Positions 1 through 64,000 of a stretch of 64,000 bases of DNA are shown here, one piece after another (position 1 is the stretch's first letter; every line of letters begins with the position of its first letter). The stretch lies in contig NZ_CP102258.1 in NCBI RefSeq assembly GCF_025146565.1, positions 992,001 through 1,056,000 of the forward strand, in the 5' to 3' direction. The notes under the pieces were generated by a model. That model was not told the origin of the DNA. It was given only the letters and a program-made list of their open reading frames with translations, and did no database searches. A program made the position numbers and the translations under genes. This DNA comes from Bacteroides eggerthii. GTDB lineage: Bacteria > Bacteroidota > Bacteroidia > Bacteroidales > Bacteroidaceae.

Positions 1-373
1 ATATATAGTCGGCGTAATCTCTGTCTGCTGTGAACTGGAATTTGCCGGGCATAAAAGTTTCTAATTCGGCGCACATTCCGGCGCAGATACCCAACAGGCA
101 AAAGGGTTCGCCTTCCCGGTTGGCATCTTCTATCAGTGCGTTCAGTACCTTGTTTAAATCGCCGTTGCCGATAGGCATCATATATACAAGCTCTCCTTCG
201 GCCCAAAATTTCAATAACAGGAAACCGTCCATAACAGCGAATTTCGTATTATATAAAAAACGCCAACTGCATAAGTTGGAAAATGACAGATCACAGTTCT
301 GTCGTGGGCTATTCAGGGTAAAGGAAGTTATAAGTTCTTTGTCTTCTAGTTCAATATCTTTAAATTGAATCAT
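1..373 (-). CDS. DUF2156 domain protein, N-terminal part (runs off the window)
   Basis: The minus-strand reading frame opens with ATG at 371-373 and stays open to base 1, giving 124 codons beginning MIQFKDIELEDKELITSF. The motif NCDLSFSNLCSWRFLYNT followed by a segment reading MMPIGNGDL is typical of the DUF2156 family, which has the GNAT-like fold of the phosphatidylglycerol lysyltransferase C-terminal domain. In Bacteroides these are standalone cytosolic proteins of unknown substrate. The catalytic half lies outside the window. The next gene, lrgB, is on the same strand 51 bp upstream. Family call is by pattern recognition; function is unknown. Confidence 0.75.
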   Translation of the reverse strand, partial: MIQFKDIELEDKELITSFTLNSPRQNCDLSFSNLCSWRFLYNTKFAVMDGFLLLKFWAEGELVYMMPIGNGDLNKVLNALIEDANREGEPFCLLGICAGMCAELETFMPGKFQFTADRDYADYI

Positions 374-424
374 ACGTTATCTCTATTGGTTTAAGAATAT
401 AATAACAAAAATAGGATGATTTTG

Positions 425-1120
425 TTAGAGCAGCCCTAACAATCGCAAAATTGTTGGCGTTAATAAAGCTGTGAGAATCCCGTTAAGTGTAAGTCCGAGG
501 CTGGCAAATGCACCGTATTTACTACTGATGTCCATTGCTGCCGATGTACCGACCGCATGTGCGGCAGCTCCCAAGGAGAGACCCTGTGCCATGGGACTTC
601 CGATGTGGGTGATTTTCATGGTTTTAAACCCTAATATTCCACCCAGCAGACCAACGCAAACCACTACGGCGGCAGTCAGTGCAGGGATGCCTCCTATCGA
701 CTTCGTAACTTCCATGGCTATCGGGGTGGTTACGGATTTGGGGGCTAATGAATAAATAATCTCGTCGGACGCTCCCATCAACTTGGCTATCAGAACTACG
801 GAAATAACTCCTACAATGCATCCCGCCAGTTGTGAAAGCAGAATAGGCAACAACTGTTTCCTGATAGTTTCCAGTTGCAGATACAAAGGTACACCTAATG
901 CGACTACCGCCGGTTTGAGCCAGAATTCAATCAGATACCCTCCTTTATTATATGTGTCGTAACTGATATTCGCCATCTTCAGGAAAATAATGAGTATGGC
1001 GATGGTCAGCAGAATGGGATTCAGCAACATGATTCCTGTCTTCTTTTGAAGCAGCTTGGCTAAGAAGAATATCCCGAAAGTAATAGCCAGCAGGAAGAAT
1101 TCGTTTTCCAGAAAGTTCAT
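425..1120 (-). CDS. lrgB: LrgB/CidB family membrane protein
   Basis: This 231-residue protein is almost entirely hydrophobic, with about six to eight predicted membrane segments and the family signature SLAPKSVTTPIAMEVTKSIG near residues 125-145. LrgB works with LrgA in the inner membrane. The pair was first described as controlling murein hydrolase export and autolysis and is now also linked to transport of small three-carbon metabolites such as pyruvate. The start overlaps the lrgA stop as ATGA, so the two genes are translationally coupled. The adjacent divergent pta-ackA operon of acetate metabolism is suggestive, but a functional link is only an inference. Confidence 0.9.
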   Translation of the reverse strand: MNFLENEFFLLAITFGIFFLAKLLQKKTGIMLLNPILLTIAILIIFLKMANISYDTYNKGGYLIEFWLKPAVVALGVPLYLQLETIRKQLLPILLSQLAGCIVGVISVVLIAKLMGASDEIIYSLAPKSVTTPIAMEVTKSIGGIPALTAAVVVCVGLLGGILGFKTMKITHIGSPMAQGLSLGAAAHAVGTSAAMDISSKYGAFASLGLTLNGILTALLTPTILRLLGLL

Positions 1121-1455
1121 TTGATTTTACGCGTTAGTTGGTGAACCCACCCGGTAACAACAAGCACCAATAGAGTGCTGATTAACGATGCGGTGACAAT
1201 GGGCCAGAATTCGGCGGCAATAATATCAAAATAAAGCATAAGGGCCACACCGGGCGGAATGAAGAAAAAGCCCAGGTTGGCTACTAAAAAATCGGACATC
1301 CCCTGCACCCAGTGCAGTTTTATCCAACCTAATTTTAAGAAAAGGGTGAGCAGCAGCATGCCGATGATGCTGGAGGGGAGTTTGATATCCGTTAAGAATA
1401 CAATCAATTCACCTAAGGCCAGACATCCGAAAAGAATAGCGCATTGACGGATCAT
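1117..1455 (-). CDS. lrgA: LrgA/CidA family membrane protein
   Basis: A 112-residue holin-like protein with four hydrophobic segments, the usual size for LrgA/CidA. The sequence LPSSIIGMLLLTLFLKLGWI is characteristic of the family. It is the first gene of the lrgAB pair and its stop overlaps the lrgB start by 4 bp. It is transcribed divergently from pta across a 232-bp intergenic region. The family call is strong; the cargo or physiological role in Bacteroides is not established. Confidence 0.88.
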   Translation of the reverse strand: MIRQCAILFGCLALGELIVFLTDIKLPSSIIGMLLLTLFLKLGWIKLHWVQGMSDFLVANLGFFFIPPGVALMLYFDIIAAEFWPIVTASLISTLLVLVVTGWVHQLTRKIK

Positions 1456-1631
1456 AATACCTGATTATTAAATAATACCTACCTAATTGAAAACTAGGAA
1501 AACGCTGCAAAGTTAGCTATTTGAAATGAGGAACTATACCGTAAATCATCTGTTAGTGTTAAATATTATAATAATTCTCGTTTGGTATGGAAAAAGGCTT
1601 AGAATTGCAATGTGGATATTGCAAAATTGTG

Positions 1632-1639
1632 TACTTTTG
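1632..1639 (+). promoter_or_regulatory. Candidate promoter (-7 box) of pta-ackA
   Basis: TACTTTTG matches the Bacteroides -7 consensus TAnnTTTG and lies 48 bp before the pta start codon, in the region between the divergent lrgA and pta genes. No clear TTTG -33 box is seen at the expected distance; TTGC-containing sequence lies there. Confidence 0.5.
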
Positions 1640-1687
1640 CGCAGTGAATAACACGAACTACCGATTCTTATACACAATTAAAATATC

Positions 1688-2704
1688 ATGCAAAGATTAA
1701 TTAATGAAATTTTAGAGCGTGCGAAAGCCGATCGCCAACGCATTGTTCTTCCTGAAGGTACGGAAGAACGCACATTGAAAGCTGCCAATCAAATTTTGAC
1801 AGACGGTATTGCAGACCTCATTCTTTTGGGCAATCCTGCTGAAATCAACGCTTGCGCAACAGAGTGGGGACTTGGTAATATTTCCAAGGCTACTATTATT
1901 GATCCGGAGAACAATCCGAAGCAGGAAGAATATGCACAGCTGCTGTTCGAACTGCGTAAGAAAAAAGGCATGACTATTGAAGAAGCCCGCAAATTGGTTA
2001 CCAATCCGCTTTACTTGGGTTGTTTGATTATCAAGAACGGCGATGCGGACGGTCAGTTGGCAGGCGCCCGCAATACTACCGGTGATGTGCTTCGTCCGGC
2101 TTTGCAGATAATCAAGACAGCTCCGGGCATTACTTGTGTCTCTGGTGCGATGTTGCTGTTGACACATGCTCCTGAGTATGGAAAGAACGGTGTTCTGGTG
2201 ATGGGAGATGTTGCTGTAACTCCGGTTCCTGATGCTTCTCAGCTGGCACAGATCGCTGTTTGTACAGCACGTACGGCTAAGGCTGTTGCAGGACTTGATC
2301 CCAAGGTGGCATTGTTGAGTTTTTCTACGAAGGGCTCTGCAAAACACGAAGTGGTGGACAAAGTGGTGGAAGCCTTGAAAATTGCTAAAGAACTGGCTCC
2401 TGACATTGCTATTGACGGTGAATTGCAGGCTGATGCAGCGCTGGTTCCTGAGGTAGGCGCCAGCAAAGCTCCGGGTTCTGCCATTGCAGGCAATGCAAAT
2501 GTGTTGGTTGTTCCGAGTCTTGAGGTAGGTAATATCTCTTACAAGTTGGTACAGCGTTTGGGACATGCCGATGCGGTTGGTCCGATCTTGCAAGGTATTG
2601 CTCGCCCGGTAAACGATTTGTCACGCGGTTGCTCCATCGAAGATGTTTATCGTATGATTGCAATTACTGCAAACCAAGCTATTGCAGCTAAACATAATAA
2701 ATAA
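1688..2704 (+). CDS. pta: Phosphate acetyltransferase
   Basis: Converts acetyl-CoA and phosphate to acetyl phosphate and CoA in the cytosol, the first step of substrate-level ATP formation from acetyl-CoA. The 338-residue length matches the short, single-domain Pta class that lacks the N-terminal DRTGG regulatory region. Family motifs are visible: RIVLPEGTEERTLKAA at the N-terminus, GARNTTGDVLRPALQIIKT around residue 125 and SALVPEVGASK-like sequence near the CoA site. The ackA gene follows after 15 bp, as expected for a pta-ackA operon. Confidence 0.97.
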   Translation: MQRLINEILERAKADRQRIVLPEGTEERTLKAANQILTDGIADLILLGNPAEINACATEWGLGNISKATIIDPENNPKQEEYAQLLFELRKKKGMTIEEARKLVTNPLYLGCLIIKNGDADGQLAGARNTTGDVLRPALQIIKTAPGITCVSGAMLLLTHAPEYGKNGVLVMGDVAVTPVPDASQLAQIAVCTARTAKAVAGLDPKVALLSFSTKGSAKHEVVDKVVEALKIAKELAPDIAIDGELQADAALVPEVGASKAPGSAIAGNANVLVVPSLEVGNISYKLVQRLGHADAVGPILQGIARPVNDLSRGCSIEDVYRMIAITANQAIAAKHNK

Positions 2705-2719
2705 TTCAAAATTAATATC

Positions 2720-3916
2720 ATGAAAGTTTTAGTATTGAACTGCGGTAGCTCGTCTATCAAATATAAATTGTTTGATATGGACCATAAAGAGGTTATCGCT
2801 CAAGGTGGTATTGAAAAAATAGGTTTGAAAGGCTCTTTCCTGAAGCTGACTTTGCCTAATGGTGAAAAAAAGATTCTGGAAAAAGATATATCGGAGCATA
2901 CTGTAGGTGTAGAGTTCATCCTGAATACATTGATTAGTCCTGAATATGGTGCAATCAAATCTTTGGATGAAATCAATGCAGTTGGTCACCGCATGGTACA
3001 TGGTGGTGAGAAGTTCAGTGAATCGGTATTGCTGACGCAGGAAGTGCTGGATGCATTTACTGCTTGCAATGATTTGGCTCCGCTTCATAATCCTGCCAAT
3101 TTGAAAGGTGTAAACGCGGTTTCGGCTATTCTGCCTGATGTTCCGCAAATAGGTGTATTTGATACTGCTTTCCACCAGACAATGCCTGATTATGCATACT
3201 TGTATGCCGTTCCTTACGAATTGTATGAAAAATATGGCGTCCGTCGTTATGGTTTCCATGGAACTTCTCACCGTTATGTGTCAAAACGTGTTTGTGAGTT
3301 TTTGGGCGTGCAACCGGAAGGAAAGAAAATTATTACTTGTCACATTGGTAATGGTGGCTCTATCTCTGCTATCAAAGATGGCAAGTGTGTGGACACCAGC
3401 ATGGGGCTGACACCGTTGGAAGGATTGATGATGGGTACTCGTAGCGGTGACATCGACGCCGGCGCTGTCACTTTCATCATGGAGAAAGAACATTTGGATG
3501 CAAACGGAGTGTCCAACCTTCTGAATAAAAAGAGTGGTGTATTGGGCGTTTCGGGTGTATCCAGCGATATGCGCGAATTGGAAGCGGCTGTTGCTGCCGG
3601 TAATCCGAAAGCTATTTTGGCGGAAAAGATGTATTTCTATCGTATAAAGAAATACGTGGGTGCTTATGCTGCTGCTTTGGGCGGTGTGGATATTATCGTA
3701 TTTACAGGTGGTGTCGGCGAGAACCAATGCAACTGCCGTAGCGAAGTATGCGAAGGGTTGGAATTCATGGGCATCAAAGTAGACCTGAAAAAGAACGAAG
3801 TACGTGGTGAAGAAGCCGTAATCTCTGCTGATGACTCTAAGGTTAAAGTAGTGGTTATTCCGACCGATGAAGAACTGATGATTGCTTCGGATACAATGGC
3901 TATCTTGAATAAATAA
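2720..3916 (+). CDS. ackA: Acetate kinase
   Basis: Makes ATP and acetate from acetyl phosphate and ADP, completing the pathway begun by pta just upstream. The 398-residue length is normal. ASKHA-fold signatures are present: the N-terminal LNCGSSSIKYKLFD, the GFHGTSHRYV motif near residue 178, the phosphate-binding HIGNGGSI and the C-terminal VFTGGVGEN. The operon ends at a strong hairpin just downstream. Confidence 0.98.
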   Translation: MKVLVLNCGSSSIKYKLFDMDHKEVIAQGGIEKIGLKGSFLKLTLPNGEKKILEKDISEHTVGVEFILNTLISPEYGAIKSLDEINAVGHRMVHGGEKFSESVLLTQEVLDAFTACNDLAPLHNPANLKGVNAVSAILPDVPQIGVFDTAFHQTMPDYAYLYAVPYELYEKYGVRRYGFHGTSHRYVSKRVCEFLGVQPEGKKIITCHIGNGGSISAIKDGKCVDTSMGLTPLEGLMMGTRSGDIDAGAVTFIMEKEHLDANGVSNLLNKKSGVLGVSGVSSDMRELEAAVAAGNPKAILAEKMYFYRIKKYVGAYAAALGGVDIIVFTGGVGENQCNCRSEVCEGLEFMGIKVDLKKNEVRGEEAVISADDSKVKVVVIPTDEELMIASDTMAILNK

Positions 3917-3919
3917 CAA

Positions 3920-3996
3920 AAAGGGCCGGGCCCTTTCTGAATAAAGAGCAGCCATCACCTTGCTTGAAGATTATAGCAAAGGTGATGGCTGCTTTT
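3920..3996 (+). terminator. Tandem hairpins after ackA
   Basis: Two hairpins follow the ackA stop. AAAGGGC / GCCCTTT with a 3-nt loop lies at 3920-3936. A longer stem, GCAGCCATCACCTT pairing with AAGGTGATGGCTGC (3948-3992), is followed by TTTT. The second is a standard rho-independent terminator and can also serve the convergent hydrolase gene that ends at 4020. Confidence 0.85.
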
Positions 3997-4019
3997 ATAT
4001 TCTTTGTCTATCTGATGTT

Positions 4020-5900
4020 TCAGTTCAGCCTATTGAACGTAATCCTTGATGGATGCTCTTTTTGATGAAGCACTTTGATTGTTGATTTGATAAAATCGTT
4101 ATTGCTGCATTGATATATGTCAACAAATTGCTGCGGATTCCGGTCTACTAAGGGAAACCAACTGCTTTGTATCTGAACAACAATTTTGTGTCCCTTCTTA
4201 AATGTATGTGCTATGTCGTTCATGGAAAAGCAGATACGAGTGGGGTGATTGGGAGTAAAGGCTTCAGGATGTTCGAAGCTATTCCTGTATCTTCCTCTCA
4301 TTACTTCTCCCCGTATTAGCATTTGATATCCGTTCATTAGATAGGTGTGCTTTTGAGACGGATTTTGATAATCATCAGGATATTCATCTATAATCTTAAC
4401 CACGAAATCTGCATCTGTTGTAGTTATGGCAACTTCTAGCTCGGCTTTAATGGCGCCGCCTAGGGTAATGTTTTCTTTTAGCGGTTCGGTCTTAAAAGAT
4501 AATACATCTGGGCGGCGTTCGGAAAAACGCTGGTCGTCTGTCATATATTCTTTAGGGCGGGTATATGTAGTCTTGTCTGTATATGGTACGGGCTTATCAG
4601 GGTCTGATATATACTCTGAATAAGATTCCTTTTTTTCTGGAGGACACATGTTTAATGTTCCGTTTTCGCCCAAATAGAATGAAAGGGGGTGTGTGCCTGT
4701 TGGTGGCCATGCATGGAATTGCTTCCACTCGTTTTTTCCGGAGAAGAAAACGGTTGCCTTTTGTGATGTGGGAGTGGAGTTTCCTGTATTGTTCAAGTGG
4801 TATTGTAGGAAAGGATATTCTATATTATTACGGTAATATAGAACTGTTTGAGAACCGAAATCTATATTGCCGAGGTTGCTCTGGCCTTTACCATTCCAAG
4901 CGCCATGATGCCATGGTCCCATAATAATTTCCAAATCGGTTTGAGGGCTTTGCTTGCGAATAGCCTTGTATAACTCCCAGGCTCCATAGCAATCTTCTGC
5001 GTCGAATAGACCTCCCACTATTAATACAGCGGGATCAATATCGTAACAGGAACGACGGCTGTCCCGTTCTTGCCACCATTGGTCATAATTTGGATGTTCC
5101 ATCAATTCTTTCCAATAGGTGATGCTGTCACCTGCAATGCGAGTTAAGTCTTTCAGGCTGCCAACATTCAGAAAAAAGGAGTATTCATCTGTTAGGTAAT
5201 AGGGCTTGGCTGGTGGCAGGTTGTCGGTCGGGGTGGGGCGCGGGCGATTGACTGAAGTGGCAAATCTGAAACCGTCGCAAAGCATAAATGCGCCGTTGTG
5301 GTGATAGTCATCCCCCATGAACCAGTCGGTGACAGGGGCTTGGGGAACTACGGCTTTGATTGCCGGGTGCTTACTTAGTGCCCCCATGAGTGCATAAAAT
5401 CCTGAATACGAGGATCCGATAATACCGATATTTCCGTTGTTGTGTGTATGGGATAACAACCATTCGGCTGTATCATATACATCACTGGCTTCATCTGTGT
5501 CATCCTGTTTTGTTTTATTGCGGATGAACGGGCGTACATTGATGAACTCACCTTCGCTCTTCCAACGTCCTCGCACGTCCTGTATTACAAAAATATATTT
5601 TTCGTGGGCATACTTTTTCCATATGCCCCATAGCTTGTTGTTAAACTTCTTTCCGTAGGGTGATGCCTTGTAGGGCGTCCGGGTCATTAATATAGGTGCT
5701 TTTTGGGTTTGCTGGAGTGGTTCGTATATTGCGGTGTATAAGCATATGCCGTCTCGCATGGGAATCATAACTTCTTTTTTATGGTAGTTCTCGGTTATCC
5801 AAGCTTCAGTTATCTCTTGTGCCGATAGATTAAGTGATAGCCAGATATAAAGCAGGGTAAAGCATAAGGCCTTACCCTGTTGATTTATTGAATGGATCAT
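4020..5900 (-). CDS. Secreted alpha-amino-acid ester hydrolase (CocE/NonD, S15 family)
   Basis: Start chosen at 5900 so that the protein begins with a signal peptide (MIHSINQQGKALCFTLLYIW, cleavage near LSAQ). An upstream ATG at 5933 would overlap the regulator gene. The mature alpha/beta-hydrolase carries nucleophile S164 in GSSYSG, acid D300 and H332 in GPWHHG. The residues that separate amino-acid ester hydrolases from cocaine esterase are also here: D198 (34 after the serine, in GDDYHHNGAF) and E302/D303 in LFDAEDCYGAW. This trio corresponds to the carboxylate cluster that holds the substrate alpha-amino group (D208, E309, D310 in the Xanthomonas enzyme). I infer cleavage of an aminoacyl ester in the periplasm, possibly D-alanyl esters of teichoic acid. 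It follows the DeoR-type regulator after 25 bp and is probably cotranscribed. Annotation pipelines may call it glutaryl-7-ACA acylase or X-Pro peptidase. Confidence 0.82.
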   Translation of the reverse strand: MIHSINQQGKALCFTLLYIWLSLNLSAQEITEAWITENYHKKEVMIPMRDGICLYTAIYEPLQQTQKAPILMTRTPYKASPYGKKFNNKLWGIWKKYAHEKYIFVIQDVRGRWKSEGEFINVRPFIRNKTKQDDTDEASDVYDTAEWLLSHTHNNGNIGIIGSSYSGFYALMGALSKHPAIKAVVPQAPVTDWFMGDDYHHNGAFMLCDGFRFATSVNRPRPTPTDNLPPAKPYYLTDEYSFFLNVGSLKDLTRIAGDSITYWKELMEHPNYDQWWQERDSRRSCYDIDPAVLIVGGLFDAEDCYGAWELYKAIRKQSPQTDLEIIMGPWHHGAWNGKGQSNLGNIDFGSQTVLYYRNNIEYPFLQYHLNNTGNSTPTSQKATVFFSGKNEWKQFHAWPPTGTHPLSFYLGENGTLNMCPPEKKESYSEYISDPDKPVPYTDKTTYTRPKEYMTDDQRFSERRPDVLSFKTEPLKENITLGGAIKAELEVAITTTDADFVVKIIDEYPDDYQNPSQKHTYLMNGYQMLIRGEVMRGRYRNSFEHPEAFTPNHPTRICFSMNDIAHTFKKGHKIVVQIQSSWFPLVDRNPQQFVDIYQCSNNDFIKSTIKVLHQKEHPSRITFNRLN

Positions 5901-5925
5901 GATATTAGATGTAATATATGCTATA

Positions 5926-6690
5926 TTAAACAATGATAAGCTCTATCCCGATTTCTTCGATAGACTGTGCCATTGCTTTGGATATTCCAGAATCTGTGAT
6001 GATGACGTCTACCCGGTTGAGGTCACAAATCTTGCCGAAGCCTCTCCGTCCGAATTTTGAGGAATCAGCCAATATGATTGTACGCAGGGAAGCTTCTATC
6101 ATTTTCTTGTTTAGATTGGCTTCTGCGATATTTGAGTTGGTGATTCCATGTTCCAAGTCAATTCCGTCTACTCCCAAAAAAAGTTTGGAGCAGGTGATTT
6201 GTTCAAAAAGTTGTGAAGTATAATCGCCAATTACAGAACAAGAATTTTTTCTGACTGTACCTCCTAATTGGATAACTTCTATGTTATTGACTGCATTCAG
6301 CAATATGGCTGTTTTTAAAGAGGCAGTCACTACGATTAAATGTTCTATCGGAGTCAGTTGCTCTGCAAGCATGTGGACGGTTGATCCTGAAGCTATAATA
6401 ATAGAGTCGTTTTTCTCTATTAGTTTAGCCGCGGCTATTGCGATTCTTTTCTTTTCGTTTGTTTGCAGCTTTTCTTTCTCCTGAACATTGATCTCCGGAG
6501 TCACGGGATTAATGGGGCTTGCACTTCCATGAGTGCGGTAAAGCAGTTTCTTCTCTTCTAAATATTTTAGATCTTTTCGAATGGTAACGGGAGTGACCTC
6601 CAGGTCTTTAGCGATATCATTTACTTTGATAAAGCCATTCCTGTTTAAACATTCAAGGATATACTTATGTCTTTCTGCTATACTTGTCAT
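5926..6690 (-). CDS. DeoR/GlpR-family transcriptional regulator
   Basis: A 254-residue repressor-type protein with an N-terminal winged helix-turn-helix (VNDIAKDLEVTPVTIRKDL, residues about 23-41) and a DeoR C-terminal sensor domain containing FLGVDGID and LADSSKFGRRGF. Family members bind phosphorylated sugars or polyols, and GlpR binds glycerol 3-phosphate. It is divergent from the glycerophosphodiesterase / G1P dehydrogenase operon, its likely target. It is a clear paralog of the regulator at 37784-38569, sharing CSKLF-GVDGID and the ADSSKFGRRGF block, which controls the glpABC locus. The inducer here may be glycerol 1-phosphate or a related compound (inference). Confidence 0.9.
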   Translation of the reverse strand: MTSIAERHKYILECLNRNGFIKVNDIAKDLEVTPVTIRKDLKYLEEKKLLYRTHGSASPINPVTPEINVQEKEKLQTNEKKRIAIAAAKLIEKNDSIIIASGSTVHMLAEQLTPIEHLIVVTASLKTAILLNAVNNIEVIQLGGTVRKNSCSVIGDYTSQLFEQITCSKLFLGVDGIDLEHGITNSNIAEANLNKKMIEASLRTIILADSSKFGRRGFGKICDLNRVDVIITDSGISKAMAQSIEEIGIELIIV

Positions 6691-7081
6691 TTGAAATTCT
6701 ATTTTTTACAAAGGTAAACTAAATCTTAATAAATAACAAATGAAAGTTGTAAAAGTTTCATTATATAATGTAAGTTTCTACTTATTTCTTTTTTTTATTT
6801 CTAAAAACGAAAAAATATTTGCTTTTTTTGTTGTGGTGTATTTCTTTTTATGTATTTTTGCAGTGTTATTTCTTTCTATTCGTTTCGTGTTTTCGAAAAA
6901 CGAATATTAAACAAAAGAAAACGAAATAATCTGCTTGCCCATGAAAGTATGCTAAAACAGAGAAATAGGAAAGCTGGATGTGATATTTATCATTAAGCAT
7001 TTTATTACGTTACCTGTGTGGTGAGTAAGATTTGAATAATGAGTGATTTGTTTAATGTGGAATTTTAAAAAAAATAGTACC
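6691..7081. promoter_or_regulatory. Divergent control region with TTTCGTTT-type operators
   Basis: This 391-bp AT-rich region separates the regulator from the glycerophosphodiesterase operon and holds no gene. On the plus strand a Bacteroides-like promoter is visible: TTTG at 6827-6830 and TATTTTTG at 6853-6860. Copies of AAACGAAA or its complement occur at 6805-6812 and 6919-6926. An inverted repeat ATTCGTTT / AAACGAAT spans 6878-6905, just downstream of the expected transcription start, where a repressor would block elongation. TTCG...CGAA dyads are typical of GlpR-type operators. Binding by the adjacent regulator is inferred. Confidence 0.6.
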
Positions 7082-7987
7082 ATGAAAAACTATGCAAAGC
7101 TATTTAAAACGTCAATGGCTCTCCTTATGCTGGGAGGCCTGTTGGTGGCACCGGATTTGTCTGCACAGAATAAACTGAACACACTGAAATTTGATAAAAC
7201 ATCTCAGCTGAGAGACTTTTTTAGCTATAAAGGAGACGGAACGATACTGGTTAGCGGTCATCGTGGAGGATACGAGGTGGGTTATGCGGAGAACTGTATA
7301 GAAGGGCTGGAGAATGTTCTTACCCAAATGCCCGCTTTCTTTGAAATAGATCCTCGCCTGACTAAAGACAGTGTGATTGTACTAATGCACGATGCAACTT
7401 TGGATCGTACTACCACAGGGAAAGGTAAGGTAAAAGACTATACATGGGAGGAGCTTCAGTCGCTTCGTTTGAAAGATCATTCCGGTAAAGTGACAGATTG
7501 CCGTATTCCGACTTTAGAAGAAGTTATTGTTTGGAGTAAAGGCAAAACAATTATCAATTTAGATAAAAAGGATGTTCCGATGTCTATGATCGCAGCTTTG
7601 ATAAAAAAGCATAGAGCAGAAAAACATGTAATGCTGACAGTGCATACAGGTGCACAGGCGAGGTACTATTACGACCGTTTTCCTGATATTATGATGTCTG
7701 TCTTTGCTCGCAACATGAAAGAGTTTGAAGATATATCAATTTCGGGTGTACCTTGGGAAAACATGATTGCTTATGTTGGCCGCACTTTAACTCCGGAGAA
7801 TAGTAAAATATGCGAAATGCTTCATGCGTATGGAGTGCGTTGTATGATTAGTGTAGCACCGACACATGACAAACTGCCTACTATTGAAGAACGTGCGGCA
7901 AAATATAAGGAGGAGATTGACAAGAGGCCGGATATTATAGAATCGGATATACCGACGGAAGTGTGGAAGGTCTTGCACTCTCGGTAA
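7082..7987 (+). CDS. Secreted glycerophosphodiester phosphodiesterase
   Basis: Start set at 7082, where a signal peptide begins (MKNYAKLFKTSMALLMLGGL, cleavage after DLSAQ). An in-frame ATG at 7043 gives no signal sequence at its N-terminus. GDPD-family catalytic residues are present: H60-R61 in SGHRGG, the metal ligands E88 and D90 in FEIDPRL, and H103 in LMHDATLDRTTTG. The enzyme should hydrolyse glycerophosphodiesters to glycerol phosphate and an alcohol in the periplasm. GlpQ-type relatives act on phospholipid head groups and on teichoic acids. It is the first gene of an operon with G1P dehydrogenase (85 bp gap), transporter, phosphatase and EEP phosphodiesterase. Confidence 0.9.
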   Translation: MKNYAKLFKTSMALLMLGGLLVAPDLSAQNKLNTLKFDKTSQLRDFFSYKGDGTILVSGHRGGYEVGYAENCIEGLENVLTQMPAFFEIDPRLTKDSVIVLMHDATLDRTTTGKGKVKDYTWEELQSLRLKDHSGKVTDCRIPTLEEVIVWSKGKTIINLDKKDVPMSMIAALIKKHRAEKHVMLTVHTGAQARYYYDRFPDIMMSVFARNMKEFEDISISGVPWENMIAYVGRTLTPENSKICEMLHAYGVRCMISVAPTHDKLPTIEERAAKYKEEIDKRPDIIESDIPTEVWKVLHSR

Positions 7988-8072
7988 TTGATTTGTCTTC
8001 CGGAAATGAATATCCCGGAGTTTGTGATAAAAATAACCTAATGGATAATTTAATAATAAGGAAATTATAAAT

Positions 8073-9413
8073 ATGTCAAGAATTGAAGATGCCTTGAAGG
8101 CTGCGAATGAGACTTGTGCTCTTCGTATAGGTAGTGAAGTGTTAAATGAGGTCGCTGTTATGTTTAAAGAGCAGTTTCCCGGGAAAAGGGCGGTAGTCGT
8201 TGCTGATGAAACAACTTGGGATGTTGCTGGTAAAAAAGTGGAAGAAGAATTGAAAAAGGCAGGGGTGAGGTTGCAACCGGCATTCATCTTTACACAGCCG
8301 GACCTGTATGCTGAATATTCTTATATCGATCTTTTGGTCGAATCGTTGAAAGAGCATGACGCAATACCGGTAGCGGTAGGTTCTGGAACAATCAATGATT
8401 TGACAAAACTTTCCTCTCATCTGACAGGCAGGAGATATATGTGTGTAGCCACTGCGGCTTCTATGGATGGTTATACGGCATTTGGAGCGTCGATTACGGC
8501 GGAGGGTGCCAAACAAACGTTTAGTTGTCCGGCTCCTTTGGCTGTTTTGGCCGATACGAACATCATTAGAAAAGCTCCCGGCGTTATGACTGCTTCCGGG
8601 TATGCGGATTTATTTGCAAAAGTTACAGCAGGAGCTGACTGGATACTGGCTGATTGGATGGGTGTTGAGAAAATAGATGAGACTGCTTGGAGTATTGTTC
8701 AGGATGGTCTGCATGATGCTTTGGCAAATCCGGAGGGCGCTGCTGCAGGTGATGATGAGGCTATATCGCAACTGATTGAGGGGCTTATGCTGGGAGGTTT
8801 TGCTATGCAGTGGTCTAAATCAAGTCGGCCTGCTTCCGGTGCAGAGCACCAGTTTAGCCATCTTTGGAATATGGAACACCATTTGAATAATGGCGAACAT
8901 ATATCTCATGGATTTCAAGTCAGTATAGGAATGTTGGCTGTTACGGCATTCTATGAACAGGTTCTGAGGACCCCTTTGGAAAACTTGGATGTCGAAGCCT
9001 GTTGTGCAGCATGGCCGACTCCGGAGGAATTGAAGAAAGCTGCGCTCGAAATGTTTGTAGGAACTGATTTTCCGAATATCGGAGTACAGGAAACGAAAGC
9101 TAAGTACGTGACACGTGAAGAATTGGCCGTTCAGTTGCAGCAGTTGAAAGAATATTGGCCGAAAATTCGGGAACGCCTACTTGCACAGTTGCTTCCTTAT
9201 AAAGAAGTAAAACGGCGCTTGGAGTTGGTTGGGGCTCCTACGGAACCGGAACAAATCGGTATTACGAGGAAGCGTTTACGTGATACGTTTATTCGTGCGC
9301 AATTTATCCGTCGCCGTTTTACTGTGCTTGATCTTGCTGTGCGTAGCGGTTATATGAAGCAATGGTTGGACGGTTTGTTCGGCAAAGGAAAGATTTGGGA
9401 GATAACGGAATAA
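8073..9413 (+). CDS. sn-Glycerol-1-phosphate dehydrogenase (EgsA/AraM family)
   Basis: Interconverts sn-glycerol 1-phosphate and dihydroxyacetone phosphate with NAD(P), in the cytosol. The 446-residue protein belongs to the iron-type dehydrogenase superfamily. It has the nucleotide loop VGSGTINDLTK (102-112), the family block ATAASMDGYTAFGASI (127-141) and metal ligands consistent with D179 (GYADLF), H259 or H263 (AEHQFSHLW) and H279 (ISHGF). Archaea use this enzyme to make lipid backbones and Bacillus AraM makes a glyceryl ether precursor. Here it lies between a secreted phosphodiesterase and a glycerophosphate transporter, so a catabolic role is more likely (inference). It is longer than archaeal EgsA (about 350) and nearer to AraM (about 394). 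Confidence 0.88.
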   Translation: MSRIEDALKAANETCALRIGSEVLNEVAVMFKEQFPGKRAVVVADETTWDVAGKKVEEELKKAGVRLQPAFIFTQPDLYAEYSYIDLLVESLKEHDAIPVAVGSGTINDLTKLSSHLTGRRYMCVATAASMDGYTAFGASITAEGAKQTFSCPAPLAVLADTNIIRKAPGVMTASGYADLFAKVTAGADWILADWMGVEKIDETAWSIVQDGLHDALANPEGAAAGDDEAISQLIEGLMLGGFAMQWSKSSRPASGAEHQFSHLWNMEHHLNNGEHISHGFQVSIGMLAVTAFYEQVLRTPLENLDVEACCAAWPTPEELKKAALEMFVGTDFPNIGVQETKAKYVTREELAVQLQQLKEYWPKIRERLLAQLLPYKEVKRRLELVGAPTEPEQIGITRKRLRDTFIRAQFIRRRFTVLDLAVRSGYMKQWLDGLFGKGKIWEITE

Positions 9414-9426
9414 AATACGAAAGAAC

Positions 9427-10707
9427 ATGAAACAGGAGGGAATGACGCCTGAGGTGGCAAAGAAGTTTAAGTACTGGCAAACACGAACTATTATAGCAAG
9501 CATGATAGGCTATGCTTTGTTTTATTTTGTTCGTAAGAACCTAAGTATAGCGATGCCTGCCATGCAGGAAGATTTAGGCATCACAAAAGGAGATTTGGGA
9601 TTGTTCCTGACACTACATGGGTTGCTGTATGGGGTTTCAAAGTTCGCTAACGGTTTTATTGGCGATCGTGTGAATGCACGCTATTTTATGGTGACAGGAT
9701 TGGTACTTTCCGCCGTTTGTAATATTTTGTTTGGATTTAGTTCTGCGGTGCTTGTATTTGGCATCGTTTGGATGCTGAACGGCTGGTTTCAAGGGATGGG
9801 TTTTCCGCCTTGTGCTCGTTTGCTGACTCACTGGATTCCTCCTACGCAACTTGCAACCAAAATGTCCATATGGAATACTTCACATTCTATTGGTGCCGGC
9901 TTGGTGGTGATAGTATGCGGATATATTGTTAGCCTTGGGTGGCGTTGGTGCTTTTGGTTTCCTTCCATTATTGCTTTGGTAGGTGCGGTGGGACTTTGGT
10001 TTGCTCTGCGCGACACCCCTCGTTCTGTGGGCTTGCCGGAACTTAATCAAAAGGGAGCCGGCGAAGCTAAGGAAGAATCTTCCAAGGAGTTTAAGGCTTT
10101 TGTACGGAAACATGTTTTTGGAAACCCCACTATTTGGGTATTAGCCTTTGCTAATTTCTTTGTGTATATTGTCCGTTACGCTGTGCTTGATTGGGGACCT
10201 ACCCTTTTAGGAGAATGGAAAGGCATCTCCATTCAACATGCCGGCTGGATGGTCGCTGCCTTTGAAATCTCTGGTATTTTGGGGATGTTGACGGCAGGTT
10301 GGGCGACAGACCGCTTCTTTGGCGGGCGCGGACCACGAGTTTGCGTGCTTTGTATGGCTTTGGCTACGGTGTTTATAGCTTTATTTTGGGGATTACAAGA
10401 ACCTTCGATGTGGTTGGCTACATGTTTGCTCGGAGCTGCCGGATTCTGCATTTATGGCCCTCAGGCACTCGTCGGTATTGCTGCAGCCAATATAGCTACC
10501 AAAAAGGCGGCGGCTACGGCCGTTGGCTTTACAGGGTTGTTTGGTTATGCCAGTACGTTGGTTTCAGGTTGGGGATTAGGACTTCTGGCTCAACATTATG
10601 GTTGGGATGTAGCGGTCGGCGCGTTGATCTTAATAGCAGTTGTTGGTACTCTTATTTTTATGGCTGCATGGACGGCTAAAGCGAATGGATATGATGAAGG
10701 TAATTGA
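9427..10707 (+). CDS. GlpT/UhpT-family organophosphate:phosphate antiporter
   Basis: A 426-residue, 12-segment MFS protein of the organophosphate:Pi antiporter family. Residues important in E. coli GlpT are matched: R36 in FVRKNLSIAMP, K72 in GVSKF, H153 in WNTSHSIG and R250 in YIVRYAVLDW. It should import glycerol phosphate across the inner membrane in exchange for phosphate. It differs from the second GlpT homologue in this window at the substrate-side helix (WNTSHSIGAG here, WNCAHNVGGA there), so specificity may differ. Gaps of 13 and 12 bp to its neighbours place it in the G1P dehydrogenase operon. Confidence 0.9.
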   Translation: MKQEGMTPEVAKKFKYWQTRTIIASMIGYALFYFVRKNLSIAMPAMQEDLGITKGDLGLFLTLHGLLYGVSKFANGFIGDRVNARYFMVTGLVLSAVCNILFGFSSAVLVFGIVWMLNGWFQGMGFPPCARLLTHWIPPTQLATKMSIWNTSHSIGAGLVVIVCGYIVSLGWRWCFWFPSIIALVGAVGLWFALRDTPRSVGLPELNQKGAGEAKEESSKEFKAFVRKHVFGNPTIWVLAFANFFVYIVRYAVLDWGPTLLGEWKGISIQHAGWMVAAFEISGILGMLTAGWATDRFFGGRGPRVCVLCMALATVFIALFWGLQEPSMWLATCLLGAAGFCIYGPQALVGIAAANIATKKAAATAVGFTGLFGYASTLVSGWGLGLLAQHYGWDVAVGALILIAVVGTLIFMAAWTAKANGYDEGN

Positions 10708-10719
10708 AGGAATTGAAAA

Positions 10720-11562
10720 ATGGATATAAATGAAATAATATTGGAAAAGGTTCGCCGAGTGAAGCATGTAGCTTTAGATATGGATGGGACTATTTATAAT
10801 GGAGGGACGCTTTTCCCTTTTACGATTGGTTTTTTGGATAAAATGAAAGAGCTGGGTATTGGCTATTCGTTTTTGACTAATAATCCTTCGAGAAGTACTA
10901 ACGATTATTTGAAGCATTTGAATGATATGGGAATTAAGGCTTCAAAAGATGAGTTCTATACGTCAGCTCAGGCTACAATCGATTATCTCCGGTTGTATCG
11001 TCCTGATTGTAAGCGGCTTTTCATTTTGGGGACTCCAAGCATGATAAAAGAGTTTGAGGAGGCCGGGTTTGAGTCTACAATGGACGATGCAAATGATGAG
11101 CCGGATGCTGTTGTTGTAGGATTTGATATGTCCTTGGTATATTCGCGCTTGTGTCGTGCTGCGTGGTGGATTAATCAGAAGAAGCTTTATCTTGCGACTA
11201 ACCCAGACCGGATATGCCCGACTGATAAATCCTTGGTGCTGGTTGATTGTGGGTCTATTTGTTCAAGTTTGGAGCATGCCACCGGGCGAAAGCCGGATAT
11301 GGTTATCGGCAAGCCTGATCCTCGAATGTTGAACGGTATCATGGAACGTCATAATCTGCAAGCTGAACAAATAGCTATGGTTGGTGATCGGATTTATACG
11401 GATATTCTTATGGCACAGCGGGCAAACGCTCTGTCGGTGTTGGTTCTTTCAGGAGAGACAACGCATAAGGAAGCTGTGGCTCTTCAGCCTAACCCGGATT
11501 TGATTATGCGCGATTTGGCGGAATTTCAGGAAATGATTTTATTAGCACATAGTACGTTTTAA
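10720..11562 (+). CDS. HAD-IIA (NagD/AraL-like) phosphatase
   Basis: A 280-residue cytosolic HAD hydrolase with the nucleophile motif LDMDGTIY (D20, acid/base D22), the motif II block FLTNNPSRS, and the C-terminal VIGKPDPRML and MVGDRIYTDILMA segments. The length and C2b cap type fit the NagD/AraL subfamily, which dephosphorylates sugar and polyol phosphates; mammalian glycerol-3-phosphate phosphatase also belongs here. Its position beside G1P dehydrogenase mirrors araL-araM of Bacillus subtilis. I infer dephosphorylation of glycerol phosphate or an overflow metabolite. The substrate cannot be read from sequence. Confidence 0.85.
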   Translation: MDINEIILEKVRRVKHVALDMDGTIYNGGTLFPFTIGFLDKMKELGIGYSFLTNNPSRSTNDYLKHLNDMGIKASKDEFYTSAQATIDYLRLYRPDCKRLFILGTPSMIKEFEEAGFESTMDDANDEPDAVVVGFDMSLVYSRLCRAAWWINQKKLYLATNPDRICPTDKSLVLVDCGSICSSLEHATGRKPDMVIGKPDPRMLNGIMERHNLQAEQIAMVGDRIYTDILMAQRANALSVLVLSGETTHKEAVALQPNPDLIMRDLAEFQEMILLAHSTF

Positions 11563-11565
11563 TAT

Positions 11566-12657
11566 ATGAAGGTAAAAGTTTTTTTTTACGTATTATTTTT
11601 CTCGATAACAGGTAAATACGGTTTGTTACAGGCGGCTCAACCGCCTGTAACTTTTTTATTTAAGGCCTTGCAGATGAATATCTGGATGGGTGGCTCTAAG
11701 GTGGATGGGGCGGTTGGTATGATTGTCGATGAAATCATTCATTCGGATGCGGACATCATCTTTCTTAATGAACTGCGGGATTATCGGGGAGAGAATTTTA
11801 TTTCTTATATGGTAAAGGAACTGAACCGGCGTGGTTATACTTTTTATGGGAAGAACAGTTCTTTGTCAGTAGGAGTGCTGTCGCGCTTTCCGATTGATGA
11901 GCAGGAAACAGTCTATCCGCGTGTAAAAGGAGAAAAAGGTGCAATTTTGCGTGTATTGCTTACTGTTGCCGGTAGAAAAGTAGCGGTATATGCCGCTCAT
12001 CTAGATTATCGGCATTATGCCTGTTATCTACCCAGGGGATATAGCGGGAGTGATTGGAAAAAGATAGCTAAGCCTGTGTTGAATGAGGAGGATATCCTTG
12101 CAATGAATGGAAAGAGTGACCGGAAGAAAGCGGTTGAAGTTTTTTTGCAGCGAGTACGGTTGGACATTGAACAGAAACACACCATTCTACTAGCAGGTGA
12201 CTTCAATGAACCGTCTCATTTGGATTGGAAAGAAGATACGAAAAAGTTGTGGGGACATAATGGGGTAATAGTGAATTGGGACTGTTCCCGTATGCTCTAT
12301 GAGGCAGGTTTCAGGGATGCTTATCGTTCGGTTTATCCTAATCCCGTTACTCATCCGGGCTTTACGTATCCTGCCGGAAACAAATGTGCACCTGTGGCTA
12401 AATTGACGTGGGCGCCTGAGGCTGATGAACGAGAACGAATTGATTTTATTTATTATTACCCTTCCCCGTTTTTGGTTCCGGAAGAAGCTTGGATTGTAGG
12501 GCCTGTACATTCTGTTGTGAAAGGAAAAATGAAAAAGGAGAGGAGTTCGGATTGTTTTATTCGCCCTAAGAGAGGGTGGCCCACAGATCATAAAGCTGTG
12601 ATGCTCTCTTTTCGCGTTTCTGGACTACATTCGGAAAATCCTTGCAATATGAATTGA
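11566..12657 (+). CDS. Secreted endonuclease/exonuclease/phosphatase-fold phosphodiesterase
   Basis: The 363-residue protein has a hydrophobic N-terminus that looks like a signal peptide ending near LLQAAQ. EEP-superfamily residues are visible: N38 (QMNIW), E69 (FLNEL), H145 and D147 (AHLDYRH), D212 and N214 (AGDFNEPSHLDW), and a C-terminal DHKAV. This superfamily includes sphingomyelinases, nucleases and inositol phosphatases, so a phosphodiesterase activity is likely but the substrate is open. It starts 3 bp after the HAD gene in an operon for glycerophosphate use, which suggests attack on a glycerol-phosphate polymer or lipid head group in the periplasm (inference). Confidence 0.85.
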   Translation: MKVKVFFYVLFFSITGKYGLLQAAQPPVTFLFKALQMNIWMGGSKVDGAVGMIVDEIIHSDADIIFLNELRDYRGENFISYMVKELNRRGYTFYGKNSSLSVGVLSRFPIDEQETVYPRVKGEKGAILRVLLTVAGRKVAVYAAHLDYRHYACYLPRGYSGSDWKKIAKPVLNEEDILAMNGKSDRKKAVEVFLQRVRLDIEQKHTILLAGDFNEPSHLDWKEDTKKLWGHNGVIVNWDCSRMLYEAGFRDAYRSVYPNPVTHPGFTYPAGNKCAPVAKLTWAPEADERERIDFIYYYPSPFLVPEEAWIVGPVHSVVKGKMKKERSSDCFIRPKRGWPTDHKAVMLSFRVSGLHSENPCNMN

Positions 12658-12676
12658 AAAAACATGGAGGTGTGTT

Positions 12677-12732
12677 AAAATAGAACTCGGCTATCATTCT
12701 AAACAACAGAATGATAGCCGAATTCTATTTTG
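12677..12732. terminator. Bidirectional terminator between convergent genes
   Basis: A near-perfect stem of about 20 bp (arms 12681-12700 and 12708-12727, core CGGCTATCATTCT / AGAATGATAGCCG, 7-nt loop) is flanked by AAAA on the left and TTTT on the right. It can stop transcription from the operon to the left and from the GH13 gene to the right. Confidence 0.9.
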
Positions 12733-12768
12733 ATATAATCCTGTGTAAGATCTTTTTCCCCATTAATG

Positions 12769-14451
12769 TTATTTGGTCCTTATTTTACATAAGATAGCTG
12801 AAGTAGCGGGCATTTGAAGGCGTGTTTCTCCTTTTTTTGTTTTAATCCGATAGCTGGAAGTCGTTCCTGCTAACCATTCAATCTTTGAATTGTCCGGCAG
12901 GTTGACGGCTGTCTCCGCTTTTTGCCCGCTGGGGTTTAACACGATGAAATACTGTTCATCGCCTATCCATCTCATGTATGCAAAAGGGTATGGCTGTTCT
13001 ATGTCGCTAATAGCTTTCCAGTCGCCTCTTGTGCCAATCGCTGGTATGTTCTTTCTGATTTCCAGTAGAGTGCGTACATAATTCAAGATGGAAGTACGGT
13101 CGTTTTCTTGCGAGGCTACATTGGGGTAATTGTCGGCAGGGTCTATCGGCAAATAGATTTGGTCGGATGGTGCGGATGAAAATCCGGCGTTCAATCCTGT
13201 TTCCCATTGCATAGGAGTGCGACAACTGCTTCTGTTGCGTGCGCTCTTACTCCCTTCTTTGTAAGGGGCTTCTTCCAGGTTTCTCATACCTATTTCCTCA
13301 CCATAGTATATGATAGGTGGCCAAGGCATAGTGAGAAAGAGGGTTAATGCTACTTTGAGTTCTTCCGGTGTGTTGCGTTGCAGGCGGTTTAGTCGCCATA
13401 TGTCATGGCTGCACGTAGGCATGGTGGCATATCCCAGGTTTCTGGTTGCTTGATATTCTTTGCCATAATTAGTTACAAACTCTTTGATTTGTCCATTGCC
13501 GGATTTGTCGAAGTAGCAGTTGTTTGGTTTTCCTTTGTCGTCTGTGTTGCAGACAAGGTTTCGGTATATTTTCACTCCGTTGTGAATAATAAGATCGATG
13601 TTGAATCCAGCTTTGATAGCTTCATGCGGCATACTCCATTCCGACATCATGATTCCTTCCGGATATTTCTTGTTGAACCAGCTTAGGATCTCGTCCCACA
13701 ATTGCATGGTGGCTGTGTGGTTGCGGTCATCGCGTTTGATGAGGCTTTGTGCCATGTCTACGCGGAATCCGTCTACTCCTTTGTCCATCCAGAAAGCAAT
13801 GATATTTTTCAGTTCGCGGCGGACAGCTTGTGGTCCGGGAGCATTGACGGACTGTTCCCAGGGATGGTTGGGATCGGGTTGGGCAAATCCGTAATTCAGT
13901 GCAGGTTGGCAGTCAAAGAAGTTTTTCATATAGTATCCGTTGCGTGCTGCGTCTGGTGCGTCTACGTACTTTTGGGGTTTTTGTTTTTTGTCGGTTGTCC
14001 AAATGTAGTAATCACTATGTTGCAGGTTGGTATCAGTCTGCTTGGACTGTAAAAACCATGGATGCTTATCCGAGGTATGTCCAGCCACAAGGTCCAGACA
14101 AACTCGGATACCTTTGGAGTGTGCTGTCTGAATAAGTGCTGTCAATGTTTCGTTTTGACCAAACCGGGGATCAATACGGTAAAAGTCAGTGATGTCGTAT
14201 CCGCCGTCCTTGAATTCGGAAGAGAAAATAGGGCTGAGCCAAATGGTGTTTACTCCGATTGAACGGATATAATCCAGTCTGGAGTGAATTCCTTTCAGAT
14301 CTCCGATGCCATTTCCGTCACTGTCTTGAAAGCTGCTGGGATATATATGGTATATGACTGCGTCTTTTAGCCATTCGGGACCTTTCTGCGAGAAAGCTTC
14401 AGTAGATAAAATGAAGCATAATAGTAAAAATAATGTTTCTTTTGTTTTCAT
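12769..14451 (-). CDS. Secreted GH13 alpha-glucosidase-like enzyme (copy 1)
   Basis: 560 residues with a signal peptide (cleavage near AFSQ). The TIM-barrel GH13 signatures are present: nucleophile D232 in GFRVDMAQS, acid/base E271 in SEWSMP and transition-state D350 in CSHD. QDSDGNGIGDLKGI is typical of oligosaccharide-acting GH13 alpha-glucosidases. Two usual residues are replaced: region I reads DLVAGH rather than D-V-NH, and S348 stands where Asn-His-Asp is usual. It is a full-length paralog of the GH13 at 22691-24373. It is transcribed leftward and divergently from the SusC operon. I infer periplasmic removal of alpha-linked glucose; the linkage is unknown. Confidence 0.9.
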   Translation of the reverse strand: MKTKETLFLLLCFILSTEAFSQKGPEWLKDAVIYHIYPSSFQDSDGNGIGDLKGIHSRLDYIRSIGVNTIWLSPIFSSEFKDGGYDITDFYRIDPRFGQNETLTALIQTAHSKGIRVCLDLVAGHTSDKHPWFLQSKQTDTNLQHSDYYIWTTDKKQKPQKYVDAPDAARNGYYMKNFFDCQPALNYGFAQPDPNHPWEQSVNAPGPQAVRRELKNIIAFWMDKGVDGFRVDMAQSLIKRDDRNHTATMQLWDEILSWFNKKYPEGIMMSEWSMPHEAIKAGFNIDLIIHNGVKIYRNLVCNTDDKGKPNNCYFDKSGNGQIKEFVTNYGKEYQATRNLGYATMPTCSHDIWRLNRLQRNTPEELKVALTLFLTMPWPPIIYYGEEIGMRNLEEAPYKEGSKSARNRSSCRTPMQWETGLNAGFSSAPSDQIYLPIDPADNYPNVASQENDRTSILNYVRTLLEIRKNIPAIGTRGDWKAISDIEQPYPFAYMRWIGDEQYFIVLNPSGQKAETAVNLPDNSKIEWLAGTTSSYRIKTKKGETRLQMPATSAILCKIRTK

Positions 14452-14808
14452 ATCATTTCGATTGTTGATGATTTATATACCGCAAATATAATAATTTGTG
14501 GAAGATAGGGCAGATAAATACTCTTTGAAATTGTGACTTTTAACTTTTATTGGACGTCTCTCTTGTTGCGTTTAGCTTTGCTTTTAATGATTTTGTATTG
14601 CGTTTGTGTTTCATTTGTGTTTCTTTTTCTTTAATATTTATTCTTATTTTGCATTTTTCTTTCGTTTTCTTGCTATTATTTTCGTTTTTTATTTGCTGTA
14701 TTATTTTTTATATTTATATTTGTCGCGGAAAGTTATCTAAATGAATATGACGACAGATTAAATTTCGTTTATAAATATCTGATATTAATTATTATAATAT
14801 ATAAGACT
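14452..14808. promoter_or_regulatory. Divergent control region for GH13 and the SusC/D operon
   Basis: A 357-bp, very T-rich region with no gene. On the plus strand TTTG (14692-14695), 19 bp, and TATATTTG (14715-14722) form a textbook Bacteroides promoter for the lipoprotein/SusC operon. On the minus strand TATATTTG (complement of 14483-14490) is a candidate -7 box for the GH13 gene. TTTCGTTT occurs exactly three times: 14660-14667, 14680-14687 (20 bp apart, on the same helix face) and 14763-14770 in the leader. The same octamer recurs before the glycerophosphodiesterase operon, suggesting one regulator for both. Confidence 0.62.
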
Positions 14809-15939
14809 ATGAAAACATTATGCAGTATGGCACTTAAGACAGTGCTACTTTGTGCTTGCTTCTCTTCTGTGTTATTTGCTTGTGAAGATGGTGAGACGGT
14901 TGAACCTACTGAAAAAAAGCCTTTGGTTTTTAATGAGCCGTATTTTGAGAAACTTTCGAAACCTCTTTCCGAAGATTTGATTTACAGTAAAGGTGTATCT
15001 TTGAAAAGAAACGCTGTAATTCAAAGCATGGATATTGCCAAGAACGGTGATATTTATTATGTGCAGATAGCGGGAAGCAGCCAGCATCAGTTGAATGTGT
15101 TGCATGGAGCGCCTAATGCTACCAATCCTTCGGAATGTATGGTATTTGAATTCTTTGGACATGGAACGAACATGGCTGTTGAAGAAGCTGCCGACGGAAC
15201 TTATATTTGGTTAGGGAGTCATGGCAATAAGGGGAGTGACAAAAGTTATGGCGGTTCGCAGACGATATGCCGCGTGAAGTATGAACCGGGAACAAGTGTA
15301 CAGCTTGCCGGAGGGGATGTATTCCATCTGAAAGGTACCCGTAATATACATCCTGCAATTAATGTGGAGAAAGATTTGCTGGGAGTACAATATTCCAAGA
15401 AGGTGTCGGGGGTTAATACGCGTGTTTTTGTAGCTTATCGTTTGAGTGAAGCTATGAAGCTGGCTCCGGTGGATGTCGTGCTGGAACCTCTGAAGTATGG
15501 CGGTGAAGATGAGGCTACTCCTGAGAAAACAGTGACGTTGACTGTCAAGGCGAGAGAGCTTTCTCAGCTTCAGCCTCTTTATCAATTTGCGGTTTCCGAC
15601 GGACATGGAGGAAGTGTAGGCGAGTTGGCTTTTCAGGGTTATGATATTGATGAGCAATTCGTCTACTATTATGAGGGTATGGGATATCTTGAAGCCGATC
15701 CTTCAAAGGCTTATGTAAGTATATTGGACAAAAACGGCCTTCTTTCTGCACGAAAGGAAGTGGCTGCTGTTGCAGATGCCGAGAAACTGAATGAATTCGG
15801 AATGACCGATCGTGGGTATATGGAAGCGGAAGGTATCAAAGTGAAGAATGGCACGCTGTACTTGGGTTTTGCATCGAGAAAAATGGAAGGAAAGGATGAT
15901 AAGCGCCTGGCGAATATTTTGATTTATCGCAATAAATGA
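14809..15939 (+). CDS. Surface lipoprotein resembling the helveticin J / TagC beta-propeller family
   Basis: 376 residues with a lipoprotein signal (LFAC, cysteine 25). The body has features that I associate with helveticin J and the P68 RBP/TagC-like propeller: an N-terminal block QSMDIAKNGDIYYVQ, a GHGTNMAVEEAADGTYIW segment, LAFQGYDIDEQFVYYY, and near the C-terminus YMEAEGIKVKNGTLYLGFAS. The phage P68 member binds wall teichoic acid. As the first gene of a SusC/D operon it could act as a surface ligand-binding protein. The lipoprotein call is firm; the fold assignment is from memory of the family pattern and is tentative. Confidence 0.6.
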   Translation: MKTLCSMALKTVLLCACFSSVLFACEDGETVEPTEKKPLVFNEPYFEKLSKPLSEDLIYSKGVSLKRNAVIQSMDIAKNGDIYYVQIAGSSQHQLNVLHGAPNATNPSECMVFEFFGHGTNMAVEEAADGTYIWLGSHGNKGSDKSYGGSQTICRVKYEPGTSVQLAGGDVFHLKGTRNIHPAINVEKDLLGVQYSKKVSGVNTRVFVAYRLSEAMKLAPVDVVLEPLKYGGEDEATPEKTVTLTVKARELSQLQPLYQFAVSDGHGGSVGELAFQGYDIDEQFVYYYEGMGYLEADPSKAYVSILDKNGLLSARKEVAAVADAEKLNEFGMTDRGYMEAEGIKVKNGTLYLGFASRKMEGKDDKRLANILIYRNK

Positions 15940-15982
15940 TTCTGGTTTTAAAAGTGAAGATAATTTTCAAAAGATAAATACT

Positions 15983-17482
15983 ATGAAACAATTCTTTTTT
16001 ATGTTGCTTCTGTTGGGAGCCGTCTTTGTAGGATGTAATGATGATGTGACTCCTCCGATTCCTGTGATTAAGGAGTTTGAGCTTACGGTGTTGGATAAGG
16101 CGGATGTCCCCATATCCAAAGCAGTGGTAAATGTTTTTATGAGCCATAAACCGGATGTACTGGTTATGAGTAAAAATACGGATATTTTTGGTAAGATACA
16201 CTTCTTGAACCTCAAGCCGGGGAGCTATATTTTTACGGCGATGATGGGTGAGACGGAAATATTGAAGACTGATGTGGTAGTGGGCGACGACAACGCTCTA
16301 AATGTCGCTACGATGAAAGCTGGCAATTATGAAATGACGGTGGCCGACTATACGGTCATTGTGAAGTCGGATAGAGGTGCTGCTATCTCCGGACGTAAGG
16401 TAGATTTGCTGACCAAAGAGGAGCAGGTTGTCTATAAGTCGGGACTGACGGATGAGAAAGGCGAGACGCTTTTTACTAAAATACCTTTGGATGATTATTT
16501 GATTAAAGTATATGACGAAATGAATGAGGTGGCAGTACAGACAGAGGCTGTCTCTGTTGTTGAAGACGTTGCCAAGAATACATCCAATGTGGAGATCGTG
16601 AAGCTGATACATCATTCGGATATTGTTATTACGGGATTCCTTGTGGATCCGAAAGGATCGGATTCTCCGAACCCGGGGACTACGTCAGGCGGTGGTTTTC
16701 TTCATAAAGGCGGTTATGAGTATGTTCAACTGCTGGCATTGAAAGATATTAATTTTGATGAGACTCCGTACTGTGTCATTACGGGTATGAATGCTACGAA
16801 TCCGGCTGATAAAACTTATCCTGCCGCCTTGGATGGCTGGGTAGAGTCGAAAGGACAAAATACAAAAACTACTTATCAGATAGACATAAATTCCGGTAGT
16901 GTAAAGAAAGGACAATTCTTCTATGTAGGTGGAGCAAGTTATATGATTGCAAGTTATTATGATGATTGGGGAAGTCCTATGATAGAGAAAGATAGATGGT
17001 GGGCATACGATTTCTATAAAAAGAGAGGTAGCAACGATAATGGAGCGGCAAAAGGTGGTTCAGGTATATTCAATAATTTGAATTCCGATAAAAAGACGAA
17101 TGTGCCCGACGGAATAGCAGTGTTTAAGGGAGTGGATATTGATAAGAACACAGTGCCTCAAGATGTTGTATTCTATGGTGGCGAGTCTCCCATCAGAAAA
17201 GAAGACCGTTATCTGATTACTGACAATGATCTGTATCGTACTGTAAACTCCAAAGGTGAGCCGCAACCTTATTTTGGCGATGGAACAAACACTTGGTTTG
17301 CCAAGCAAGGACATAATGATGACGGATGTTACATCATGATGGGCGGAGAAGTTACGACAACCGAATGGTTGAAACCTCGTGTTGGCAAATTGTACAAACT
17401 GAACGTGAAAGGTGGTCCTGAAAGTGTTAGTGTAAGTGATATTGAAGCTGCTGAAGGAGTAACTGTATTTGTTGATAAATAA
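15983..17482 (+). CDS. Lipoprotein with carboxypeptidase-regulatory-like (Ig-like) repeats
   Basis: 499 residues with lipobox VFVGC (cysteine 18). Residues about 28-110 (FELTVLDKADVPISKAVVNV...) and again about 115-210 (YTVIVKSDRGAAISGRKVDL...) look like two transthyretin-like, carboxypeptidase-regulatory-type beta domains. The remainder, rich in Gly, Asp and aromatic residues, is not recognised. It lies 43 bp after the propeller lipoprotein and 10 bp before SusC, so it is probably a surface partner of the SusC/D complex. Surface glycan-binding proteins usually follow SusD, so this order is unusual. No catalytic motif is seen. Confidence 0.65.
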   Translation: MKQFFFMLLLLGAVFVGCNDDVTPPIPVIKEFELTVLDKADVPISKAVVNVFMSHKPDVLVMSKNTDIFGKIHFLNLKPGSYIFTAMMGETEILKTDVVVGDDNALNVATMKAGNYEMTVADYTVIVKSDRGAAISGRKVDLLTKEEQVVYKSGLTDEKGETLFTKIPLDDYLIKVYDEMNEVAVQTEAVSVVEDVAKNTSNVEIVKLIHHSDIVITGFLVDPKGSDSPNPGTTSGGGFLHKGGYEYVQLLALKDINFDETPYCVITGMNATNPADKTYPAALDGWVESKGQNTKTTYQIDINSGSVKKGQFFYVGGASYMIASYYDDWGSPMIEKDRWWAYDFYKKRGSNDNGAAKGGSGIFNNLNSDKKTNVPDGIAVFKGVDIDKNTVPQDVVFYGGESPIRKEDRYLITDNDLYRTVNSKGEPQPYFGDGTNTWFAKQGHNDDGCYIMMGGEVTTTEWLKPRVGKLYKLNVKGGPESVSVSDIEAAEGVTVFVDK

Positions 17483-17492
17483 ATCTGATAAT

Positions 17493-20400
17493 ATGAAAAC
17501 AATAAATGTGAATAAAACTTGCCGTATAGCGGTATTCTCATTGGCGTGCTGCCTGGCTGCACCTTCATGGGCCGATGATTTGAATCGGGATGAATTGGAT
17601 GTCCGTTATGAATCACAAGCTGTGATGCAAAAAGAATTGGTAAAGGGGTGTGTGCGCGATCAGAATGGGGAACCGTTGATTGGCGTAACTGTAAGGGTAC
17701 AGGGGACTTCACAAGGTACCATTACCGATATTGACGGAAATTATAGTCTGGCTTTGCCAAGCAAACAGACCAAACTGGAATTCTCTTTTATAGGTTATAA
17801 TACAGTGGTACTTACACCGGGCAGCCGGAAGTCTTTGGATGTTACTCTTAAAGAGGATGTCAAGGCTTTGGATGAAGTGGTGGTTGTGGGATATGGCACT
17901 ATGAAGAAACGAGACTTGGTAGGTGCGGTAGACCATATTAATTCTGAAGCATTGGAAGGACGTTCAACTCCATCATTGACACGTAGCTTGCAAGGGCAGA
18001 TTCCGAACCTGAACATATCCATGCGTGACGGTAAGCCCGACCGCGGAGCGTCTTATAATATTCGCGGTACAACCTCTATTGGTGCAGGTGGAGAAGCCCT
18101 GATTTTAATAGACGGTGTGGAAGGTGACCCGAATTCAGTAAATCCGCAAGATATAGAGAGCGTTTCTGTTCTGAAAGATGCCTCTTCGGCTGCAGTATAT
18201 GGTGCTCGCGGTACTTTTGGTGTGGTATTGATCACCACCAAGAATGCGCAGAAAGGTGGCGTGAAAGTGAATTATAATGGTAGTTTCTCTTTCAGCCAGC
18301 GTACAGTGGAGCCTGATTTGGTGACAAACGGATTGCAGTGGACAGACGACTTTGTAGAAGCCTTTGTAAACAATAAAGGAACTATGCCTACTTCTATCAA
18401 TAATATATTTCCTTATACACCGGAGTGGCACGAAGAATTGCGTCGCCACGATGCGAATCCTGACCTGCCCAAAGTGCAGATAAACGAGAATACCGGACAG
18501 TATGAGTACTTTGGAAATACGGATTGGGACAAACTTCTCTATAAAGACGTGACAGCCGGGACAGACCACTCAATGAGTATCACAGGTGGAAATGATATAG
18601 CCAACTTCTATGTGTCGGGCCGTTTTTTCTCACAGGATGGTATCTACCGTGCCAATACAGATGATTACCAGCGTGGAAACTTTCGTGCGAAAGGCTCTAT
18701 AAAAATCAAGCCTTGGCTGAGCATCGATAATAACTTTGATATGATGCACAAGACGTATCATTATCCTTTGATTTCGTATGATCAGACTTTGAATATCCAG
18801 CGTAATATGGAACAGCAGGGCTTTCCGATGGCTGTAATGTATAATCCCGACGGAAGCCTGACGTACAGTGCTGTTTATTGTGCTGTGGGAGATTTCTATA
18901 ACGAAAGCTCTTATCAGGACCAGACAACACTGCAATATAAGAATACTTTTGGAGTAAACATTACTCCTATTAAAGATGTGCTGAAGTTCCGCGGAGATTT
19001 TACTTATGTCAATACGGCTTATAAGCGTAATCGTGTTTTGAATTATGTTCCTTACAGCACCGGTCCCGAACAGTTTGCGGAAAAGGGCAAGAGCATTATG
19101 ATGGATAATAAAGATGAAACCCGTTACATGGCAGCCAACCTTAATGGTACTTGGACTCCGAAACTGGGAAAAAATCATGCTTTATCCGTAATGGGAGGCT
19201 GGAACCTGGAGACGTCGAATAAAGATACCTTTTATTCGGAAAGAGACGGTTTCCTTTTCCCCGACAGACCGAATTATGATTTGATGGACGGTTTGAACTA
19301 TAAACTGGAACAAGGTGACAAGAACTGGTCTTATGTAGGTGTGTTCTATCGTTTGAACTATGGATACAAAGGACGTTATCTTATTGAAACAAGCGGACGT
19401 TATGACGGTTCGTCCAAATTCCCTGTTAATGAGATGTGGGGCTTCTTCCCTTCTGCTTCGGCGGCATGGCGTATCTCGGAAGAAAAGTTCATGGAGGGTA
19501 CTCGTTCCTGGCTCGATAATCTGAAGTTGAGATTCTCAGTCGGTACATTGGGTAATGGTAATGTAGATCCCTATAAATTCCTACCCACCATGAGTATTGA
19601 TAAAACCGGCGTGATTGTAGGCGACGGGCAAGTGAATTATACAAGTTATCCGGGATTGATTCCCAATAATCTGACTTGGGAAAAGGTTACCACATACGAT
19701 GTGGGTGTAGACGTGGATATGTTTAAAAACCGCCTGACGATAGGATTCGATTGGTACCGCCGTAATACGACTGATATGTATACGGTAGGACCTACGCTTC
19801 CGGAAGTGTTGGGTACTACTCAACCCAAAGGCAACTATGCCGATCTGAAAACAAAAGGCTGGGAATTGACCCTTTCATGGAGAGATAATTTCAAACTGGC
19901 AGGCAGTGATTTCCATTATGGAGTGAAGTTCATGCTATGGGATAGCCAAAGCTGGATTACCAAATATAACAATGCTACCGGCAAGTTGAGTGATTACTAT
20001 GAAGGTTACCGCATTGGTGACATTTGGGGATACAACATCGAAGGTTTGTTCACCAGTTATGATGAAATAGCCAACCATGCCGACCAGGATTATATGAAGA
20101 TTTCCGACTCTAAGATATGGCAACCCGGTGACTTGAAGTTTGCCGATTTGAATGGAGACGGTAAAATTGACAAGGGTGCGCAAACGTTGAGCGATCATGG
20201 TGACTTGGTTATTGTCGGCAATGAGGAAGAACGTTATCATTACGGTTTCAATTTGAATGTAGGTTGGAAGGGTATCGGCATTTCCGCTTTCTTCCAAGGC
20301 GTAGGAAAAAGAGATTGGTATCCGGGACAGGAAACAGGATTCTTCTGGGGCAAGTACAACCGCCCTTACGGCTACTCACTGAAGATGCATGAGAACCGTT

Positions 20401-20768
20401 GGACGGAGGAGAATCCTAACCCCAACGCTTATTGGCCCCGTTTGGTGGGATATTCTTCTGAAAATGGCGGACGCCCGATGGGAACGCCGAATAACCGCTA
20501 TATGCAGGATGCTTCTTACTTGCGTCTGAAAGCGCTGACCGTTGATTATTCATTGCCGCAGGCATGGGTGTCTAAGTTAGGACTGACCGGATTGAAGATT
20601 TATTTCACCGGCGAAAATCTCTTCACATTCTCCAATGTATGTGAGAATTTCGACCCTGAAGTGATCAAGGGCGGTGATGTCGATTTGAAAGACCGTAAAG
20701 GTGAGGAACAGGGATATAGTTATCCGATGCTGAAAACGTATACGGTAGGATTGAATGTTTCATTCTAA
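17493..20768 (+). CDS. SusC/RagA-family TonB-dependent outer membrane transporter
   Basis: Start placed at 17493 (MKTINVNKTCRIAVFSLACC, cleavage near SWAD) rather than 17469, giving 1091 residues. After the signal comes a carboxypeptidase-like domain (VKGCVRDQNGEPLIGVTVRV), the TonB box DEVVVVGYG, a plug with SLQGQIPNLNI, and the DGVEGDPNSVNPQDIESVSV and DASSAAVYGARG signatures of SusC proteins. The barrel ends in the aromatic residue Phe. It imports oligomeric ligand across the outer membrane with its SusD partner, whose gene begins just after. Ligand is not predictable from sequence alone; neighbours suggest a glycerol-phosphate glycopolymer. Confidence 0.96.
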   Translation: MKTINVNKTCRIAVFSLACCLAAPSWADDLNRDELDVRYESQAVMQKELVKGCVRDQNGEPLIGVTVRVQGTSQGTITDIDGNYSLALPSKQTKLEFSFIGYNTVVLTPGSRKSLDVTLKEDVKALDEVVVVGYGTMKKRDLVGAVDHINSEALEGRSTPSLTRSLQGQIPNLNISMRDGKPDRGASYNIRGTTSIGAGGEALILIDGVEGDPNSVNPQDIESVSVLKDASSAAVYGARGTFGVVLITTKNAQKGGVKVNYNGSFSFSQRTVEPDLVTNGLQWTDDFVEAFVNNKGTMPTSINNIFPYTPEWHEELRRHDANPDLPKVQINENTGQYEYFGNTDWDKLLYKDVTAGTDHSMSITGGNDIANFYVSGRFFSQDGIYRANTDDYQRGNFRAKGSIKIKPWLSIDNNFDMMHKTYHYPLISYDQTLNIQRNMEQQGFPMAVMYNPDGSLTYSAVYCAVGDFYNESSYQDQTTLQYKNTFGVNITPIKDVLKFRGDFTYVNTAYKRNRVLNYVPYSTGPEQFAEKGKSIMMDNKDETRYMAANLNGTWTPKLGKNHALSVMGGWNLETSNKDTFYSERDGFLFPDRPNYDLMDGLNYKLEQGDKNWSYVGVFYRLNYGYKGRYLIETSGRYDGSSKFPVNEMWGFFPSASAAWRISEEKFMEGTRSWLDNLKLRFSVGTLGNGNVDPYKFLPTMSIDKTGVIVGDGQVNYTSYPGLIPNNLTWEKVTTYDVGVDVDMFKNRLTIGFDWYRRNTTDMYTVGPTLPEVLGTTQPKGNYADLKTKGWELTLSWRDNFKLAGSDFHYGVKFMLWDSQSWITKYNNATGKLSDYYEGYRIGDIWGYNIEGLFTSYDEIANHADQDYMKISDSKIWQPGDLKFADLNGDGKIDKGAQTLSDHGDLVIVGNEEERYHYGFNLNVGWKGIGISAFFQGVGKRDWYPGQETGFFWGKYNRPYGYSLKMHENRWTEENPNPNAYWPRLVGYSSENGGRPMGTPNNRYMQDASYLRLKALTVDYSLPQAWVSKLGLTGLKIYFTGENLFTFSNVCENFDPEVIKGGDVDLKDRKGEEQGYSYPMLKTYTVGLNVSF

Positions 20769-20784
20769 AAAAAGAGGGAAGATT

Positions 20785-22554
20785 ATGAAAAAAATATATT
20801 TATATGCAATGGCATTGGGACTGATGTTCGCGTCATGCGAGGATTTCTTGACCGAATATCCCAAAAATAAGATAACGCCTGATGATTTCTTTAAGACAGA
20901 GCGCGAGATAAGTCTTTATGCAAATTCTTTTTATGAAAAAGATATGCCGGGAGTCGGCGTGGCTACCGGAGACGGTGTGTCCGATATTATGGAGGTGGTT
21001 TCGGTCAGTTCGTATCTGAGCTCGGGTTATGGACCTGACAATCAAGGCGGATGGAGCTGGAGTGACTTACGGAATATCAACTATTTCATTGACCGCCTGA
21101 AGCAATCGCCGGTAAGTGACGATATCAAGAACAAATATATGGGATTGGCTAAGTTCTGGCGTGCCAAATTCTATTTCGAGAAAGTGAAAACTTTCGGTGG
21201 AGTTCCTTATTACGACTATTGCCTGGAACCTGACGATGAGGCACTGTATAAACCTCGTGACTCAAGAGAGTTCGTAATGGACAAGGTCTTGAATGACCTG
21301 AATGAAGCTGTAAAATACCTCACTGACAAAAAAGATGAGACTTGTACAACAGTCACCCGATACGTAGCATTGGCAATGAAGGCGCGCGTATGCTTACATG
21401 AAGGTACATTCCGTAAATATCATACGGAAATGAATTTGCCGGATGCGGACAAATGGATCAGGGAGGCGGCTTCGGCTGCAGAGGAGTTGATAAATTCCAA
21501 GCAATACAAACTGTTGAATACCGGTGAGGCTGAAAAGGATTACCGCAAATTGTTTACGGCGGAGAACAGAACAGGTGTACGCTCCATTTTGGATGAGACT
21601 ATTTGGGCACAGGTGTATGATGCCGAATTTCGTCGTTGGCATGATGTGACATGGAAGTACAATTCCGCTACGGCAGGTTCCCGCTGGTCGTTGACCCGTT
21701 CATTCGTTAACACTTATTTGATGAGGGACGGTAGCCGTTTTACGGACAAAGCCGGTTATGAGACGATGACTTTCCCACAGGAAGTGAAAGATCGTGATTG
21801 CCGTTTGAAGCAGACGATCCGTACTCCGGGTTACAAGCGTATAAGTAAAGATAAGGAAATAACGGTTTTGCCGGATTTCACTATTACATTGAGCGGCTAT
21901 CACATGATGAAATGGTCTTTGGACGATACATTCTATGATGGTCAGGCGGAAGCCACAAACGCAATGCCTATATTCCGGTATGCCGAAATCTTGCTGATTT
22001 ATGCAGAAGCTAAAGCCGAACTCGGCGAGTTCACTTCGGATACATGGAACAAAACGATCAAACTGCTGCGTGAACGGGCCGGTGTCAACGGTAAGGAACC
22101 TGAAACTGCGGATTCTTATATGCAGGAAACCTACTATCCGGATATAGCGGACAAATATTTGTTGGAAATCAGACGCGAACGCGCCATTGAGCTGATAGCA
22201 GAGGACCGTCGTTATGATGACCTGATGCGCTGGAAAGCGGCAGACCTGTTTGCTGCAAACAGAACGAAGTGGGAAGGTATTTACATTCCGAAAGTGAATG
22301 AAGGCTACGATTTGGACGGTGACGGAAAGAATGACGTATGTTTTTATAAAGGCACTAAGCCCGGTATTTCAGGAGTCAAGTTCGTGCAGCTTGGCGGTAA
22401 CCTCACCCTTTCGGGCGAAAAAAGTGGCTATTTGGTTTGGGGAGAAGCTTTCCAACGGGAATGGGATGATAAGAAATATCTTCGCCCTATACCGAGAAAT
22501 GTCAGGGTTATAAATCCGGCTTTGGAGCAGAATCCGGGTTGGGAAGAGAACTAA
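20785..22554 (+). CDS. SusD/RagB-family outer membrane lipoprotein
   Basis: Start set at 20785 so that a lipoprotein signal is used (MKKIYLYAMALGLMFASCED, cysteine 18); the 10 residues before it overlap the SusC 3' end. The protein of 589 residues has the SusD landmarks FLTEYPKN at the N-terminus, a tetratricopeptide-like region (AKFWRAKFYFEKVKTFGGVP), a RYAEILLIYAEAKAELGE helix and an ERAIELIAEDRRYDDLMRWK block. It caps the SusC barrel and captures ligand at the cell surface. The gene lies 16 bp after SusC. Confidence 0.96.
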   Translation: MKKIYLYAMALGLMFASCEDFLTEYPKNKITPDDFFKTEREISLYANSFYEKDMPGVGVATGDGVSDIMEVVSVSSYLSSGYGPDNQGGWSWSDLRNINYFIDRLKQSPVSDDIKNKYMGLAKFWRAKFYFEKVKTFGGVPYYDYCLEPDDEALYKPRDSREFVMDKVLNDLNEAVKYLTDKKDETCTTVTRYVALAMKARVCLHEGTFRKYHTEMNLPDADKWIREAASAAEELINSKQYKLLNTGEAEKDYRKLFTAENRTGVRSILDETIWAQVYDAEFRRWHDVTWKYNSATAGSRWSLTRSFVNTYLMRDGSRFTDKAGYETMTFPQEVKDRDCRLKQTIRTPGYKRISKDKEITVLPDFTITLSGYHMMKWSLDDTFYDGQAEATNAMPIFRYAEILLIYAEAKAELGEFTSDTWNKTIKLLRERAGVNGKEPETADSYMQETYYPDIADKYLLEIRRERAIELIAEDRRYDDLMRWKAADLFAANRTKWEGIYIPKVNEGYDLDGDGKNDVCFYKGTKPGISGVKFVQLGGNLTLSGEKSGYLVWGEAFQREWDDKKYLRPIPRNVRVINPALEQNPGWEEN

Positions 22555-22690
22555 GTATATAATTTAGTGATGTGATATAAATGATGTTGATGTATCTAAG
22601 AGTACATCTTTCGGCCTCTATCAGTCTATATTTGACTGTCGGATGTAATGTCTTTCTTAAAGCGACAGCAATCGGGCATAAAATAAAAAA

Positions 22691-24373
22691 ATGAAAATAG
22701 TGGAAATTATGAAATGGATTATACTTGTTAGCCTGTTCCTCGTTGGCGGAATGGTGAAAGCTCAACATCTTCCGCAATGGTTGGAAAAGGCGGTGGTTTA
22801 TCAAATCTATCCGGCCTCTTTCAAAGATAGTGATGGTGACGGTATCGGTGATTTGAAAGGAATTGAATCGCAATTGGACTATATCAAGTCCATTGGAGTG
22901 AACACGATTTGGATTAGTCCGGTGTTTTCCTCCGAGTTCTTTGATGGTGGGTATGATGTGACAGATTTCTATTCTGTGGACAAGCGTTATGGAACAAATT
23001 CCCAGTTGGTGAGTCTTGTTCAGAAAGTACATGAAAAAGGAATGAAAATTTTTATGGATCTTGTGGCAGGACATACCTCGGACAAGCATCCCTGGTTTTT
23101 GCAATCAAAGCAGGCTGATAAGAACTTGCAATATAGCGATTATTTCATCTGGACACCTACCAAAGCGGAAAAACCGAAACAGTTTGTTGCCACAGACTGT
23201 GAACGTGACGGCAATTACATGGAGAATTTTTTTGATTGCCAGCCAGCACTGAACTATGGGTATGCCAATCCCAATCCGGAGCATCCTTGGGAACAGTCGG
23301 TGGACGCTCCCGGCCCGCAAGCGGTTCGGCGTGAATTGAAGAATATTATTTCTTTTTGGATGGATAAAGGTATGGACGGCTTTCGGGTGGATATGGCATA
23401 CAGCCTGATAAAGAATGATCCGAAGCACATCGAGACAAGCCGTTTATGGAAAGGCGTTAGCACTTGGTTCAAAGAAAAATATCCGGAGGGAGCTTTTATT
23501 GCCGAATGGGGAGAACCGACCAATTCTATTGGCGGCGGATTTCATATCGATTTTCTGTTCCATATCGGACGGAAAGGGTATACTTCTCTCTTCTTCAACA
23601 AGAAAAAAACGGAAGATATCAATTGCTATTTCGGGTTGGAAGGAGCAGGACAGGTTAAGCAGTTTGTAGAGATGTACCAGAAAGAATATGGAGAAACGAA
23701 AGGAAAAGGCTATATCTCCTTGCCGACTTCCAACCATGATATATGGCGTCTGGCTTGCGGAAAACGTACGGACTTGAAACAGTTGAAAGTAGCAATGACT
23801 TTCTTGCTGACTATGCCGGGAGTTCCTTGCATCTATTATGGTGATGAAATAGGAATGAAGTATATTGAAGGACTTCCCGACGTGGAGGGTAGCGTGCTTG
23901 CTTCGCGGAATCGTGCCGGAAGCCGTACGCCTATGCAGTGGGACGGTTCTGTCAACTTGGGCTTTTCTACTGCTCCCGCAGAAAAGTTGTATATCCCGGT
24001 TGACCCGGCAGAGGATGCCCCCACTGTGGAACAACAGCAAGCAGATGAGAACTCTTTGTTGAACTATGTACGTGACGTATTGAAATTGCGTGATTCTTCC
24101 AAGGCTTTAGGGAATACAGGAGACTGGAGAATGATCAGTAACGTGGAGCAGCCTTATCCTTTGATCTATTTGCGTGAAGCGGATGGAGAACGTTATTGTG
24201 TGGCTGTAAACCCAAGCGCGAAGAAAGTGACGGCGAAGTTTCCGACATTCAACTCCGGAAAGTGGGAAATGGTGTTGGGCGATAAAAAGCAGGCGAAGTA
24301 TAAAGGCGGTACAACAGAGGACTGCATAAAGATGGCACCCGTATCTGCTGTGATTTTCAAGATTAACGAATAA
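22691..24373 (+). CDS. Secreted GH13 alpha-glucosidase-like enzyme (copy 2)
   Basis: 560 residues with a signal peptide (ending near GGMVKA). A second in-frame ATG at 22709 is also plausible. Catalytic residues are D234 (FRVDMAYS), E272 (AEWGEP) and D350 within a complete SNHD motif. Region I is DLVAGH, as in the paralog at 12769-14451. Acts on alpha-glucosides, probably exo, in the periplasm. It follows SusD after 136 bp, which contain a small hairpin (GATGTA / TACATC, 22589-22608), and its stop overlaps the GH65 start. The coupling suggests sequential action with GH65. Confidence 0.92.
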   Translation: MKIVEIMKWIILVSLFLVGGMVKAQHLPQWLEKAVVYQIYPASFKDSDGDGIGDLKGIESQLDYIKSIGVNTIWISPVFSSEFFDGGYDVTDFYSVDKRYGTNSQLVSLVQKVHEKGMKIFMDLVAGHTSDKHPWFLQSKQADKNLQYSDYFIWTPTKAEKPKQFVATDCERDGNYMENFFDCQPALNYGYANPNPEHPWEQSVDAPGPQAVRRELKNIISFWMDKGMDGFRVDMAYSLIKNDPKHIETSRLWKGVSTWFKEKYPEGAFIAEWGEPTNSIGGGFHIDFLFHIGRKGYTSLFFNKKKTEDINCYFGLEGAGQVKQFVEMYQKEYGETKGKGYISLPTSNHDIWRLACGKRTDLKQLKVAMTFLLTMPGVPCIYYGDEIGMKYIEGLPDVEGSVLASRNRAGSRTPMQWDGSVNLGFSTAPAEKLYIPVDPAEDAPTVEQQQADENSLLNYVRDVLKLRDSSKALGNTGDWRMISNVEQPYPLIYLREADGERYCVAVNPSAKKVTAKFPTFNSGKWEMVLGDKKQAKYKGGTTEDCIKMAPVSAVIFKINE

Positions 24374-26391
24374 TGCGGATGAGAAATATTGTTCTGGCAA
24401 TTCTGCTATTCACTTGCGTGTCATTGGCTGCACAAGACAATGGCTGGAAATTGACTGCTACCGACGCCGACGCAGCCTATGTCGGTGCTCCGGTAGCCAA
24501 TGGCGGTATCGGAATATTACCTTGGAAAGAACCTTTTTCGGTGCGGCATGTCATTCTGAACCATGTATTCGAGAACGGAGGTAAACATGGTGTCAGTCGG
24601 GTATTGCGGGGTATAAATCCTTTTTTGCTTTCGCTGAAGGTGGATGATGTGGCCGTTGAGGGGAAGAACATTGCCGGTTGGCGGCAGGAGATTGACATGA
24701 AGGCTGCTGCCCACATCACATCGTTTGATGCGCTGAATAAGGTGAAAGTGAGGTATAGTATTCGTGCGTTGAGGAATATGCCTTACGCCGGAATGATTCA
24801 GGTAGAAATAAAGGCTCTTGAGAACTGTGCGGTACAGGTGTTGCAGCGGACGGAAGTCCCGAAAGAATACGGTGTGCCCGATACGGTCTATACCAAGATG
24901 AAAGGCGGACAAGCCGGGCAGTACGTTGTGAGTGTCAGTGCGCCTTCTCGGTATGGTACGCACAAGGTGACGGGTTCGGCGGGCTTTGTTTATGAAAAGA
25001 AAGCGTTCGATTTCCGATTGTTGAAAGAAGCGGGGGCTATATCTATCTCCCGCACATTGCAGAAAGGAGAAACCGTAAAGTTTGCCCTTTTGGGTACGGT
25101 ATGCTCCACCCGGGATTTTGCCGATCCTTATGGTGAATCCATACGCCAGGTTGTTTATGCCAATTATGAGGGGACGGATCGTTTGCTGGAAGCGCATCAG
25201 GCTACCTGGGACGAGCTTTGGGGAGGTGATGTAATTATAGAAGGAGATGAAGAGGCACAGCGCAATGTACGTTTTGCTCTTTATAATCTTTATTCTTTCG
25301 GACGGGCAGGAAGCCGTTTGAGCATTCCGCCGATGGGACTTTCGGCACAAGGATATAATGGACATATCTTTTGGGATACGGAATTGTGGATGTATCCGCC
25401 GATGCTATTGCTGAATCAAGGGATAGCCCGTTCCATGATGGATTATCGTACCGACCGCATGGAGGGGGCGGCTTGTCGTGCTTATGCCCATGGCTATAAA
25501 GGTGTCATGTTCCCTTGGGAGTCGGATGATGCCGGTATGGAGTCCACTCCTGTATGGGCTTTGACCGGACCGTTTGAACATCACATCACAGCCGATGTGG
25601 CAATTGCCGCCTGGCATTATTATTGTGTGACGAAAGATCGTGAATGGCTGGTCGAGACAGGCTATCCTTTGCTGAAAGAAGTTGCTGCATTTTGGGAAAG
25701 TCGTGTCAGGAAGATGCCCGACGGCGGTTATGCGATAGCCAATGTGGTGGGAGCCAATGAATATGCCAGCGGTGTGACGGATAACGCGTTTACCAATGGT
25801 GCGGCTGTTTGCGCCTTGAAGTATGCGGTAAGTGCAGCCGAAGCCTGCGGGGAAGAAGCCCCCGCCGTATGGAACGATATTGCGGAGAATCTGCGCTTTC
25901 ACTCGTTTGGCAACGGGGTGACGAAAGAGCATGAAAAGTATAAAGGAGCTATGATTAAGCAAGCGGACGTCAATCTGTTGGGCTATCCGCTGGAGGTGGT
26001 TACCGATCCTGAAACTTTAAAGAAAGATTTGGAGTATTATGCCGGGAAGATAGATCCGAAGCATGGTCCTGCAATGTCCTATTCTGCTTTCTGTGTGCAG
26101 TATGCCCGTTTGGGTGATGCGGATAAAGCCTATGAAATGTTCCGCCGTTCTTATGTCCCTAATTTGCGTCCTCCCTTTGGAGTGTTGGCGGAAACTCCCA
26201 CCAGTCAGAATCCTTATTTTGCCACAGGTGCAGGAGGATTGCTGCAAGCTGTTATCAACGGCTTTGCCGGGTTAAGGATAACGGAAAACGGGGTGGTGCA
26301 ACTGCCTTCGGTATTGCCGAAACATTGGACGAAGGTTGTCATAAAAGGAGTGGGTCCTGAAAAAAAAGACTACGTAAGAGAACGAAAATAG
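24373..26391 (+). CDS. Secreted GH65 glycoside hydrolase, kojibiosidase-like
   Basis: 672 residues with a signal peptide (cleavage near SLAAQD). The (alpha/alpha)6 GH65 core shows HIFWDTELWMYPPMLLLN (331-348), the general acid E463 in GANEYASGVTDNAFTN and E607 in VLAETPTSQNPYF. A glutamate at the second position, instead of the phosphate-binding loop of maltose and kojibiose phosphorylases, points to a hydrolase, like the Flavobacterium kojibiose hydrolase and the mammalian glucosyl-galactosyl-hydroxylysine glucosidase. The start overlaps the GH13 stop by one base. Kojibiose decorates enterococcal lipoteichoic acid, which fits the phosphoglycerol genes nearby; trehalose or nigerose remain possible. 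Confidence 0.85.
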   Translation: MRMRNIVLAILLFTCVSLAAQDNGWKLTATDADAAYVGAPVANGGIGILPWKEPFSVRHVILNHVFENGGKHGVSRVLRGINPFLLSLKVDDVAVEGKNIAGWRQEIDMKAAAHITSFDALNKVKVRYSIRALRNMPYAGMIQVEIKALENCAVQVLQRTEVPKEYGVPDTVYTKMKGGQAGQYVVSVSAPSRYGTHKVTGSAGFVYEKKAFDFRLLKEAGAISISRTLQKGETVKFALLGTVCSTRDFADPYGESIRQVVYANYEGTDRLLEAHQATWDELWGGDVIIEGDEEAQRNVRFALYNLYSFGRAGSRLSIPPMGLSAQGYNGHIFWDTELWMYPPMLLLNQGIARSMMDYRTDRMEGAACRAYAHGYKGVMFPWESDDAGMESTPVWALTGPFEHHITADVAIAAWHYYCVTKDREWLVETGYPLLKEVAAFWESRVRKMPDGGYAIANVVGANEYASGVTDNAFTNGAAVCALKYAVSAAEACGEEAPAVWNDIAENLRFHSFGNGVTKEHEKYKGAMIKQADVNLLGYPLEVVTDPETLKKDLEYYAGKIDPKHGPAMSYSAFCVQYARLGDADKAYEMFRRSYVPNLRPPFGVLAETPTSQNPYFATGAGGLLQAVINGFAGLRITENGVVQLPSVLPKHWTKVVIKGVGPEKKDYVRERK

Positions 26392-26422
26392 AATGTAATC
26401 TGTGGTGTGTTGTTTTTACCGG

Positions 26423-26467
26423 AATCCCTATAAGTCTTCAAAAAGAGGCTTATAGGGATTTGTTTTT
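26423..26467 (+). terminator. Terminator of the SusC/D operon
   Basis: A stem AATCCCTATAAG (from 26423) pairs with CTTATAGGGATT (to 26460) and is followed by TGTTTTT. It separates the GH65 gene from the alkaline phosphatase. Confidence 0.88.
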
Positions 26468-26489
26468 AACACAAACGCAATTATTACGG

Positions 26490-26511
26490 AACGAAAAATG
26501 TTCTATCTTTG
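26490..26511 (+). promoter_or_regulatory. Candidate promoter and operator of the alkaline phosphatase gene
   Basis: TATCTTTG (26504-26511) fits the Bacteroides -7 box and lies about 30 bp before the start codon. GAACGAAA (26489-26496) just upstream differs by one base from the AAACGAAA octamer found before the two operons to the left, so shared regulation is possible. Confidence 0.45.
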
Positions 26512-26541
26512 CTCCGCATTAATAAATAAAGGGTTATTGCA

Positions 26542-27954
26542 ATGAAACAGGTTATAAGAAGACATGTAGCTGTACTGCTGGTCATATTTCTGGTAAGTAC
26601 AGTTTGGGCGCAACAGGCAAAGTATGTATTTTATTTCATTGGAGATGGAATGGGGGTAAACCAAGTGAATGGTGCTGAGATGTATCTGGCTGAACAGGAA
26701 GGGCGTATTGGAGTAAAGCCGCTTTTGTTCACCACATTTCCGGCGGGTACGATGGCAACGACCTTTTCCGCTACCAATTCGGTGACCGATTCTTCTGCGG
26801 CGGGTACGGCACTTGCCACCGGAGAGAAAACCTATAACGGTGCTGTCAGTATGGATGATGACAAAAACGTCCTGAGCACCGTTGCCGAAAGAGCGAAGAA
26901 AGCCGGCCGGAAAGTGGGCATCGCTACCAGTGTCAGTGTGGACCATGCTACTCCTGCGGCGTTCTATGCCCATCAGCCCAATCGTAGCAGGTATTATGAG
27001 ATTGCACTTGATTTACCGAAAGCCGGTTTCGACTTCTATGCGGGCAGCGGCTTCCTGAAGCCCACCACGACTGCCGATAAGAAAGAGGCTCCGAACGTTT
27101 TTCCTATTATAGAAGAAGCGGGCTACACTATTGCGAGGGGACTGGATGAATACAAGGAAAAAGCTGCGGATGCAAAGAAAATGATACTTATCCAGAAAGA
27201 GGGCGCCGAACCCTCCTGCTTGCCTTATGCCATAGACCACGAAGAGGGGGATTTGACTTTGCCTGAGATAACGGAAAGCGCGGTTACCTTTTTGTCTAAA
27301 GGAAACAAAAAAGGTTTCTTCCTCATGGTGGAAGGCGGCAAGATAGACTGGGCGTGCCATAGCAACGATCCGGTTACCGTTTTTGAAGAGGTCATCGATT
27401 TGGACAATGCGGTGAGGGTTGCTTATGAGTTCTACAAAAAGCATCCGAAGGAAACCCTGATTGTTGTAACTGCCGACCATGAGACCGGTGGCATGGGATT
27501 GGGCATCGGGAAATATGAACTGCATCTGAAATCTTTGCTGAATCAGAAGCAATCCCAAGACCTTCTTTCCAAAGCGATTACCGATTTGCGGAAAGATAAG
27601 GCCGGAAAAGCTTCATGGAATGAGATAAAGGATTTGCTTACAGAGAAAATGGGCTTTTGGAAAGAACTGCCTTTGACTTGGGAGCAGGAGAAAATGCTTC
27701 GTGATGAATATGAACAGTCGTTTGTGAAAAACAAAGTAGTTTTTGAGGAGAGTCTTTATGCAAGGACCGAACCTTTGGCTGCTGCTGCCAGAAAGGTTAT
27801 GAGCCAGATAGCAATGGTGGGGTGGACCAGTTCCAGTCATACGGCGGGGTATGTGCCTGTGTTTGCGATAGGCGCAGGAGCCGACTTGTTTACCGGCAAG
27901 ATGGATAATACGGAAATTCCGAAACGTATTGCGAAAGCAGCAGGATATAAGTAA
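26542..27954 (+). CDS. Secreted alkaline phosphatase
   Basis: 470 residues with a signal peptide (cleavage near TVWAQQ). Metal and catalytic motifs of the PhoA family are present: D35 in IGDGMG, nucleophile S84 in VTDSSAAGTALATG, SVSVDHATPAAFYAH near 130, VEGGKIDWACH and the C-terminal VVTADHETGGMG. It releases phosphate from phosphomonoesters in the periplasm, for example glycerol phosphate. It has its own promoter and terminators on both sides, but sits directly beside the GH65/SusCD operon. Confidence 0.93.
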   Translation: MKQVIRRHVAVLLVIFLVSTVWAQQAKYVFYFIGDGMGVNQVNGAEMYLAEQEGRIGVKPLLFTTFPAGTMATTFSATNSVTDSSAAGTALATGEKTYNGAVSMDDDKNVLSTVAERAKKAGRKVGIATSVSVDHATPAAFYAHQPNRSRYYEIALDLPKAGFDFYAGSGFLKPTTTADKKEAPNVFPIIEEAGYTIARGLDEYKEKAADAKKMILIQKEGAEPSCLPYAIDHEEGDLTLPEITESAVTFLSKGNKKGFFLMVEGGKIDWACHSNDPVTVFEEVIDLDNAVRVAYEFYKKHPKETLIVVTADHETGGMGLGIGKYELHLKSLLNQKQSQDLLSKAITDLRKDKAGKASWNEIKDLLTEKMGFWKELPLTWEQEKMLRDEYEQSFVKNKVVFEESLYARTEPLAAAARKVMSQIAMVGWTSSSHTAGYVPVFAIGAGADLFTGKMDNTEIPKRIAKAAGYK

Positions 27955-28005
27955 AATGCAATCGGCTATCATTCTGTCATAAAGAGTGGTAGCCGATTGC
28001 ATTTT
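27953..28005. terminator. Bidirectional terminator after the alkaline phosphatase
   Basis: A long stem with G-T wobbles (core GCAATCGGCTA / TAGCCGATTGC) is bordered by AAAA at 27953 and TTTT at 28005. It ends both the alkaline phosphatase gene and the convergent small gene at 28027. Confidence 0.88.
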
Positions 28006-28026
28006 GACCTAATCTCTTCCGGTCTC

Positions 28027-28236
28027 TTATTTCAGATCCTCTTTGATAACCTTGTCCATTTCTTTGATCAGCTTTTTCCGTTTTTGGGCGGATTTCACCT
28101 TTTCGTCTTTATAGCCGAGGTCTGTCCGTTCGGCAACGTCTTCGCTCCATTCTTCAAATTCGTTCTTTGCCGGGTGGCCGTTGGGGTCTATGTTCTCTTC
28201 GGCAATGGAGTTGTTTCTGTAAATCATATCATCCAT
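28027..28236 (-). CDS. Small charged protein of unknown function
   Basis: 69 residues, rich in Lys, Glu and Asp, with no membrane segment or signal. The end KKLIKEMDKVIKEDLK could form an amphipathic helix. The codon use is ordinary and a terminator follows directly, which supports a real gene. I do not recognise a family; similar small acidic-basic proteins exist in Bacteroides. It precedes no obvious operon partner (123 bp after lpxH). Confidence 0.5.
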   Translation of the reverse strand: MDDMIYRNNSIAEENIDPNGHPAKNEFEEWSEDVAERTDLGYKDEKVKSAQKRKKLIKEMDKVIKEDLK

Positions 28237-28359
28237 AACAATGTTGTTTTTAATGGTTATGATGATAGTACAAGATTCCGCGCAAAAAGTTCCGGTTTCC
28301 TGTCTCTTTTCGCAATCATTTAATAAGAATAAACGATTCTTGCAATTTATGGCAGATGT

Positions 28360-29124
28360 TTATAGCTTCGTTTCTCCTTCAATAAACTCTTCCAGGAAGA
28401 GGTTTTCTCCGTCAAATACGGCATACGAGAAGTAATTTATCCAGTCGCCGAGAATCAGTACGCGGGCAGTGGTGCTCAACATCAGGTCCAGCTCAATGTG
28501 GCGGTGTCCATAGATGAAGAAGTTGATATTCGGGTGGCTTTTCAGGTAGTCTTTGGTGTACAGCACCAGATGCTCTTCGTTTTCGCCCATGTAGTCGGGT
28601 TCTTTTCCGTCTATTCTTTTCAGGCGGCTATGCTTGGCCCACGTCAGTCCAAGTTCTACGCTCCAGCGGGGATGAAGGGCGGAGAATAATGTCTGGAGGC
28701 TGCGGCTGTGGAACATGGCTCGCAGCAATTTGAACTTTTTATCCGGATCGCCCAGTCCGTCGCCATGGGCAAGATAGAACTCTTTTCCGTAGATTTCCGT
28801 AGTAAGGGGTTCGCGGTGAATGGTTACTCCGCATTCCTTGGTCAGGTAATCCCCGCACCAGATGTCGTGGTTGCCGGTAAAGAAGTGCACTTCCACGCCC
28901 ATGTCCGTCAGTTCGGACAGTTTGCCGAGAAAGCGGGTGTAGCCTTTGGGCACGACGGTGCGGAACTCGTACCAGAAGTCGAACATGTCTCCCAGCAGAT
29001 ATACGGCGGATGCCTTGTGCTTGATACTGTCGAGAAAGTTGACTAACCGTCTCTCCTGTGTACGTCCATGTTCGATGGCTCGTGAACCCAGGTGTGCGTC
29101 TGATAGGAAATATACGTTCTTCAT
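28360..29124 (-). CDS. lpxH: UDP-2,3-diacylglucosamine pyrophosphatase (LpxH-type)
   Basis: A 254-residue calcineurin-like metallophosphoesterase with the ordered metal motifs SDAHLG (residues 7-12), GDMFDFW, GNHD, AHGDGLG and YGHRH. The FDFW and HGDGLGDPD elements are typical of LpxH, which cleaves UDP-2,3-diacylglucosamine to lipid X and UMP in lipid A synthesis at the inner membrane. The sufT-like gene lies 22 bp upstream on the same strand. Confidence 0.88.
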   Translation of the reverse strand: MKNVYFLSDAHLGSRAIEHGRTQERRLVNFLDSIKHKASAVYLLGDMFDFWYEFRTVVPKGYTRFLGKLSELTDMGVEVHFFTGNHDIWCGDYLTKECGVTIHREPLTTEIYGKEFYLAHGDGLGDPDKKFKLLRAMFHSRSLQTLFSALHPRWSVELGLTWAKHSRLKRIDGKEPDYMGENEEHLVLYTKDYLKSHPNINFFIYGHRHIELDLMLSTTARVLILGDWINYFSYAVFDGENLFLEEFIEGETKL

Positions 29125-29146
29125 TTATATACTATTCCGTTATTCG

Positions 29147-29458
29147 TTAGAGAAAGCCCAGTTCCAGTTTCGCTTCTTCACTCATCATGTCTTTGTCCCA
29201 TTCGGGTTCGAACACCAGGTTGACGGTAGCGGATTCCACTCCGTCTATCGATTCTACTTTCTGGCGGACGTCTTCCATGATGAAGTCTGCCGCAGGGCAG
29301 TTGGGGGCTGTCAGGGTCATGTCGATGACTGTCTCACCGCTGTCGGAAACGTCTATTTTATAGATTAGCCCTAAGTCGTATACGTTCACCGGAATCTCCG
29401 GGTCGAATACGGTTTTCAGCATGGCTACGATTTTTTCTTCTATTTCAAATTTGGTCAT
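29147..29458 (-). CDS. MIP18/DUF59 iron-sulfur assembly factor (SufT/PaaD-like)
   Basis: 103 residues forming a single DUF59 domain with the motif VFDPEIPVNVYDLGLIYKI and TAPNCPAADFI, in which the cysteine is the conserved one of the family. Proteins of this group help insert or assemble Fe-S clusters in the cytosol. The gene is followed by lpxH after 22 bp. Confidence 0.88.
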   Translation of the reverse strand: MTKFEIEEKIVAMLKTVFDPEIPVNVYDLGLIYKIDVSDSGETVIDMTLTAPNCPAADFIMEDVRQKVESIDGVESATVNLVFEPEWDKDMMSEEAKLELGFL

Positions 29459-29532
29459 ATTCGTACGGTTGTTGGTTTAGCGAAGCAAATCTAAAGATTT
29501 TAATTGAAACTACAAAGAATGTGCATGCTACA

Positions 29533-30219
29533 TTACAGCATACCTTCGTCATTGAAACTGTAATATAGTCCGTCTGTAATTATAACGTGGTCAATCATAC
29601 GGATGTTCATGGTCTGTGCGCCTTTCTGTATGAGTTGCGTTAGCCGGCGGTCGTCGTCGCTGGGGTGCGGGTTTCCCGAAGGGTGGTTGTGCACCAGTGC
29701 AATCTGTGTGGCGCGTTGCAGCAACGCTTCGCGCAAAACGCTTCTTACGTCGGCGCTGGTTTGGTCGATGCCGCCCCGGCTGATGCGTACCTTATCTATG
29801 ACATGGGTTGCCTGGTTGAGCAGAAGTACCCAGAATTCTTCGATGGTGAGGTCGCACAGCAACGGGTGGAAAATTTCATAAATATCATTGGACGAACGTA
29901 TGACGGTGTGTTCCGGATGTTCTTGCAGTTTTCTGCGTTTTCCCAGTTCAAGGGCTGCCATGATGGTTATGCTTTTGGCGGGTCCAAGCCCTTTGAAACG
30001 GGAGAAATCGTGCACTTCCCATTTCCCTAACCGGTTCAGGTCATTGTTGCAGCAGGCAAGTGTCCGCTGCATCAGTGTAACGGCGCTCTCTTCGGTGTTT
30101 CCGGAACCGATAAGTATTGCCAGCAGTTCTGCATCGCTAAGGGCTTCTGCGCCTTTTAGCATCATTTTCTCCCGCGGGCGGTCTTCTATTGCCCACTGGT
30201 TGATTGTTAATTTCTTCAT
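29533..30219 (-). CDS. radC: RadC/JAB-domain protein
   Basis: Start set at 30219 (MKKLTINQWAIEDRPREKM), the usual N-terminus. A helix-hairpin-helix region (FKGLGPAKSITIMAALELG) precedes a JAB/MPN metallo domain with VHNHPSGNPHPSDDD, the metal-binding HxH-x7-S-x2-D signature. About 228 residues is normal. The historical repair role of RadC is not supported by later genetics, so its true function is unclear. The glycosyltransferase gene ends 38 bp upstream. Confidence 0.92.
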   Translation of the reverse strand: MKKLTINQWAIEDRPREKMMLKGAEALSDAELLAILIGSGNTEESAVTLMQRTLACCNNDLNRLGKWEVHDFSRFKGLGPAKSITIMAALELGKRRKLQEHPEHTVIRSSNDIYEIFHPLLCDLTIEEFWVLLLNQATHVIDKVRISRGGIDQTSADVRSVLREALLQRATQIALVHNHPSGNPHPSDDDRRLTQLIQKGAQTMNIRMIDHVIITDGLYYSFNDEGML

Positions 30220-30257
30220 TTCTTTTTTCTTTACCGACTGCCGGCACTTGCCGTTCA

Positions 30258-31247
30258 TCACTTGTAAAAGTTCTTTTTGAATGCTTCGAACTCATCTTTG
30301 CCGAGTATGCAGCGGTTCCACCAGGCTCTCCAGAATCCGGTTCCATATCCGATGAGCTGGATGAAGGATGCGGCAATGGAATAAAGGCCGATGCGCAGGC
30401 TCTTGTTTTGAATGGCGGAGTCTGTGCAGACGAGCAGTGCATATAGCGCAACCGGTAGGAGGCTGTATAGGCAAAAAGGTGCGCTTGCCAGTAGCACCAC
30501 TACTCCCAGAGTGAATGTGGCGGGCAGCAGATGCACGATTTTCAAGGAGTCGGGATGTTTCTTGTAGAGGTTGATGCGGGCAATGCCGGAATTGTGCACT
30601 TGCTTGAAGAATTTCTTCAGGTCCGTCCGTCGTTTGTGATATACCCATGCTCCGGGAAACAGCCTGCACCTGTATCCGCCTTTGAAGATGCGGATGCTGA
30701 AATCTATGTCTTCTCCAAAACGCATCCGGGAGAAGCCGCCGAGTGCTTCGTAGACCTCGCGGCGTACTCCCATATTGAAGCTTCTCGGATAGAACTTGTC
30801 CATTTTCTTTTTCCCGCCGCGAATACCGCCGGTGGTGAAGAATGAAGTCATGGAGTAGTTGATGGCTTTTTGCACATCGGTAAAAGAGGCATGTGCGCGG
30901 TCGGGTCCGCCAAAGGCGTCGGCAGGAGTTTCCTGTAATTCTTTTTCCACTTCCTGAAAGTAATCTTCGGGAAGGATGCAGTCGGAGTCCAGTATTATCA
31001 GGTATTCTCCCCGGCTGCGTTCTGCGCCATAATTGCGTGTTTGCCCCGGGCCGGAATTGGGCTTGGAGTAGTAGCGGATGTTCAGAATGTCCTGATAACG
31101 GTCTGCGACATTTTTGCAGGGAACGGAAGAGCCGTCTTCTACGATGATGACTTCGAAATCCTTGAAACTTTGCCGGGTCAGGCTTTGCAAAAGCTCGTCC
31201 ACCTCGTCGGGGCGGTTGTATACGGGAATGATAACGGAATATCGCAT
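30258..31247 (-). CDS. Family 2 glycosyltransferase
   Basis: Start set at 31247 (MRYSVIIPVYNRPDEVDELL) because upstream codons do not match the family. The GT-A domain shows VIVEDGSS, the metal-binding DSD in LIILDSDCILP, and GEDIDFSIRIFKGG. Two hydrophobic segments occupy the C-terminal third (AFCLYSLLPVALYALLV region). It probably transfers a sugar from a nucleotide donor to a membrane-linked acceptor. Acceptor and pathway are not visible; neighbours are unrelated housekeeping genes. Confidence 0.88.
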   Translation of the reverse strand: MRYSVIIPVYNRPDEVDELLQSLTRQSFKDFEVIIVEDGSSVPCKNVADRYQDILNIRYYSKPNSGPGQTRNYGAERSRGEYLIILDSDCILPEDYFQEVEKELQETPADAFGGPDRAHASFTDVQKAINYSMTSFFTTGGIRGGKKKMDKFYPRSFNMGVRREVYEALGGFSRMRFGEDIDFSIRIFKGGYRCRLFPGAWVYHKRRTDLKKFFKQVHNSGIARINLYKKHPDSLKIVHLLPATFTLGVVVLLASAPFCLYSLLPVALYALLVCTDSAIQNKSLRIGLYSIAASFIQLIGYGTGFWRAWWNRCILGKDEFEAFKKNFYK

Positions 31248-31787
31248 GTCTCTGTCTCTTTTTATCGGGTTACGGGAGATGATGCTGCAAAGATACGTTT
31301 TTATTTGGTGATAGGTTGTTGTTTTGCCGCACATTCAGATTGTTATTTTTTGTGCACGTCCTTCTTCGCAAAGTTTAAAAATGAGAATTATCTGTCACGC
31401 TGTCACATTACGGGGGTATGACGCTGATTGTATGTGTGTTGCGTTGTGACGGATGAGTGTGACGGATAAGATTGTTTACAGTTATCTGTCACGCAGTGTG
31501 TCGTCCTGATTTGGTTGACCGGTTTAACTTCTTAATCCTGTATTTGGTTGTCTTAGTCCATTACTTAAAACGGCTTGGATGCGTATTCATATCGGCATAG
31601 GAAGAAGCGGCGGTTCATTATGCAGCATTCCGCCATGCTTAGGGAAAATATTTGTTTCTCAGGTAGATACTGGCAGTTTCTCCGGGGTAAACTGGGAGTT
31701 CTAACGTACGCAACTAAGAGTTTCATTAGGGTAAACTGGGAGTTCCTGCCGCTGAAACTGTCAATGTCCTGCAGGCTTGTCTAAACG
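31248..31787. other. Gene-free region with dyads and a 22-bp tandem array
   Basis: No convincing gene lies in these 540 bp. The left part has TTATCTGTCAC (31482-31492) able to pair with GTGACGGATAA (31459-31469), and a further direct copy of ATCTGTCACGC near 31390. The right part holds the 22-bp array described separately. A 69-codon plus-strand reading frame at 31575-31784 crosses the array and is not credible. Confidence 0.6.
31654..31763. repeat. 22-bp tandem array, five degenerate units
   Basis: Five units of exactly 22 bp begin at 31654, 31676, 31698, 31720 and 31742, each starting GTTTC or GTTC. Units 2 and 4 share the second half GGGTAAACTGGGA. AGTTT at the unit border and AAACT inside each conserved unit are inverted, so each unit could form a small hairpin. 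The array lies about 30 bp beyond the efp terminator. Confidence 0.75.
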
Positions 31788-31823
31788 GAAAAGGGGCTGA
31801 ATCTCGTTTTGAGACAGCCCCTT
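31788..31823 (-). terminator. Terminator of efp
   Basis: Read on the minus strand, AAGGGGCTG pairs with CAGCCCCTT, with an inner TCTC/GAGA extension, and is followed by TTCC. It lies 21 bp after the efp stop. Confidence 0.8.
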
Positions 31824-31843
31824 CAAATATTTAAAGGATAGAC

Positions 31844-32410
31844 TTATGCTTTTACGCGGCCTACGTATGAACCGTCGCGAGTGTCGATTTCGATGGTTTC
31901 ACCTTCGTTGATGAACAACGGTACACGTACGGTTGCACCAGATTCTACTGTTGCAGGTTTCAGGGTGTTGGTAGCTGTGTCGCCTTTCAAGCCCGGTTCG
32001 GTGTAAGTAATCTTCATCTGAACCTTCACAGGTACGTCAGCGTACAGAACTGTCTCGGTAGAGGCGTCGGATACAACATCCACAATCATTCCTTCCAGCA
32101 GGAAGTCCACACCGTTGATCAAGTCGTGGGCGATAGGAATTTGGTCGAAAGTTTCCTGGTTCATGAACTGGTAGTTGTCACCGTCATGATAGAGGTATTG
32201 GTGCGGACGGCGTTCTACACGTACGTCTTCCAGCTTTTCACCGATGTTGAAACGACGTTCCAGAACGTAGCCGTTGACTACATCTTTCAGCTTGGTACGC
32301 ATGAAAGTATTACCTTTTCCCGGCTTTACATGCAGGAAGTCAATGCAGAAATAGAGCTTGCCGTCCATGCGGATGCAAGTTCCGATTTTAATGTCTTGGG
32401 CATTAATCAT
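31844..32410 (-). CDS. efp: Elongation factor P
   Basis: 188 residues, the normal three beta-barrel length. EF-P binds between the P and E sites of the ribosome and rescues stalling at polyproline stretches. The conserved tip loop reads KPGKGNTF with K32 in the position modified in other bacteria. The C-terminal ETIEIDTRDGSYVGRVKA is the family signature. The modification genes are not in this window. A -7 box TACTTTTG (complement of 32468-32475) lies upstream. Confidence 0.98.
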   Translation of the reverse strand: MINAQDIKIGTCIRMDGKLYFCIDFLHVKPGKGNTFMRTKLKDVVNGYVLERRFNIGEKLEDVRVERRPHQYLYHDGDNYQFMNQETFDQIPIAHDLINGVDFLLEGMIVDVVSDASTETVLYADVPVKVQMKITYTEPGLKGDTATNTLKPATVESGATVRVPLFINEGETIEIDTRDGSYVGRVKA

Positions 32411-32467
32411 ACTTTATAGTCTTTATTATTATTATGTTATTAAGATGTTTCCCTTGATTTGCGAGTG

Positions 32468-32475
32468 CAAAAGTA
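32468..32475 (-). promoter_or_regulatory. Candidate promoter (-7 box) of efp
   Basis: The complement reads TACTTTTG, matching TAnnTTTG, about 58 bp before the efp start codon. Confidence 0.5.
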
Positions 32476-32549
32476 ATGGAAATCGGTAAAAAACACAAAA
32501 AGTTTTGAGATAAAATGAGTTATCTCTTGGTTATTTTAGAAAAAGTCTC

Positions 32550-32557
32550 TATTTTTG
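32550..32557 (+). promoter_or_regulatory. Candidate promoter (-7 box) of rpmH
   Basis: TATTTTTG matches the Bacteroides -7 consensus and lies 43 bp before the rpmH start codon; TTGG stands near the expected -33 position. Confidence 0.55.
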
Positions 32558-32600
32558 CAGCCCGATTACGTAGAATAATAACATAAAACAAGATACAGTA

Positions 32601-32762
32601 ATGAAAAGAACATTTCAACCCTCTAACAGAAAGAGAAAAAACAAACATGGGTTCCGTGAGAGAATGGCTACAGCTAATGGTCGCAGAGTATTGGCCGCAC
32701 GTCGTGCTAAAGGCAGAAAGAAACTGACTGTTTCTGACGAATACAACGGAGTGAAAGCATAA
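32601..32762 (+). CDS. rpmH: 50S ribosomal protein L34
   Basis: A 53-residue basic protein starting [18 protein letters not shown] and containing [20 protein letters not shown], the invariant L34 core. The C-terminal extension [11 protein letters not shown] is seen in Bacteroidales. It is monocistronic, with its own promoter and a terminator 28 bp after the stop. Confidence 0.98.
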
Positions 32763-32789
32763 GTCATTCCCTATTAATTAGAAAATAAG

Positions 32790-32828
32790 AAAGCCGCAAA
32801 GGACTGGTGACAGTGTTTTGCGGTTTTT
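32790..32828 (+). terminator. Terminator of rpmH
   Basis: AAAGCCGCAAA pairs with TTTGCGGTTTT (one G-T wobble) and runs into a T tract. Confidence 0.85.
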
Positions 32829-32878
32829 CTTTTGTGAAACTTTCAAGAAAACATCATTGCAATGCGCCCAAATTGCAT

Positions 32879-32969
32879 TATCTTTGTGCCAAAAGCGAAG
32901 ATAAACCGCATCCCGGCATAAAAAATGAACAAGTTCATTTTATTCTGCTCTCGGTTTGCATTATCTTTG
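32879..32969 (+). promoter_or_regulatory. Duplicated promoter sequence before the PASTA gene
   Basis: TTGCATTATCTTTG occurs twice, at 32873-32886 and 32956-32969, each containing TATCTTTG, a good -7 box. The second copy lies 19 bp before the chosen start codon at 32988, so its transcript would have a very short leader. Confidence 0.5.
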
Positions 32970-32987
32970 CACCAAATTGTAGTGATT

Positions 32988-33641
32988 ATGACTATAAAGG
33001 ATTTTTTTTCTTTCCGGCAGAACAAGTACTTCTGGATAAACATCGCGGCAATGATTGTTGTAGTGGGATTGTTGCTGTTCGGGACATTGAAAGGAATAGA
33101 TATATACACTCATCATGGTGAGGCTGTGGTGGTGCCTGACGTAAAAGGCATGACGGTGGGAGAAGCCGGAAAGGTGTTTGAAAACAAAGGACTGGCTTGC
33201 GTCATTTCCGATTCTACCTATGTGAAAGACAAACCCGCAGGCTGCATTTTGGACTATAATCCGGCTGCCGGACAAAAGGTGAAAGAAGGCCGGATCATTT
33301 ATCTGACAATCAATGCCATCAATATACCCTTGCAAGCGGTTCCCGATGTAGCGGACAACAGTTCGTTGCGTCAGGCGGAAGCGCGTATCCTGGCCTCCGG
33401 ATTTAAGTTGAACGACATTGAGTACATGGCAGGCGAGAAGGACTGGGTGTATGGTGTGAAGTATCAGGACCGCGTTCTTGCCATGGGCGAAAAAGTGCCT
33501 ATGGGCGCAACGCTGACTTTGATGGTCGGCAATGGCGGAGAGGAAATGCAGGAAGGTGATTCCCTGTCTGCGGATGAAGGCGCAGAACCGCGGGAGGTTG
33601 TTACGTCCGAAAGTTCTGCAGCCGATGAGTCTTGGTTCTGA
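32988..33641 (+). CDS. Membrane-anchored PASTA-domain protein
   Basis: Start set at 32988 (MTIKDFFSFRQNKYFW), after the second promoter copy. One membrane segment (IAAMIVVVGLLLFGTLKGI, about residues 19-37) is followed by PASTA domains in the periplasm: VVVPDVKGMTVGEAGKVFEN and a second beginning AVPDVADNSSLRQAEARIL, plus a third shorter repeat. The C-terminus is acidic. PASTA domains bind muropeptides or dimerise; without a kinase domain the role is unknown. rluD and ddl follow on the same strand. Confidence 0.88.
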   Translation: MTIKDFFSFRQNKYFWINIAAMIVVVGLLLFGTLKGIDIYTHHGEAVVVPDVKGMTVGEAGKVFENKGLACVISDSTYVKDKPAGCILDYNPAAGQKVKEGRIIYLTINAINIPLQAVPDVADNSSLRQAEARILASGFKLNDIEYMAGEKDWVYGVKYQDRVLAMGEKVPMGATLTLMVGNGGEEMQEGDSLSADEGAEPREVVTSESSAADESWF

Positions 33642-33695
33642 AGTTAAACGTAAGTGCGCGCGAATGAGGGTGTCTTTAATTCTTAAAAAGGACAA

Positions 33696-34769
33696 ATGAT
33701 GATCGAAGAGTTACCGGACGACATAGAGAACGATGTACTGGACGATATAGAACCTGTCGGTGATGAGTCGCAGCTTTACGAGCACTTCCGCGTTGTTGTG
33801 GACAAAGGGCAGGAGATGATGCGTGTGGACAAGTATCTGTTCGACCGCCTGACTAATGCTTCGCGTAACCGTATACAGAAGGCTGCCGATGCCGGGTTTG
33901 TAATGGCAAATGATAAACCTGTCAAGAGCAGTTACAAGGTAAAACCGCTGGACGTGATAACGGTTATGATGGATCGTCCCCGCTATGAAAACGAGGTTAT
34001 TCCCGAAGACATTCCCCTTAATATAGTCTATGAAGACAAGTTCCTTATGGTGGTTAACAAACCGGCCGGGCTGGTGGTGCATCCCGGACATGGCAACTAT
34101 CATGGCACGCTTGTCAATGCCATTGCCTGGCACATGAAAGATATTCCCGATTATGATGCCAATGACCCGCACGTGGGGCTTGTGCACCGTATCGATAAAG
34201 ATACATCCGGCTTGCTGGTGATTGCCAAAACACCGGATGCAAAAACCAATCTCGGCCTCCAATTTTTCAATAAAACCACTAAACGCCGTTATCGTGCTCT
34301 CGTCTGGGGGAATGTGGAGCAGGACGAAGGTACGATTGTAGGCAACGTGGGGCGTAATCCTAAAGACCGTATGCAGATGACCGTCCTTCCCGACGACCAG
34401 GGTAAGCATGCCGTTACCCACTACCGGGTGTTGGAACGTTTGGGATATGTGACCCTTGTGGAGTGTGTCCTCGAAACAGGGCGCACCCATCAAATTCGTG
34501 TGCACATGAAGCACATCGGGCATGTCCTTTTCAATGATGAACGCTATGGCGGCCATGAGATTCTGAAAGGAACGCATTTTGCCAAATACAAACAGTTTGT
34601 AAACAATTGCTTCGATACTTGTCCGCGGCAGGCATTGCATGCCATGACGCTGGGGTTTGTGCATCCCGTTACCGGAGAAGAAATGTACTTTACCTCGGAA
34701 CTGCCGGATGACATGACCCGGCTGATTGATAAGTGGAGAGGCTACATTAGTAATAGAGAATTAGAATGA
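33696..34769 (+). CDS. RluD-family 23S rRNA pseudouridine synthase
   Basis: 357 residues: an S4 RNA-binding domain (residues about 40-100, RVDKYLFDRLTNASRNRIQK) and a catalytic domain with HRIDKDTSGLLVIAK, whose aspartate is the nucleophile, and ETGRTHQIRVHMKHIGH. It isomerises uridines in large-subunit rRNA; RluD is the closest named relative. Its stop overlaps the ddl start by 4 bp (ATGA), so the two are cotranslated. Confidence 0.93.
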   Translation: MMIEELPDDIENDVLDDIEPVGDESQLYEHFRVVVDKGQEMMRVDKYLFDRLTNASRNRIQKAADAGFVMANDKPVKSSYKVKPLDVITVMMDRPRYENEVIPEDIPLNIVYEDKFLMVVNKPAGLVVHPGHGNYHGTLVNAIAWHMKDIPDYDANDPHVGLVHRIDKDTSGLLVIAKTPDAKTNLGLQFFNKTTKRRYRALVWGNVEQDEGTIVGNVGRNPKDRMQMTVLPDDQGKHAVTHYRVLERLGYVTLVECVLETGRTHQIRVHMKHIGHVLFNDERYGGHEILKGTHFAKYKQFVNNCFDTCPRQALHAMTLGFVHPVTGEEMYFTSELPDDMTRLIDKWRGYISNRELE

Positions 34770-35740
34770 AACGCACAATTGCTATTGCATGTGGGGGGGA
34801 TACTTCCGAATTTGAGGTTTCCCTGCGCAGCGCACAAGGAATTTACTCCTTCATCGACAAGGAGAAATATACATTATATATTGTAGAGATGCATGGGCTG
34901 GACTGGCATGTGCAGCTTCCCGACGGGACAAAGACTCCTGTGGACCGCAATGACTTCAGTTTCAGGCTGGGGGGGGAGAAGGTGGTATTCGACTTTGTAT
35001 ATATCACCATTCATGGCACTCCGGGTGAGGACGGACGCTTGCAGGGGTATTTAGATATGCTTCATATACCCTATTCTTGCTGTGGAGTGCTTGCGGCTGC
35101 ACTGACCTATGATAAGTTTGCCTGTAATCAATATCTGAAAGCTTTCGGTGTGCGTATCGCCGACTCTCTGCTGCTCCGTCAGGGACAGTCGGTTTCCGAT
35201 GAAGACGTAATTGGTAAGATAGGGCTGCCCTGCTTCATCAAACCCAGTCTGGGAGGTTCCAGTTTCGGCGTGACAAAGGTCAAAACAAGGGAAGAGATAC
35301 AGCCTGCCATTGAGAAGGCTTTCAAAGAAGCCAGGGAGGTATTGGTGGAGGCTTTCATGCAAGGTACGGAAATTACCTGCGGCTGCTATAAAACCAAAGA
35401 AAAGTCTGTGGTATTTCCCATTACGGAAGTGGTGTCGCATAATGAGTATTTTGACTATAAAGCCAAATATAACGGTGAGTCGGATGAGATAACTCCGGCG
35501 CGTATTCCCGACGAATTGCGCGATCGTGTGCAGAAGCTCACTTCCGCCATTTATGATATCCTCGGCGCTGCCGGAATTATCCGTGTGGATTATATCATCA
35601 CCGAAGGAGAGAAGATAAATCTGCTGGAGGTGAACACCACTCCGGGCATGACTGCCACCAGTTTTATCCCGCAGCAGGTGCGCGCGGCAAACTTGGATAT
35701 AAAAGATGTAATGACAGATATAATAGAAAACCAATTTTAG
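34766..35740 (+). CDS. ddl: D-alanine--D-alanine ligase
   Basis: Joins two D-alanines with ATP for peptidoglycan precursors, in the cytosol. The 324-residue ATP-grasp protein shows GGDTSEFEVSLRSAQGI at the N-terminus, KPSLGGSSFGVTKV around residue 155 and the C-terminal LLEVNTTPGMTATSFIPQQ, with the metal-binding Glu and Asn. It is coupled to rluD by a 4-bp overlap. Confidence 0.96.
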   Translation: MKRTIAIACGGDTSEFEVSLRSAQGIYSFIDKEKYTLYIVEMHGLDWHVQLPDGTKTPVDRNDFSFRLGGEKVVFDFVYITIHGTPGEDGRLQGYLDMLHIPYSCCGVLAAALTYDKFACNQYLKAFGVRIADSLLLRQGQSVSDEDVIGKIGLPCFIKPSLGGSSFGVTKVKTREEIQPAIEKAFKEAREVLVEAFMQGTEITCGCYKTKEKSVVFPITEVVSHNEYFDYKAKYNGESDEITPARIPDELRDRVQKLTSAIYDILGAAGIIRVDYIITEGEKINLLEVNTTPGMTATSFIPQQVRAANLDIKDVMTDIIENQF

Positions 35741-35832
35741 ATATTGACAGTTTGGTGCCAACCGGCTATTAGATGCCCGTTTATTAGTCTTGGAACCGAA
35801 TGTTGATTGTTTGAAATTTAAAATTGCATATC

Positions 35833-36972
35833 ATGGAATTTGAAGAAATCCGCCCTTATCATGACGAAGAACTGCCTCAGATCTTTGAGGAATTAATTGC
35901 TGACCCGGCGTTCCAACAAGTGGCTTGCGCCGTTATGCCGGGTGTCCCTTTTGAAGCTATCGCGCAAAAAATGCGCGCAAGCAAGACCAAGCAGGAGTTT
36001 CAGGAGAACCTCTGCTATGGAATCCTGCATAAGTTGGCCAAGGATACCACAGACGGACTGATATTGGAAAGCATGGCTGTGCTGAACAAACAGTCTGCCT
36101 ATACCTATGTTTCCAATCACAGAGACATCATTCTTGATTCCGGCTTTTTGTCTGTTCTTCTGGTGGAACAGGGACTGGATACCGTAGAAATCGCCATCGG
36201 TGATAATCTGCTGATTTATCCTTGGATCAAGAAACTGGTCCGCATCAATAAATGCTTCACCGTACAGCGTGCGCTTACCATGCGCCAGATGCTGGAATCG
36301 TCCATTCGCATGTCGCGCTATATGCACTATACCATTGCGGAGAAGAAACAGTCCATCTGGATCGCCCAACGTGAGGGGCGTGCCAAGGACTCCAATGACG
36401 TCACACAGGATAGTGTGCTGAAAATGTTGTCAATGGGCGGCGACGGAGATATCATTACCAACCTTCAGGAACTGAACATCGTTCCGCTTTCCATTTCGTA
36501 TGAATACGATCCTTGTGATTTCCTGAAGGCGCAGGAATTCCAGTTGAAGCGCGACATTCCTGATTTCAAGAAAACTACGGATGATGACCTGCTGAATATG
36601 CAGACCGGGCTTCTGGGATATAAAGGGCGTGTATGTTTCCGCATGGCATCCTGTATTAATGAGGATCTGGCCAAACTGGACAGGACATTGCCTAAACCGG
36701 AACTGTTTGTGGCTATATCTGCCTTGATTGATAAGCGTATTCATGCCAACTATCGTATTTTTGCCAATAATTATGTGGCTCACGACCTGTTGTATAATGC
36801 GGAGGAATTTGCCGACCATTATACGGCGGAGGATAGGAAACGCTTTACAAGTTATATTGACACCCAGTTGGAACGTATCACGATTCCCAATAAGGATGTG
36901 GACTTCCTGCGTGAGAAGTTGCTGCTGATGTATGCCAACCCGTTGACAAACCATCTGGTTGCGACTAAATAA
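35833..36972 (+). CDS. PlsC-like acyltransferase
   Basis: The first ATG is at 35833 (MEFEEIRPYHDEELPQIFEE); the open frame reaches a TTG nine bases earlier. The 379-residue protein has the glycerolipid acyltransferase motif SNHRDIILDS (catalytic NHxxxD-like) and IWIAQREGRAKDSND further on. It resembles 1-acyl-sn-glycerol-3-phosphate acyltransferases but is longer than PlsC, with an N-terminal extension and a C-terminal helical region. It is likely to act at the inner membrane in lipid assembly; the exact acceptor is uncertain. Confidence 0.8.
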   Translation: MEFEEIRPYHDEELPQIFEELIADPAFQQVACAVMPGVPFEAIAQKMRASKTKQEFQENLCYGILHKLAKDTTDGLILESMAVLNKQSAYTYVSNHRDIILDSGFLSVLLVEQGLDTVEIAIGDNLLIYPWIKKLVRINKCFTVQRALTMRQMLESSIRMSRYMHYTIAEKKQSIWIAQREGRAKDSNDVTQDSVLKMLSMGGDGDIITNLQELNIVPLSISYEYDPCDFLKAQEFQLKRDIPDFKKTTDDDLLNMQTGLLGYKGRVCFRMASCINEDLAKLDRTLPKPELFVAISALIDKRIHANYRIFANNYVAHDLLYNAEEFADHYTAEDRKRFTSYIDTQLERITIPNKDVDFLREKLLLMYANPLTNHLVATK

Positions 36973-37023
36973 GAAGTCATTGGCGGTTTTTATGGTAGTA
37001 GTGAAGGAGGGAGTCTTAATCGC

Positions 37024-37716
37024 GTGGAACGAGTGAATGTGAAAAGATACTGTCGTGGATTGTTGGTTGCCGTATTGGCCTGCTTGTTGGCGGCATGCGG
37101 TGATGACTATTATTATCCTTCTGTGCGGCAGGATTTCCTGACTGCATTTTCCGGTGCGGACGGAAGGCTGGAGACGGTGCTCACCGATGAAGGCGAGACC
37201 TTTCGGGTTGTTGAGGATGCGTCCGGCATGCGTGTTGGTGTGGATGCCGCTATCCGTATAGTGGCCAATTATGAGACATTGACAACTGACGATAAAGTTG
37301 CAGGCGTTAAACTGTATGCTTTATTGCAGGCGATTTCTCCTGTCCCTTTAGCGGCTGATGAGTTTGAAGAGGGCGTGAAGACGGAGCCTTCGGAGGTGCA
37401 GAGCATTTGGTTGGGGCATGATTATCTGAATATAATCTTGAAAGTAAAGCAGCAAGGGAAACATCTTTTTCATTTTGTGGAGGATGAGGTTTCTGTGGAT
37501 GAAGCGAGTGGGCGTGCCAAAGTGCGGCTGACTTTGTTCCATGATGTGACCAGTGCCACGCAAGATTATAGCAAACGCGCTTATCTGTCTGTCCCCTTAA
37601 AGCAGTATATGATTGACGGTGTGCAGGGAGTGGATGTCTTTTTTAGTGTTTATACTTACTCCGGCCGCCTCAAAACCTATATTTTGGATGAAACAGGGCT
37701 CCATGTGGAGGAGTGA
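37024..37716 (+). CDS. NigD-like lipoprotein
   Basis: The frame has no ATG near its start; GTG at 37024 (or 37039) is the best start, with AAGGAGGG at 37003-37010 upstream. The signal ends in the lipobox LAAC, then GDDYYYPSVRQDFLTAFSG, which matches the NigD-like family. That family has an N-terminal OB-type and a C-terminal beta-sandwich domain and is common in Bacteroidales. The 230-residue length fits. Function is unknown, though the family name comes from bacteriocin loci. A bidirectional terminator follows. Confidence 0.78.
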   Translation: MERVNVKRYCRGLLVAVLACLLAACGDDYYYPSVRQDFLTAFSGADGRLETVLTDEGETFRVVEDASGMRVGVDAAIRIVANYETLTTDDKVAGVKLYALLQAISPVPLAADEFEEGVKTEPSEVQSIWLGHDYLNIILKVKQQGKHLFHFVEDEVSVDEASGRAKVRLTLFHDVTSATQDYSKRAYLSVPLKQYMIDGVQGVDVFFSVYTYSGRLKTYILDETGLHVEE

Positions 37717-37737
37717 TTCTATTTCTATACATTATAT

Positions 37738-37779
37738 ATAAGAGGATAGGCCATCGGAGTTTTGGCATATCCTCTTTTC
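37738..37779. terminator. Bidirectional terminator
   Basis: AAGAGGATA pairs with TATCCTCTT and is followed by TTTTCTTTTTT. It lies between the convergent NigD-like gene and the DeoR-family gene. Confidence 0.8.
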
Positions 37780-37783
37780 TTTT

Positions 37784-38569
37784 TTAAAGGTTGTTGTGGT
37801 GGCAGGGATCGGCAATGGTCAGCTCAATACCCATCTCCTCTATGCGTAGGGCGGTGGAGGGGGGGATTTTGGAGTCGGTGATGATATGGTCGATGTCTTC
37901 CATATCGGCTATTTTGCTGAAGCCGCGCCGTCCGAACTTGGAGGAGTCTGCCAGCACAATTGTTTTTTGTGCGGTTTGCATCATCACGCGGTTGAGGCTT
38001 GCTTCCATCATATTGGTGGTGGTGATGCCGAAGTCGAGGTCAATGCCGTCCACACCGATGAATAATTTGCTGCACGAGAAGTCTGCCAGTATGTTTTCCG
38101 CATATTTCCCCACAACGGAGAGGCTGCTGTGCCGTAGAATTCCGCCAAGCTGGATGATGCATATGTTTTTCTCGCTTGCCAAGATGTTTGAGACCTCCAT
38201 GGAAGCGGTGATGACGGTCAGCTCGTCTGCCGGAGCTATGCTGCGTGCAAGCGCGTGCATGGTTGTGCCCGACGCTATCAGGATGGAATCCTTGGGGGCG
38301 ATTAGGTTGGCGGCTTTCATTCCTATCAGCCGCTTTTCCTCAACATATAATTTTTCTTTCTCGCTGACGTTCCGATTGTCGATATAAGGGTCTATCAGGA
38401 TTGCCTTTCCATGATTCCGATACAGTTTCTTTTCTCTTTCGAGATCGGTCAAATCCTTTCGTATCGTAACTGACGAAACGTTGAGATGCGTAGCTAAATC
38501 TGTTACTAAAATAGAATCGTGTTGCATTAATAGCTCTAATATGAGAGCCTGCCTTTCTTCTTTTGTCAT
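37784..38569 (-). CDS. DeoR/GlpR-family regulator of the glp locus
   Basis: 261 residues with a winged helix-turn-helix (VTDLATHLNVSSVTIRKDL) and the DeoR sensor domain (LFIGVDGIDLDFGITTTN, LADSSKFGRRGFSKI). It is divergent from glpABC-glpT and is best read as a GlpR equivalent responding to glycerol 3-phosphate (inference from context). It is paralogous to the regulator at 5926-6690. The C-terminal tail ends in DPCHHNNL, a His-rich extension not present in the paralog. Confidence 0.9.
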   Translation of the reverse strand: MTKEERQALILELLMQHDSILVTDLATHLNVSSVTIRKDLTDLEREKKLYRNHGKAILIDPYIDNRNVSEKEKLYVEEKRLIGMKAANLIAPKDSILIASGTTMHALARSIAPADELTVITASMEVSNILASEKNICIIQLGGILRHSSLSVVGKYAENILADFSCSKLFIGVDGIDLDFGITTTNMMEASLNRVMMQTAQKTIVLADSSKFGRRGFSKIADMEDIDHIITDSKIPPSTALRIEEMGIELTIADPCHHNNL

Positions 38570-38896
38570 AATCGGTCTGGAAATTGTATTTTATGCGCTA
38601 ATATACTTGAAAAAAATAGTATAAAGAAACTCTCAATGCTAAGAAATGGTAAAACGTCCGTTTGGTAGTGCTTTCTTTTGAAATGTAAGCTGAATCGGAG
38701 CTTTTTGGGACGAAACTTCTCGTTTGAAGAGTTTTTTTCTGGTTTTTAGCAAAAAAATAAAGAAAAAGTTTCGCTATTATAAAAATAGAATTTATATTTG
38801 TTGCGAAATGAAACCTGAGTTGTTTTGGTAAGAAAGAAAAGTGACTGTTGCATGGATCTTGAATCCCAAACAATATTAACTAATATTATAAGAGGC
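38570..38896. promoter_or_regulatory. Divergent control region of the glp locus
   Basis: A 327-bp AT-rich region with no gene. The -7 box TATATTTG (38793-38800) is framed by an inverted repeat, TTTCGC at 38769-38774 and GCGAAA at 38803-38808, a likely operator for the adjacent regulator. Its core TTTCG / CGAAA is shared with motifs in the first locus. A hairpin-like CTTC / GAAG element with a following T run is seen at about 38718-38745. Confidence 0.55.
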
Positions 38897-40501
38897 ATGG
38901 TACTTAATAGCGGAACTAACGAATTTGATATCATTATTATTGGTGGAGGTGCAACCGGAGCCGGTACGGCAAGAGACTGTTCCTTGCGTGGAATGCGTGT
39001 CTTGCTTGTGGAGCGCTTCGATTTTGCCGCCGGTGCTACCGGGCGCAATCATGGATTGCTTCATAGTGGCGCCCGTTACGCGGTGACTGATAGAGAATCG
39101 GCCGCTGAATGTATTAAAGAGAATATGATTCTTCGGAAGATAGCACGTCATTGCGTGGAAGAAAACGGCGGTTTGTTTATCTCTCTTCCGGAAGATGATC
39201 TTTCCTATCAGAACCTGTTTGTGGAGTCCTGCCGGGCGGCAGGTATTAATGCCGAGACGATTGACCCGGCCGAGGCGAGACTGATAGAGCCTTCTGTGAA
39301 TCCTTCAATAATCGGTGCGGTGAAAGTTCCCGACGGCTCGATAGATCCTTTCAGGCTGACTTTGGCAAACGTCATCGACGCTAAAGCTCATGGTGCAAAA
39401 GTATTGGTATACCATGAAGTGACAGCTTTGATTCGGGAACAGGGGGCCATTGTGGGAGTCACCGTATTTAATCATAAAACAAAGACTGAACATAATTATT
39501 ATGCACCTCTGACTATCAATGCGGGAGGTATCTGGGGACATGGCATTGCTGCAAAAGCAGGCATAAGGGTGGACATGTTCCCTGCGAAAGGCTCATTGTT
39601 GATTTTTGGGCATCGAATCAATAATGTTGTGCTGAATCGCTGCCGCAAGCCCGCCAATGCGGACATTCTCGTTCCGGGGGATACAATCTGCCTGATTGGA
39701 ACGACTTCAAGTCGTGTGGGTTTTGACGAGGTGGATGATGTGAGGGTTACGTCGGAAGAAGTTGACCTGCTGTTGTCGGAAGGTGAAAAGCTGGCTCCTG
39801 CATTGGCAACAACCCGTATTCTGCGTGCATACGCCGGCGTTCGTCCGCTGGTGGCTGCCGACAATGATCCTTCCGGCCGTAACATCAGCCGCGGCATCGT
39901 ATTGCTGGATCATGAGACACGTGACGGTGTGGCGGGTTTTGTAACTATTACCGGCGGCAAGTTGATGACTTACCGCTTGATGGCGGAGTGGGCTACGGAT
40001 CTGGCCTGCAAGAAACTTGGTGTTGATAAGCCTTGTACTACCATGAATGAACCTCTTCCCGGTTCGCGAATGGAAGAAGGAGAGTCCAATGGCAGGCAGG
40101 TAGTGGCTGATCAGCCTAAACGTTCTTCGGTTGGGCGTCATGGTGAAATGGCTGCAAAGATTGCGTCGGAAAGCAAGTATGATAATAGTCTGGTTTGCGA
40201 GTGTGAAGATGTTACAGTGGGCGAGGTCAACTATGCGGTGAACGAGCTTGATGTGCACAACCTGATAGACTTGCGTCGTCGCACGCGTGTCGGTATGGGG
40301 ACATGTCAGGGAGAACTTTGTGCTTGTCGTGCGGCAGGTTTGTTGGGCGAGGCGCATAATTGTTCGCAGAAGGCGAAAGATGATTTGGCTTCGTTCCTGA
40401 ATGAACGTTGGAAAGGATTGTATCCTGTGGCGTGGGGCGAGGCGTTGCGCGAAAGCGAATATACCCAGTGGATATATAGCGGAGTTTGTGGAATGGAATA
40501 A
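38897..40501 (+). CDS. glpA: Anaerobic glycerol-3-phosphate dehydrogenase subunit A
   Basis: Start set at 38897 (MVLNSGTNEFDIIIIGGGAT); in-frame ATGs at 38825 and 38852 would add residues not typical of GlpA. The FAD-binding GGGATGAGTARDC lies at the N-terminus. A C-terminal BFD-like [2Fe-2S] domain shows VCECEDVTVGEV and GMGTCQGELCACR. With GlpB and GlpC it oxidises sn-glycerol 3-phosphate to dihydroxyacetone phosphate at the inner membrane, passing electrons to menaquinone. First gene of glpABC-glpT-GDPD-porin. Confidence 0.93.
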   Translation: MVLNSGTNEFDIIIIGGGATGAGTARDCSLRGMRVLLVERFDFAAGATGRNHGLLHSGARYAVTDRESAAECIKENMILRKIARHCVEENGGLFISLPEDDLSYQNLFVESCRAAGINAETIDPAEARLIEPSVNPSIIGAVKVPDGSIDPFRLTLANVIDAKAHGAKVLVYHEVTALIREQGAIVGVTVFNHKTKTEHNYYAPLTINAGGIWGHGIAAKAGIRVDMFPAKGSLLIFGHRINNVVLNRCRKPANADILVPGDTICLIGTTSSRVGFDEVDDVRVTSEEVDLLLSEGEKLAPALATTRILRAYAGVRPLVAADNDPSGRNISRGIVLLDHETRDGVAGFVTITGGKLMTYRLMAEWATDLACKKLGVDKPCTTMNEPLPGSRMEEGESNGRQVVADQPKRSSVGRHGEMAAKIASESKYDNSLVCECEDVTVGEVNYAVNELDVHNLIDLRRRTRVGMGTCQGELCACRAAGLLGEAHNCSQKAKDDLASFLNERWKGLYPVAWGEALRESEYTQWIYSGVCGME

Positions 40502-40512
40502 AATGAATAAAG

Positions 40513-41757
40513 ATGAAATTTGATGTTTTAATAATAGGCGGAGGACTTGCCGGCTTGACATGTGGAATCCGTTTGCAAAAGAACGGTGTGAAATGTGCTA
40601 TTGTTTCCACCGGACAAAGTGCGTTGCACTTTTCTTCGGGTTCGTTTGATTTGCTTAATGAGCTTCCTGACGGTACGAAGGTGGATAATCCCATGGCTGC
40701 TGTTGGGAAAGTCAGTGCGAATCATCCTTATGCCAAATTGGGTAGCGAGTTTGCATATTATGTTCATGAGGCAAAGCAGCAGTTCCTTGATTTGGGGATT
40801 GAGGTGGCCGGTGATGCTGAACAGAACCATTTGCGCATAACCCCTATGGGTACATTGAAACCGACTTGGCTGACTTTCTCCGATTTTACGCCTTTCTCAT
40901 CGGTAAGTGACATGGCCGGCAAGAAGATTCGGGTTGTCAATATGGCCGGATTCCTTGACTTCAATACGAAGTTTGTCGCTGACAGCTTTGAGAAGTATGG
41001 GGCAAAGTGCCAGATTTCTTCCATAAATCTTCCTGAACTGGAAAGACTGCGGATTAGTCCGACAGAAATGCGATCCACTAATATTGCCAGAGTTTTGGAG
41101 AATGAAAAAACGCTTGAGGCCTTGATAATGGAATTGGCAGGAACGGTTTCCGGTTTCGATGTGGTTGCTTTGCCTGCCGTATTCGGACTTTCGTCTGTGG
41201 CGCCGGTAAGGAGACTGAAAGAAGCGTTGAATATTCCGGTATGGCTGATACCGACAATGCCGCCGTCTGTTCCCGGTATTCGTGCACAGCAACAGCTCCG
41301 TCGTTCTTTTGAAGAACTGGGGGGAGTGTATATGCTGGGTGATACAGTGGTGAAAGCAGATTTTAAGGGCAACAAGGTGCAATCGGTATATTCCGTCAAT
41401 CATGGGGATATTTCATTTGTGGCGGAAAACTTTGTTCTGGCTTCGGGAAGTTATTTCAGCAACGGATTGATTGCGCAACCCGATAAAGTTATCGAGCCGG
41501 TCTTCGGCAGTGATGTCGATTTTACTCCCGGACGTGACAGTTGGTATGACAAGTCGTTCTTCAATAAACAGAATTATATGACATTCGGCGTAGCTACCGA
41601 TGAAAAGTTGCGGATAAAGATCAAGGGCGATGTACAACAGAATCTGTTTGCGGTCGGATCTGTTTTAGGCGGCTCCAATACAATACACGAGGGCTGCGGT
41701 GCAGGTGTCTCTATGCTTACGGCATTATATGTAGCGGATAACTTAATAAATGGATGA
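40513..41757 (+). CDS. glpB: Anaerobic glycerol-3-phosphate dehydrogenase subunit B
   Basis: 414 residues with an N-terminal Rossmann motif (IIGGGLAGLTCGIRLQKNG) and the C-terminal VGSVLGGSNTIHEGCGAGVS block of GlpB flavoproteins. It forms the catalytic dimer with GlpA. It lies 11 bp after glpA, and its stop is overlapped by the glpC start. Confidence 0.93.
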   Translation: MKFDVLIIGGGLAGLTCGIRLQKNGVKCAIVSTGQSALHFSSGSFDLLNELPDGTKVDNPMAAVGKVSANHPYAKLGSEFAYYVHEAKQQFLDLGIEVAGDAEQNHLRITPMGTLKPTWLTFSDFTPFSSVSDMAGKKIRVVNMAGFLDFNTKFVADSFEKYGAKCQISSINLPELERLRISPTEMRSTNIARVLENEKTLEALIMELAGTVSGFDVVALPAVFGLSSVAPVRRLKEALNIPVWLIPTMPPSVPGIRAQQQLRRSFEELGGVYMLGDTVVKADFKGNKVQSVYSVNHGDISFVAENFVLASGSYFSNGLIAQPDKVIEPVFGSDVDFTPGRDSWYDKSFFNKQNYMTFGVATDEKLRIKIKGDVQQNLFAVGSVLGGSNTIHEGCGAGVSMLTALYVADNLING

Positions 41758-43015
41758 GATCATGAATATGCAGCAGAACAATATAAGCGAGAACAATTTT
41801 GAGCAATGCATAAAATGTACTGTTTGTACAGTGTATTGTCCGGTTATTCCGGTGAACCCCAAGTATCCCGGTCCGAAGCAAGCCGGTCCGGACGAGGAGC
41901 GCCTTCGCTTGAAAAGAGGTGAATATTTTGATGAGGCGCTGAAATATTGTTTGAATTGTAAACGTTGTGAAGTGGCTTGCCCGTCGAATGTGAAGATTGG
42001 AGACATCATTCAGCTGGCACGCATCAAATATAGCAAGAAAAAACCGGCATTGCGTGATATCATGTTGGCCAATACGGATTTCGTGGGCACTATGGCATCT
42101 GCTTTCGCTCCTGTGGTAAATGCCACATTGTCTTTGAAACCGGTGAAAATGGTGATGGATGGAGCGTTGAAGATAGATCATCGTCGTGTCTTTCCGAAAT
42201 ATTCTTCCCAGACATTCGAAAGTTGGTTCAAGAAGAATGTAATGGCTTTGCAAGAGAACTATAAGAAACATGTGACTTTCTTCCATGGCTGTTACATCAA
42301 TTATAATTTCCCCCAACTGGGTAAGGACATGGTGAGTGTGTTCAATGCGATAGGCTATGGAGTGCATTTGCTTGAAAAGGAGAAATGTTGCGGGGTGGCT
42401 TTGATTTCCAACGGCTTGATAAATCAAGCGCGTAAGCAGGCTGAGTCCAATCTCCGTTCCGTTCGTAAGTCTGTTCTGGAGGACAAGCGTCCTGTTATCG
42501 GAGCCTCGTCAACCTGTATTTTCACGATGCGCGATGAATATCCTCATTTACTTGGAATTGACAATGCAGATGTGCGCGACAGCATAGAGCTGGCCACCCG
42601 TTTTATTTTCCGTTTGCTTGAGGAAGGAAACGTAAAGTTGAAATTCCGGAATGATGTGAAGATGAAGATAGCCTATCATACGCCTTGCCATATGGAAAAA
42701 TTGGGTTGGGCATATTATTCCATTGCTTTATTGCGCAGTATTCCCAATGTGGATCTTACCGTACTGAACTCTCAGTGTTGCGGAATTGCGGGCACATATG
42801 GATTTAAAAAAGAAAACTACGAAACATCACAGGGAATAGGCGCTTCATTGTTTAACCAGATAGAAGAAGTGGCAGCGGATTTTGTGGCTACCGATTGTGA
42901 AACCTGCAAATGGCAGATTGAAATGTCTACTTCGGCAAAAGTAAAACACCCCATCTCGGTACTTGCGGAAGCTCTGGATTTAGAAGAAACCAGTAAATTG
43001 AATTGTAATAAATAA
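41750..43015 (+). CDS. glpC: Anaerobic glycerol-3-phosphate dehydrogenase subunit C
   Basis: 421 residues with two ferredoxin-type [4Fe-4S] motifs, C20-x2-C23-x2-C26-x3-C30-P and CLNCKRCEVACP. Two CCG domains follow (EKCCGVALIS and SQCCGIAGTYG), as in heterodisulfide-reductase-like subunits. GlpC anchors GlpAB and relays electrons to the quinone pool. The start is one of three closely spaced ATGs (41750, 41762, 41768), and the first overlaps glpB by 8 bp. Confidence 0.92.
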   Translation: MDEIMNMQQNNISENNFEQCIKCTVCTVYCPVIPVNPKYPGPKQAGPDEERLRLKRGEYFDEALKYCLNCKRCEVACPSNVKIGDIIQLARIKYSKKKPALRDIMLANTDFVGTMASAFAPVVNATLSLKPVKMVMDGALKIDHRRVFPKYSSQTFESWFKKNVMALQENYKKHVTFFHGCYINYNFPQLGKDMVSVFNAIGYGVHLLEKEKCCGVALISNGLINQARKQAESNLRSVRKSVLEDKRPVIGASSTCIFTMRDEYPHLLGIDNADVRDSIELATRFIFRLLEEGNVKLKFRNDVKMKIAYHTPCHMEKLGWAYYSIALLRSIPNVDLTVLNSQCCGIAGTYGFKKENYETSQGIGASLFNQIEEVAADFVATDCETCKWQIEMSTSAKVKHPISVLAEALDLEETSKLNCNK

Positions 43016-43038
43016 TATTATCATTAAATCTTTGTACT

Positions 43039-44436
43039 ATGTGGAATTTTTTGGCACCACCTGCTTACAAGCAGGAGTTACCGGCAGAGAAGATTGACTC
43101 TGTATATAAGAGTTATCGCTGGCAGGTCTTCTTAGGCATTTTTATTGGTTACGCAGGTTTTTATATTGTGCGTAAGAACTTTTCAATGGCTATCCCGGAA
43201 CTTGGCCAGTTTGGTTTTGAAAAAGGAGAATTGAGCATCGTGCTTTCTATGAATGCGGTTGCTTATGCTTTGTCCAAGTTTTTAATGGGAAGCGTGTCCG
43301 ATCGTAGCAATGCGCGTGTATTCCTACCATTAGGATTGGTTTTGGCGGCTGTTTCCATGATGTTTATGATTGTACCGGTACAATTCTTCGGTCCGGAACA
43401 AAAATCATTGGCTATCATTGTAATGGCTGTCCTGAATTTTTTGGTAGGTTGGTTCAACGGTATGGGATGGCCTCCTTGCGGACGGGTCATGACACACTGG
43501 TTTTCAGTGACCGAACGGGGAACAATGATGTCCATTTGGAACTGCGCCCATAACGTGGGCGGTGCGTTGGTAGGCCCAATGGCTGTTTATGGCGCACTGT
43601 GGTTTGGCTCTTGGTTCTATGGGGTTGATTCATCCCGTTACTTTCTCATCGGTACGTATGTTTTCCCGGCAGCGGTAGCTATCCTCGTGGCGTTAGTGGC
43701 ATATTGCCTGATACGTGATACTCCTCAATCCTGCGGACTTCCTTCCATTGAGAAATACCGCAATGATTATCCTAAGAATTATAGCGAAAAACAGGAAGAA
43801 GTGCTGACGGCTAAAGAAATCTTCTTTAAGCATGTGTTCAACAACAAAATGCTTTGGTACATTGCTATCGCCAATGCCTTTGTCTATATGGTGCGTTACG
43901 GTTGCTTGGACTGGGCTCCGACGTTCCTGAAAGAGGCCCAGGGCTATGATATCAAGCAAGCGGGGTGGGCATATTTTGCCTATGAGTTTGCGGCAATACC
44001 CGGAACACTGGTTTGCGGTTGGCTGAGTGATAAGGTATTTAAGGGTGGGCGTGCTATGACTACTATCATCTTTATGGCTATTGTAGCGGTATTTATCTTC
44101 CTCTATTGGCAGTGTTCCGACAACTATATGATTGTGACTTTGTCTCTGATTGCTATCGGTTTCTTTATCTATGGGCCGGTAATGTTGATTGGAGTTCAGG
44201 CGCTTGATCTTGCTCCTAAGAATGCTGCCGGTACGGCTGCCGGACTTACCGGGTTCTTCGGCTACTTCTTCGGAACGGCTATTCTGGCCAATGTAGTCCT
44301 CGGTTATGTAGCTGAAATGGCCGGTTGGGACTGGACTTTCATCTTGCTGCTCATCGCTTGTGCTTTGTCCATCCTATTGATGTCTTTCACTTATAAAGAC
44401 GAAAAAGCATTACTTGCGGAAAGAAATAAGAAATAA
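43039..44436 (+). CDS. glpT: Glycerol-3-phosphate:phosphate antiporter
   Basis: 465 residues, 12 membrane segments. The residues important in E. coli GlpT are at nearly the same numbers: R45 (FYIVRKNFSMAIP), K80 (ALSKF), H171 (WNCAHNVGGA) and R286 (YMVRYGCLDWAPTF). It brings sn-glycerol 3-phosphate into the cytosol for GlpABC, encoded just upstream (24 bp gap). It is a paralog of the transporter at 9427-10707. Confidence 0.94.
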   Translation: MWNFLAPPAYKQELPAEKIDSVYKSYRWQVFLGIFIGYAGFYIVRKNFSMAIPELGQFGFEKGELSIVLSMNAVAYALSKFLMGSVSDRSNARVFLPLGLVLAAVSMMFMIVPVQFFGPEQKSLAIIVMAVLNFLVGWFNGMGWPPCGRVMTHWFSVTERGTMMSIWNCAHNVGGALVGPMAVYGALWFGSWFYGVDSSRYFLIGTYVFPAAVAILVALVAYCLIRDTPQSCGLPSIEKYRNDYPKNYSEKQEEVLTAKEIFFKHVFNNKMLWYIAIANAFVYMVRYGCLDWAPTFLKEAQGYDIKQAGWAYFAYEFAAIPGTLVCGWLSDKVFKGGRAMTTIIFMAIVAVFIFLYWQCSDNYMIVTLSLIAIGFFIYGPVMLIGVQALDLAPKNAAGTAAGLTGFFGYFFGTAILANVVLGYVAEMAGWDWTFILLLIACALSILLMSFTYKDEKALLAERNKK

Positions 44437-44493
44437 TCTTTTTAAGATAATATAGAATGATTTTAAACCAGTATTTACCTTAAAAATTAAACT

Positions 44494-45906
44494 ATGTTGA
44501 AGAATCCAATCAGATTGAGCGCAACCTTATTAGGTATGGCTTTAGTAGCTTTCACTTCCTGTGAAGACCAAGATTTTACAGATGTGAATAATGATGCAAC
44601 ACGTGTTGAAGTAAACACAATCTCAGCCGAAATGGCAAAAGTACGCGACTATGTACCCGATTACGCTGTAATGGCTCATCGCGGTTCAACATTCTGGGCG
44701 CCGGAAGAAACGGAATCAGCATGGCGCTGGGCACGCGAAATGGGTGCGGATTATCTTGAATCCGATCTTCAGTGCACGAAGGACGGTGTGATCCTTGCGA
44801 ACCATGATGACAATTTGAAACGTACCACTAACATTGAGAATGTGTATAGCGAACTTGTTCCGGCAACGCGTAAAGCCTTTTACATGCGTCATGGAATGAG
44901 CGAGGAAGAGGCAGAAAAATTGGTTGCCGCTGATAAGGCAAGTTTCCGTCCCTATTATGCGATGTCTTATATGTACGAAGAATTACTGGCTCTGGATGCC
45001 GGCAGTTGGTTCAATGAGACAAGTATTGAGCAAGCCCGCAAGTCATTTGCCGAAAAACATCAATATGTTTCCGCCCTTGAAGACCAGATTCGTTACGCCG
45101 AAGGCAAAATGCTGAAACGCGGTTCTGATGGTGAACGCATATACACTGTCACCGGCACTTGGGATCCGGACAAACCCCGGGATTGCTTGACATATAAATT
45201 TGAATATGTGGATGATCCGCAGGATACAGGTAACCGTCCGGGTATTTATATCGAGTTTAAGGAGTCCTGGCTGAATCCTTCGGACTTTGAAAAGCGTGTT
45301 TACAATAAATTGGACGAACTTGGTTGGAACATTATTACGAAACCTTGTGATGGAGAACCTTTCTATAAGAACAATAAAGTAAATGTAGGCAATACCAATG
45401 GTAAGGTGATTCTTCAGACATTCTCTCTTGAAAGTCTTCGCCGCACAGCAGACGAATTCCAGGGTAAAATACCTATGTGTTTCTTGTTGTGGGAAGGTAA
45501 CGGCGCCACCGACTTGAAGTATGACACGCCTCAGGGATATGCCTCTTTCATCAATCTTGGTTTGGAATATAAGGCTCACATTATCGGCCCTTGCATTGCG
45601 GGAGCTCCTAATAACTATCCGGAGATGAACGCCCCATGGCAGGCCTATCTGATCAAGAAATCCGGCATGTTGAATCATCCGTACTCATTCGACTCTTATG
45701 CGCAAATGGGTAAGTATTTCGGACAATACAACTGGGGAAATACTGTACAATATGACGATGTTCTGCATGGTATCTATGGTGACGGTCTGTTCACTAACCG
45801 TTCGGAAATGAGTCTGAAATATTTAATTGACAATGGTCTGCGCAAAGCGCCTGCTCCTCAAACGGTTCCGGATGCAGTTGAGACACTTGAAAGACTTGGT
45901 TATTAA
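44494..45906 (+). CDS. Lipoprotein glycerophosphodiester phosphodiesterase
   Basis: 470 residues with lipobox FTSC (cysteine 23). GDPD residues are visible: MAHRGSTFWAPEETESAWRW, the metal pair in LESDLQCTKDGV, and NHDDNLKRTT. It is longer than GlpQ because of an insert after the first catalytic segment (about residues 125-230). It should release glycerol 3-phosphate from glycerophosphodiesters outside the inner membrane, feeding GlpT. It differs from the soluble secreted GDPD at 7082-7987, which is only 301 residues. Confidence 0.9.
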   Translation: MLKNPIRLSATLLGMALVAFTSCEDQDFTDVNNDATRVEVNTISAEMAKVRDYVPDYAVMAHRGSTFWAPEETESAWRWAREMGADYLESDLQCTKDGVILANHDDNLKRTTNIENVYSELVPATRKAFYMRHGMSEEEAEKLVAADKASFRPYYAMSYMYEELLALDAGSWFNETSIEQARKSFAEKHQYVSALEDQIRYAEGKMLKRGSDGERIYTVTGTWDPDKPRDCLTYKFEYVDDPQDTGNRPGIYIEFKESWLNPSDFEKRVYNKLDELGWNIITKPCDGEPFYKNNKVNVGNTNGKVILQTFSLESLRRTADEFQGKIPMCFLLWEGNGATDLKYDTPQGYASFINLGLEYKAHIIGPCIAGAPNNYPEMNAPWQAYLIKKSGMLNHPYSFDSYAQMGKYFGQYNWGNTVQYDDVLHGIYGDGLFTNRSEMSLKYLIDNGLRKAPAPQTVPDAVETLERLGY

Positions 45907-45939
45907 TTAATTTATTAACACTAATACAGATTATATTAT

Positions 45940-47283
45940 ATGAAAAAATATATTTTAATGCCGGTATTGGCTGCATTGTCACTGTCAGGATCGGTAATCC
46001 AAGCTCAGGACTTTGATAATAATCCGGTTGTTAATGTTAGCAACAGTAAGGAAAACTTGAACTTTACGATTGGTGCTCGTTTCATGATGGACGGTGCATA
46101 CTATCATTCGGACTTCACTCCGGTAAAATCGGGAGCAGCCATTACTGATGCGCGTATCCGTACTTCAATGAGTTATGAAGACTGGTACTTCTATGCAGAT
46201 TTTGACTTCTCCAAAGGTAAATTCTCACAGAAGAATATTTTCCTGCAATACTCGCTGGAAGGTGCAAAAGGTACTCACCGCTTTAAAGCCGGTTATTACA
46301 ACAATCCGGTTTCAATGGCAAATAATACCAGCCGCGGAAGCCTGCACTTTATCTCCCGTTCGGCCGCAGCCAATGCTTTTTCGCCTTCTCGTGAGTTGGG
46401 TCTGAGCTATATTTTCTATAATGACCATTTCTTTGCAAATCAGGGTGTATTTGCCGAAAACAAATACAACGATCAGCCGTCAGGCTATCAGGGCATGTCA
46501 TTGGGTGGCCGTTGGGTATGGCGTCCTATCAATAATGATGACAGGACATTCCACTTAGGAGCTGCTTTCCGTTATGCTAATATTGCTACCGGCACAGTAG
46601 AGAACAATGTCCTGAAAACCGAACTGGATATGGGATCTTCATTGGAAACTTACGTAGACGCTACTCAGGATTTCTTATCGGCCAAGTTGCCATGGGCAAA
46701 AAATGTGTATGATGTGGGTGCTGAGTTCTTGTATAAGACAGATGACTTTTTTGCCCGCGGCGAATACATGTACAAACATGTGACGAAAAAACGTGATGAC
46801 CAGGCTTTGTTCGAAGCTAATCTGGGGTCTATTGACTCTTGGGGCTCGCTTGAGTCATGGCAGAAAGGTAATCCGCTTGGTGACAATTCTTTCCATGGGG
46901 CTTATATTGAAGCCGGTTATAAGATCTTCGGCGATCCGTATCAATACAGCAATTCCGATGCTTTGTTGAAGGGGTTGAACGGTAGAGCGCTTGAGGTGGT
47001 GGCTCGTTATAGTTATACAGGCTTGAACGATCTCGTTGAGGGTGAGAAATATGTTCCCGGCCGCGATCAATATTATCCTAACGGTGTATTGGCAGACTAT
47101 CCCGCCACTTCATTGAGCATTGGCGGCGGTAATATGCACTCGGCAACTTTAGGCGTAAACTACTCTTTCAACAAGTTCGCCCAAGTAATGTTGAGCTATA
47201 CTTACAATCGTCTTGATCGCGATAAGTTCCAGTACGATAAGAACTTCCATGTGCTTCAGGCACGTCTGATGTTCCAATTCTAA
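45940..47283 (+). CDS. OprP/OprO-like outer membrane porin
   Basis: 447 residues with a signal peptide (cleavage near VIQAQD). The barrel strands alternate polar and hydrophobic residues and end in FQF; the opening NLNFTIGARFMMDGAYY and FADFDFSKGKFSQKNIFLQY-like stretch resembles phosphate-selective porins O/P. In this operon it is likely to admit glycerophosphodiesters or glycerol phosphate through the outer membrane. It is the last gene of the glp operon before a terminator. Confidence 0.85.
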   Translation: MKKYILMPVLAALSLSGSVIQAQDFDNNPVVNVSNSKENLNFTIGARFMMDGAYYHSDFTPVKSGAAITDARIRTSMSYEDWYFYADFDFSKGKFSQKNIFLQYSLEGAKGTHRFKAGYYNNPVSMANNTSRGSLHFISRSAAANAFSPSRELGLSYIFYNDHFFANQGVFAENKYNDQPSGYQGMSLGGRWVWRPINNDDRTFHLGAAFRYANIATGTVENNVLKTELDMGSSLETYVDATQDFLSAKLPWAKNVYDVGAEFLYKTDDFFARGEYMYKHVTKKRDDQALFEANLGSIDSWGSLESWQKGNPLGDNSFHGAYIEAGYKIFGDPYQYSNSDALLKGLNGRALEVVARYSYTGLNDLVEGEKYVPGRDQYYPNGVLADYPATSLSIGGGNMHSATLGVNYSFNKFAQVMLSYTYNRLDRDKFQYDKNFHVLQARLMFQF

Positions 47284-47341
47284 TTGTGTGCATTTGTTTA
47301 TAATAATGGTTAGTGAGCCTCTGCAGCAGAGGTAACAAAAG

Positions 47342-47377
47342 AAAAGGGGATACTGCCACAGTGGTATCCTCTTTTTG
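47342..47377 (+). terminator. Terminator of the glp operon
   Basis: AAAAGGGGATAC pairs with GTATCCTCTTTT across a 10-nt loop and is followed by TGTTG. It lies 58 bp after the porin stop. Confidence 0.82.
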
Positions 47378-47483
47378 TTGTATAGTGGAGGCAGCACAGA
47401 TATTTCCCGAGATATTTGGTACTAAAAACGAAAAAGTCATAACTTTGATTGCATTTTCAATTCTGATTAAAAAGAGTAAACTT

Positions 47484-47870
47484 ATGAAAGCATTTCTTGC
47501 AGGCATTTGTCTGTTTTTTGCCACCCTCGTTTCTTGCCAGCAGAAGGGAGAAGGTTTTACATCTGTTTCGGCAGATGAGTTTGCGACATTGATTGCTGAT
47601 CCCGAAATTCAGCGATTGGATGTGCGTACGGTTGCCGAGTATTCGGAAGAGCACATCCCCGGCAGTATCAATATCAATGTGCTGGATGAGCAGTTTGCTG
47701 TTGTGGCGGATTCCACACTCCGGAAAGACGCACCGGTAGCTCTTTATTGCCGTAGCGGAAAACGCAGCAAGAAGGCTGCGGCTATCCTGAGCAAAAAGGG
47801 ATATACGGTTTATGAACTCGATAAGGGGTTCACCGGCTGGAAACAAGCAGGGAAGGAAACAGAGAAATAG
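47484..47870 (+). CDS. Rhodanese-like lipoprotein
   Basis: Start set at 47484, where a lipoprotein signal begins (MKAFLAGICLFFATLVSCQQ). The 128-residue product is one rhodanese domain with LDVRTVAEYSEEHIPGSINI and the active-site loop LYCRSGKRS, including the catalytic cysteine. It probably acts as a sulfurtransferase in the periplasm. It follows the glp operon but after a terminator; E. coli also has a rhodanese (GlpE) in its glp regulon, a parallel that may be coincidence. Confidence 0.88.
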   Translation: MKAFLAGICLFFATLVSCQQKGEGFTSVSADEFATLIADPEIQRLDVRTVAEYSEEHIPGSININVLDEQFAVVADSTLRKDAPVALYCRSGKRSKKAAAILSKKGYTVYELDKGFTGWKQAGKETEK

Positions 47871-48150
47871 GCTGTTCCTTGTTTTGATACTCTCGATACC
47901 GGATGCTTAGCCGTTATGGGTATCGATTGAAGCGTTGTTTTTTCTTTGGACAATATTATAATCCGGCAGGACAAAAACAATATCAAAAAATACTTATTAC
48001 CAATATTGATGGACGATATTAATGGCTCTTTGTTTTATAACTGACTACATTTGTTCACCCAAATAATTCTAAATGAAAACAAAGAATTACATTAAATTGT
48101 GTACCATGAAAATAAGTATTAATTGTATATTAATTAAATGCCCTGATAAA

Positions 48151-50631
48151 ATGAAGATTATATTTGCTGTAATTGGGATATTATGCATGGGACTGATGTC
48201 TGTGCATGCCAATAACCCGTTGAGACAATCGCCTTATCCGCAAAAGGATAATATCATATATTTGAACCCGGCTCCTTTATTGGTGCCGTTGAGCATGAAG
48301 CAGTCGGATTATTTGCAGTTTAACCTCTCGCAAGATAAGAACTTCAAAGGAAGCAACGATATTCTCTCCAAACCTGTACCCTGGTGCATGTTCAATGCCC
48401 ATAAGGTACTGAATACAGGTGTGTGGTACTGGCGTTTCCGTTCGGTCAGCAAGGCCGGTGAAGAAATGCCTTGGAGTGAGACGTATAGTTTTACAGTAGA
48501 AGAGACTACTCCGCAGTTTGCAACACCTCCGTTTGAGGTACTTTTGAAGAACCTTCCTAAGGACTATCCGCGTATTTATTGCTTTTTGAACGGGCACTTG
48601 GCGGATGCCCGGAAGAAGGTGCGTACTCATCCGGAGTTTGAAGTGATGGTTGATGATGCACGTACTGCGCTTGCTATGGATTTCAGTACCGATACGCAGC
48701 CTTATAAACATGTCTTTGCCATGTCTGAGAATTTTGATAAGCTGAATACTGCCTATCAAATGTTGCAGTATGACGTTTATGCAGATAAGATGATGGCGAA
48801 TGTACGTTGCCTTCTTAAGCAAGAACCGGCTAAGGACTTTATCGACAATGATTTCAAGGCAGGAGAGCTGGTCTATCTGCTGGCAGCTACTTATGAGAAT
48901 TTTTATGAGCGCTTTACGGAGCAAGAGCATAAGCAGATAGAAAAGATTATAATGGGGGTTCTTGGCTTTTATTATAACGGCCGGCTCTTAGGGCGTGAGG
49001 AGAATATGTTTTTCGATGAACATATCTGGCAGTTTGAAATACGCCGTTTCCTGCAAGTTTCATTGGTGCTGTATGACAAATATCCTGCTGCAAAAGAATA
49101 TTTGGAGTATTACTATGAACTTTGGAATACGCGAGGACCGGGCACAGGTTTTAATCGTGACGGCGCATGGCACAATGGAGCCAACTATTTCAGCGCAAAT
49201 GCAGTCAGCTTGTGCTATCTTCCCACTTTGTTCGGTTATCTCACAGGGACTGACTTTCTGCAGCATCCTTGGTATAAGAATGGGGGAATAGGGGTGGCAT
49301 ATACTTGGCTGCCCGGCTCTTTGAGTGCAGGTTTTGGCGACGGACATGAAAAAAGAAATGGTAAACCTTTACGCATCCGGAGCGCTTTTGCCGATTTCCT
49401 GGCCCGTACTACCGGTGACCCGTATGCAGCCTGGTATTCTGCTGTCAACAACCGCTATGATACCGAGTTTGAAACCCGTCTCTACCGTCTCGCATCCGCC
49501 AAGCAGCGCCCGGCCAATTGTGAACTTCCGGCGGATGCACCGAAAGCTGTATGGTTTAGGGACTGTGGCGAAATGATAGCCAACAGTAATTTGGGGGATT
49601 TGAAAAAGAATATCAGCCTGAGTTTTCGTTCCAGTCCTTTCGGTTCGGGCAATCATACCCATTCCAATCAGAATGCTTTCAATCTGCATTATGGTGGGGA
49701 AGCGGTTTTCCATGCAGTGGGGCATTATATGAACTTCTGTGATCCGCATAATCTGCTGTCCTATCGCAATACACGTGCCCATAACACCATGCTTATAAAC
49801 GGTATCGGTCAGCCTTTTACACCCGATGCCTATGGATACATTGTGCGTATGTTCAATGGGGATAACATCTCTTATGCTTTGGGGGACGCTTCAACAGCAT
49901 ATTGTGGCATCAGTAATATCCGTTTGTGGAAAAGAAGTTTTGAGAAGTATCATCTGACACAAACGCCCGAAAACGGTTTCGGTGAGACTCCTTTGAAGAA
50001 GTACCGTAGACACATTTTCCTGTTGCACCCCAATAAAGTCGTTATTTATGACGAACTGGAGGCAAATGAGAAAGTGCGTTGGGACTGGTTGCTGCATAGT
50101 CCTGTGAAATTTGATATAAATCCTGCCGCATCCATACTCACGACAGTGAACAAAGAGAAGGGGTTTAGTTCCGTTGTCCAATTGTTTTGTGAACAGGAAG
50201 CTGCTATCACCCAAACTGATAAATATGCTGCTCCTCCGAATCATGCTGATGCCCAGCGTGGTGAGGACTTTACCGATCCCTGGTCACTTACTGCAAGTTT
50301 CGGGCCGAGCAGGAATAATCGTATACTTACCATTATTCAGGTTGAAGCCGATGGCAGGCAGGCTGTGCAGATAATGAGAGAGGGCAATACTTTCCGATGC
50401 GGCGAATGGGTTATTGAAGCCGAATTGAATGCTAAACGTCCGGGCAGATTGTATATCCGTAACAGCCGGAACAATGCTGTGTTCAGCTATGGGGATAAGA
50501 AACCGGAAATAAACGGAGAACTCTATTCATGTAAAGAGAAAGATGCTTCTGTTTTGTTCGACTGTGTCAACGGGGAATGGACGGTTCAGGAAATGGGCGA
50601 CCAAAGAGTGCAAACGATGGGAAAGTGGTAA
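48151..50631 (+). CDS. Heparinase II/III-family polysaccharide lyase
   Basis: Start set at 48151 (MKIIFAVIGILCMGLMSVHA, a signal peptide); an upstream in-frame ATG at 48073 adds 26 residues with no clear role. The N-terminal half resembles DUF4962 (residues about 20-450, alpha-helical barrel). The C-terminal beta-sandwich carries GNHTHSNQNAFNLHYGG and RNTRAHNTMLINGIGQ, the heparinase II/III signature with the catalytic His and Tyr region. It should cleave an acidic polysaccharide by beta-elimination, substrate unknown. It stands alone, with no SusC/D, sulfatase or regulator beside it. Confidence 0.85.
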   Translation: MKIIFAVIGILCMGLMSVHANNPLRQSPYPQKDNIIYLNPAPLLVPLSMKQSDYLQFNLSQDKNFKGSNDILSKPVPWCMFNAHKVLNTGVWYWRFRSVSKAGEEMPWSETYSFTVEETTPQFATPPFEVLLKNLPKDYPRIYCFLNGHLADARKKVRTHPEFEVMVDDARTALAMDFSTDTQPYKHVFAMSENFDKLNTAYQMLQYDVYADKMMANVRCLLKQEPAKDFIDNDFKAGELVYLLAATYENFYERFTEQEHKQIEKIIMGVLGFYYNGRLLGREENMFFDEHIWQFEIRRFLQVSLVLYDKYPAAKEYLEYYYELWNTRGPGTGFNRDGAWHNGANYFSANAVSLCYLPTLFGYLTGTDFLQHPWYKNGGIGVAYTWLPGSLSAGFGDGHEKRNGKPLRIRSAFADFLARTTGDPYAAWYSAVNNRYDTEFETRLYRLASAKQRPANCELPADAPKAVWFRDCGEMIANSNLGDLKKNISLSFRSSPFGSGNHTHSNQNAFNLHYGGEAVFHAVGHYMNFCDPHNLLSYRNTRAHNTMLINGIGQPFTPDAYGYIVRMFNGDNISYALGDASTAYCGISNIRLWKRSFEKYHLTQTPENGFGETPLKKYRRHIFLLHPNKVVIYDELEANEKVRWDWLLHSPVKFDINPAASILTTVNKEKGFSSVVQLFCEQEAAITQTDKYAAPPNHADAQRGEDFTDPWSLTASFGPSRNNRILTIIQVEADGRQAVQIMREGNTFRCGEWVIEAELNAKRPGRLYIRNSRNNAVFSYGDKKPEINGELYSCKEKDASVLFDCVNGEWTVQEMGDQRVQTMGKW

Positions 50632-50650
50632 ATCTCTTGTGGCTTGTTAC

Positions 50651-50710
50651 TTCATGGGGTTGTATCAAAATGAAATTCAGTTGAATCTCATTTTGATACA
50701 ACCCCATGAA
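50651..50710. terminator. Bidirectional terminator with a perfect 23-bp stem
   Basis: The arms 50651-50673 and 50688-50710 are perfectly complementary (start TTCATGGGGTTGTATCAAAA) with a 14-nt loop. The hairpin lies between the convergent heparinase-like gene and argF'. Confidence 0.8.
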
Positions 50711-50753
50711 ATATAAGGCATAATAAGGTTTTATACCATATATGAGTGCGTCT

Positions 50754-51707
50754 TTATAAGCTTTCTATCAGACGTTTCAGTACCACTGTTGCAGAAATCT
50801 CCCGGTTGGCAGCTTCCGGTATTACGATAGATTGCGGACTTTCAATCACATCATCCGTTACAATCATATTGCGGCGTACCGGCAGGCAGTGCATGAAATA
50901 GGCATTGTTGGTTACTGCCATTTGGCGGTCGCTTACGGTCCAGTCGCGGTCTTTGCTCAGGATTTGTCCGTAGTTGTCACCGGTGTAGGCAGCCCAGTTC
51001 TTGGCATATACAAAGTCTGCACCTTCAAAAGCCTTCATCTGGTCGTATTCCACGCGGGCATTACCCACAAACTTAGGATCGAGCTCATAACCTTCGGGGT
51101 GGGTAATGACGAATTCGTAGTCCGTCGCATTCATCCACTCGGCAAAAGAGTTGGGAACAGCCTGCGGCAACGGGCGCGGGTGCGGAGCCCATGTCATTAC
51201 GACTTTGGGACGCGCCGTTTTCTTGTATTCCTCAATTGTGATGAGGTCTGCAAAGCTTTGCAGCGGATGGCGTGTGGCAGCTTCCATAGAGAATACCGGA
51301 CGGCCGGAGTGCTTTATGAACTGATTCAGTATCACTTCGTTGTAATCGTATTCGCGGTTTTCAAAACGGGCAAAGGAACGCACTCCGATAATATCGCAGT
51401 AACAACCCATTACGGGAATGGCCTCCAGCAGATGTTCCGGTTTGTCACCGTCCATGATGACGCCGCGCTCTGTTTCCAGTTTCCAGGCTCCTTGATTGAT
51501 GTCCAATACAATGACATTCATGCCCAAATTGAGGGCGGCTTTTTGAGTGCTGAGACGGGTGCGCAGACTTGAGTTGAAGAATATCATCATCAATGTCTTG
51601 TTACGTCCCAGCTCTACATATTTGAAACGGTCTTTTTTGATTTCGAATGCTTCGTCAAGTGCAGTTCTCAGGTTACCGATGTCCTGCACGCAAGTAAACT
51701 TCTTCAT
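50754..51707 (-). CDS. argF': N-succinylornithine carbamoyltransferase
   Basis: 317 residues with the carbamoyl-phosphate loop FFNSSLRTR (43-51) and HCLPVRR. In Bacteroides, arginine synthesis runs through N-succinylornithine. Residue 90, the known switch between acetylornithine (Glu) and succinylornithine (Pro) enzymes, is proline here (DGDKPEHLLE), so the succinyl substrate is predicted. The proline genes proB and proA lie upstream on the same strand, a cluster linking glutamate-derived amino-acid synthesis. Confidence 0.93.
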   Translation of the reverse strand: MKKFTCVQDIGNLRTALDEAFEIKKDRFKYVELGRNKTLMMIFFNSSLRTRLSTQKAALNLGMNVIVLDINQGAWKLETERGVIMDGDKPEHLLEAIPVMGCYCDIIGVRSFARFENREYDYNEVILNQFIKHSGRPVFSMEAATRHPLQSFADLITIEEYKKTARPKVVMTWAPHPRPLPQAVPNSFAEWMNATDYEFVITHPEGYELDPKFVGNARVEYDQMKAFEGADFVYAKNWAAYTGDNYGQILSKDRDWTVSDRQMAVTNNAYFMHCLPVRRNMIVTDDVIESPQSIVIPEAANREISATVVLKRLIESL

Positions 51708-51717
51708 ACTTTTCTAA

Positions 51718-51766
51718 TGATTAGTGGTTAATGATTAGCGATTAGCGGTTAGTGGTTAGTGATTAG
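51718..51766. repeat. Heptamer array between proA and argF'
   Basis: Seven consecutive 7-bp units with the form (T/C)G(A/G)TTA(G/A): TGATTAG, TGGTTAA, TGATTAG, CGATTAG, CGGTTAG, TGGTTAG, TGATTAG. The final part, TTAGTGATTA, can pair with TAATCACTAA that overlaps the proA stop. It looks like a replication-slippage product in the 73-bp gap. Confidence 0.75.
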
Positions 51767-51780
51767 TTAACCATTAATCA

Positions 51781-53028
51781 CTAATTTCTTATCTGTCCTT
51801 CTCCTTCAATTATCCATTTATATGTGGTAATTTCTTCTAAAGCCATTGGTCCGCGTGCATGTAGCTTTTGTGTGCTGATGCCAATCTCCGCACCCAATCC
51901 GAACTGTGCGCCGTCTGTAAAGGAAGTCGGGGCATTGACGTAGACGCAGGCCGCATCCACTTCGCGGCAGAACCAGTCGGCATGGCCTTTGTCTTCGGTC
52001 ACGATACATTCACTGTGCTTGGAGCCATATTGCTGTATGTGCGCTATGGCGCTATCTATACCTTCAACGACTTTCACTGCCATTTTATAGTCTAAGAATT
52101 CCGTACCGAAGTCTTCTTCCGTAGCTTCTTTCAGCAATTGGGCCGGATAGTGTCCTTGTAGAGAGGCGTATGCAAACGTATCTGCATAGATAATTACGTT
52201 GTTTTCCTGCAACGGTGCACAGAGGGCGGGCAGGTCTTTCATGCGGTCGGCGTCTACGAGTAGGCAGTCCAATGCATTGCATACACTGACGCGACGGGTC
52301 TTGGCGTTGTTGATAATGGCAGCCCCCATCTCTACATCTCCGTAACGGTCAAAGAATGTATGGCAGATGCCGGCGCCGGTTTCTATCACCGGAATGGTGG
52401 CATTCTGGCGGACAAAGTTGATGAGGTTGCTGCTGCCGCGCGGAATGATTAGATCTACATAACCGTTGGCATGGAGCAATTCGGTGGTGGCTTCGCGGTC
52501 GGAAGGGAGCAGTTCCACGATGTGCAGGTCTGTTTCAAACTGTTTCAGCACATCATGTATCACACTGATAATGGCGCGGTTGGAACAGTCGGCATCGCTT
52601 CCGCCTTTCAATATGCAGGCGTTGCCGCTTTTCAGGCAGAGCGAGAACACGTCGAAACTAACGTTGGGACGTGCTTCGTAGATGATGCCGATTACTCCGA
52701 AGGGGACGCTCACCCGCTTTATTTTCAATCCGTTGGGCATTACTCCCTGTTTTTGTACGCGTCCTACCGGTGAGGGTAACTTGGCTACTTTACGGATATC
52801 GGTTGCGATTCCTTTCAGACGCTCGGGTGTGAGCATCAGGCGGTCGTACTTCGGATTGGAAGTATCCATGCGGTTCAAGTCTTTCCGGTTTTCGGCAAGG
52901 ATAAAATCGGTTCTCTCCTCGGCTGCATCTGCAACTGCCAGCAGTATCTGGTTGATCTTTTCGTCGTTCAGCGCCAATAGTTTGCGACTGGCATACTGTA
53001 CGGCGGCAAAAGTTTTGCTTAAATTCAT
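51781..53028 (-). CDS. proA: Glutamate-5-semialdehyde dehydrogenase (gamma-glutamyl phosphate reductase)
   Basis: Reduces gamma-glutamyl phosphate to glutamate semialdehyde with NADPH in proline synthesis. 415 residues, normal length, with aldehyde-dehydrogenase-fold signatures: [20 protein letters not shown] near 110, and the active-site cysteine within [16 protein letters not shown]. proB lies 274 bp upstream, separated by the 22-bp array. Confidence 0.97.
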
Positions 53029-53131
53029 TTTTCTTTGAAGTTTATAATTGTTTCTTTCGCAAATGTAGTGATAATATTAATAAGTAGTGCATTAAAAGAC
53101 AGGCATAAGTGTACCAATTTACTACCGCACT

Positions 53132-53264
53132 TTGGTACATCCTGTACCAAAGGCTGGTACATGAAATACCAAAGGTTGGTACATCTGGTACCAATGGTTG
53201 GTATATGTTGTACCAACGGTTGGTACGCGGAATATCACAGGTTGGTATATGAAATGCCTCCCGG
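53132..53264. repeat. 22-bp tandem array between proB and proA
   Basis: About six units of 22 bp (last one 23) begin at 53132, 53154, 53176, 53198, 53220 and 53242. Each opens TTGGTA (first base variable) and most contain GTACCAA or TACCAA about 12 bases later, then GG. TTGGTAC and GTACCAA are inverted, so each conserved unit is a short dyad. A worn copy (GTACCAATTTAC) precedes it at 53111. In proBA mRNA it would form a row of small hairpins. Confidence 0.8.
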
Positions 53265-53302
53265 AAGGATGCAGGTGCCAAAGCGTGTCGCTTTCTTTCG
53301 GC

Positions 53303-54403
53303 TTATTCTATATAGAGATAGTCGTAGTGCACTACGGGTTTCTTGCCATGTTTCCCCATGGCTTCACGCGCTTGTTCGGAGTTGCAATTGGCTTTGCCCA
53401 CACCCACTGCATTTCCTGTATGGTCAATGATGCGCACAATGTCGTCTTTTTCAAATCCGCCCCGTACATCGGTGATGCCTATGGGGAGGATGCTGACTGC
53501 CTTGTCGGAAGCCAATATCTTGGTGGCGCATTCGTTGATGTGCAGTTCGCCTTTGGCGAAACCTTCGCTGTGGGCTATCCATTTCTTGACGCTGGATACG
53601 GGTTCGGGAGAGGGGATGAAACGGGTGTATTTCAATTCCTCGTTCTTCATTCTTAATTCCTCATTTCTCAGGATGTCTGTAAGTATATTGTCTCGCTTGC
53701 CGTTGGCAATGATGACGGTGATGCCCTCATCGGCCACTTTACGGGCGATGTTGGTCTTGGTGAGCATGCCGCCACGTCCGAAACTGGATTTAGAGGTCTG
53801 TATGTAAGAGGAGAGGTCTTTTCCATGTTCTATCTCGCGGATGACTTCCGATGCAGGGTCGGCAGGCGATCCGTTATAGATGCCGTCTATGTTGCTTAGG
53901 ATAATCAGGGCTTGGACATCCATCATGGAGGCTATCAGTCCGGAGAGTTCGTCGTTATCGGTGAACATCAGTTCGCTGACGGAGATTGTGTCGTTCTCGT
54001 TGACAATGGGAATTACTCCGTTTTCCAACATGACGGTCATGCAGTTCTTTTGGTTGAGGTAGTGGCGGCGGGTACCGAAATTCTCTTTCATGGTGAGTAC
54101 TTGCCCTACGGGGATGCCATGCTCGCGGAATAATTCGTAGTAGCGGTTGATAAGTTTAGCCTGCCCTACGGCTGAAAACAGCTGGCGTTGGTCTACGCTG
54201 TCCAGCTTTTTCGTAGGGTGTATCTCGCTCCGGCCGGATGCTACGGCACCGGAAGAAACAAGGATGATTTCCACACCTGCTTTGTGCAGCCCGGCTATTT
54301 GGTCTACAAGGGCGGACATACGCGTTACGTCCAATGTGCCGTCACGACGTGTCAATACATTGCTGCCTATCTTGACAGCAATTCTCGTTAGTTGTTGCTC
54401 CAT
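53303..54403 (-). CDS. proB: Glutamate 5-kinase
   Basis: Phosphorylates glutamate, the first step of proline synthesis. 366 residues: an amino-acid-kinase domain (VKIGSNVLT at residue 10, VSSGAVASG near 50, SFGRGGMLTKTNIA near 207) and a C-terminal PUA domain (about 275-355). Residues 246-258 (RNEELRMKNEELK, bases 53630-53668) are an in-frame, repeat-like insert in the linker between the domains. The ending VVHYDYLYIE is typical of Bacteroides ProB. Confidence 0.96.
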   Translation of the reverse strand: MEQQLTRIAVKIGSNVLTRRDGTLDVTRMSALVDQIAGLHKAGVEIILVSSGAVASGRSEIHPTKKLDSVDQRQLFSAVGQAKLINRYYELFREHGIPVGQVLTMKENFGTRRHYLNQKNCMTVMLENGVIPIVNENDTISVSELMFTDNDELSGLIASMMDVQALIILSNIDGIYNGSPADPASEVIREIEHGKDLSSYIQTSKSSFGRGGMLTKTNIARKVADEGITVIIANGKRDNILTDILRNEELRMKNEELKYTRFIPSPEPVSSVKKWIAHSEGFAKGELHINECATKILASDKAVSILPIGITDVRGGFEKDDIVRIIDHTGNAVGVGKANCNSEQAREAMGKHGKKPVVHYDYLYIE

Positions 54404-54431
54404 ATTTGTGTTCTTTCCCTATGTAGGGAGT

Positions 54432-54671
54432 TTAATCTCCCTCTTCCTTTTTTTCGTATGCACGAACAACCTCCATGGCTGTTTCGTAGTTTGCTTCATT
54501 TACGAGTACAGCTACATCTATTGCTGTATCGGGTAGGACAACGTTTACTACCATTCCGTCTTTCAAGGTTGACTCAATGTCATTGTTCCCTAACAGGCTT
54601 TTTACAAGTTGGGCTTCCCAAAGTGATCCTTTGAACACTTCGATGAGCTTGCTTTTATCTTCTTCTTTCAT
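54432..54671 (-). CDS. DUF2007 small protein
   Basis: 79 residues, one ferredoxin-like DUF2007 domain: VFKGSLWEAQLVKSLLGNND followed by VNVVLPDTAIDVAVLVNEAN. These small cytosolic proteins are called putative signal transducers; function is unproven. It precedes proB by 28 bp and follows murI on the same strand. Confidence 0.82.
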   Translation of the reverse strand: MKEEDKSKLIEVFKGSLWEAQLVKSLLGNNDIESTLKDGMVVNVVLPDTAIDVAVLVNEANYETAMEVVRAYEKKEEGD

Positions 54672-54751
54672 AATGGTATGAATTTAGAGTTCTTGTTTCA
54701 CAAATATAACAAGTTTTTTTGACTTAATGTTTAATATCCTGTAATTTGTAG

Positions 54752-55591
54752 CTATAACTCGATGCGGCGTACCGTTATTGCTTCGTTCAGGAAGATAGAT
54801 GCCGACTCGATGAATTTTTCTTCCGCCTCTGTGGTGTAATAGGTGCATTTGCCGCCTCGCGTACATTTGATATCTATTTCGGGGTGGCGGTGGAGATAGT
54901 CCTTCAAGCTGTCCGCTACTAATTGTCCTTGTGATACGATGGTGATGCCGGCCGGCATATACTGTTGTATCTTAGGCAGGAGTATCGGGTAGTGGGTGCA
55001 GCCTAGAATTGCGGTGTCTATTTCCCGGTCTTTGGCAAGAAGTTCATTTATGTATTTGCGGATGAAATAATCCGTTCCGTCACCCAGCGCTTCGTTGTTT
55101 TCTACGAGTGATACCCATAATGGACAGGCTTCTCCGCTGACTTTGATATCGGGGAAAAGTTTGCGGATCTCAAGCGGATAGGATTCGGATTTGATAGTGC
55201 CGCTTGTGGCGAGCACTCCGACGTGGCGGCTGCGAGTGATATTGCCGATACATTCCACAGTGGGGCGGATAACGCCCAACACGCGGCGTGCGGAGTCGAG
55301 GTGCGGCAGGTCGTTTATCTGTATGCTGCGCAGAGCCTTGGCGGATGCAGTATTGCAAGCAAGGATTACAAGGTGGCATCCCATTTCGAACAGTCGGGTA
55401 ACAGCTTGCAATGTGAAAGCGTAAACAACTTCAAACGAGCGTGTGCCGTAAGGAGCGCGGGCATTGTCTCCCAAATAGATATAATCGTATTCTGGTAGTA
55501 TTTCCCGTATCTTGCTCAAGATCGTGAGACCGCCGTATCCGGAATCGAATACGCCGATGGGGCCGGGGCTGGAGGGGAGTTTCTGTTTCAT
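54752..55591 (-). CDS. murI: Glutamate racemase
   Basis: Converts L- to D-glutamate for peptidoglycan. 279 residues with GVFDSGYGGLT (D16), the catalytic cysteines in LACNTASA (C79) and LGCTHYPIL, as in all MurI enzymes. A -7 box TATCTTTG (complement of 55624-55631) lies 33 bp before the start, and a strong terminator separates it from the skp genes. Confidence 0.96.
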   Translation of the reverse strand: MKQKLPSSPGPIGVFDSGYGGLTILSKIREILPEYDYIYLGDNARAPYGTRSFEVVYAFTLQAVTRLFEMGCHLVILACNTASAKALRSIQINDLPHLDSARRVLGVIRPTVECIGNITRSRHVGVLATSGTIKSESYPLEIRKLFPDIKVSGEACPLWVSLVENNEALGDGTDYFIRKYINELLAKDREIDTAILGCTHYPILLPKIQQYMPAGITIVSQGQLVADSLKDYLHRHPEIDIKCTRGGKCTYYTTEAEEKFIESASIFLNEAITVRRIEL

Positions 55592-55623
55592 ACAATCTTT
55601 CTGGCGCTAAGTGTAGTGTGCAG

Positions 55624-55631
55624 CAAAGATA
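55624..55631 (-). promoter_or_regulatory. Candidate promoter (-7 box) of murI
   Basis: The complement reads TATCTTTG, a match to TAnnTTTG, 33 bp before the murI start codon and after the upstream terminator. Confidence 0.5.
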
Positions 55632-55691
55632 ATGTAATTTACGGGGATAGAGTGTGGATTGTGCATAATTTTGTAAAAGATGCCGGAATGT

Positions 55692-55726
55692 AAAAAAGCC
55701 AGACTGTCCAACAGTCTGGCTTTTTT
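55692..55726 (-). terminator. Terminator of the bamA-skp operon
   Basis: A perfect stem (AAAAAAGCCAGACTG / CAGTCTGGCTTTTTT) with a 5-nt loop lies 44 bp after the last OmpH-family stop. Confidence 0.92.
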
Positions 55727-55769
55727 CTGTGATTGCCTCATTTAGAGGTATACGGTTTACCGATGTTTG

Positions 55770-56276
55770 TTATTTGATGCCGAGTTGCGTTTTTACTTTG
55801 GCGGTAACATCTATGCTCTGCGTTCCTACATAGGGTATCGGAGTACGGGCCAAGTCGAATATATATACAACACCTTCAGCTTTACCTACCGCTTGGATAG
55901 CTTCGTCCAGTTTCTTATAGATAGGTGTCATAGCATCTTGCTGTGCTTTTTGCATGGACTGATAGGCTTCTTGCTGGAACTGTTCCTGGCGTTGTGCCAT
56001 GTCCTGCAATTCTTTCTGACGTCTTTCTGCGATGTTTTTGGGCAGTGAGTCAGCTTGTGCTAAGAATTCTTGATACTTTTTATTGAACTCTTCCTGAGTG
56101 CGTTGCATTTCTGTTTGGTACTCTTTAGACATAGCATCCAGGTCGGCTTGAGCTTTTGTGTATTCCGGCATGGTGATGATAACTTCTTGGGAGTTCATGT
56201 GAGCGAATTTAGTTTGCGCCATGGCTCCCAGAGGGAGGGCAAACATAACTACGAGCAGTGCGATTTTTTTAAGCAT
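55770..56276 (-). CDS. OmpH/Skp-family periplasmic chaperone (copy 2)
   Basis: 168 residues with a signal peptide (cleavage near GAMAQ), a small beta core (KFAHMNSQEVIITMPEYTKA) and a long Gln/Glu-rich coiled coil from about residue 45 to 125. Skp holds unfolded outer membrane proteins in the periplasm. It follows its paralog after 55 bp and bamA before that, a usual Bacteroidales order. Confidence 0.92.
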   Translation of the reverse strand: MLKKIALLVVMFALPLGAMAQTKFAHMNSQEVIITMPEYTKAQADLDAMSKEYQTEMQRTQEEFNKKYQEFLAQADSLPKNIAERRQKELQDMAQRQEQFQQEAYQSMQKAQQDAMTPIYKKLDEAIQAVGKAEGVVYIFDLARTPIPYVGTQSIDVTAKVKTQLGIK

Positions 56277-56331
56277 AATATTTATATTTATTTTGATTAT
56301 TATTCGTTATATGGGATGCAAATGTATGAAA

Positions 56332-56847
56332 TTAATTTGAATATCCTAATTTTGCAAGCACTTCATTGCTTATATCGATACTTGGAGAAGCGAAAATTAT
56401 GCTTGATGCGGATGCGCGGTCCACCACTACGGCGTAGCCTTTTTGTGTGGAGATAGCCTTTACCGCTTCGTAGATTTCATCTTGAATGGGCTGCATTAAG
56501 GCTTCGCGCTTTTTGATGAGTTCGCCTTCGGGACCGAAGTATTTACGGCGTAATTCCGCTGCTGATTTTTCTTTGGCAACAATCTCTTCTTCTTTCTTTG
56601 ACTTCTGTGCGTCGGAAAGGGTCTTAATAGATGCCTGATAGCTATCATACAAACCTTTGGCTTCTTTGCCCAGCTTTTCAACCTCACTTTGCCATTGCCT
56701 GCTAGCTTGATCCAATTCTTCAGTTGCACTTTGGTAGGCAGGGATATTCTTCAGGATGTACTCCATGTCAATCAGGGCAAACTTCTGTGCATTGGCTGTC
56801 ATGCCTATGGCAAACAGCAGAAACATGCTTAATAAACTCTTTCTCAT
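56332..56847 (-). CDS. OmpH/Skp-family periplasmic chaperone (copy 1)
   Basis: 171 residues, signal peptide ending near TANAQ, then KFALIDMEYILKNIPAYQSA and a Lys/Glu-rich coiled coil (residues about 40-115). It lies 26 bp after bamA, whose product it supplies with clients. It is related to the next gene but less Gln-rich. Confidence 0.92.
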   Translation of the reverse strand: MRKSLLSMFLLFAIGMTANAQKFALIDMEYILKNIPAYQSATEELDQASRQWQSEVEKLGKEAKGLYDSYQASIKTLSDAQKSKKEEEIVAKEKSAAELRRKYFGPEGELIKKREALMQPIQDEIYEAVKAISTQKGYAVVVDRASASSIIFASPSIDISNEVLAKLGYSN

Positions 56848-56873
56848 AACGTTCTGGTTTTAGTTAAACAAAA

Positions 56874-59513
56874 TTAGAACTCTTGTCCTAAGATGAAGTG
56901 GAACTGGCTGCCGCCGTAATCACTTCTTCCGAATACTTTGTCGAAACCGTAAGCCCAGTCAATACCCATCATACCAATCATAGGAAGGAAGATGCGGACA
57001 CCGACACCGGCAGAACGTTTCAAATCAAACGGGTTGAACTTGTTTACGTCTTGCCAAGCATTACCGGCTTCAACAAAAGTCAACGCATAGATACTGGTAC
57101 TTGTTTCCAGCATCAGCGGATATCTTAATTCCAGGCCGAGACGGGTGTATGCATAGCCTTCGTATCCATAAGGAGTAAGAGAGCTGTTTTCATATCCACG
57201 CAAGGCAACACTTTCGGTTGCGTAGCTGGAATATCCTGTCATACCGTCTCCACCCACGTCAAAGGTTTCAAACGGAGATTTCTTATATTTGTTGTAGTGC
57301 CCTAACAAACCGAACTCTACACGTCCCATCAATACCGGAGTGCGTTTTACTGCTATCGGGTCCATTAACGGGATGTATATTTTGGATTTGAATTTCCACT
57401 TGTGGTATTCTATCCACTTATGCATCTTGTTCATGTCGTCCTGATTGCTGGTACTGTACTTGCTGTAATCCGTACCGTCAAACAAAGAGTAGGGCGGCGT
57501 CAGTTGTGCCGATAGCGAGAACTCCGAACCTTGACGCGGATAAATAGGATTGTCGATAGAACTACGTGATAACGTGAGGTTTATACTCAAGTTATTACAT
57601 TTACCGTTGGTGACAGGGAAATACTGCCAGTCGCTCAGGATATAACGCTGATAAGACAATTCTGCTGTAAATTGGAAGTAGTCATCCGGCCATTTCAGAC
57701 GTTTACCGAACATTACTGCCAATCCCCACATCTGAATGGATTTGTCAGGATCGTAATAGTTCTCGTAATTGTTGTAGTTACCATAGTTATACATGCCATA
57801 ACCGTACATGCCGCTATAATAGCTGTTGTAATAGCTATTCATGTATGCGTCATTGTAGTAGCGGCTACTAATGTCTGTCTGACGGGAGTAGAATGCAGAT
57901 ACGGAGAAAGCATTCGGACGTTTGCCACCAAACCAGGGATCATAGAATGATACGCTGTATGATTGGTAATATTTGGCATTGGTCTGTCCGCTGATTGTCA
58001 ATGTCTGTCCGTCGCCTTGTGGCAGGATACCACGATAATTTTCTCCCGGATGCAAGAGGTTGGCAACAGAGAAGTTTGTGAACTTCAGGCTCAGTTTACC
58101 GATAATACCTGTTTGCCCCCAACCGGCAGAGAATTCTACTTGGTCGTTTGCTTTGGAAATGAGGTCATAGCCGATGTCTACTGTGCCGTCCTCCGGTTTG
58201 GGTTGAATGTCCGGTTGGATTTGTTCGGGGTCGAAGTGTCCCATTTGCTGGATTTCACGCATGGAACGCATCAAGTCCTCACGACTGAATAATTGACCCG
58301 GGCGGGTGCGTAACTCACGACGGACTACATTTTCATATAAACGGTCGTTACCATTGATGCTGATTTTGTTGATAGTAGCCTGCCGACCTTCAAAAATACG
58401 CATTTCCAAATCAATGGAGTCACCTACGATGTTTACTTCCACCGGGTCGAGCGAATAGAACAGATAACCATTATTGTAATAAAGGTTGCCGATTGCATCT
58501 TCGTCCGTACTGGTGCGCTCTTCCAGCAGTTTCTGGTTGTAGACATCTCCTTTCTTCATGCGCAACAAGAAGTTTAACTGTTCGGAAGGATAAAGGGTGT
58601 TACCAACCCACGTTACATTACGCAAATAGTATTTCTGGCCTTCTTCAATTTCCATTGAAATATCTACCGTACGTTCATCATAGGGCTTGATGCTGTCTGT
58701 CACAATCATGGCATCACGATAACCTAGTTCGTTATATTTGTCTATAATGAGCTGTTTATCGGCTTCATAGTTCTCCTCCACGAATTTCTTTGTACGGAAG
58801 AGGTTGAGAAGTTTGCCCTTCTCGTTGGTTTTCTTCATCACACGTTTCAGTTTCTTGGTGGTGATGGCTTGGTTACCGGTAATCGTGATTTTATGTACTT
58901 TTACTTTCTCTTTCTTGTCGATGTTAATATCGACCAAGACTTGATTGGCATTATTGGGATCATCTTTTTGGGTAATGATCACATCGGCATTTTTGAACCC
59001 CTTATCATCAAAATAACGTTTGATCAGTGTTTTGGCACGATCTATTAAGTTAGGAGTTACTTGGTTTCCTTTTATCAGTCCTACTCTGGCCTCTAAGTCT
59101 TCACGCTCTGATTTCTTCACGCCATGATAGCGGATGTCGGACACGCGGGGACGCATGGTCAAGTGGATTGTGAGCCAAATCTGATCGCCTTCAATCTTGT
59201 CTGCCGTAATTTGTACATCCGAAAAAAGGCCATGTCGCCAATAGCGTTTACATGCTTGCGTTATTTCATCACCGGGTACGGTAATCGTTTGGCCTTTGGA
59301 TAATCCGGATAAACCAATGATTACATAATCTTCATAATTCTTGGCTCCTACTACCTTTATATCTGCTATTTCATACTTTTTGGGTGTCCCCGAATAAAGG
59401 ATAACCGGCTTTTCGGCCCCATCAGTATTGCTTGTGTTCTGTGCCGCGCTGGTCAGTACACAGCTAAAGAGGCAGATAATTGTTACGAGTATGGAGAAAA
59501 TACGATAGTACAT
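56874..59513 (-). CDS. bamA: Outer membrane assembly protein BamA
   Basis: 879 residues: signal peptide (to about TSAAQ), POTRA domains (residues about 45-430, for example the VRRELRTRPGQLFSREDLMR block), and a C-terminal 16-strand barrel ending in FHFILGQEF. It inserts beta-barrel proteins into the outer membrane. An unusual Tyr/Asn-rich stretch (about 40 residues, bases 57744-57863) falls in the barrel and is probably an exposed loop. It lies between uppS and two skp genes. Confidence 0.96.
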   Translation of the reverse strand: MYYRIFSILVTIICLFSCVLTSAAQNTSNTDGAEKPVILYSGTPKKYEIADIKVVGAKNYEDYVIIGLSGLSKGQTITVPGDEITQACKRYWRHGLFSDVQITADKIEGDQIWLTIHLTMRPRVSDIRYHGVKKSEREDLEARVGLIKGNQVTPNLIDRAKTLIKRYFDDKGFKNADVIITQKDDPNNANQVLVDINIDKKEKVKVHKITITGNQAITTKKLKRVMKKTNEKGKLLNLFRTKKFVEENYEADKQLIIDKYNELGYRDAMIVTDSIKPYDERTVDISMEIEEGQKYYLRNVTWVGNTLYPSEQLNFLLRMKKGDVYNQKLLEERTSTDEDAIGNLYYNNGYLFYSLDPVEVNIVGDSIDLEMRIFEGRQATINKISINGNDRLYENVVRRELRTRPGQLFSREDLMRSMREIQQMGHFDPEQIQPDIQPKPEDGTVDIGYDLISKANDQVEFSAGWGQTGIIGKLSLKFTNFSVANLLHPGENYRGILPQGDGQTLTISGQTNAKYYQSYSVSFYDPWFGGKRPNAFSVSAFYSRQTDISSRYYNDAYMNSYYNSYYSGMYGYGMYNYGNYNNYENYYDPDKSIQMWGLAVMFGKRLKWPDDYFQFTAELSYQRYILSDWQYFPVTNGKCNNLSINLTLSRSSIDNPIYPRQGSEFSLSAQLTPPYSLFDGTDYSKYSTSNQDDMNKMHKWIEYHKWKFKSKIYIPLMDPIAVKRTPVLMGRVEFGLLGHYNKYKKSPFETFDVGGDGMTGYSSYATESVALRGYENSSLTPYGYEGYAYTRLGLELRYPLMLETSTSIYALTFVEAGNAWQDVNKFNPFDLKRSAGVGVRIFLPMIGMMGIDWAYGFDKVFGRSDYGGSQFHFILGQEF

Positions 59514-59564
59514 CTTTTTATTTACTATTTTACAATTTACTATTTACTATTTGTGTTTGTTCGG

Positions 59565-60299
59565 TCAACTGATTTGTTCACTGGTTTTTCCGAACCTGCG
59601 CTCACGCTTCTGATAGTCGTAAATGGCTTTGTGAAGTGCCTCTTCACGAAAGTCCGGCCAATAGGTGTCGCAGAAATAAAGTTCCGAGTAAGCACATTGC
59701 CAAAGCAGGTAGTTACTTAGGCGAACTTCTCCACCCGTACGTATCAATAGATCCGGATCGGGCATAAAGTTGGTGGTAAGGTGCTGGGAGAACAGGTGGC
59801 TATCAATCCGGTCGGGAGCTAATTCGCCTTTTTGCACTAAGATTGCAATCTGGCGGGCCGCTTCTGTTATCTCCCAATGAGATGAGTAGCTGATTGCCAG
59901 CACTAAGGACATTCCCGTATTATTTGCGGTATGTGCCACACAGGTTTCCAAACGTTCCCGTACATTGTCGGGTAGCTTGGTTAAGTCTCCTATAATTCGG
60001 AAACTGATATTATTCTTCATGAATGTTTCTTCCTCGATAGAGTCGAAAAGAAGTGCCATCAGTGCGGCGACTTCGTTAGAAGGACGATTCCAATTTTCGG
60101 TGGAGAACGTATATAAAGTCAGATATTTGATGCCTAATTTTGACGCTTCTTCTGCAATGATATGCACAGTCTCAGCACCGGCTTGGTGTCCGTAACTGCG
60201 TTCTTGTCCACGCAGTTTTGCCCAACGCCCGTTGCCGTCCATGATGATTGCCACGTGCTGTGGAATTCGGCTTAAATCAAGTTCTTCTGTATTCAGCAT
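59565..60299 (-). CDS. uppS: Isoprenyl transferase (undecaprenyl diphosphate synthase)
   Basis: 244 residues with the cis-prenyltransferase motif [17 protein letters not shown] (D21) and [19 protein letters not shown] near residue 200. It makes the C55 lipid carrier for peptidoglycan and surface glycans. It starts the uppS-bamA-skp-skp run; a short AT-rich repeat of TTTACTA type (59516-59553) fills the gap to bamA. Confidence 0.96.
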
Positions 60300-60382
60300 C
60301 TTTCTATACTTACATCTCTTGTCTTGGTTACTATTATTCGTCTTATACCTTATATAATAAAGACAACAATAACATAATAGGT

Positions 60383-61720
60383 TTATGGTATAGCCGGCAT
60401 CAGCTTATTAAGATGTCCGCGCCAAACAGCATTTGTCTTTCCGTCGCCACCAAATATTACCCATATATAAGGACTGTCAACAACAATGGAGTAAGGGGCG
60501 GTTATGCCTGCCATATCTTTGTCCAATAAGAACTTCTTTTCTGTTTTACGCCAAGATATGCCGTCTACTGAGGAGTAGATAACATTTAGTCTGTTGACGT
60601 CTTCACTTCCGAATATATAGAATATATTTCCGTAATTCATCACAACCGGATTTTTCAATGCCGGGCAGAATGCATCATATGCCGTATTATCAAGTGGGAA
60701 CCAATTCCTGCCATCGTTAGAGACCCAGGGAACCGTTTGTGATAGGTCGCTGTTTGAGGTAGTACCTACCATTATAGTCTGCAGCTGATAGTTTGTTTCA
60801 AAGTTGGCGGAGTAGATATTGGCTGTCGGATGATAATTTGTATCGTCAAATTGACCGCTGTTTTGGCTTTCTCCATTGTCGCTGGTAGAGTAAACTCCGT
60901 TATCGGTAATAACGGTAAGCGTATTCGGAAAACCTGCCACTAATGCCTGAACATCACTTCCTAATTTAGGTACGATCTCCCATTGAATGCCGTCTTGTGA
61001 GGTAAAGACTTGCTTGTTTTCTGTAACAATGTAGAGTTGCTCTCGGGATGTGGTGCTTGTAGCTCCTTCTTCATATTTCACGTTGACAAGTGTTGCCAGC
61101 TTGGCATCAGTCGGAAAATCTATATAGGCATCAGCTGTTTCCCATCCGTATTCACTTGGCTTTGTAGAAGTCTTATAAGCAGCATTTTGTGTAAATACCC
61201 ATAAGTCGTTATTGAACAATATTGCTTTTTGTCCTTTTACAGAAGGTATTCCAGGGAGGGCAGATGCCATACGATCCCAAACTAAAGAGTCTGGATCCTG
61301 TTTATGTTTCCTGATTTTGAGGGTATACTCTCGAACTGTGCTGAGGTCCGGCGCATGCACCTTAAATTTCATGCCATCGTTGTTGTTGACTGCTCCAGTC
61401 AAGTCTACCGAGTCGGTTTGAACAAATATAGTGTCATTAAGTCCGGCAGTTATCCAACCGCTTACGAGGAAAGTGTCAATTAATATGCGATCAATAATAG
61501 TATCTGCTCCAACAGGCAATGAGTCTTGGTTGTAAATCTCTCTGTGCAGTTGGTCTATTGTGAATTTATAATGCTTGCCATATATCGTGTCAAGGGCAAA
61601 TGCATGTACCGTCGCGTCAGAACTTAATTCGATTGTATTATCATCAGAGTCAAGGCACGAACTTATTGCGATTGATACAAAAATGAAACTTGCAATTATT
61701 GCTAAAAACTTTATTCTCAT
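60383..61720 (-). CDS. DUF6242 lipoprotein
   Basis: 445 residues with lipobox ISSC (cysteine 22). An N-terminal beta region ([20 protein letters not shown]) is followed by repeated segments such as [19 protein letters not shown] units ([33 protein letters not shown]) that suggest a beta-propeller like the BNR/sialidase type. The family is known only from Bacteroidales and has no assigned function. It precedes uppS by 83 bp. Confidence 0.82.
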
Positions 61721-61857
61721 TTTAAAAGATAGTGTTTATTTACAAGTTGCAAAAATAGGAACATTTTTTTCTATAAACAGCTTTATCGGCAAGTTTTATA
61801 TAAAATTATAGATAATATGGCTGTTTTTCTCGATTAAAAAGCCCTCGAATAAGGCTG

Positions 61858-62901
61858 TTAGCCTAATCTTGTGGCGATGTAATGCCGAAAATTTCTTCCG
61901 AAATATTGTTCATTGACATAAGGTATTTTATTGCCTATTTCAGGTGCTTTAACACCGGAGAATAATTTTAGAGGGCTTTCTTCCACAAAAATCTCGTCCC
62001 ATAGCTCTGCATTAATGAAAGATTGTAATAAGTAGCTTCCTCCTTCTACGAGTAATGATTGCAGTCCTTGCGCATACAGATGTTGCATGATTTGGGGCAA
62101 TATATTTTGTTGAAAGTCAATAACGATGTATTCAGTGTTAGGGAATGCTGCATGCGGCTGTCCCGTAAAAACAAGTGTGCGGATACTGTCATCGAACAGA
62201 TGTAAGGAAGGTGAGAGGCGTTGCTGCCTGTCTATAACAATCCGTACGGGAGATTGACCTTGCCAGTTGCGTACTGTCAGACTGGGATTGTCCAACTCTG
62301 CTGTGTGTGTGCCCACCATGATCGTGCTATGTTCTGCCCGTCTTTTGTGTACAAGCATGGAGGTCAGAGGAGTGGATAGAATAACCGGTTTTCCGTCCTT
62401 TCGGCATTTGTCAATGTGCTTATCGGCAGACTCAGCCCATTTCAACGTGATGTAGGGCCGGTGCAAAGAGTGGAATGTGACAAAACGCCGGATTAAGTTT
62501 TTGCAATCTTCTTCCAGTACTCCGACGATGACTTCACGTCCTGCATCTTTCAATTTTTGAATACCTCGTCCTGCTACTTTTGCAAAGGGATCTTGGCAGC
62601 CGATTACAATACGGGGGATTTGTTTCTCGATAATCAGATCGGCGCAAGGCGGTGTCTTACCATAGTGGGCGCAAGGCTCCAGACTGACATAAATGGTGGA
62701 GCGTTTCAGTAAAGAGGGCTCTTTTACAGAGCGAATCGCGTTAACTTCGGCATGCGCTTCACCACAACGTATATGATAGCCTTCGCCTATAATTTTCCCG
62801 TCGCACACAATTACTGCGCCTACCATTGGATTGGGAGCAGTGTTGCATAAACCGTTTTGGGCTAACTGAATACAACGGCGCATATATTTTTCTTCTTCCA
62901 T
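61858..62901 (-). CDS. ribD: Bifunctional riboflavin deaminase/reductase
   Basis: Start set at 62901 (MEEEKYMRRCIQLAQNG); the open frame runs further upstream into the divergent prmC. The N-terminal cytidine-deaminase-type domain shows HAEVNAI and SLEPCAHYGKTPPCADLI, the zinc site. The C-terminal reductase domain begins near PYITLKWAESAD. It carries out steps two and three of riboflavin synthesis. 347 residues is normal. Confidence 0.95.
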   Translation of the reverse strand: MEEEKYMRRCIQLAQNGLCNTAPNPMVGAVIVCDGKIIGEGYHIRCGEAHAEVNAIRSVKEPSLLKRSTIYVSLEPCAHYGKTPPCADLIIEKQIPRIVIGCQDPFAKVAGRGIQKLKDAGREVIVGVLEEDCKNLIRRFVTFHSLHRPYITLKWAESADKHIDKCRKDGKPVILSTPLTSMLVHKRRAEHSTIMVGTHTAELDNPSLTVRNWQGQSPVRIVIDRQQRLSPSLHLFDDSIRTLVFTGQPHAAFPNTEYIVIDFQQNILPQIMQHLYAQGLQSLLVEGGSYLLQSFINAELWDEIFVEESPLKLFSGVKAPEIGNKIPYVNEQYFGRNFRHYIATRLG

Positions 62902-62927
62902 ACTTTGTATTACTCTTAAAGTTCTAC

Positions 62928-62935
62928 TATTTTTG
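62928..62935 (+). promoter_or_regulatory. Candidate promoter (-7 box) of prmC
   Basis: TATTTTTG fits TAnnTTTG and ends only 8 bp before the ATG at 62944. If used, the transcript would be nearly leaderless, or translation would start at the in-frame ATG at 62956. Confidence 0.5.
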
Positions 62936-62943
62936 CAGCTTGA

Positions 62944-63792
62944 ATGCCGAATGTTATGAATGTTTCCGTCTCTTATATTCGTCGTGCTTTGCAGGAGAGT
63001 TACTCTGTGCAAGAAGCTGCCAACTTATCCCGCATTGTCTGTTGTGAAATGCTGGGACAGACCACGATTGATTATTATTTGGGCAAAGATATAATTTTAT
63101 CTTCAAAAGAGATGCAGAAATTAAATGGCATTCTTGCCCGTTTGCTTAATTTTGAACCGATACAGTATATACAGGGAACTGCCCGTTTTTTGGAACGCTC
63201 CTACCATGTCGCTCCGGGAGTGTTGATTCCCCGCCCGGAAACGGAAGAATTGGTGGAGGTAATGCTAAGGGAAATCTCGTCTGATGCCCGTATCCTTGAC
63301 ATTGGAACAGGAAGTGGCTGTATTGCTATCTCTCTTTCCAAAGCGTTCCCGAATGCGAAAGTAACGGCCTGGGATGTTTCGGAGGATGCCCTTTGTATCG
63401 CTCGCCGCAATAATGATGATTTGCAGGCGTCGGTTTGTTTTGTGAAGCAGGACGTATTGGCATGGGGAGGGGATGGCGGACAGTGCTATGATGTGATTGT
63501 CAGTAATCCACCGTACATCACAGAGTCGGAAAAGCAAGAGATGGAGCGTAATGTTTTGGACTGGGAACCTTTTTCGGCATTATTTGTTCCGAATAATGAT
63601 CCATTGCTCTTTTATCGGAGAATTGGAGAATTAGGCAGGATGATGCTGGTAGACGGTGGCCGGCTTTATTTTGAAATAAATCGGGCTTATGGGGAGGCTA
63701 CGGCGATGATGCTTTGTGGACAAGGATATACCGGTATACGGATACTAAAAGATATTTCCGGAAATGATAGATTTGTAATTGCAGAACGATGA
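62944..63792 (+). CDS. prmC: Peptide-chain release factor glutamine methyltransferase
   Basis: Methylates the GGQ glutamine of release factors. 282 residues: an N-terminal helical domain and a Rossmann SAM domain with ILDIGTGSGCIAISL (118-132) and the catalytic SNPPYI (187-192). Starts at 62944 or 62956 are both possible. The stop overlaps the recX start (ATGA). Confidence 0.95.
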   Translation: MPNVMNVSVSYIRRALQESYSVQEAANLSRIVCCEMLGQTTIDYYLGKDIILSSKEMQKLNGILARLLNFEPIQYIQGTARFLERSYHVAPGVLIPRPETEELVEVMLREISSDARILDIGTGSGCIAISLSKAFPNAKVTAWDVSEDALCIARRNNDDLQASVCFVKQDVLAWGGDGGQCYDVIVSNPPYITESEKQEMERNVLDWEPFSALFVPNNDPLLFYRRIGELGRMMLVDGGRLYFEINRAYGEATAMMLCGQGYTGIRILKDISGNDRFVIAER

Positions 63793-64000
63793 TAGAAATT
63801 ACTGAAACAGATGCTTTAAGCCGGCTGGCTGCTTATTGTTCCACAGCGGAACATTGTCGGGCGGAAGTTACGGAGAAGTTGCAGCGATGGGGGATCTCCT
63901 ATGATGCCATAGACCGTATCATAAACCGTTTGGAACAAGAAAAATACATTGACGAGGAGCGCTTTTGCCGCGCTTTTATTCATGATAAATACCGCTTTGC
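63789..64000 (+). CDS. recX: Regulatory protein RecX, N-terminal part (runs off the window)
   Basis: The frame starts with ATG overlapping the prmC stop and continues to the window end: MIEITETDALSRLAAYCSTA, then a helical repeat with EKLQRWGISYDAIDRIINRL and YIDEERFCRAFIHDKYRF. That pattern is the RecX three-helix repeat. RecX modulates RecA filaments. About 70 residues are visible. Confidence 0.9.
   Translation, partial: MIEITETDALSRLAAYCSTAEHCRAEVTEKLQRWGISYDAIDRIINRLEQEKYIDEERFCRAFIHDKYRF

Follow-up and report, generated by a model that had tools for sequence, protein, structure and literature searches.

What does a Bacteroides cell gain from a gene block in which a SusC/SusD pair lies together with phosphodiesterases, glucosidases and a putative dehydrogenase for sn-glycerol-1-phosphate (G1P)? 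The block takes up 24 kb of the chromosome, at 4020..27954 of the window (the whole 64,000-nucleotide stretch of DNA that was analysed), and had been read as a lipoteichoic-acid utilisation locus in the initial annotation. The SusC/SusD-centred locus probably serves to bind, import and dismantle glycerol-phosphate polymers that carry alpha-glucosyl and aminoacyl groups. Lipoteichoic acid is the most likely of these, and the G1P set free would enter glycolysis. The basis of this reading is the gene content, the conservation of active sites, a fold match, the linkage of SusCD with the G1P dehydrogenase (G1PDH) and the placement of repeats; sequence does not tell lipoteichoic acid apart from further glycerol-phosphate polymers with aminoacyl or glycosyl groups. 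A described locus for lipoteichoic-acid utilisation was not found in the short ranked lists of open-licence PMC text that were searched.

Gene content and proposed route

Frame listing and family scans confirm 15 open frames (Table 1). The profile scan of the 15 proteins found Peptidase_S15/CocE_NonD, DeoR, GDPD, Fe-ADH_2, a GlpT/PgtP-type MFS, HAD-IIA and Exo_endo_phos (EEP), and furthermore two Alpha-amylase (GH13) proteins, two lipoproteins, SusC, SusD, GH65 and Alk_phosphatase (ALP), which bears out the gene content claimed before, in position as well as in family. Also the claim of one contiguous block holds for the order of the genes, but these form several transcription units, with CocE-DeoR and GH13a on the minus strand. 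According to the profile scans, adjacent susC and susD homologues are accompanied by degradative enzymes, as in a PUL, and SusCD is co-located with EEP, GDPD and ALP, as in a Pus locus, with similar neighbours beside related SusCD.

Table 1. Features of the block and of a neighbouring cluster, with positions in the window
Feature	Position	Strand	Basis or remark
Secreted alpha-amino-acid ester hydrolase (predicted), CocE/NonD, S15 fold	4020..5900	-	Family scan, structure matches, active-site residues; frame listed from TTG 5933, ATG ahead of signal peptide at 5900
DeoR-family repressor, AgaR/GlpR-like	5926..6690	-	Family scan
Divergent promoter region	6691..7081		Four [AT]TTCGTTT sites within 6691-7042, putative DeoR operator
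Secreted GDPD, predicted glycerophosphodiesterase	7082..7987	+	Family scan, 3mz2 305 bits; frame listed from GTG 7043, ATG at 7082
Putative sn-glycerol-1-phosphate dehydrogenase, AraM/EgsA type	8073..9413	+	Fe-ADH_2 family, similarity to solved G1PDHs
Organophosphate:phosphate antiporter, GlpT/PgtP type	9427..10707	+	Family scan; present in 68/93 other G1PDH loci
HAD-IIA phosphatase	10720..11562	+	Family scan; present in 68/93 other G1PDH loci
Secreted EEP-family phosphodiesterase	11566..12657	+	Family scan
Secreted GH13 alpha-glucosidase-like enzyme GH13a	12769..14451	-	Family scan
Divergent promoter region, GH13a/LipA	14452..14808		Three TTTCGTTT sites: 14660, 14680, 14763
Surface lipoprotein LipA, Phage_RBD_prop-like five-bladed propeller	14809..15939	+	Fold match
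Surface lipoprotein LipB, Ig-like N-terminal part	15983..17482	+	Family scan; poor predicted structure model (mean pLDDT 46.7)
SusC TonB-dependent transporter	17493..20768	+	Family scan; frame listed from 17469
SusD lipoprotein, G1PDH-linked clade	20785..22554	+	Family scan, trees; frame listed from 20755
Secreted GH13 alpha-glucosidase-like enzyme GH13b	22691..24373	+	Family scan
Secreted GH65 kojibiose hydrolase (alpha-1,2-glucosidase)	24373..26391	+	NF053734 877 bits, cut-off 800
Secreted alkaline phosphatase	26542..27954	+	Family scan
DeoR (-), GlpA, GlpB, GlpC, GlpT, GDPD lipoprotein, Porin_O_P	37784..47283		Predicted G3P route, same window, outside 4020..27954

Signal peptides and lipoboxes were assigned by eye from the sequence. 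Read in this way, the esterase, GDPD, EEP, both GH13 enzymes, GH65 and the phosphatase have Sec-type signal peptides, and SusD, LipA and LipB have lipobox cysteines; no signal peptide was seen on G1PDH, GlpT and HAD-IIA. A lipobox was not seen on any enzyme of the block, which is why no surface-anchored depolymerase is predicted, and that the block encodes no such depolymerase or lipase counts against the main reading.

In the proposed route, the polymer chain would be gripped at the surface by LipA (with its phage-receptor-type propeller), LipB and SusD, and imported by SusC. Once in the periplasm, the chain would lose its aminoacyl esters to the alpha-amino-acid ester hydrolase (AEH), GH65 would split the alpha-1,2 linkage in the kojibiosyl branches, and the GH13 pair may remove the glucose adjoining glycerol. 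The phosphodiester backbone would be cut by EEP and GDPD, and some of the products would be dephosphorylated by the alkaline phosphatase. Glycerol phosphate would then enter the cytoplasm through GlpT, and there the dehydrogenase would turn G1P into dihydroxyacetone phosphate by oxidation, while the G3P enantiomer and glycerophosphodiesters may be routed via the glpABC-glpT-GDPD cluster 10 kb downstream. Both halves of the locus would be controlled by the DeoR repressor, and operator-like repeats common to both promoter regions make it likely that DeoR regulates both.

A more pointed version is tentative, namely that Bacteroides may eat the lipoteichoic acid of Gram-positive neighbours, gripping it with a staphylococcal-phage-type propeller lipoprotein, stripping off D-alanine and kojibiose, cutting the chain and burning the archaeal-handed glycerol-1-phosphate via a dedicated dehydrogenase. 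If true, a neighbour's cell-envelope polymer would serve as food, Gram-positive envelope polymers thus being a nutrient for Bacteroides, which ties together inter-species feeding, the removal of an inflammatory polymer and the use of a rare enantiomer. The AraM-type dehydrogenases of Bacteroidota would have a catabolic purpose, a phage receptor-binding fold would serve in nutrient capture, and a SusCD lineage would have phosphodiesters rather than plain glycans as substrates.

Active sites of the enzymes

The esterase matches the AEH structures 1mpx and 2b4k with 376 and 353 bits, as compared with 166 for cocaine esterase. The catalytic triad, the Tyr of the oxyanion hole and the Asp/Glu/Asp carboxylate cluster are all conserved, and the active-site motifs recur in nine relatives. 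The block esterase carries every active-site residue that PMC3890990 names for the Xanthomonas AEH (1mpx). The Xanthomonas enzyme is known for beta-lactam synthesis (PMC3890990), whereas for the block esterase we infer the natural substrate, and it is predicted to cleave aminoacyl (D-alanyl) esters. The GH65 enzyme fits the FjGH65A group of kojibiose hydrolases in the curated model, in both catalytic Glu residues, in the Trp/Glu/Thr of the kojibiose site and in the absence of the phosphate site. The earlier claim that each bond type has a matching enzyme has thereby gained active-site evidence for the ester hydrolase and the kojibiose hydrolase. EEP, which in relatives is fused to a LipA-type propeller, is predicted to cleave the phosphodiester backbone.

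The dehydrogenase is predicted to convert G1P to dihydroxyacetone phosphate, since it belongs to the Fe-ADH_2 family and is similar in sequence to solved G1PDHs. It does not reach the cut-off of the NCBIfam archaeal-type equivalog NF002022 (179 vs 413 bits), which counts against the main reading; it is therefore called G1PDH-like, and we infer its activity. Matches to it occur in 15 of the 148 genomes of the relatives sample, the own genome counted, and in a broad phylum sample (395 genomes) the window's own G1PDH was the sole match at E 1e-60. The own genome has no PcrB, and of 13 further genomes with G1PDH that were searched, several of them incomplete, 12 lack it as well; ether-lipid synthesis was ruled out as a role of G1PDH on this ground, and the dedicated G1P route that had been claimed thus looks catabolic. 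The HAD-IIA gene lies near the G1PDH gene, with the GlpT gene between them; araL-araM of Bacillus subtilis likewise has a HAD-IIA gene as a neighbour.

Surface proteins

The fold of LipA, which resembles the Phage_RBD_prop propeller (PF21311), matches teichoic-acid-binding phage proteins, and LipA is predicted to bind teichoic acid. Gp45 is the receptor-binding protein of the S. aureus phages phi11 and 80alpha (PMC4901313, PMC7048315, PMC4876445); in contrast to it, LipA is a lipoprotein, has no stem and tower domains and is about 16% identical. The ligand of phi11 is GlcNAc on WTA rather than a kojibiosyl glycerol phosphate, and likeness of fold does not show function, both of which count against the main reading. 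A PDB search with a profile built from aligned LipA sequences yielded only weak sequence matches, the best at E 0.047 (alginate lyase) and the NF5 phage receptor-binding protein at E 0.35. No LipA relatives were found by sequence in phage records and viral contigs, and a phage origin is therefore not claimed; GH65 was likewise not found in viral contigs. Relatives of LipB are encoded directly 5' of SusC in three other loci (L004, L010, L061).

Linkage of the two halves

A SusD of the same lineage is present in 13 of the 93 other G1PDH loci, two of the 13 being near-identical copies in one genome. This co-occurrence exceeds chance, and the SusCD/G1PDH linkage was found again across several families. 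In the trees, the block SusD falls in a G1PDH-linked clade, of which 11 of 12 SusDs were retrieved via G1PDH, so that the linkage within the clade is partly ascertainment. One G1PDH search was limited to the best 80 of 222 loci. The trees cover 16 non-own SusD sites out of 24, the other 8 (38-43% identical) being left out, and the second tree omits six distant SusD rows; SusD matched in 10 plasmid records, two of which were examined. EEP and GH13 were counted with Pfam; our own iterative profiles missed diverse members.

In the closest Bacteroides the G1P half is present, but SusCD, GH13, GH65 and ALP are not; two of these have no more than a fragmentary GDPD, and in a fourth, L136, the esterase and a block-type EEP are missing as well. 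Among the 93 other G1PDH loci, a number of them cut by contig ends, GH65 occurs in none and GH13 in one, and the glucosidase part is thus lineage-specific. The claimed linkage of the SusCD-GH13-GH65 part with the G1P operon therefore stands for the SusD lineage but not for the glucosidases or the nearest relatives. For lipoteichoic-acid utilisation as a whole, the bond-matched enzymes, the recurring SusCD/G1PDH link, the phage-type fold and the absence of PcrB speak in favour, and the lineage-specific glucosidases against. It also counts against the main reading that, within the own genome, the 9.1 kb between EEP and SusD are little less than the next two such distances, 10.5 and 11.8 kb.

In the nearest relatives the G1P half occurs by itself, and GH65 and the GH13-GH65 pair are found with other SusCD lineages as well (L143, L169, L170). 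Both would suit a block made of two neighbouring modules without relation to each other, an operon for G1P catabolism and an ordinary PUL for an alpha-glucan such as kojibiose or branched dextran. This is nevertheless very improbable, as the block SusD belongs to the G1PDH-linked clade, the repeats are shared between promoters of both halves, and GH65 meets phosphodiesterases also in unrelated loci, namely two GDPD, an MFS and two calcineurin-like phosphoesterases in L142 and EEP in L173. The 15 proteins moreover lack GH66, GH31 and GH97, and with them the GH66 or GH31 endo-dextranase that stands beside SusCD in a branched-dextran PUL. GH65 of the block type belongs to such a studied locus, FjDexUL, which like the block has SusCD with a GH65 kojibiose hydrolase (PMC10316084), a likeness that counts against the main reading; the eight genes listed for FjDexUL include GH66, GH31 and GH97, and genes for a phosphodiesterase or for glycerol phosphate are not among them. 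The idea that GH65 specifically marks teichoic-acid loci was rejected, since GDPD, a GlpT-like protein and EEP were not found in 19 of 21 other GH65 loci (by similarity labels, not Pfam).

Two related Prolixibacteraceae SusCD/G1PDH loci (L004, L072) carry a Bac_rhamnosid6H-type glycosidase, which would be in line with a polysaccharide decorated with glycerol phosphate as the substrate. Candidates are the bifidobacterial lipoglycan with alanyl-glycerol-1-phosphate side chains and the streptococcal and enterococcal rhamnose polysaccharides with glycerol phosphate, and the logic of esterase, phosphodiesterase and G1P fits these equally well. Since a galactofuranosidase, a rhamnosidase or another enzyme for a polysaccharide backbone was not found among the 15 proteins, such a substrate is quite unlikely.

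Comparison with phosphate and G1P systems

The Flavobacterium phosphate utilisation system (Pus, PusCD) belongs to the phosphate-starvation response, and like in the block its SusCD pair is co-located with phosphodiesterases and phosphatases (PMC8115612). Low phosphate induces the Pus loci, whose presumed targets are nucleic acids and the head groups of lipids; compared with Pus as described in PMC8115612, the block adds a G1P dehydrogenase, an amino-acid ester hydrolase, a kojibiose hydrolase, a phage-type propeller and a DeoR regulator. By analogy, SusCD and the lipoproteins could import glycerophosphoglycerol or similar glycerophosphodiesters from phosphatidylglycerol or aminoacyl-phosphatidylglycerol, the glucosidases being chance neighbours or acting on glycolipid head groups. 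Breakdown of aminoacyl-phosphatidylglycerol would likewise call for an amino-acid ester hydrolase and may give G1P, and deeper SusD kin often adjoin EEP, GDPD, phospholipase C or phosphatase genes. Such scavenging is still unlikely, because it leaves the two GH13 enzymes, the kojibiose hydrolase and the teichoic-acid-type propeller without a clear role, the operator-like repeats are found also in the GH13a/LipA promoter, and the neighbourhood suggests control by the DeoR gene rather than by phosphate.

The block dehydrogenase shares the Fe-ADH_2 family with AraM, the bacterial G1PDH of B. subtilis (PMC5059525). In B. subtilis, however, G1P goes into an ether lipid (PMC5059525), whereas PcrB is absent here and the neighbouring genes look catabolic. 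A second glycerol-phosphate cluster of the window, glpABC-glpT-GDPD-porin, lies 10 kb downstream of the block.

Gene content and predicted substrate

The 15 genes of the block lie where the initial annotation had placed them, with matching open frames, and their family assignments agree with the families claimed there; secretion signals and lipoboxes were read by eye from the sequence of a source genome that is one contig of 4.2 Mb. By comparison of gene content and neighbourhoods, a dedicated SusCD locus for glycerol-phosphate catabolism is well supported, and the simplest substrate that uses all the enzymes is predicted to be a glycosylated, aminoacylated poly-glycerol-phosphate. Enterococcal lipoteichoic acid, which is described as bearing kojibiose and D-alanine (PMC7188991), is the best-fitting candidate substrate known to us. 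It counts against this reading that the block is not predicted to encode any depolymerase or lipase anchored at the surface, so the polymer, or a shed de-acylated form, would need to be imported whole.

The CocE-type esterase matches alpha-amino-acid ester hydrolases (AEH; PDB 1mpx with 376 bits, 2b4k with 353) better than cocaine esterase (166 bits), and its best match, 4pf1 (381 bits), is named merely Peptidase S15/CocE/NonD. Its catalytic triad and oxyanion tyrosines are conserved, as is the Asp/Glu/Asp carboxylate cluster that has been linked to alpha-amino acids in the Xanthomonas AEH (PMC3890990). An AEH next to a dehydrogenase of sn-glycerol-1-phosphate (G1PDH) is the gene pair expected for a substrate that is either aminoacylated poly-G1P or aminoacyl-phosphatidylglycerol. 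Six further genomes of the genus (L124-L129) carry an esterase, 54-56% identical and with the same motifs, directly before a G1PDH that is 45-47% identical. The gene after this G1PDH shows GDPD motifs in every case (Pfam check in one), and the minimal trio stands there without window-type SusCD, as neither SusC nor SusD of the window had a match within the surrounding 14-20 kb.

The GH65 exceeds the cut-off of the NCBI kojibiose-hydrolase model (877 bits vs 800). When mapped on FjGH65A (PMC8626586), the acid and base glutamates, four -1 residues and three kojibiose-recognising +1 residues are conserved, the phosphate site is absent, and one +2 residue is changed from Trp to Tyr. GH13b has oligo-1,6- and alpha-glucosidases as its nearest PDB entries. 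Against the proposed substrate, GH13-GH65 pairs also accompany other SusCD lineages, and a Flavobacterium GH65 of the window's type acts in branched-dextran use (PMC10316084). Two other GH65 loci contain phosphodiesterases: L142, a SusCD locus that also encodes an MFS transporter, a GH31, two GDPD and two calcineurin-like phosphoesterases, is possibly a second glycerol-phosphate polymer locus, and L173 has an EEP and a long-branched SusD that groups with the sister clade in the SusD tree.

The G1P genes and their neighbourhoods

The G1PDH is similar to solved G1PDHs, yet it falls under the NCBIfam equivalog cut-off. G1P ether lipids require PcrB, and because PcrB was not found in the source genome, nor in 12 of the 13 other G1PDH genomes searched, catabolism would be the better reading of the G1P genes. 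G3P would be covered by a second cluster in the window (see table). Elsewhere, too, G1PDH has glycerol-phosphate genes for neighbours: GlpD-like FAD enzymes in L130 and L136, a glycerol kinase together with an MIP channel in L028, and in L135 a GlpA-like gene followed by two genes resembling GlpB and GlpC.

Features by coordinates
Feature	Sequence	Coordinates	Content
Studied block	window	4020..27954	15 genes
Downstream genes	window	28360-31334	LpxH, RadC, glycosyltransferase genes
Second glycerol-phosphate cluster	window	37784-47283	own DeoR gene adjoining; glpABC, glpT, GDPD lipoprotein, phosphate-type porin (Porin_O_P)
EEP-propeller fusion	L001, L002	13490-15610	EEP phosphodiesterase and phage-type propeller in a single 706-aa protein

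The proposal that the same gene set is co-conserved across relatives held in part. Neighbours were counted at 93 other G1PDH loci (80 and 13 from two surveys, with three duplicate pairs, several loci ending at contig ends, and bit thresholds applied): GlpT and HAD each occur at 68, DeoR at 30, GDPD at 28, the window-lineage SusD at 13, CocE at 9, LipA at 5, LipB at 4, EEP at 3 and GH13 at one. The SusD lineage thus recurs, but at these thresholds GH65 and ALP were found at 0 of the 93, some of which end at contig ends. Counter-evidence comes from the nearest relatives (L001-L003; B. faecichinchillae, B. bouchesdurhonensis and a Bacteroides MAG): the esterase, DeoR, G1PDH, GlpT, HAD and EEP are conserved, GDPD is merely fragmentary in the first two, and window-lineage SusCD, GH13, GH65 and ALP were not found in the stretches. 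The esterase and window-type EEP were not found in L136 (genome G044) either, and no close GH65 was found anywhere in G044 or the B. bouchesdurhonensis-like G030. The downstream genes are inverted in L001-L003 relative to the window.

Of the 14 copies of the motif [AT]TTCGTTT in the 64-kb window, four lie between DeoR and GDPD, three between GH13a and LipA and seven elsewhere; the 13 other intergenic regions of at least 150 bp contain none. These two regional counts are unlikely on a first-order background, being reached in 0/2000 and 4/2000 simulations. TTTCGTTT is present in 18 of 21 DeoR regions of relatives, a raw count over regions of widely differing length. The repeats shared by the two promoter regions suggest a single regulator for both halves of the block.

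The SusCD lineage

In a tree of 47 SusDs, the window's SusD falls into a 12-row clade (support 100/99) with G1PDH beside every row; the 11 others, including two near-identical pairs, were fetched via G1PDH, so that this linkage is partly ascertainment. The G1PDH-linked SusDs of L028 and L037 are placed elsewhere. SusD surveys covering 395 genomes of the phylum and 393 of the order put 0 of 32 tree-placed sites in the window's clade, with eight weaker sites outside the tree. The deeper SusD kin are informative, being free of the G1PDH ascertainment bias. An EEP gene lies within 6 kb of 8 of 19 related sites (15 genomes searched for EEP), where about 0.3 would be expected at a density of 85 EEP matches per roughly 66 Mb, although related sites are not independent; beyond these, one site has two GDPD, and phospholipase C or phosphoesterase-family genes occur at three. 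Reading 16 sites at order level gave a nearby EEP, confirmed with Pfam, at five, an MFS transporter beside GDPD at one, and at another GlpT-like and DeoR genes accompanying a GlpD-like enzyme; two (L188, L189) have similar phospho-gene neighbours by eye, and none of these phosphodiesterase or glycerol-phosphate genes was seen near the other seven. As a weak control, the block's SusD is the closest to an EEP among the 41 of its own genome (9.1 kb; the next two 10.5 and 11.8 kb). Since related SusDs often lie near phosphodiesterase genes, the block's transporter belongs to a lineage with frequent phosphodiesterase linkage, for which the Flavobacterium Pus loci, SusCD-linked phosphate utilisation systems, are a precedent (PMC8115612).

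Two plasmid records, from Parabacteroides distasonis (L191) and Bacteroides fragilis (L192), carry a window-lineage SusD followed by an EEP gene. The Prolixibacteraceae SusCD/G1PDH loci L004 and L072 lack GH65 but have a Bac_rhamnosid6H-type glycosidase, which would fit an exchange of the side-chain enzyme.

EEP-propeller fusions make up 4 of 96 homologues. LipA is kept in this form in two relatives, a pattern that may be closer to loss there than to gain in the window. In Pseudopedobacter, the phage-type propeller is fused to a CE2/GDSL esterase (P0071).
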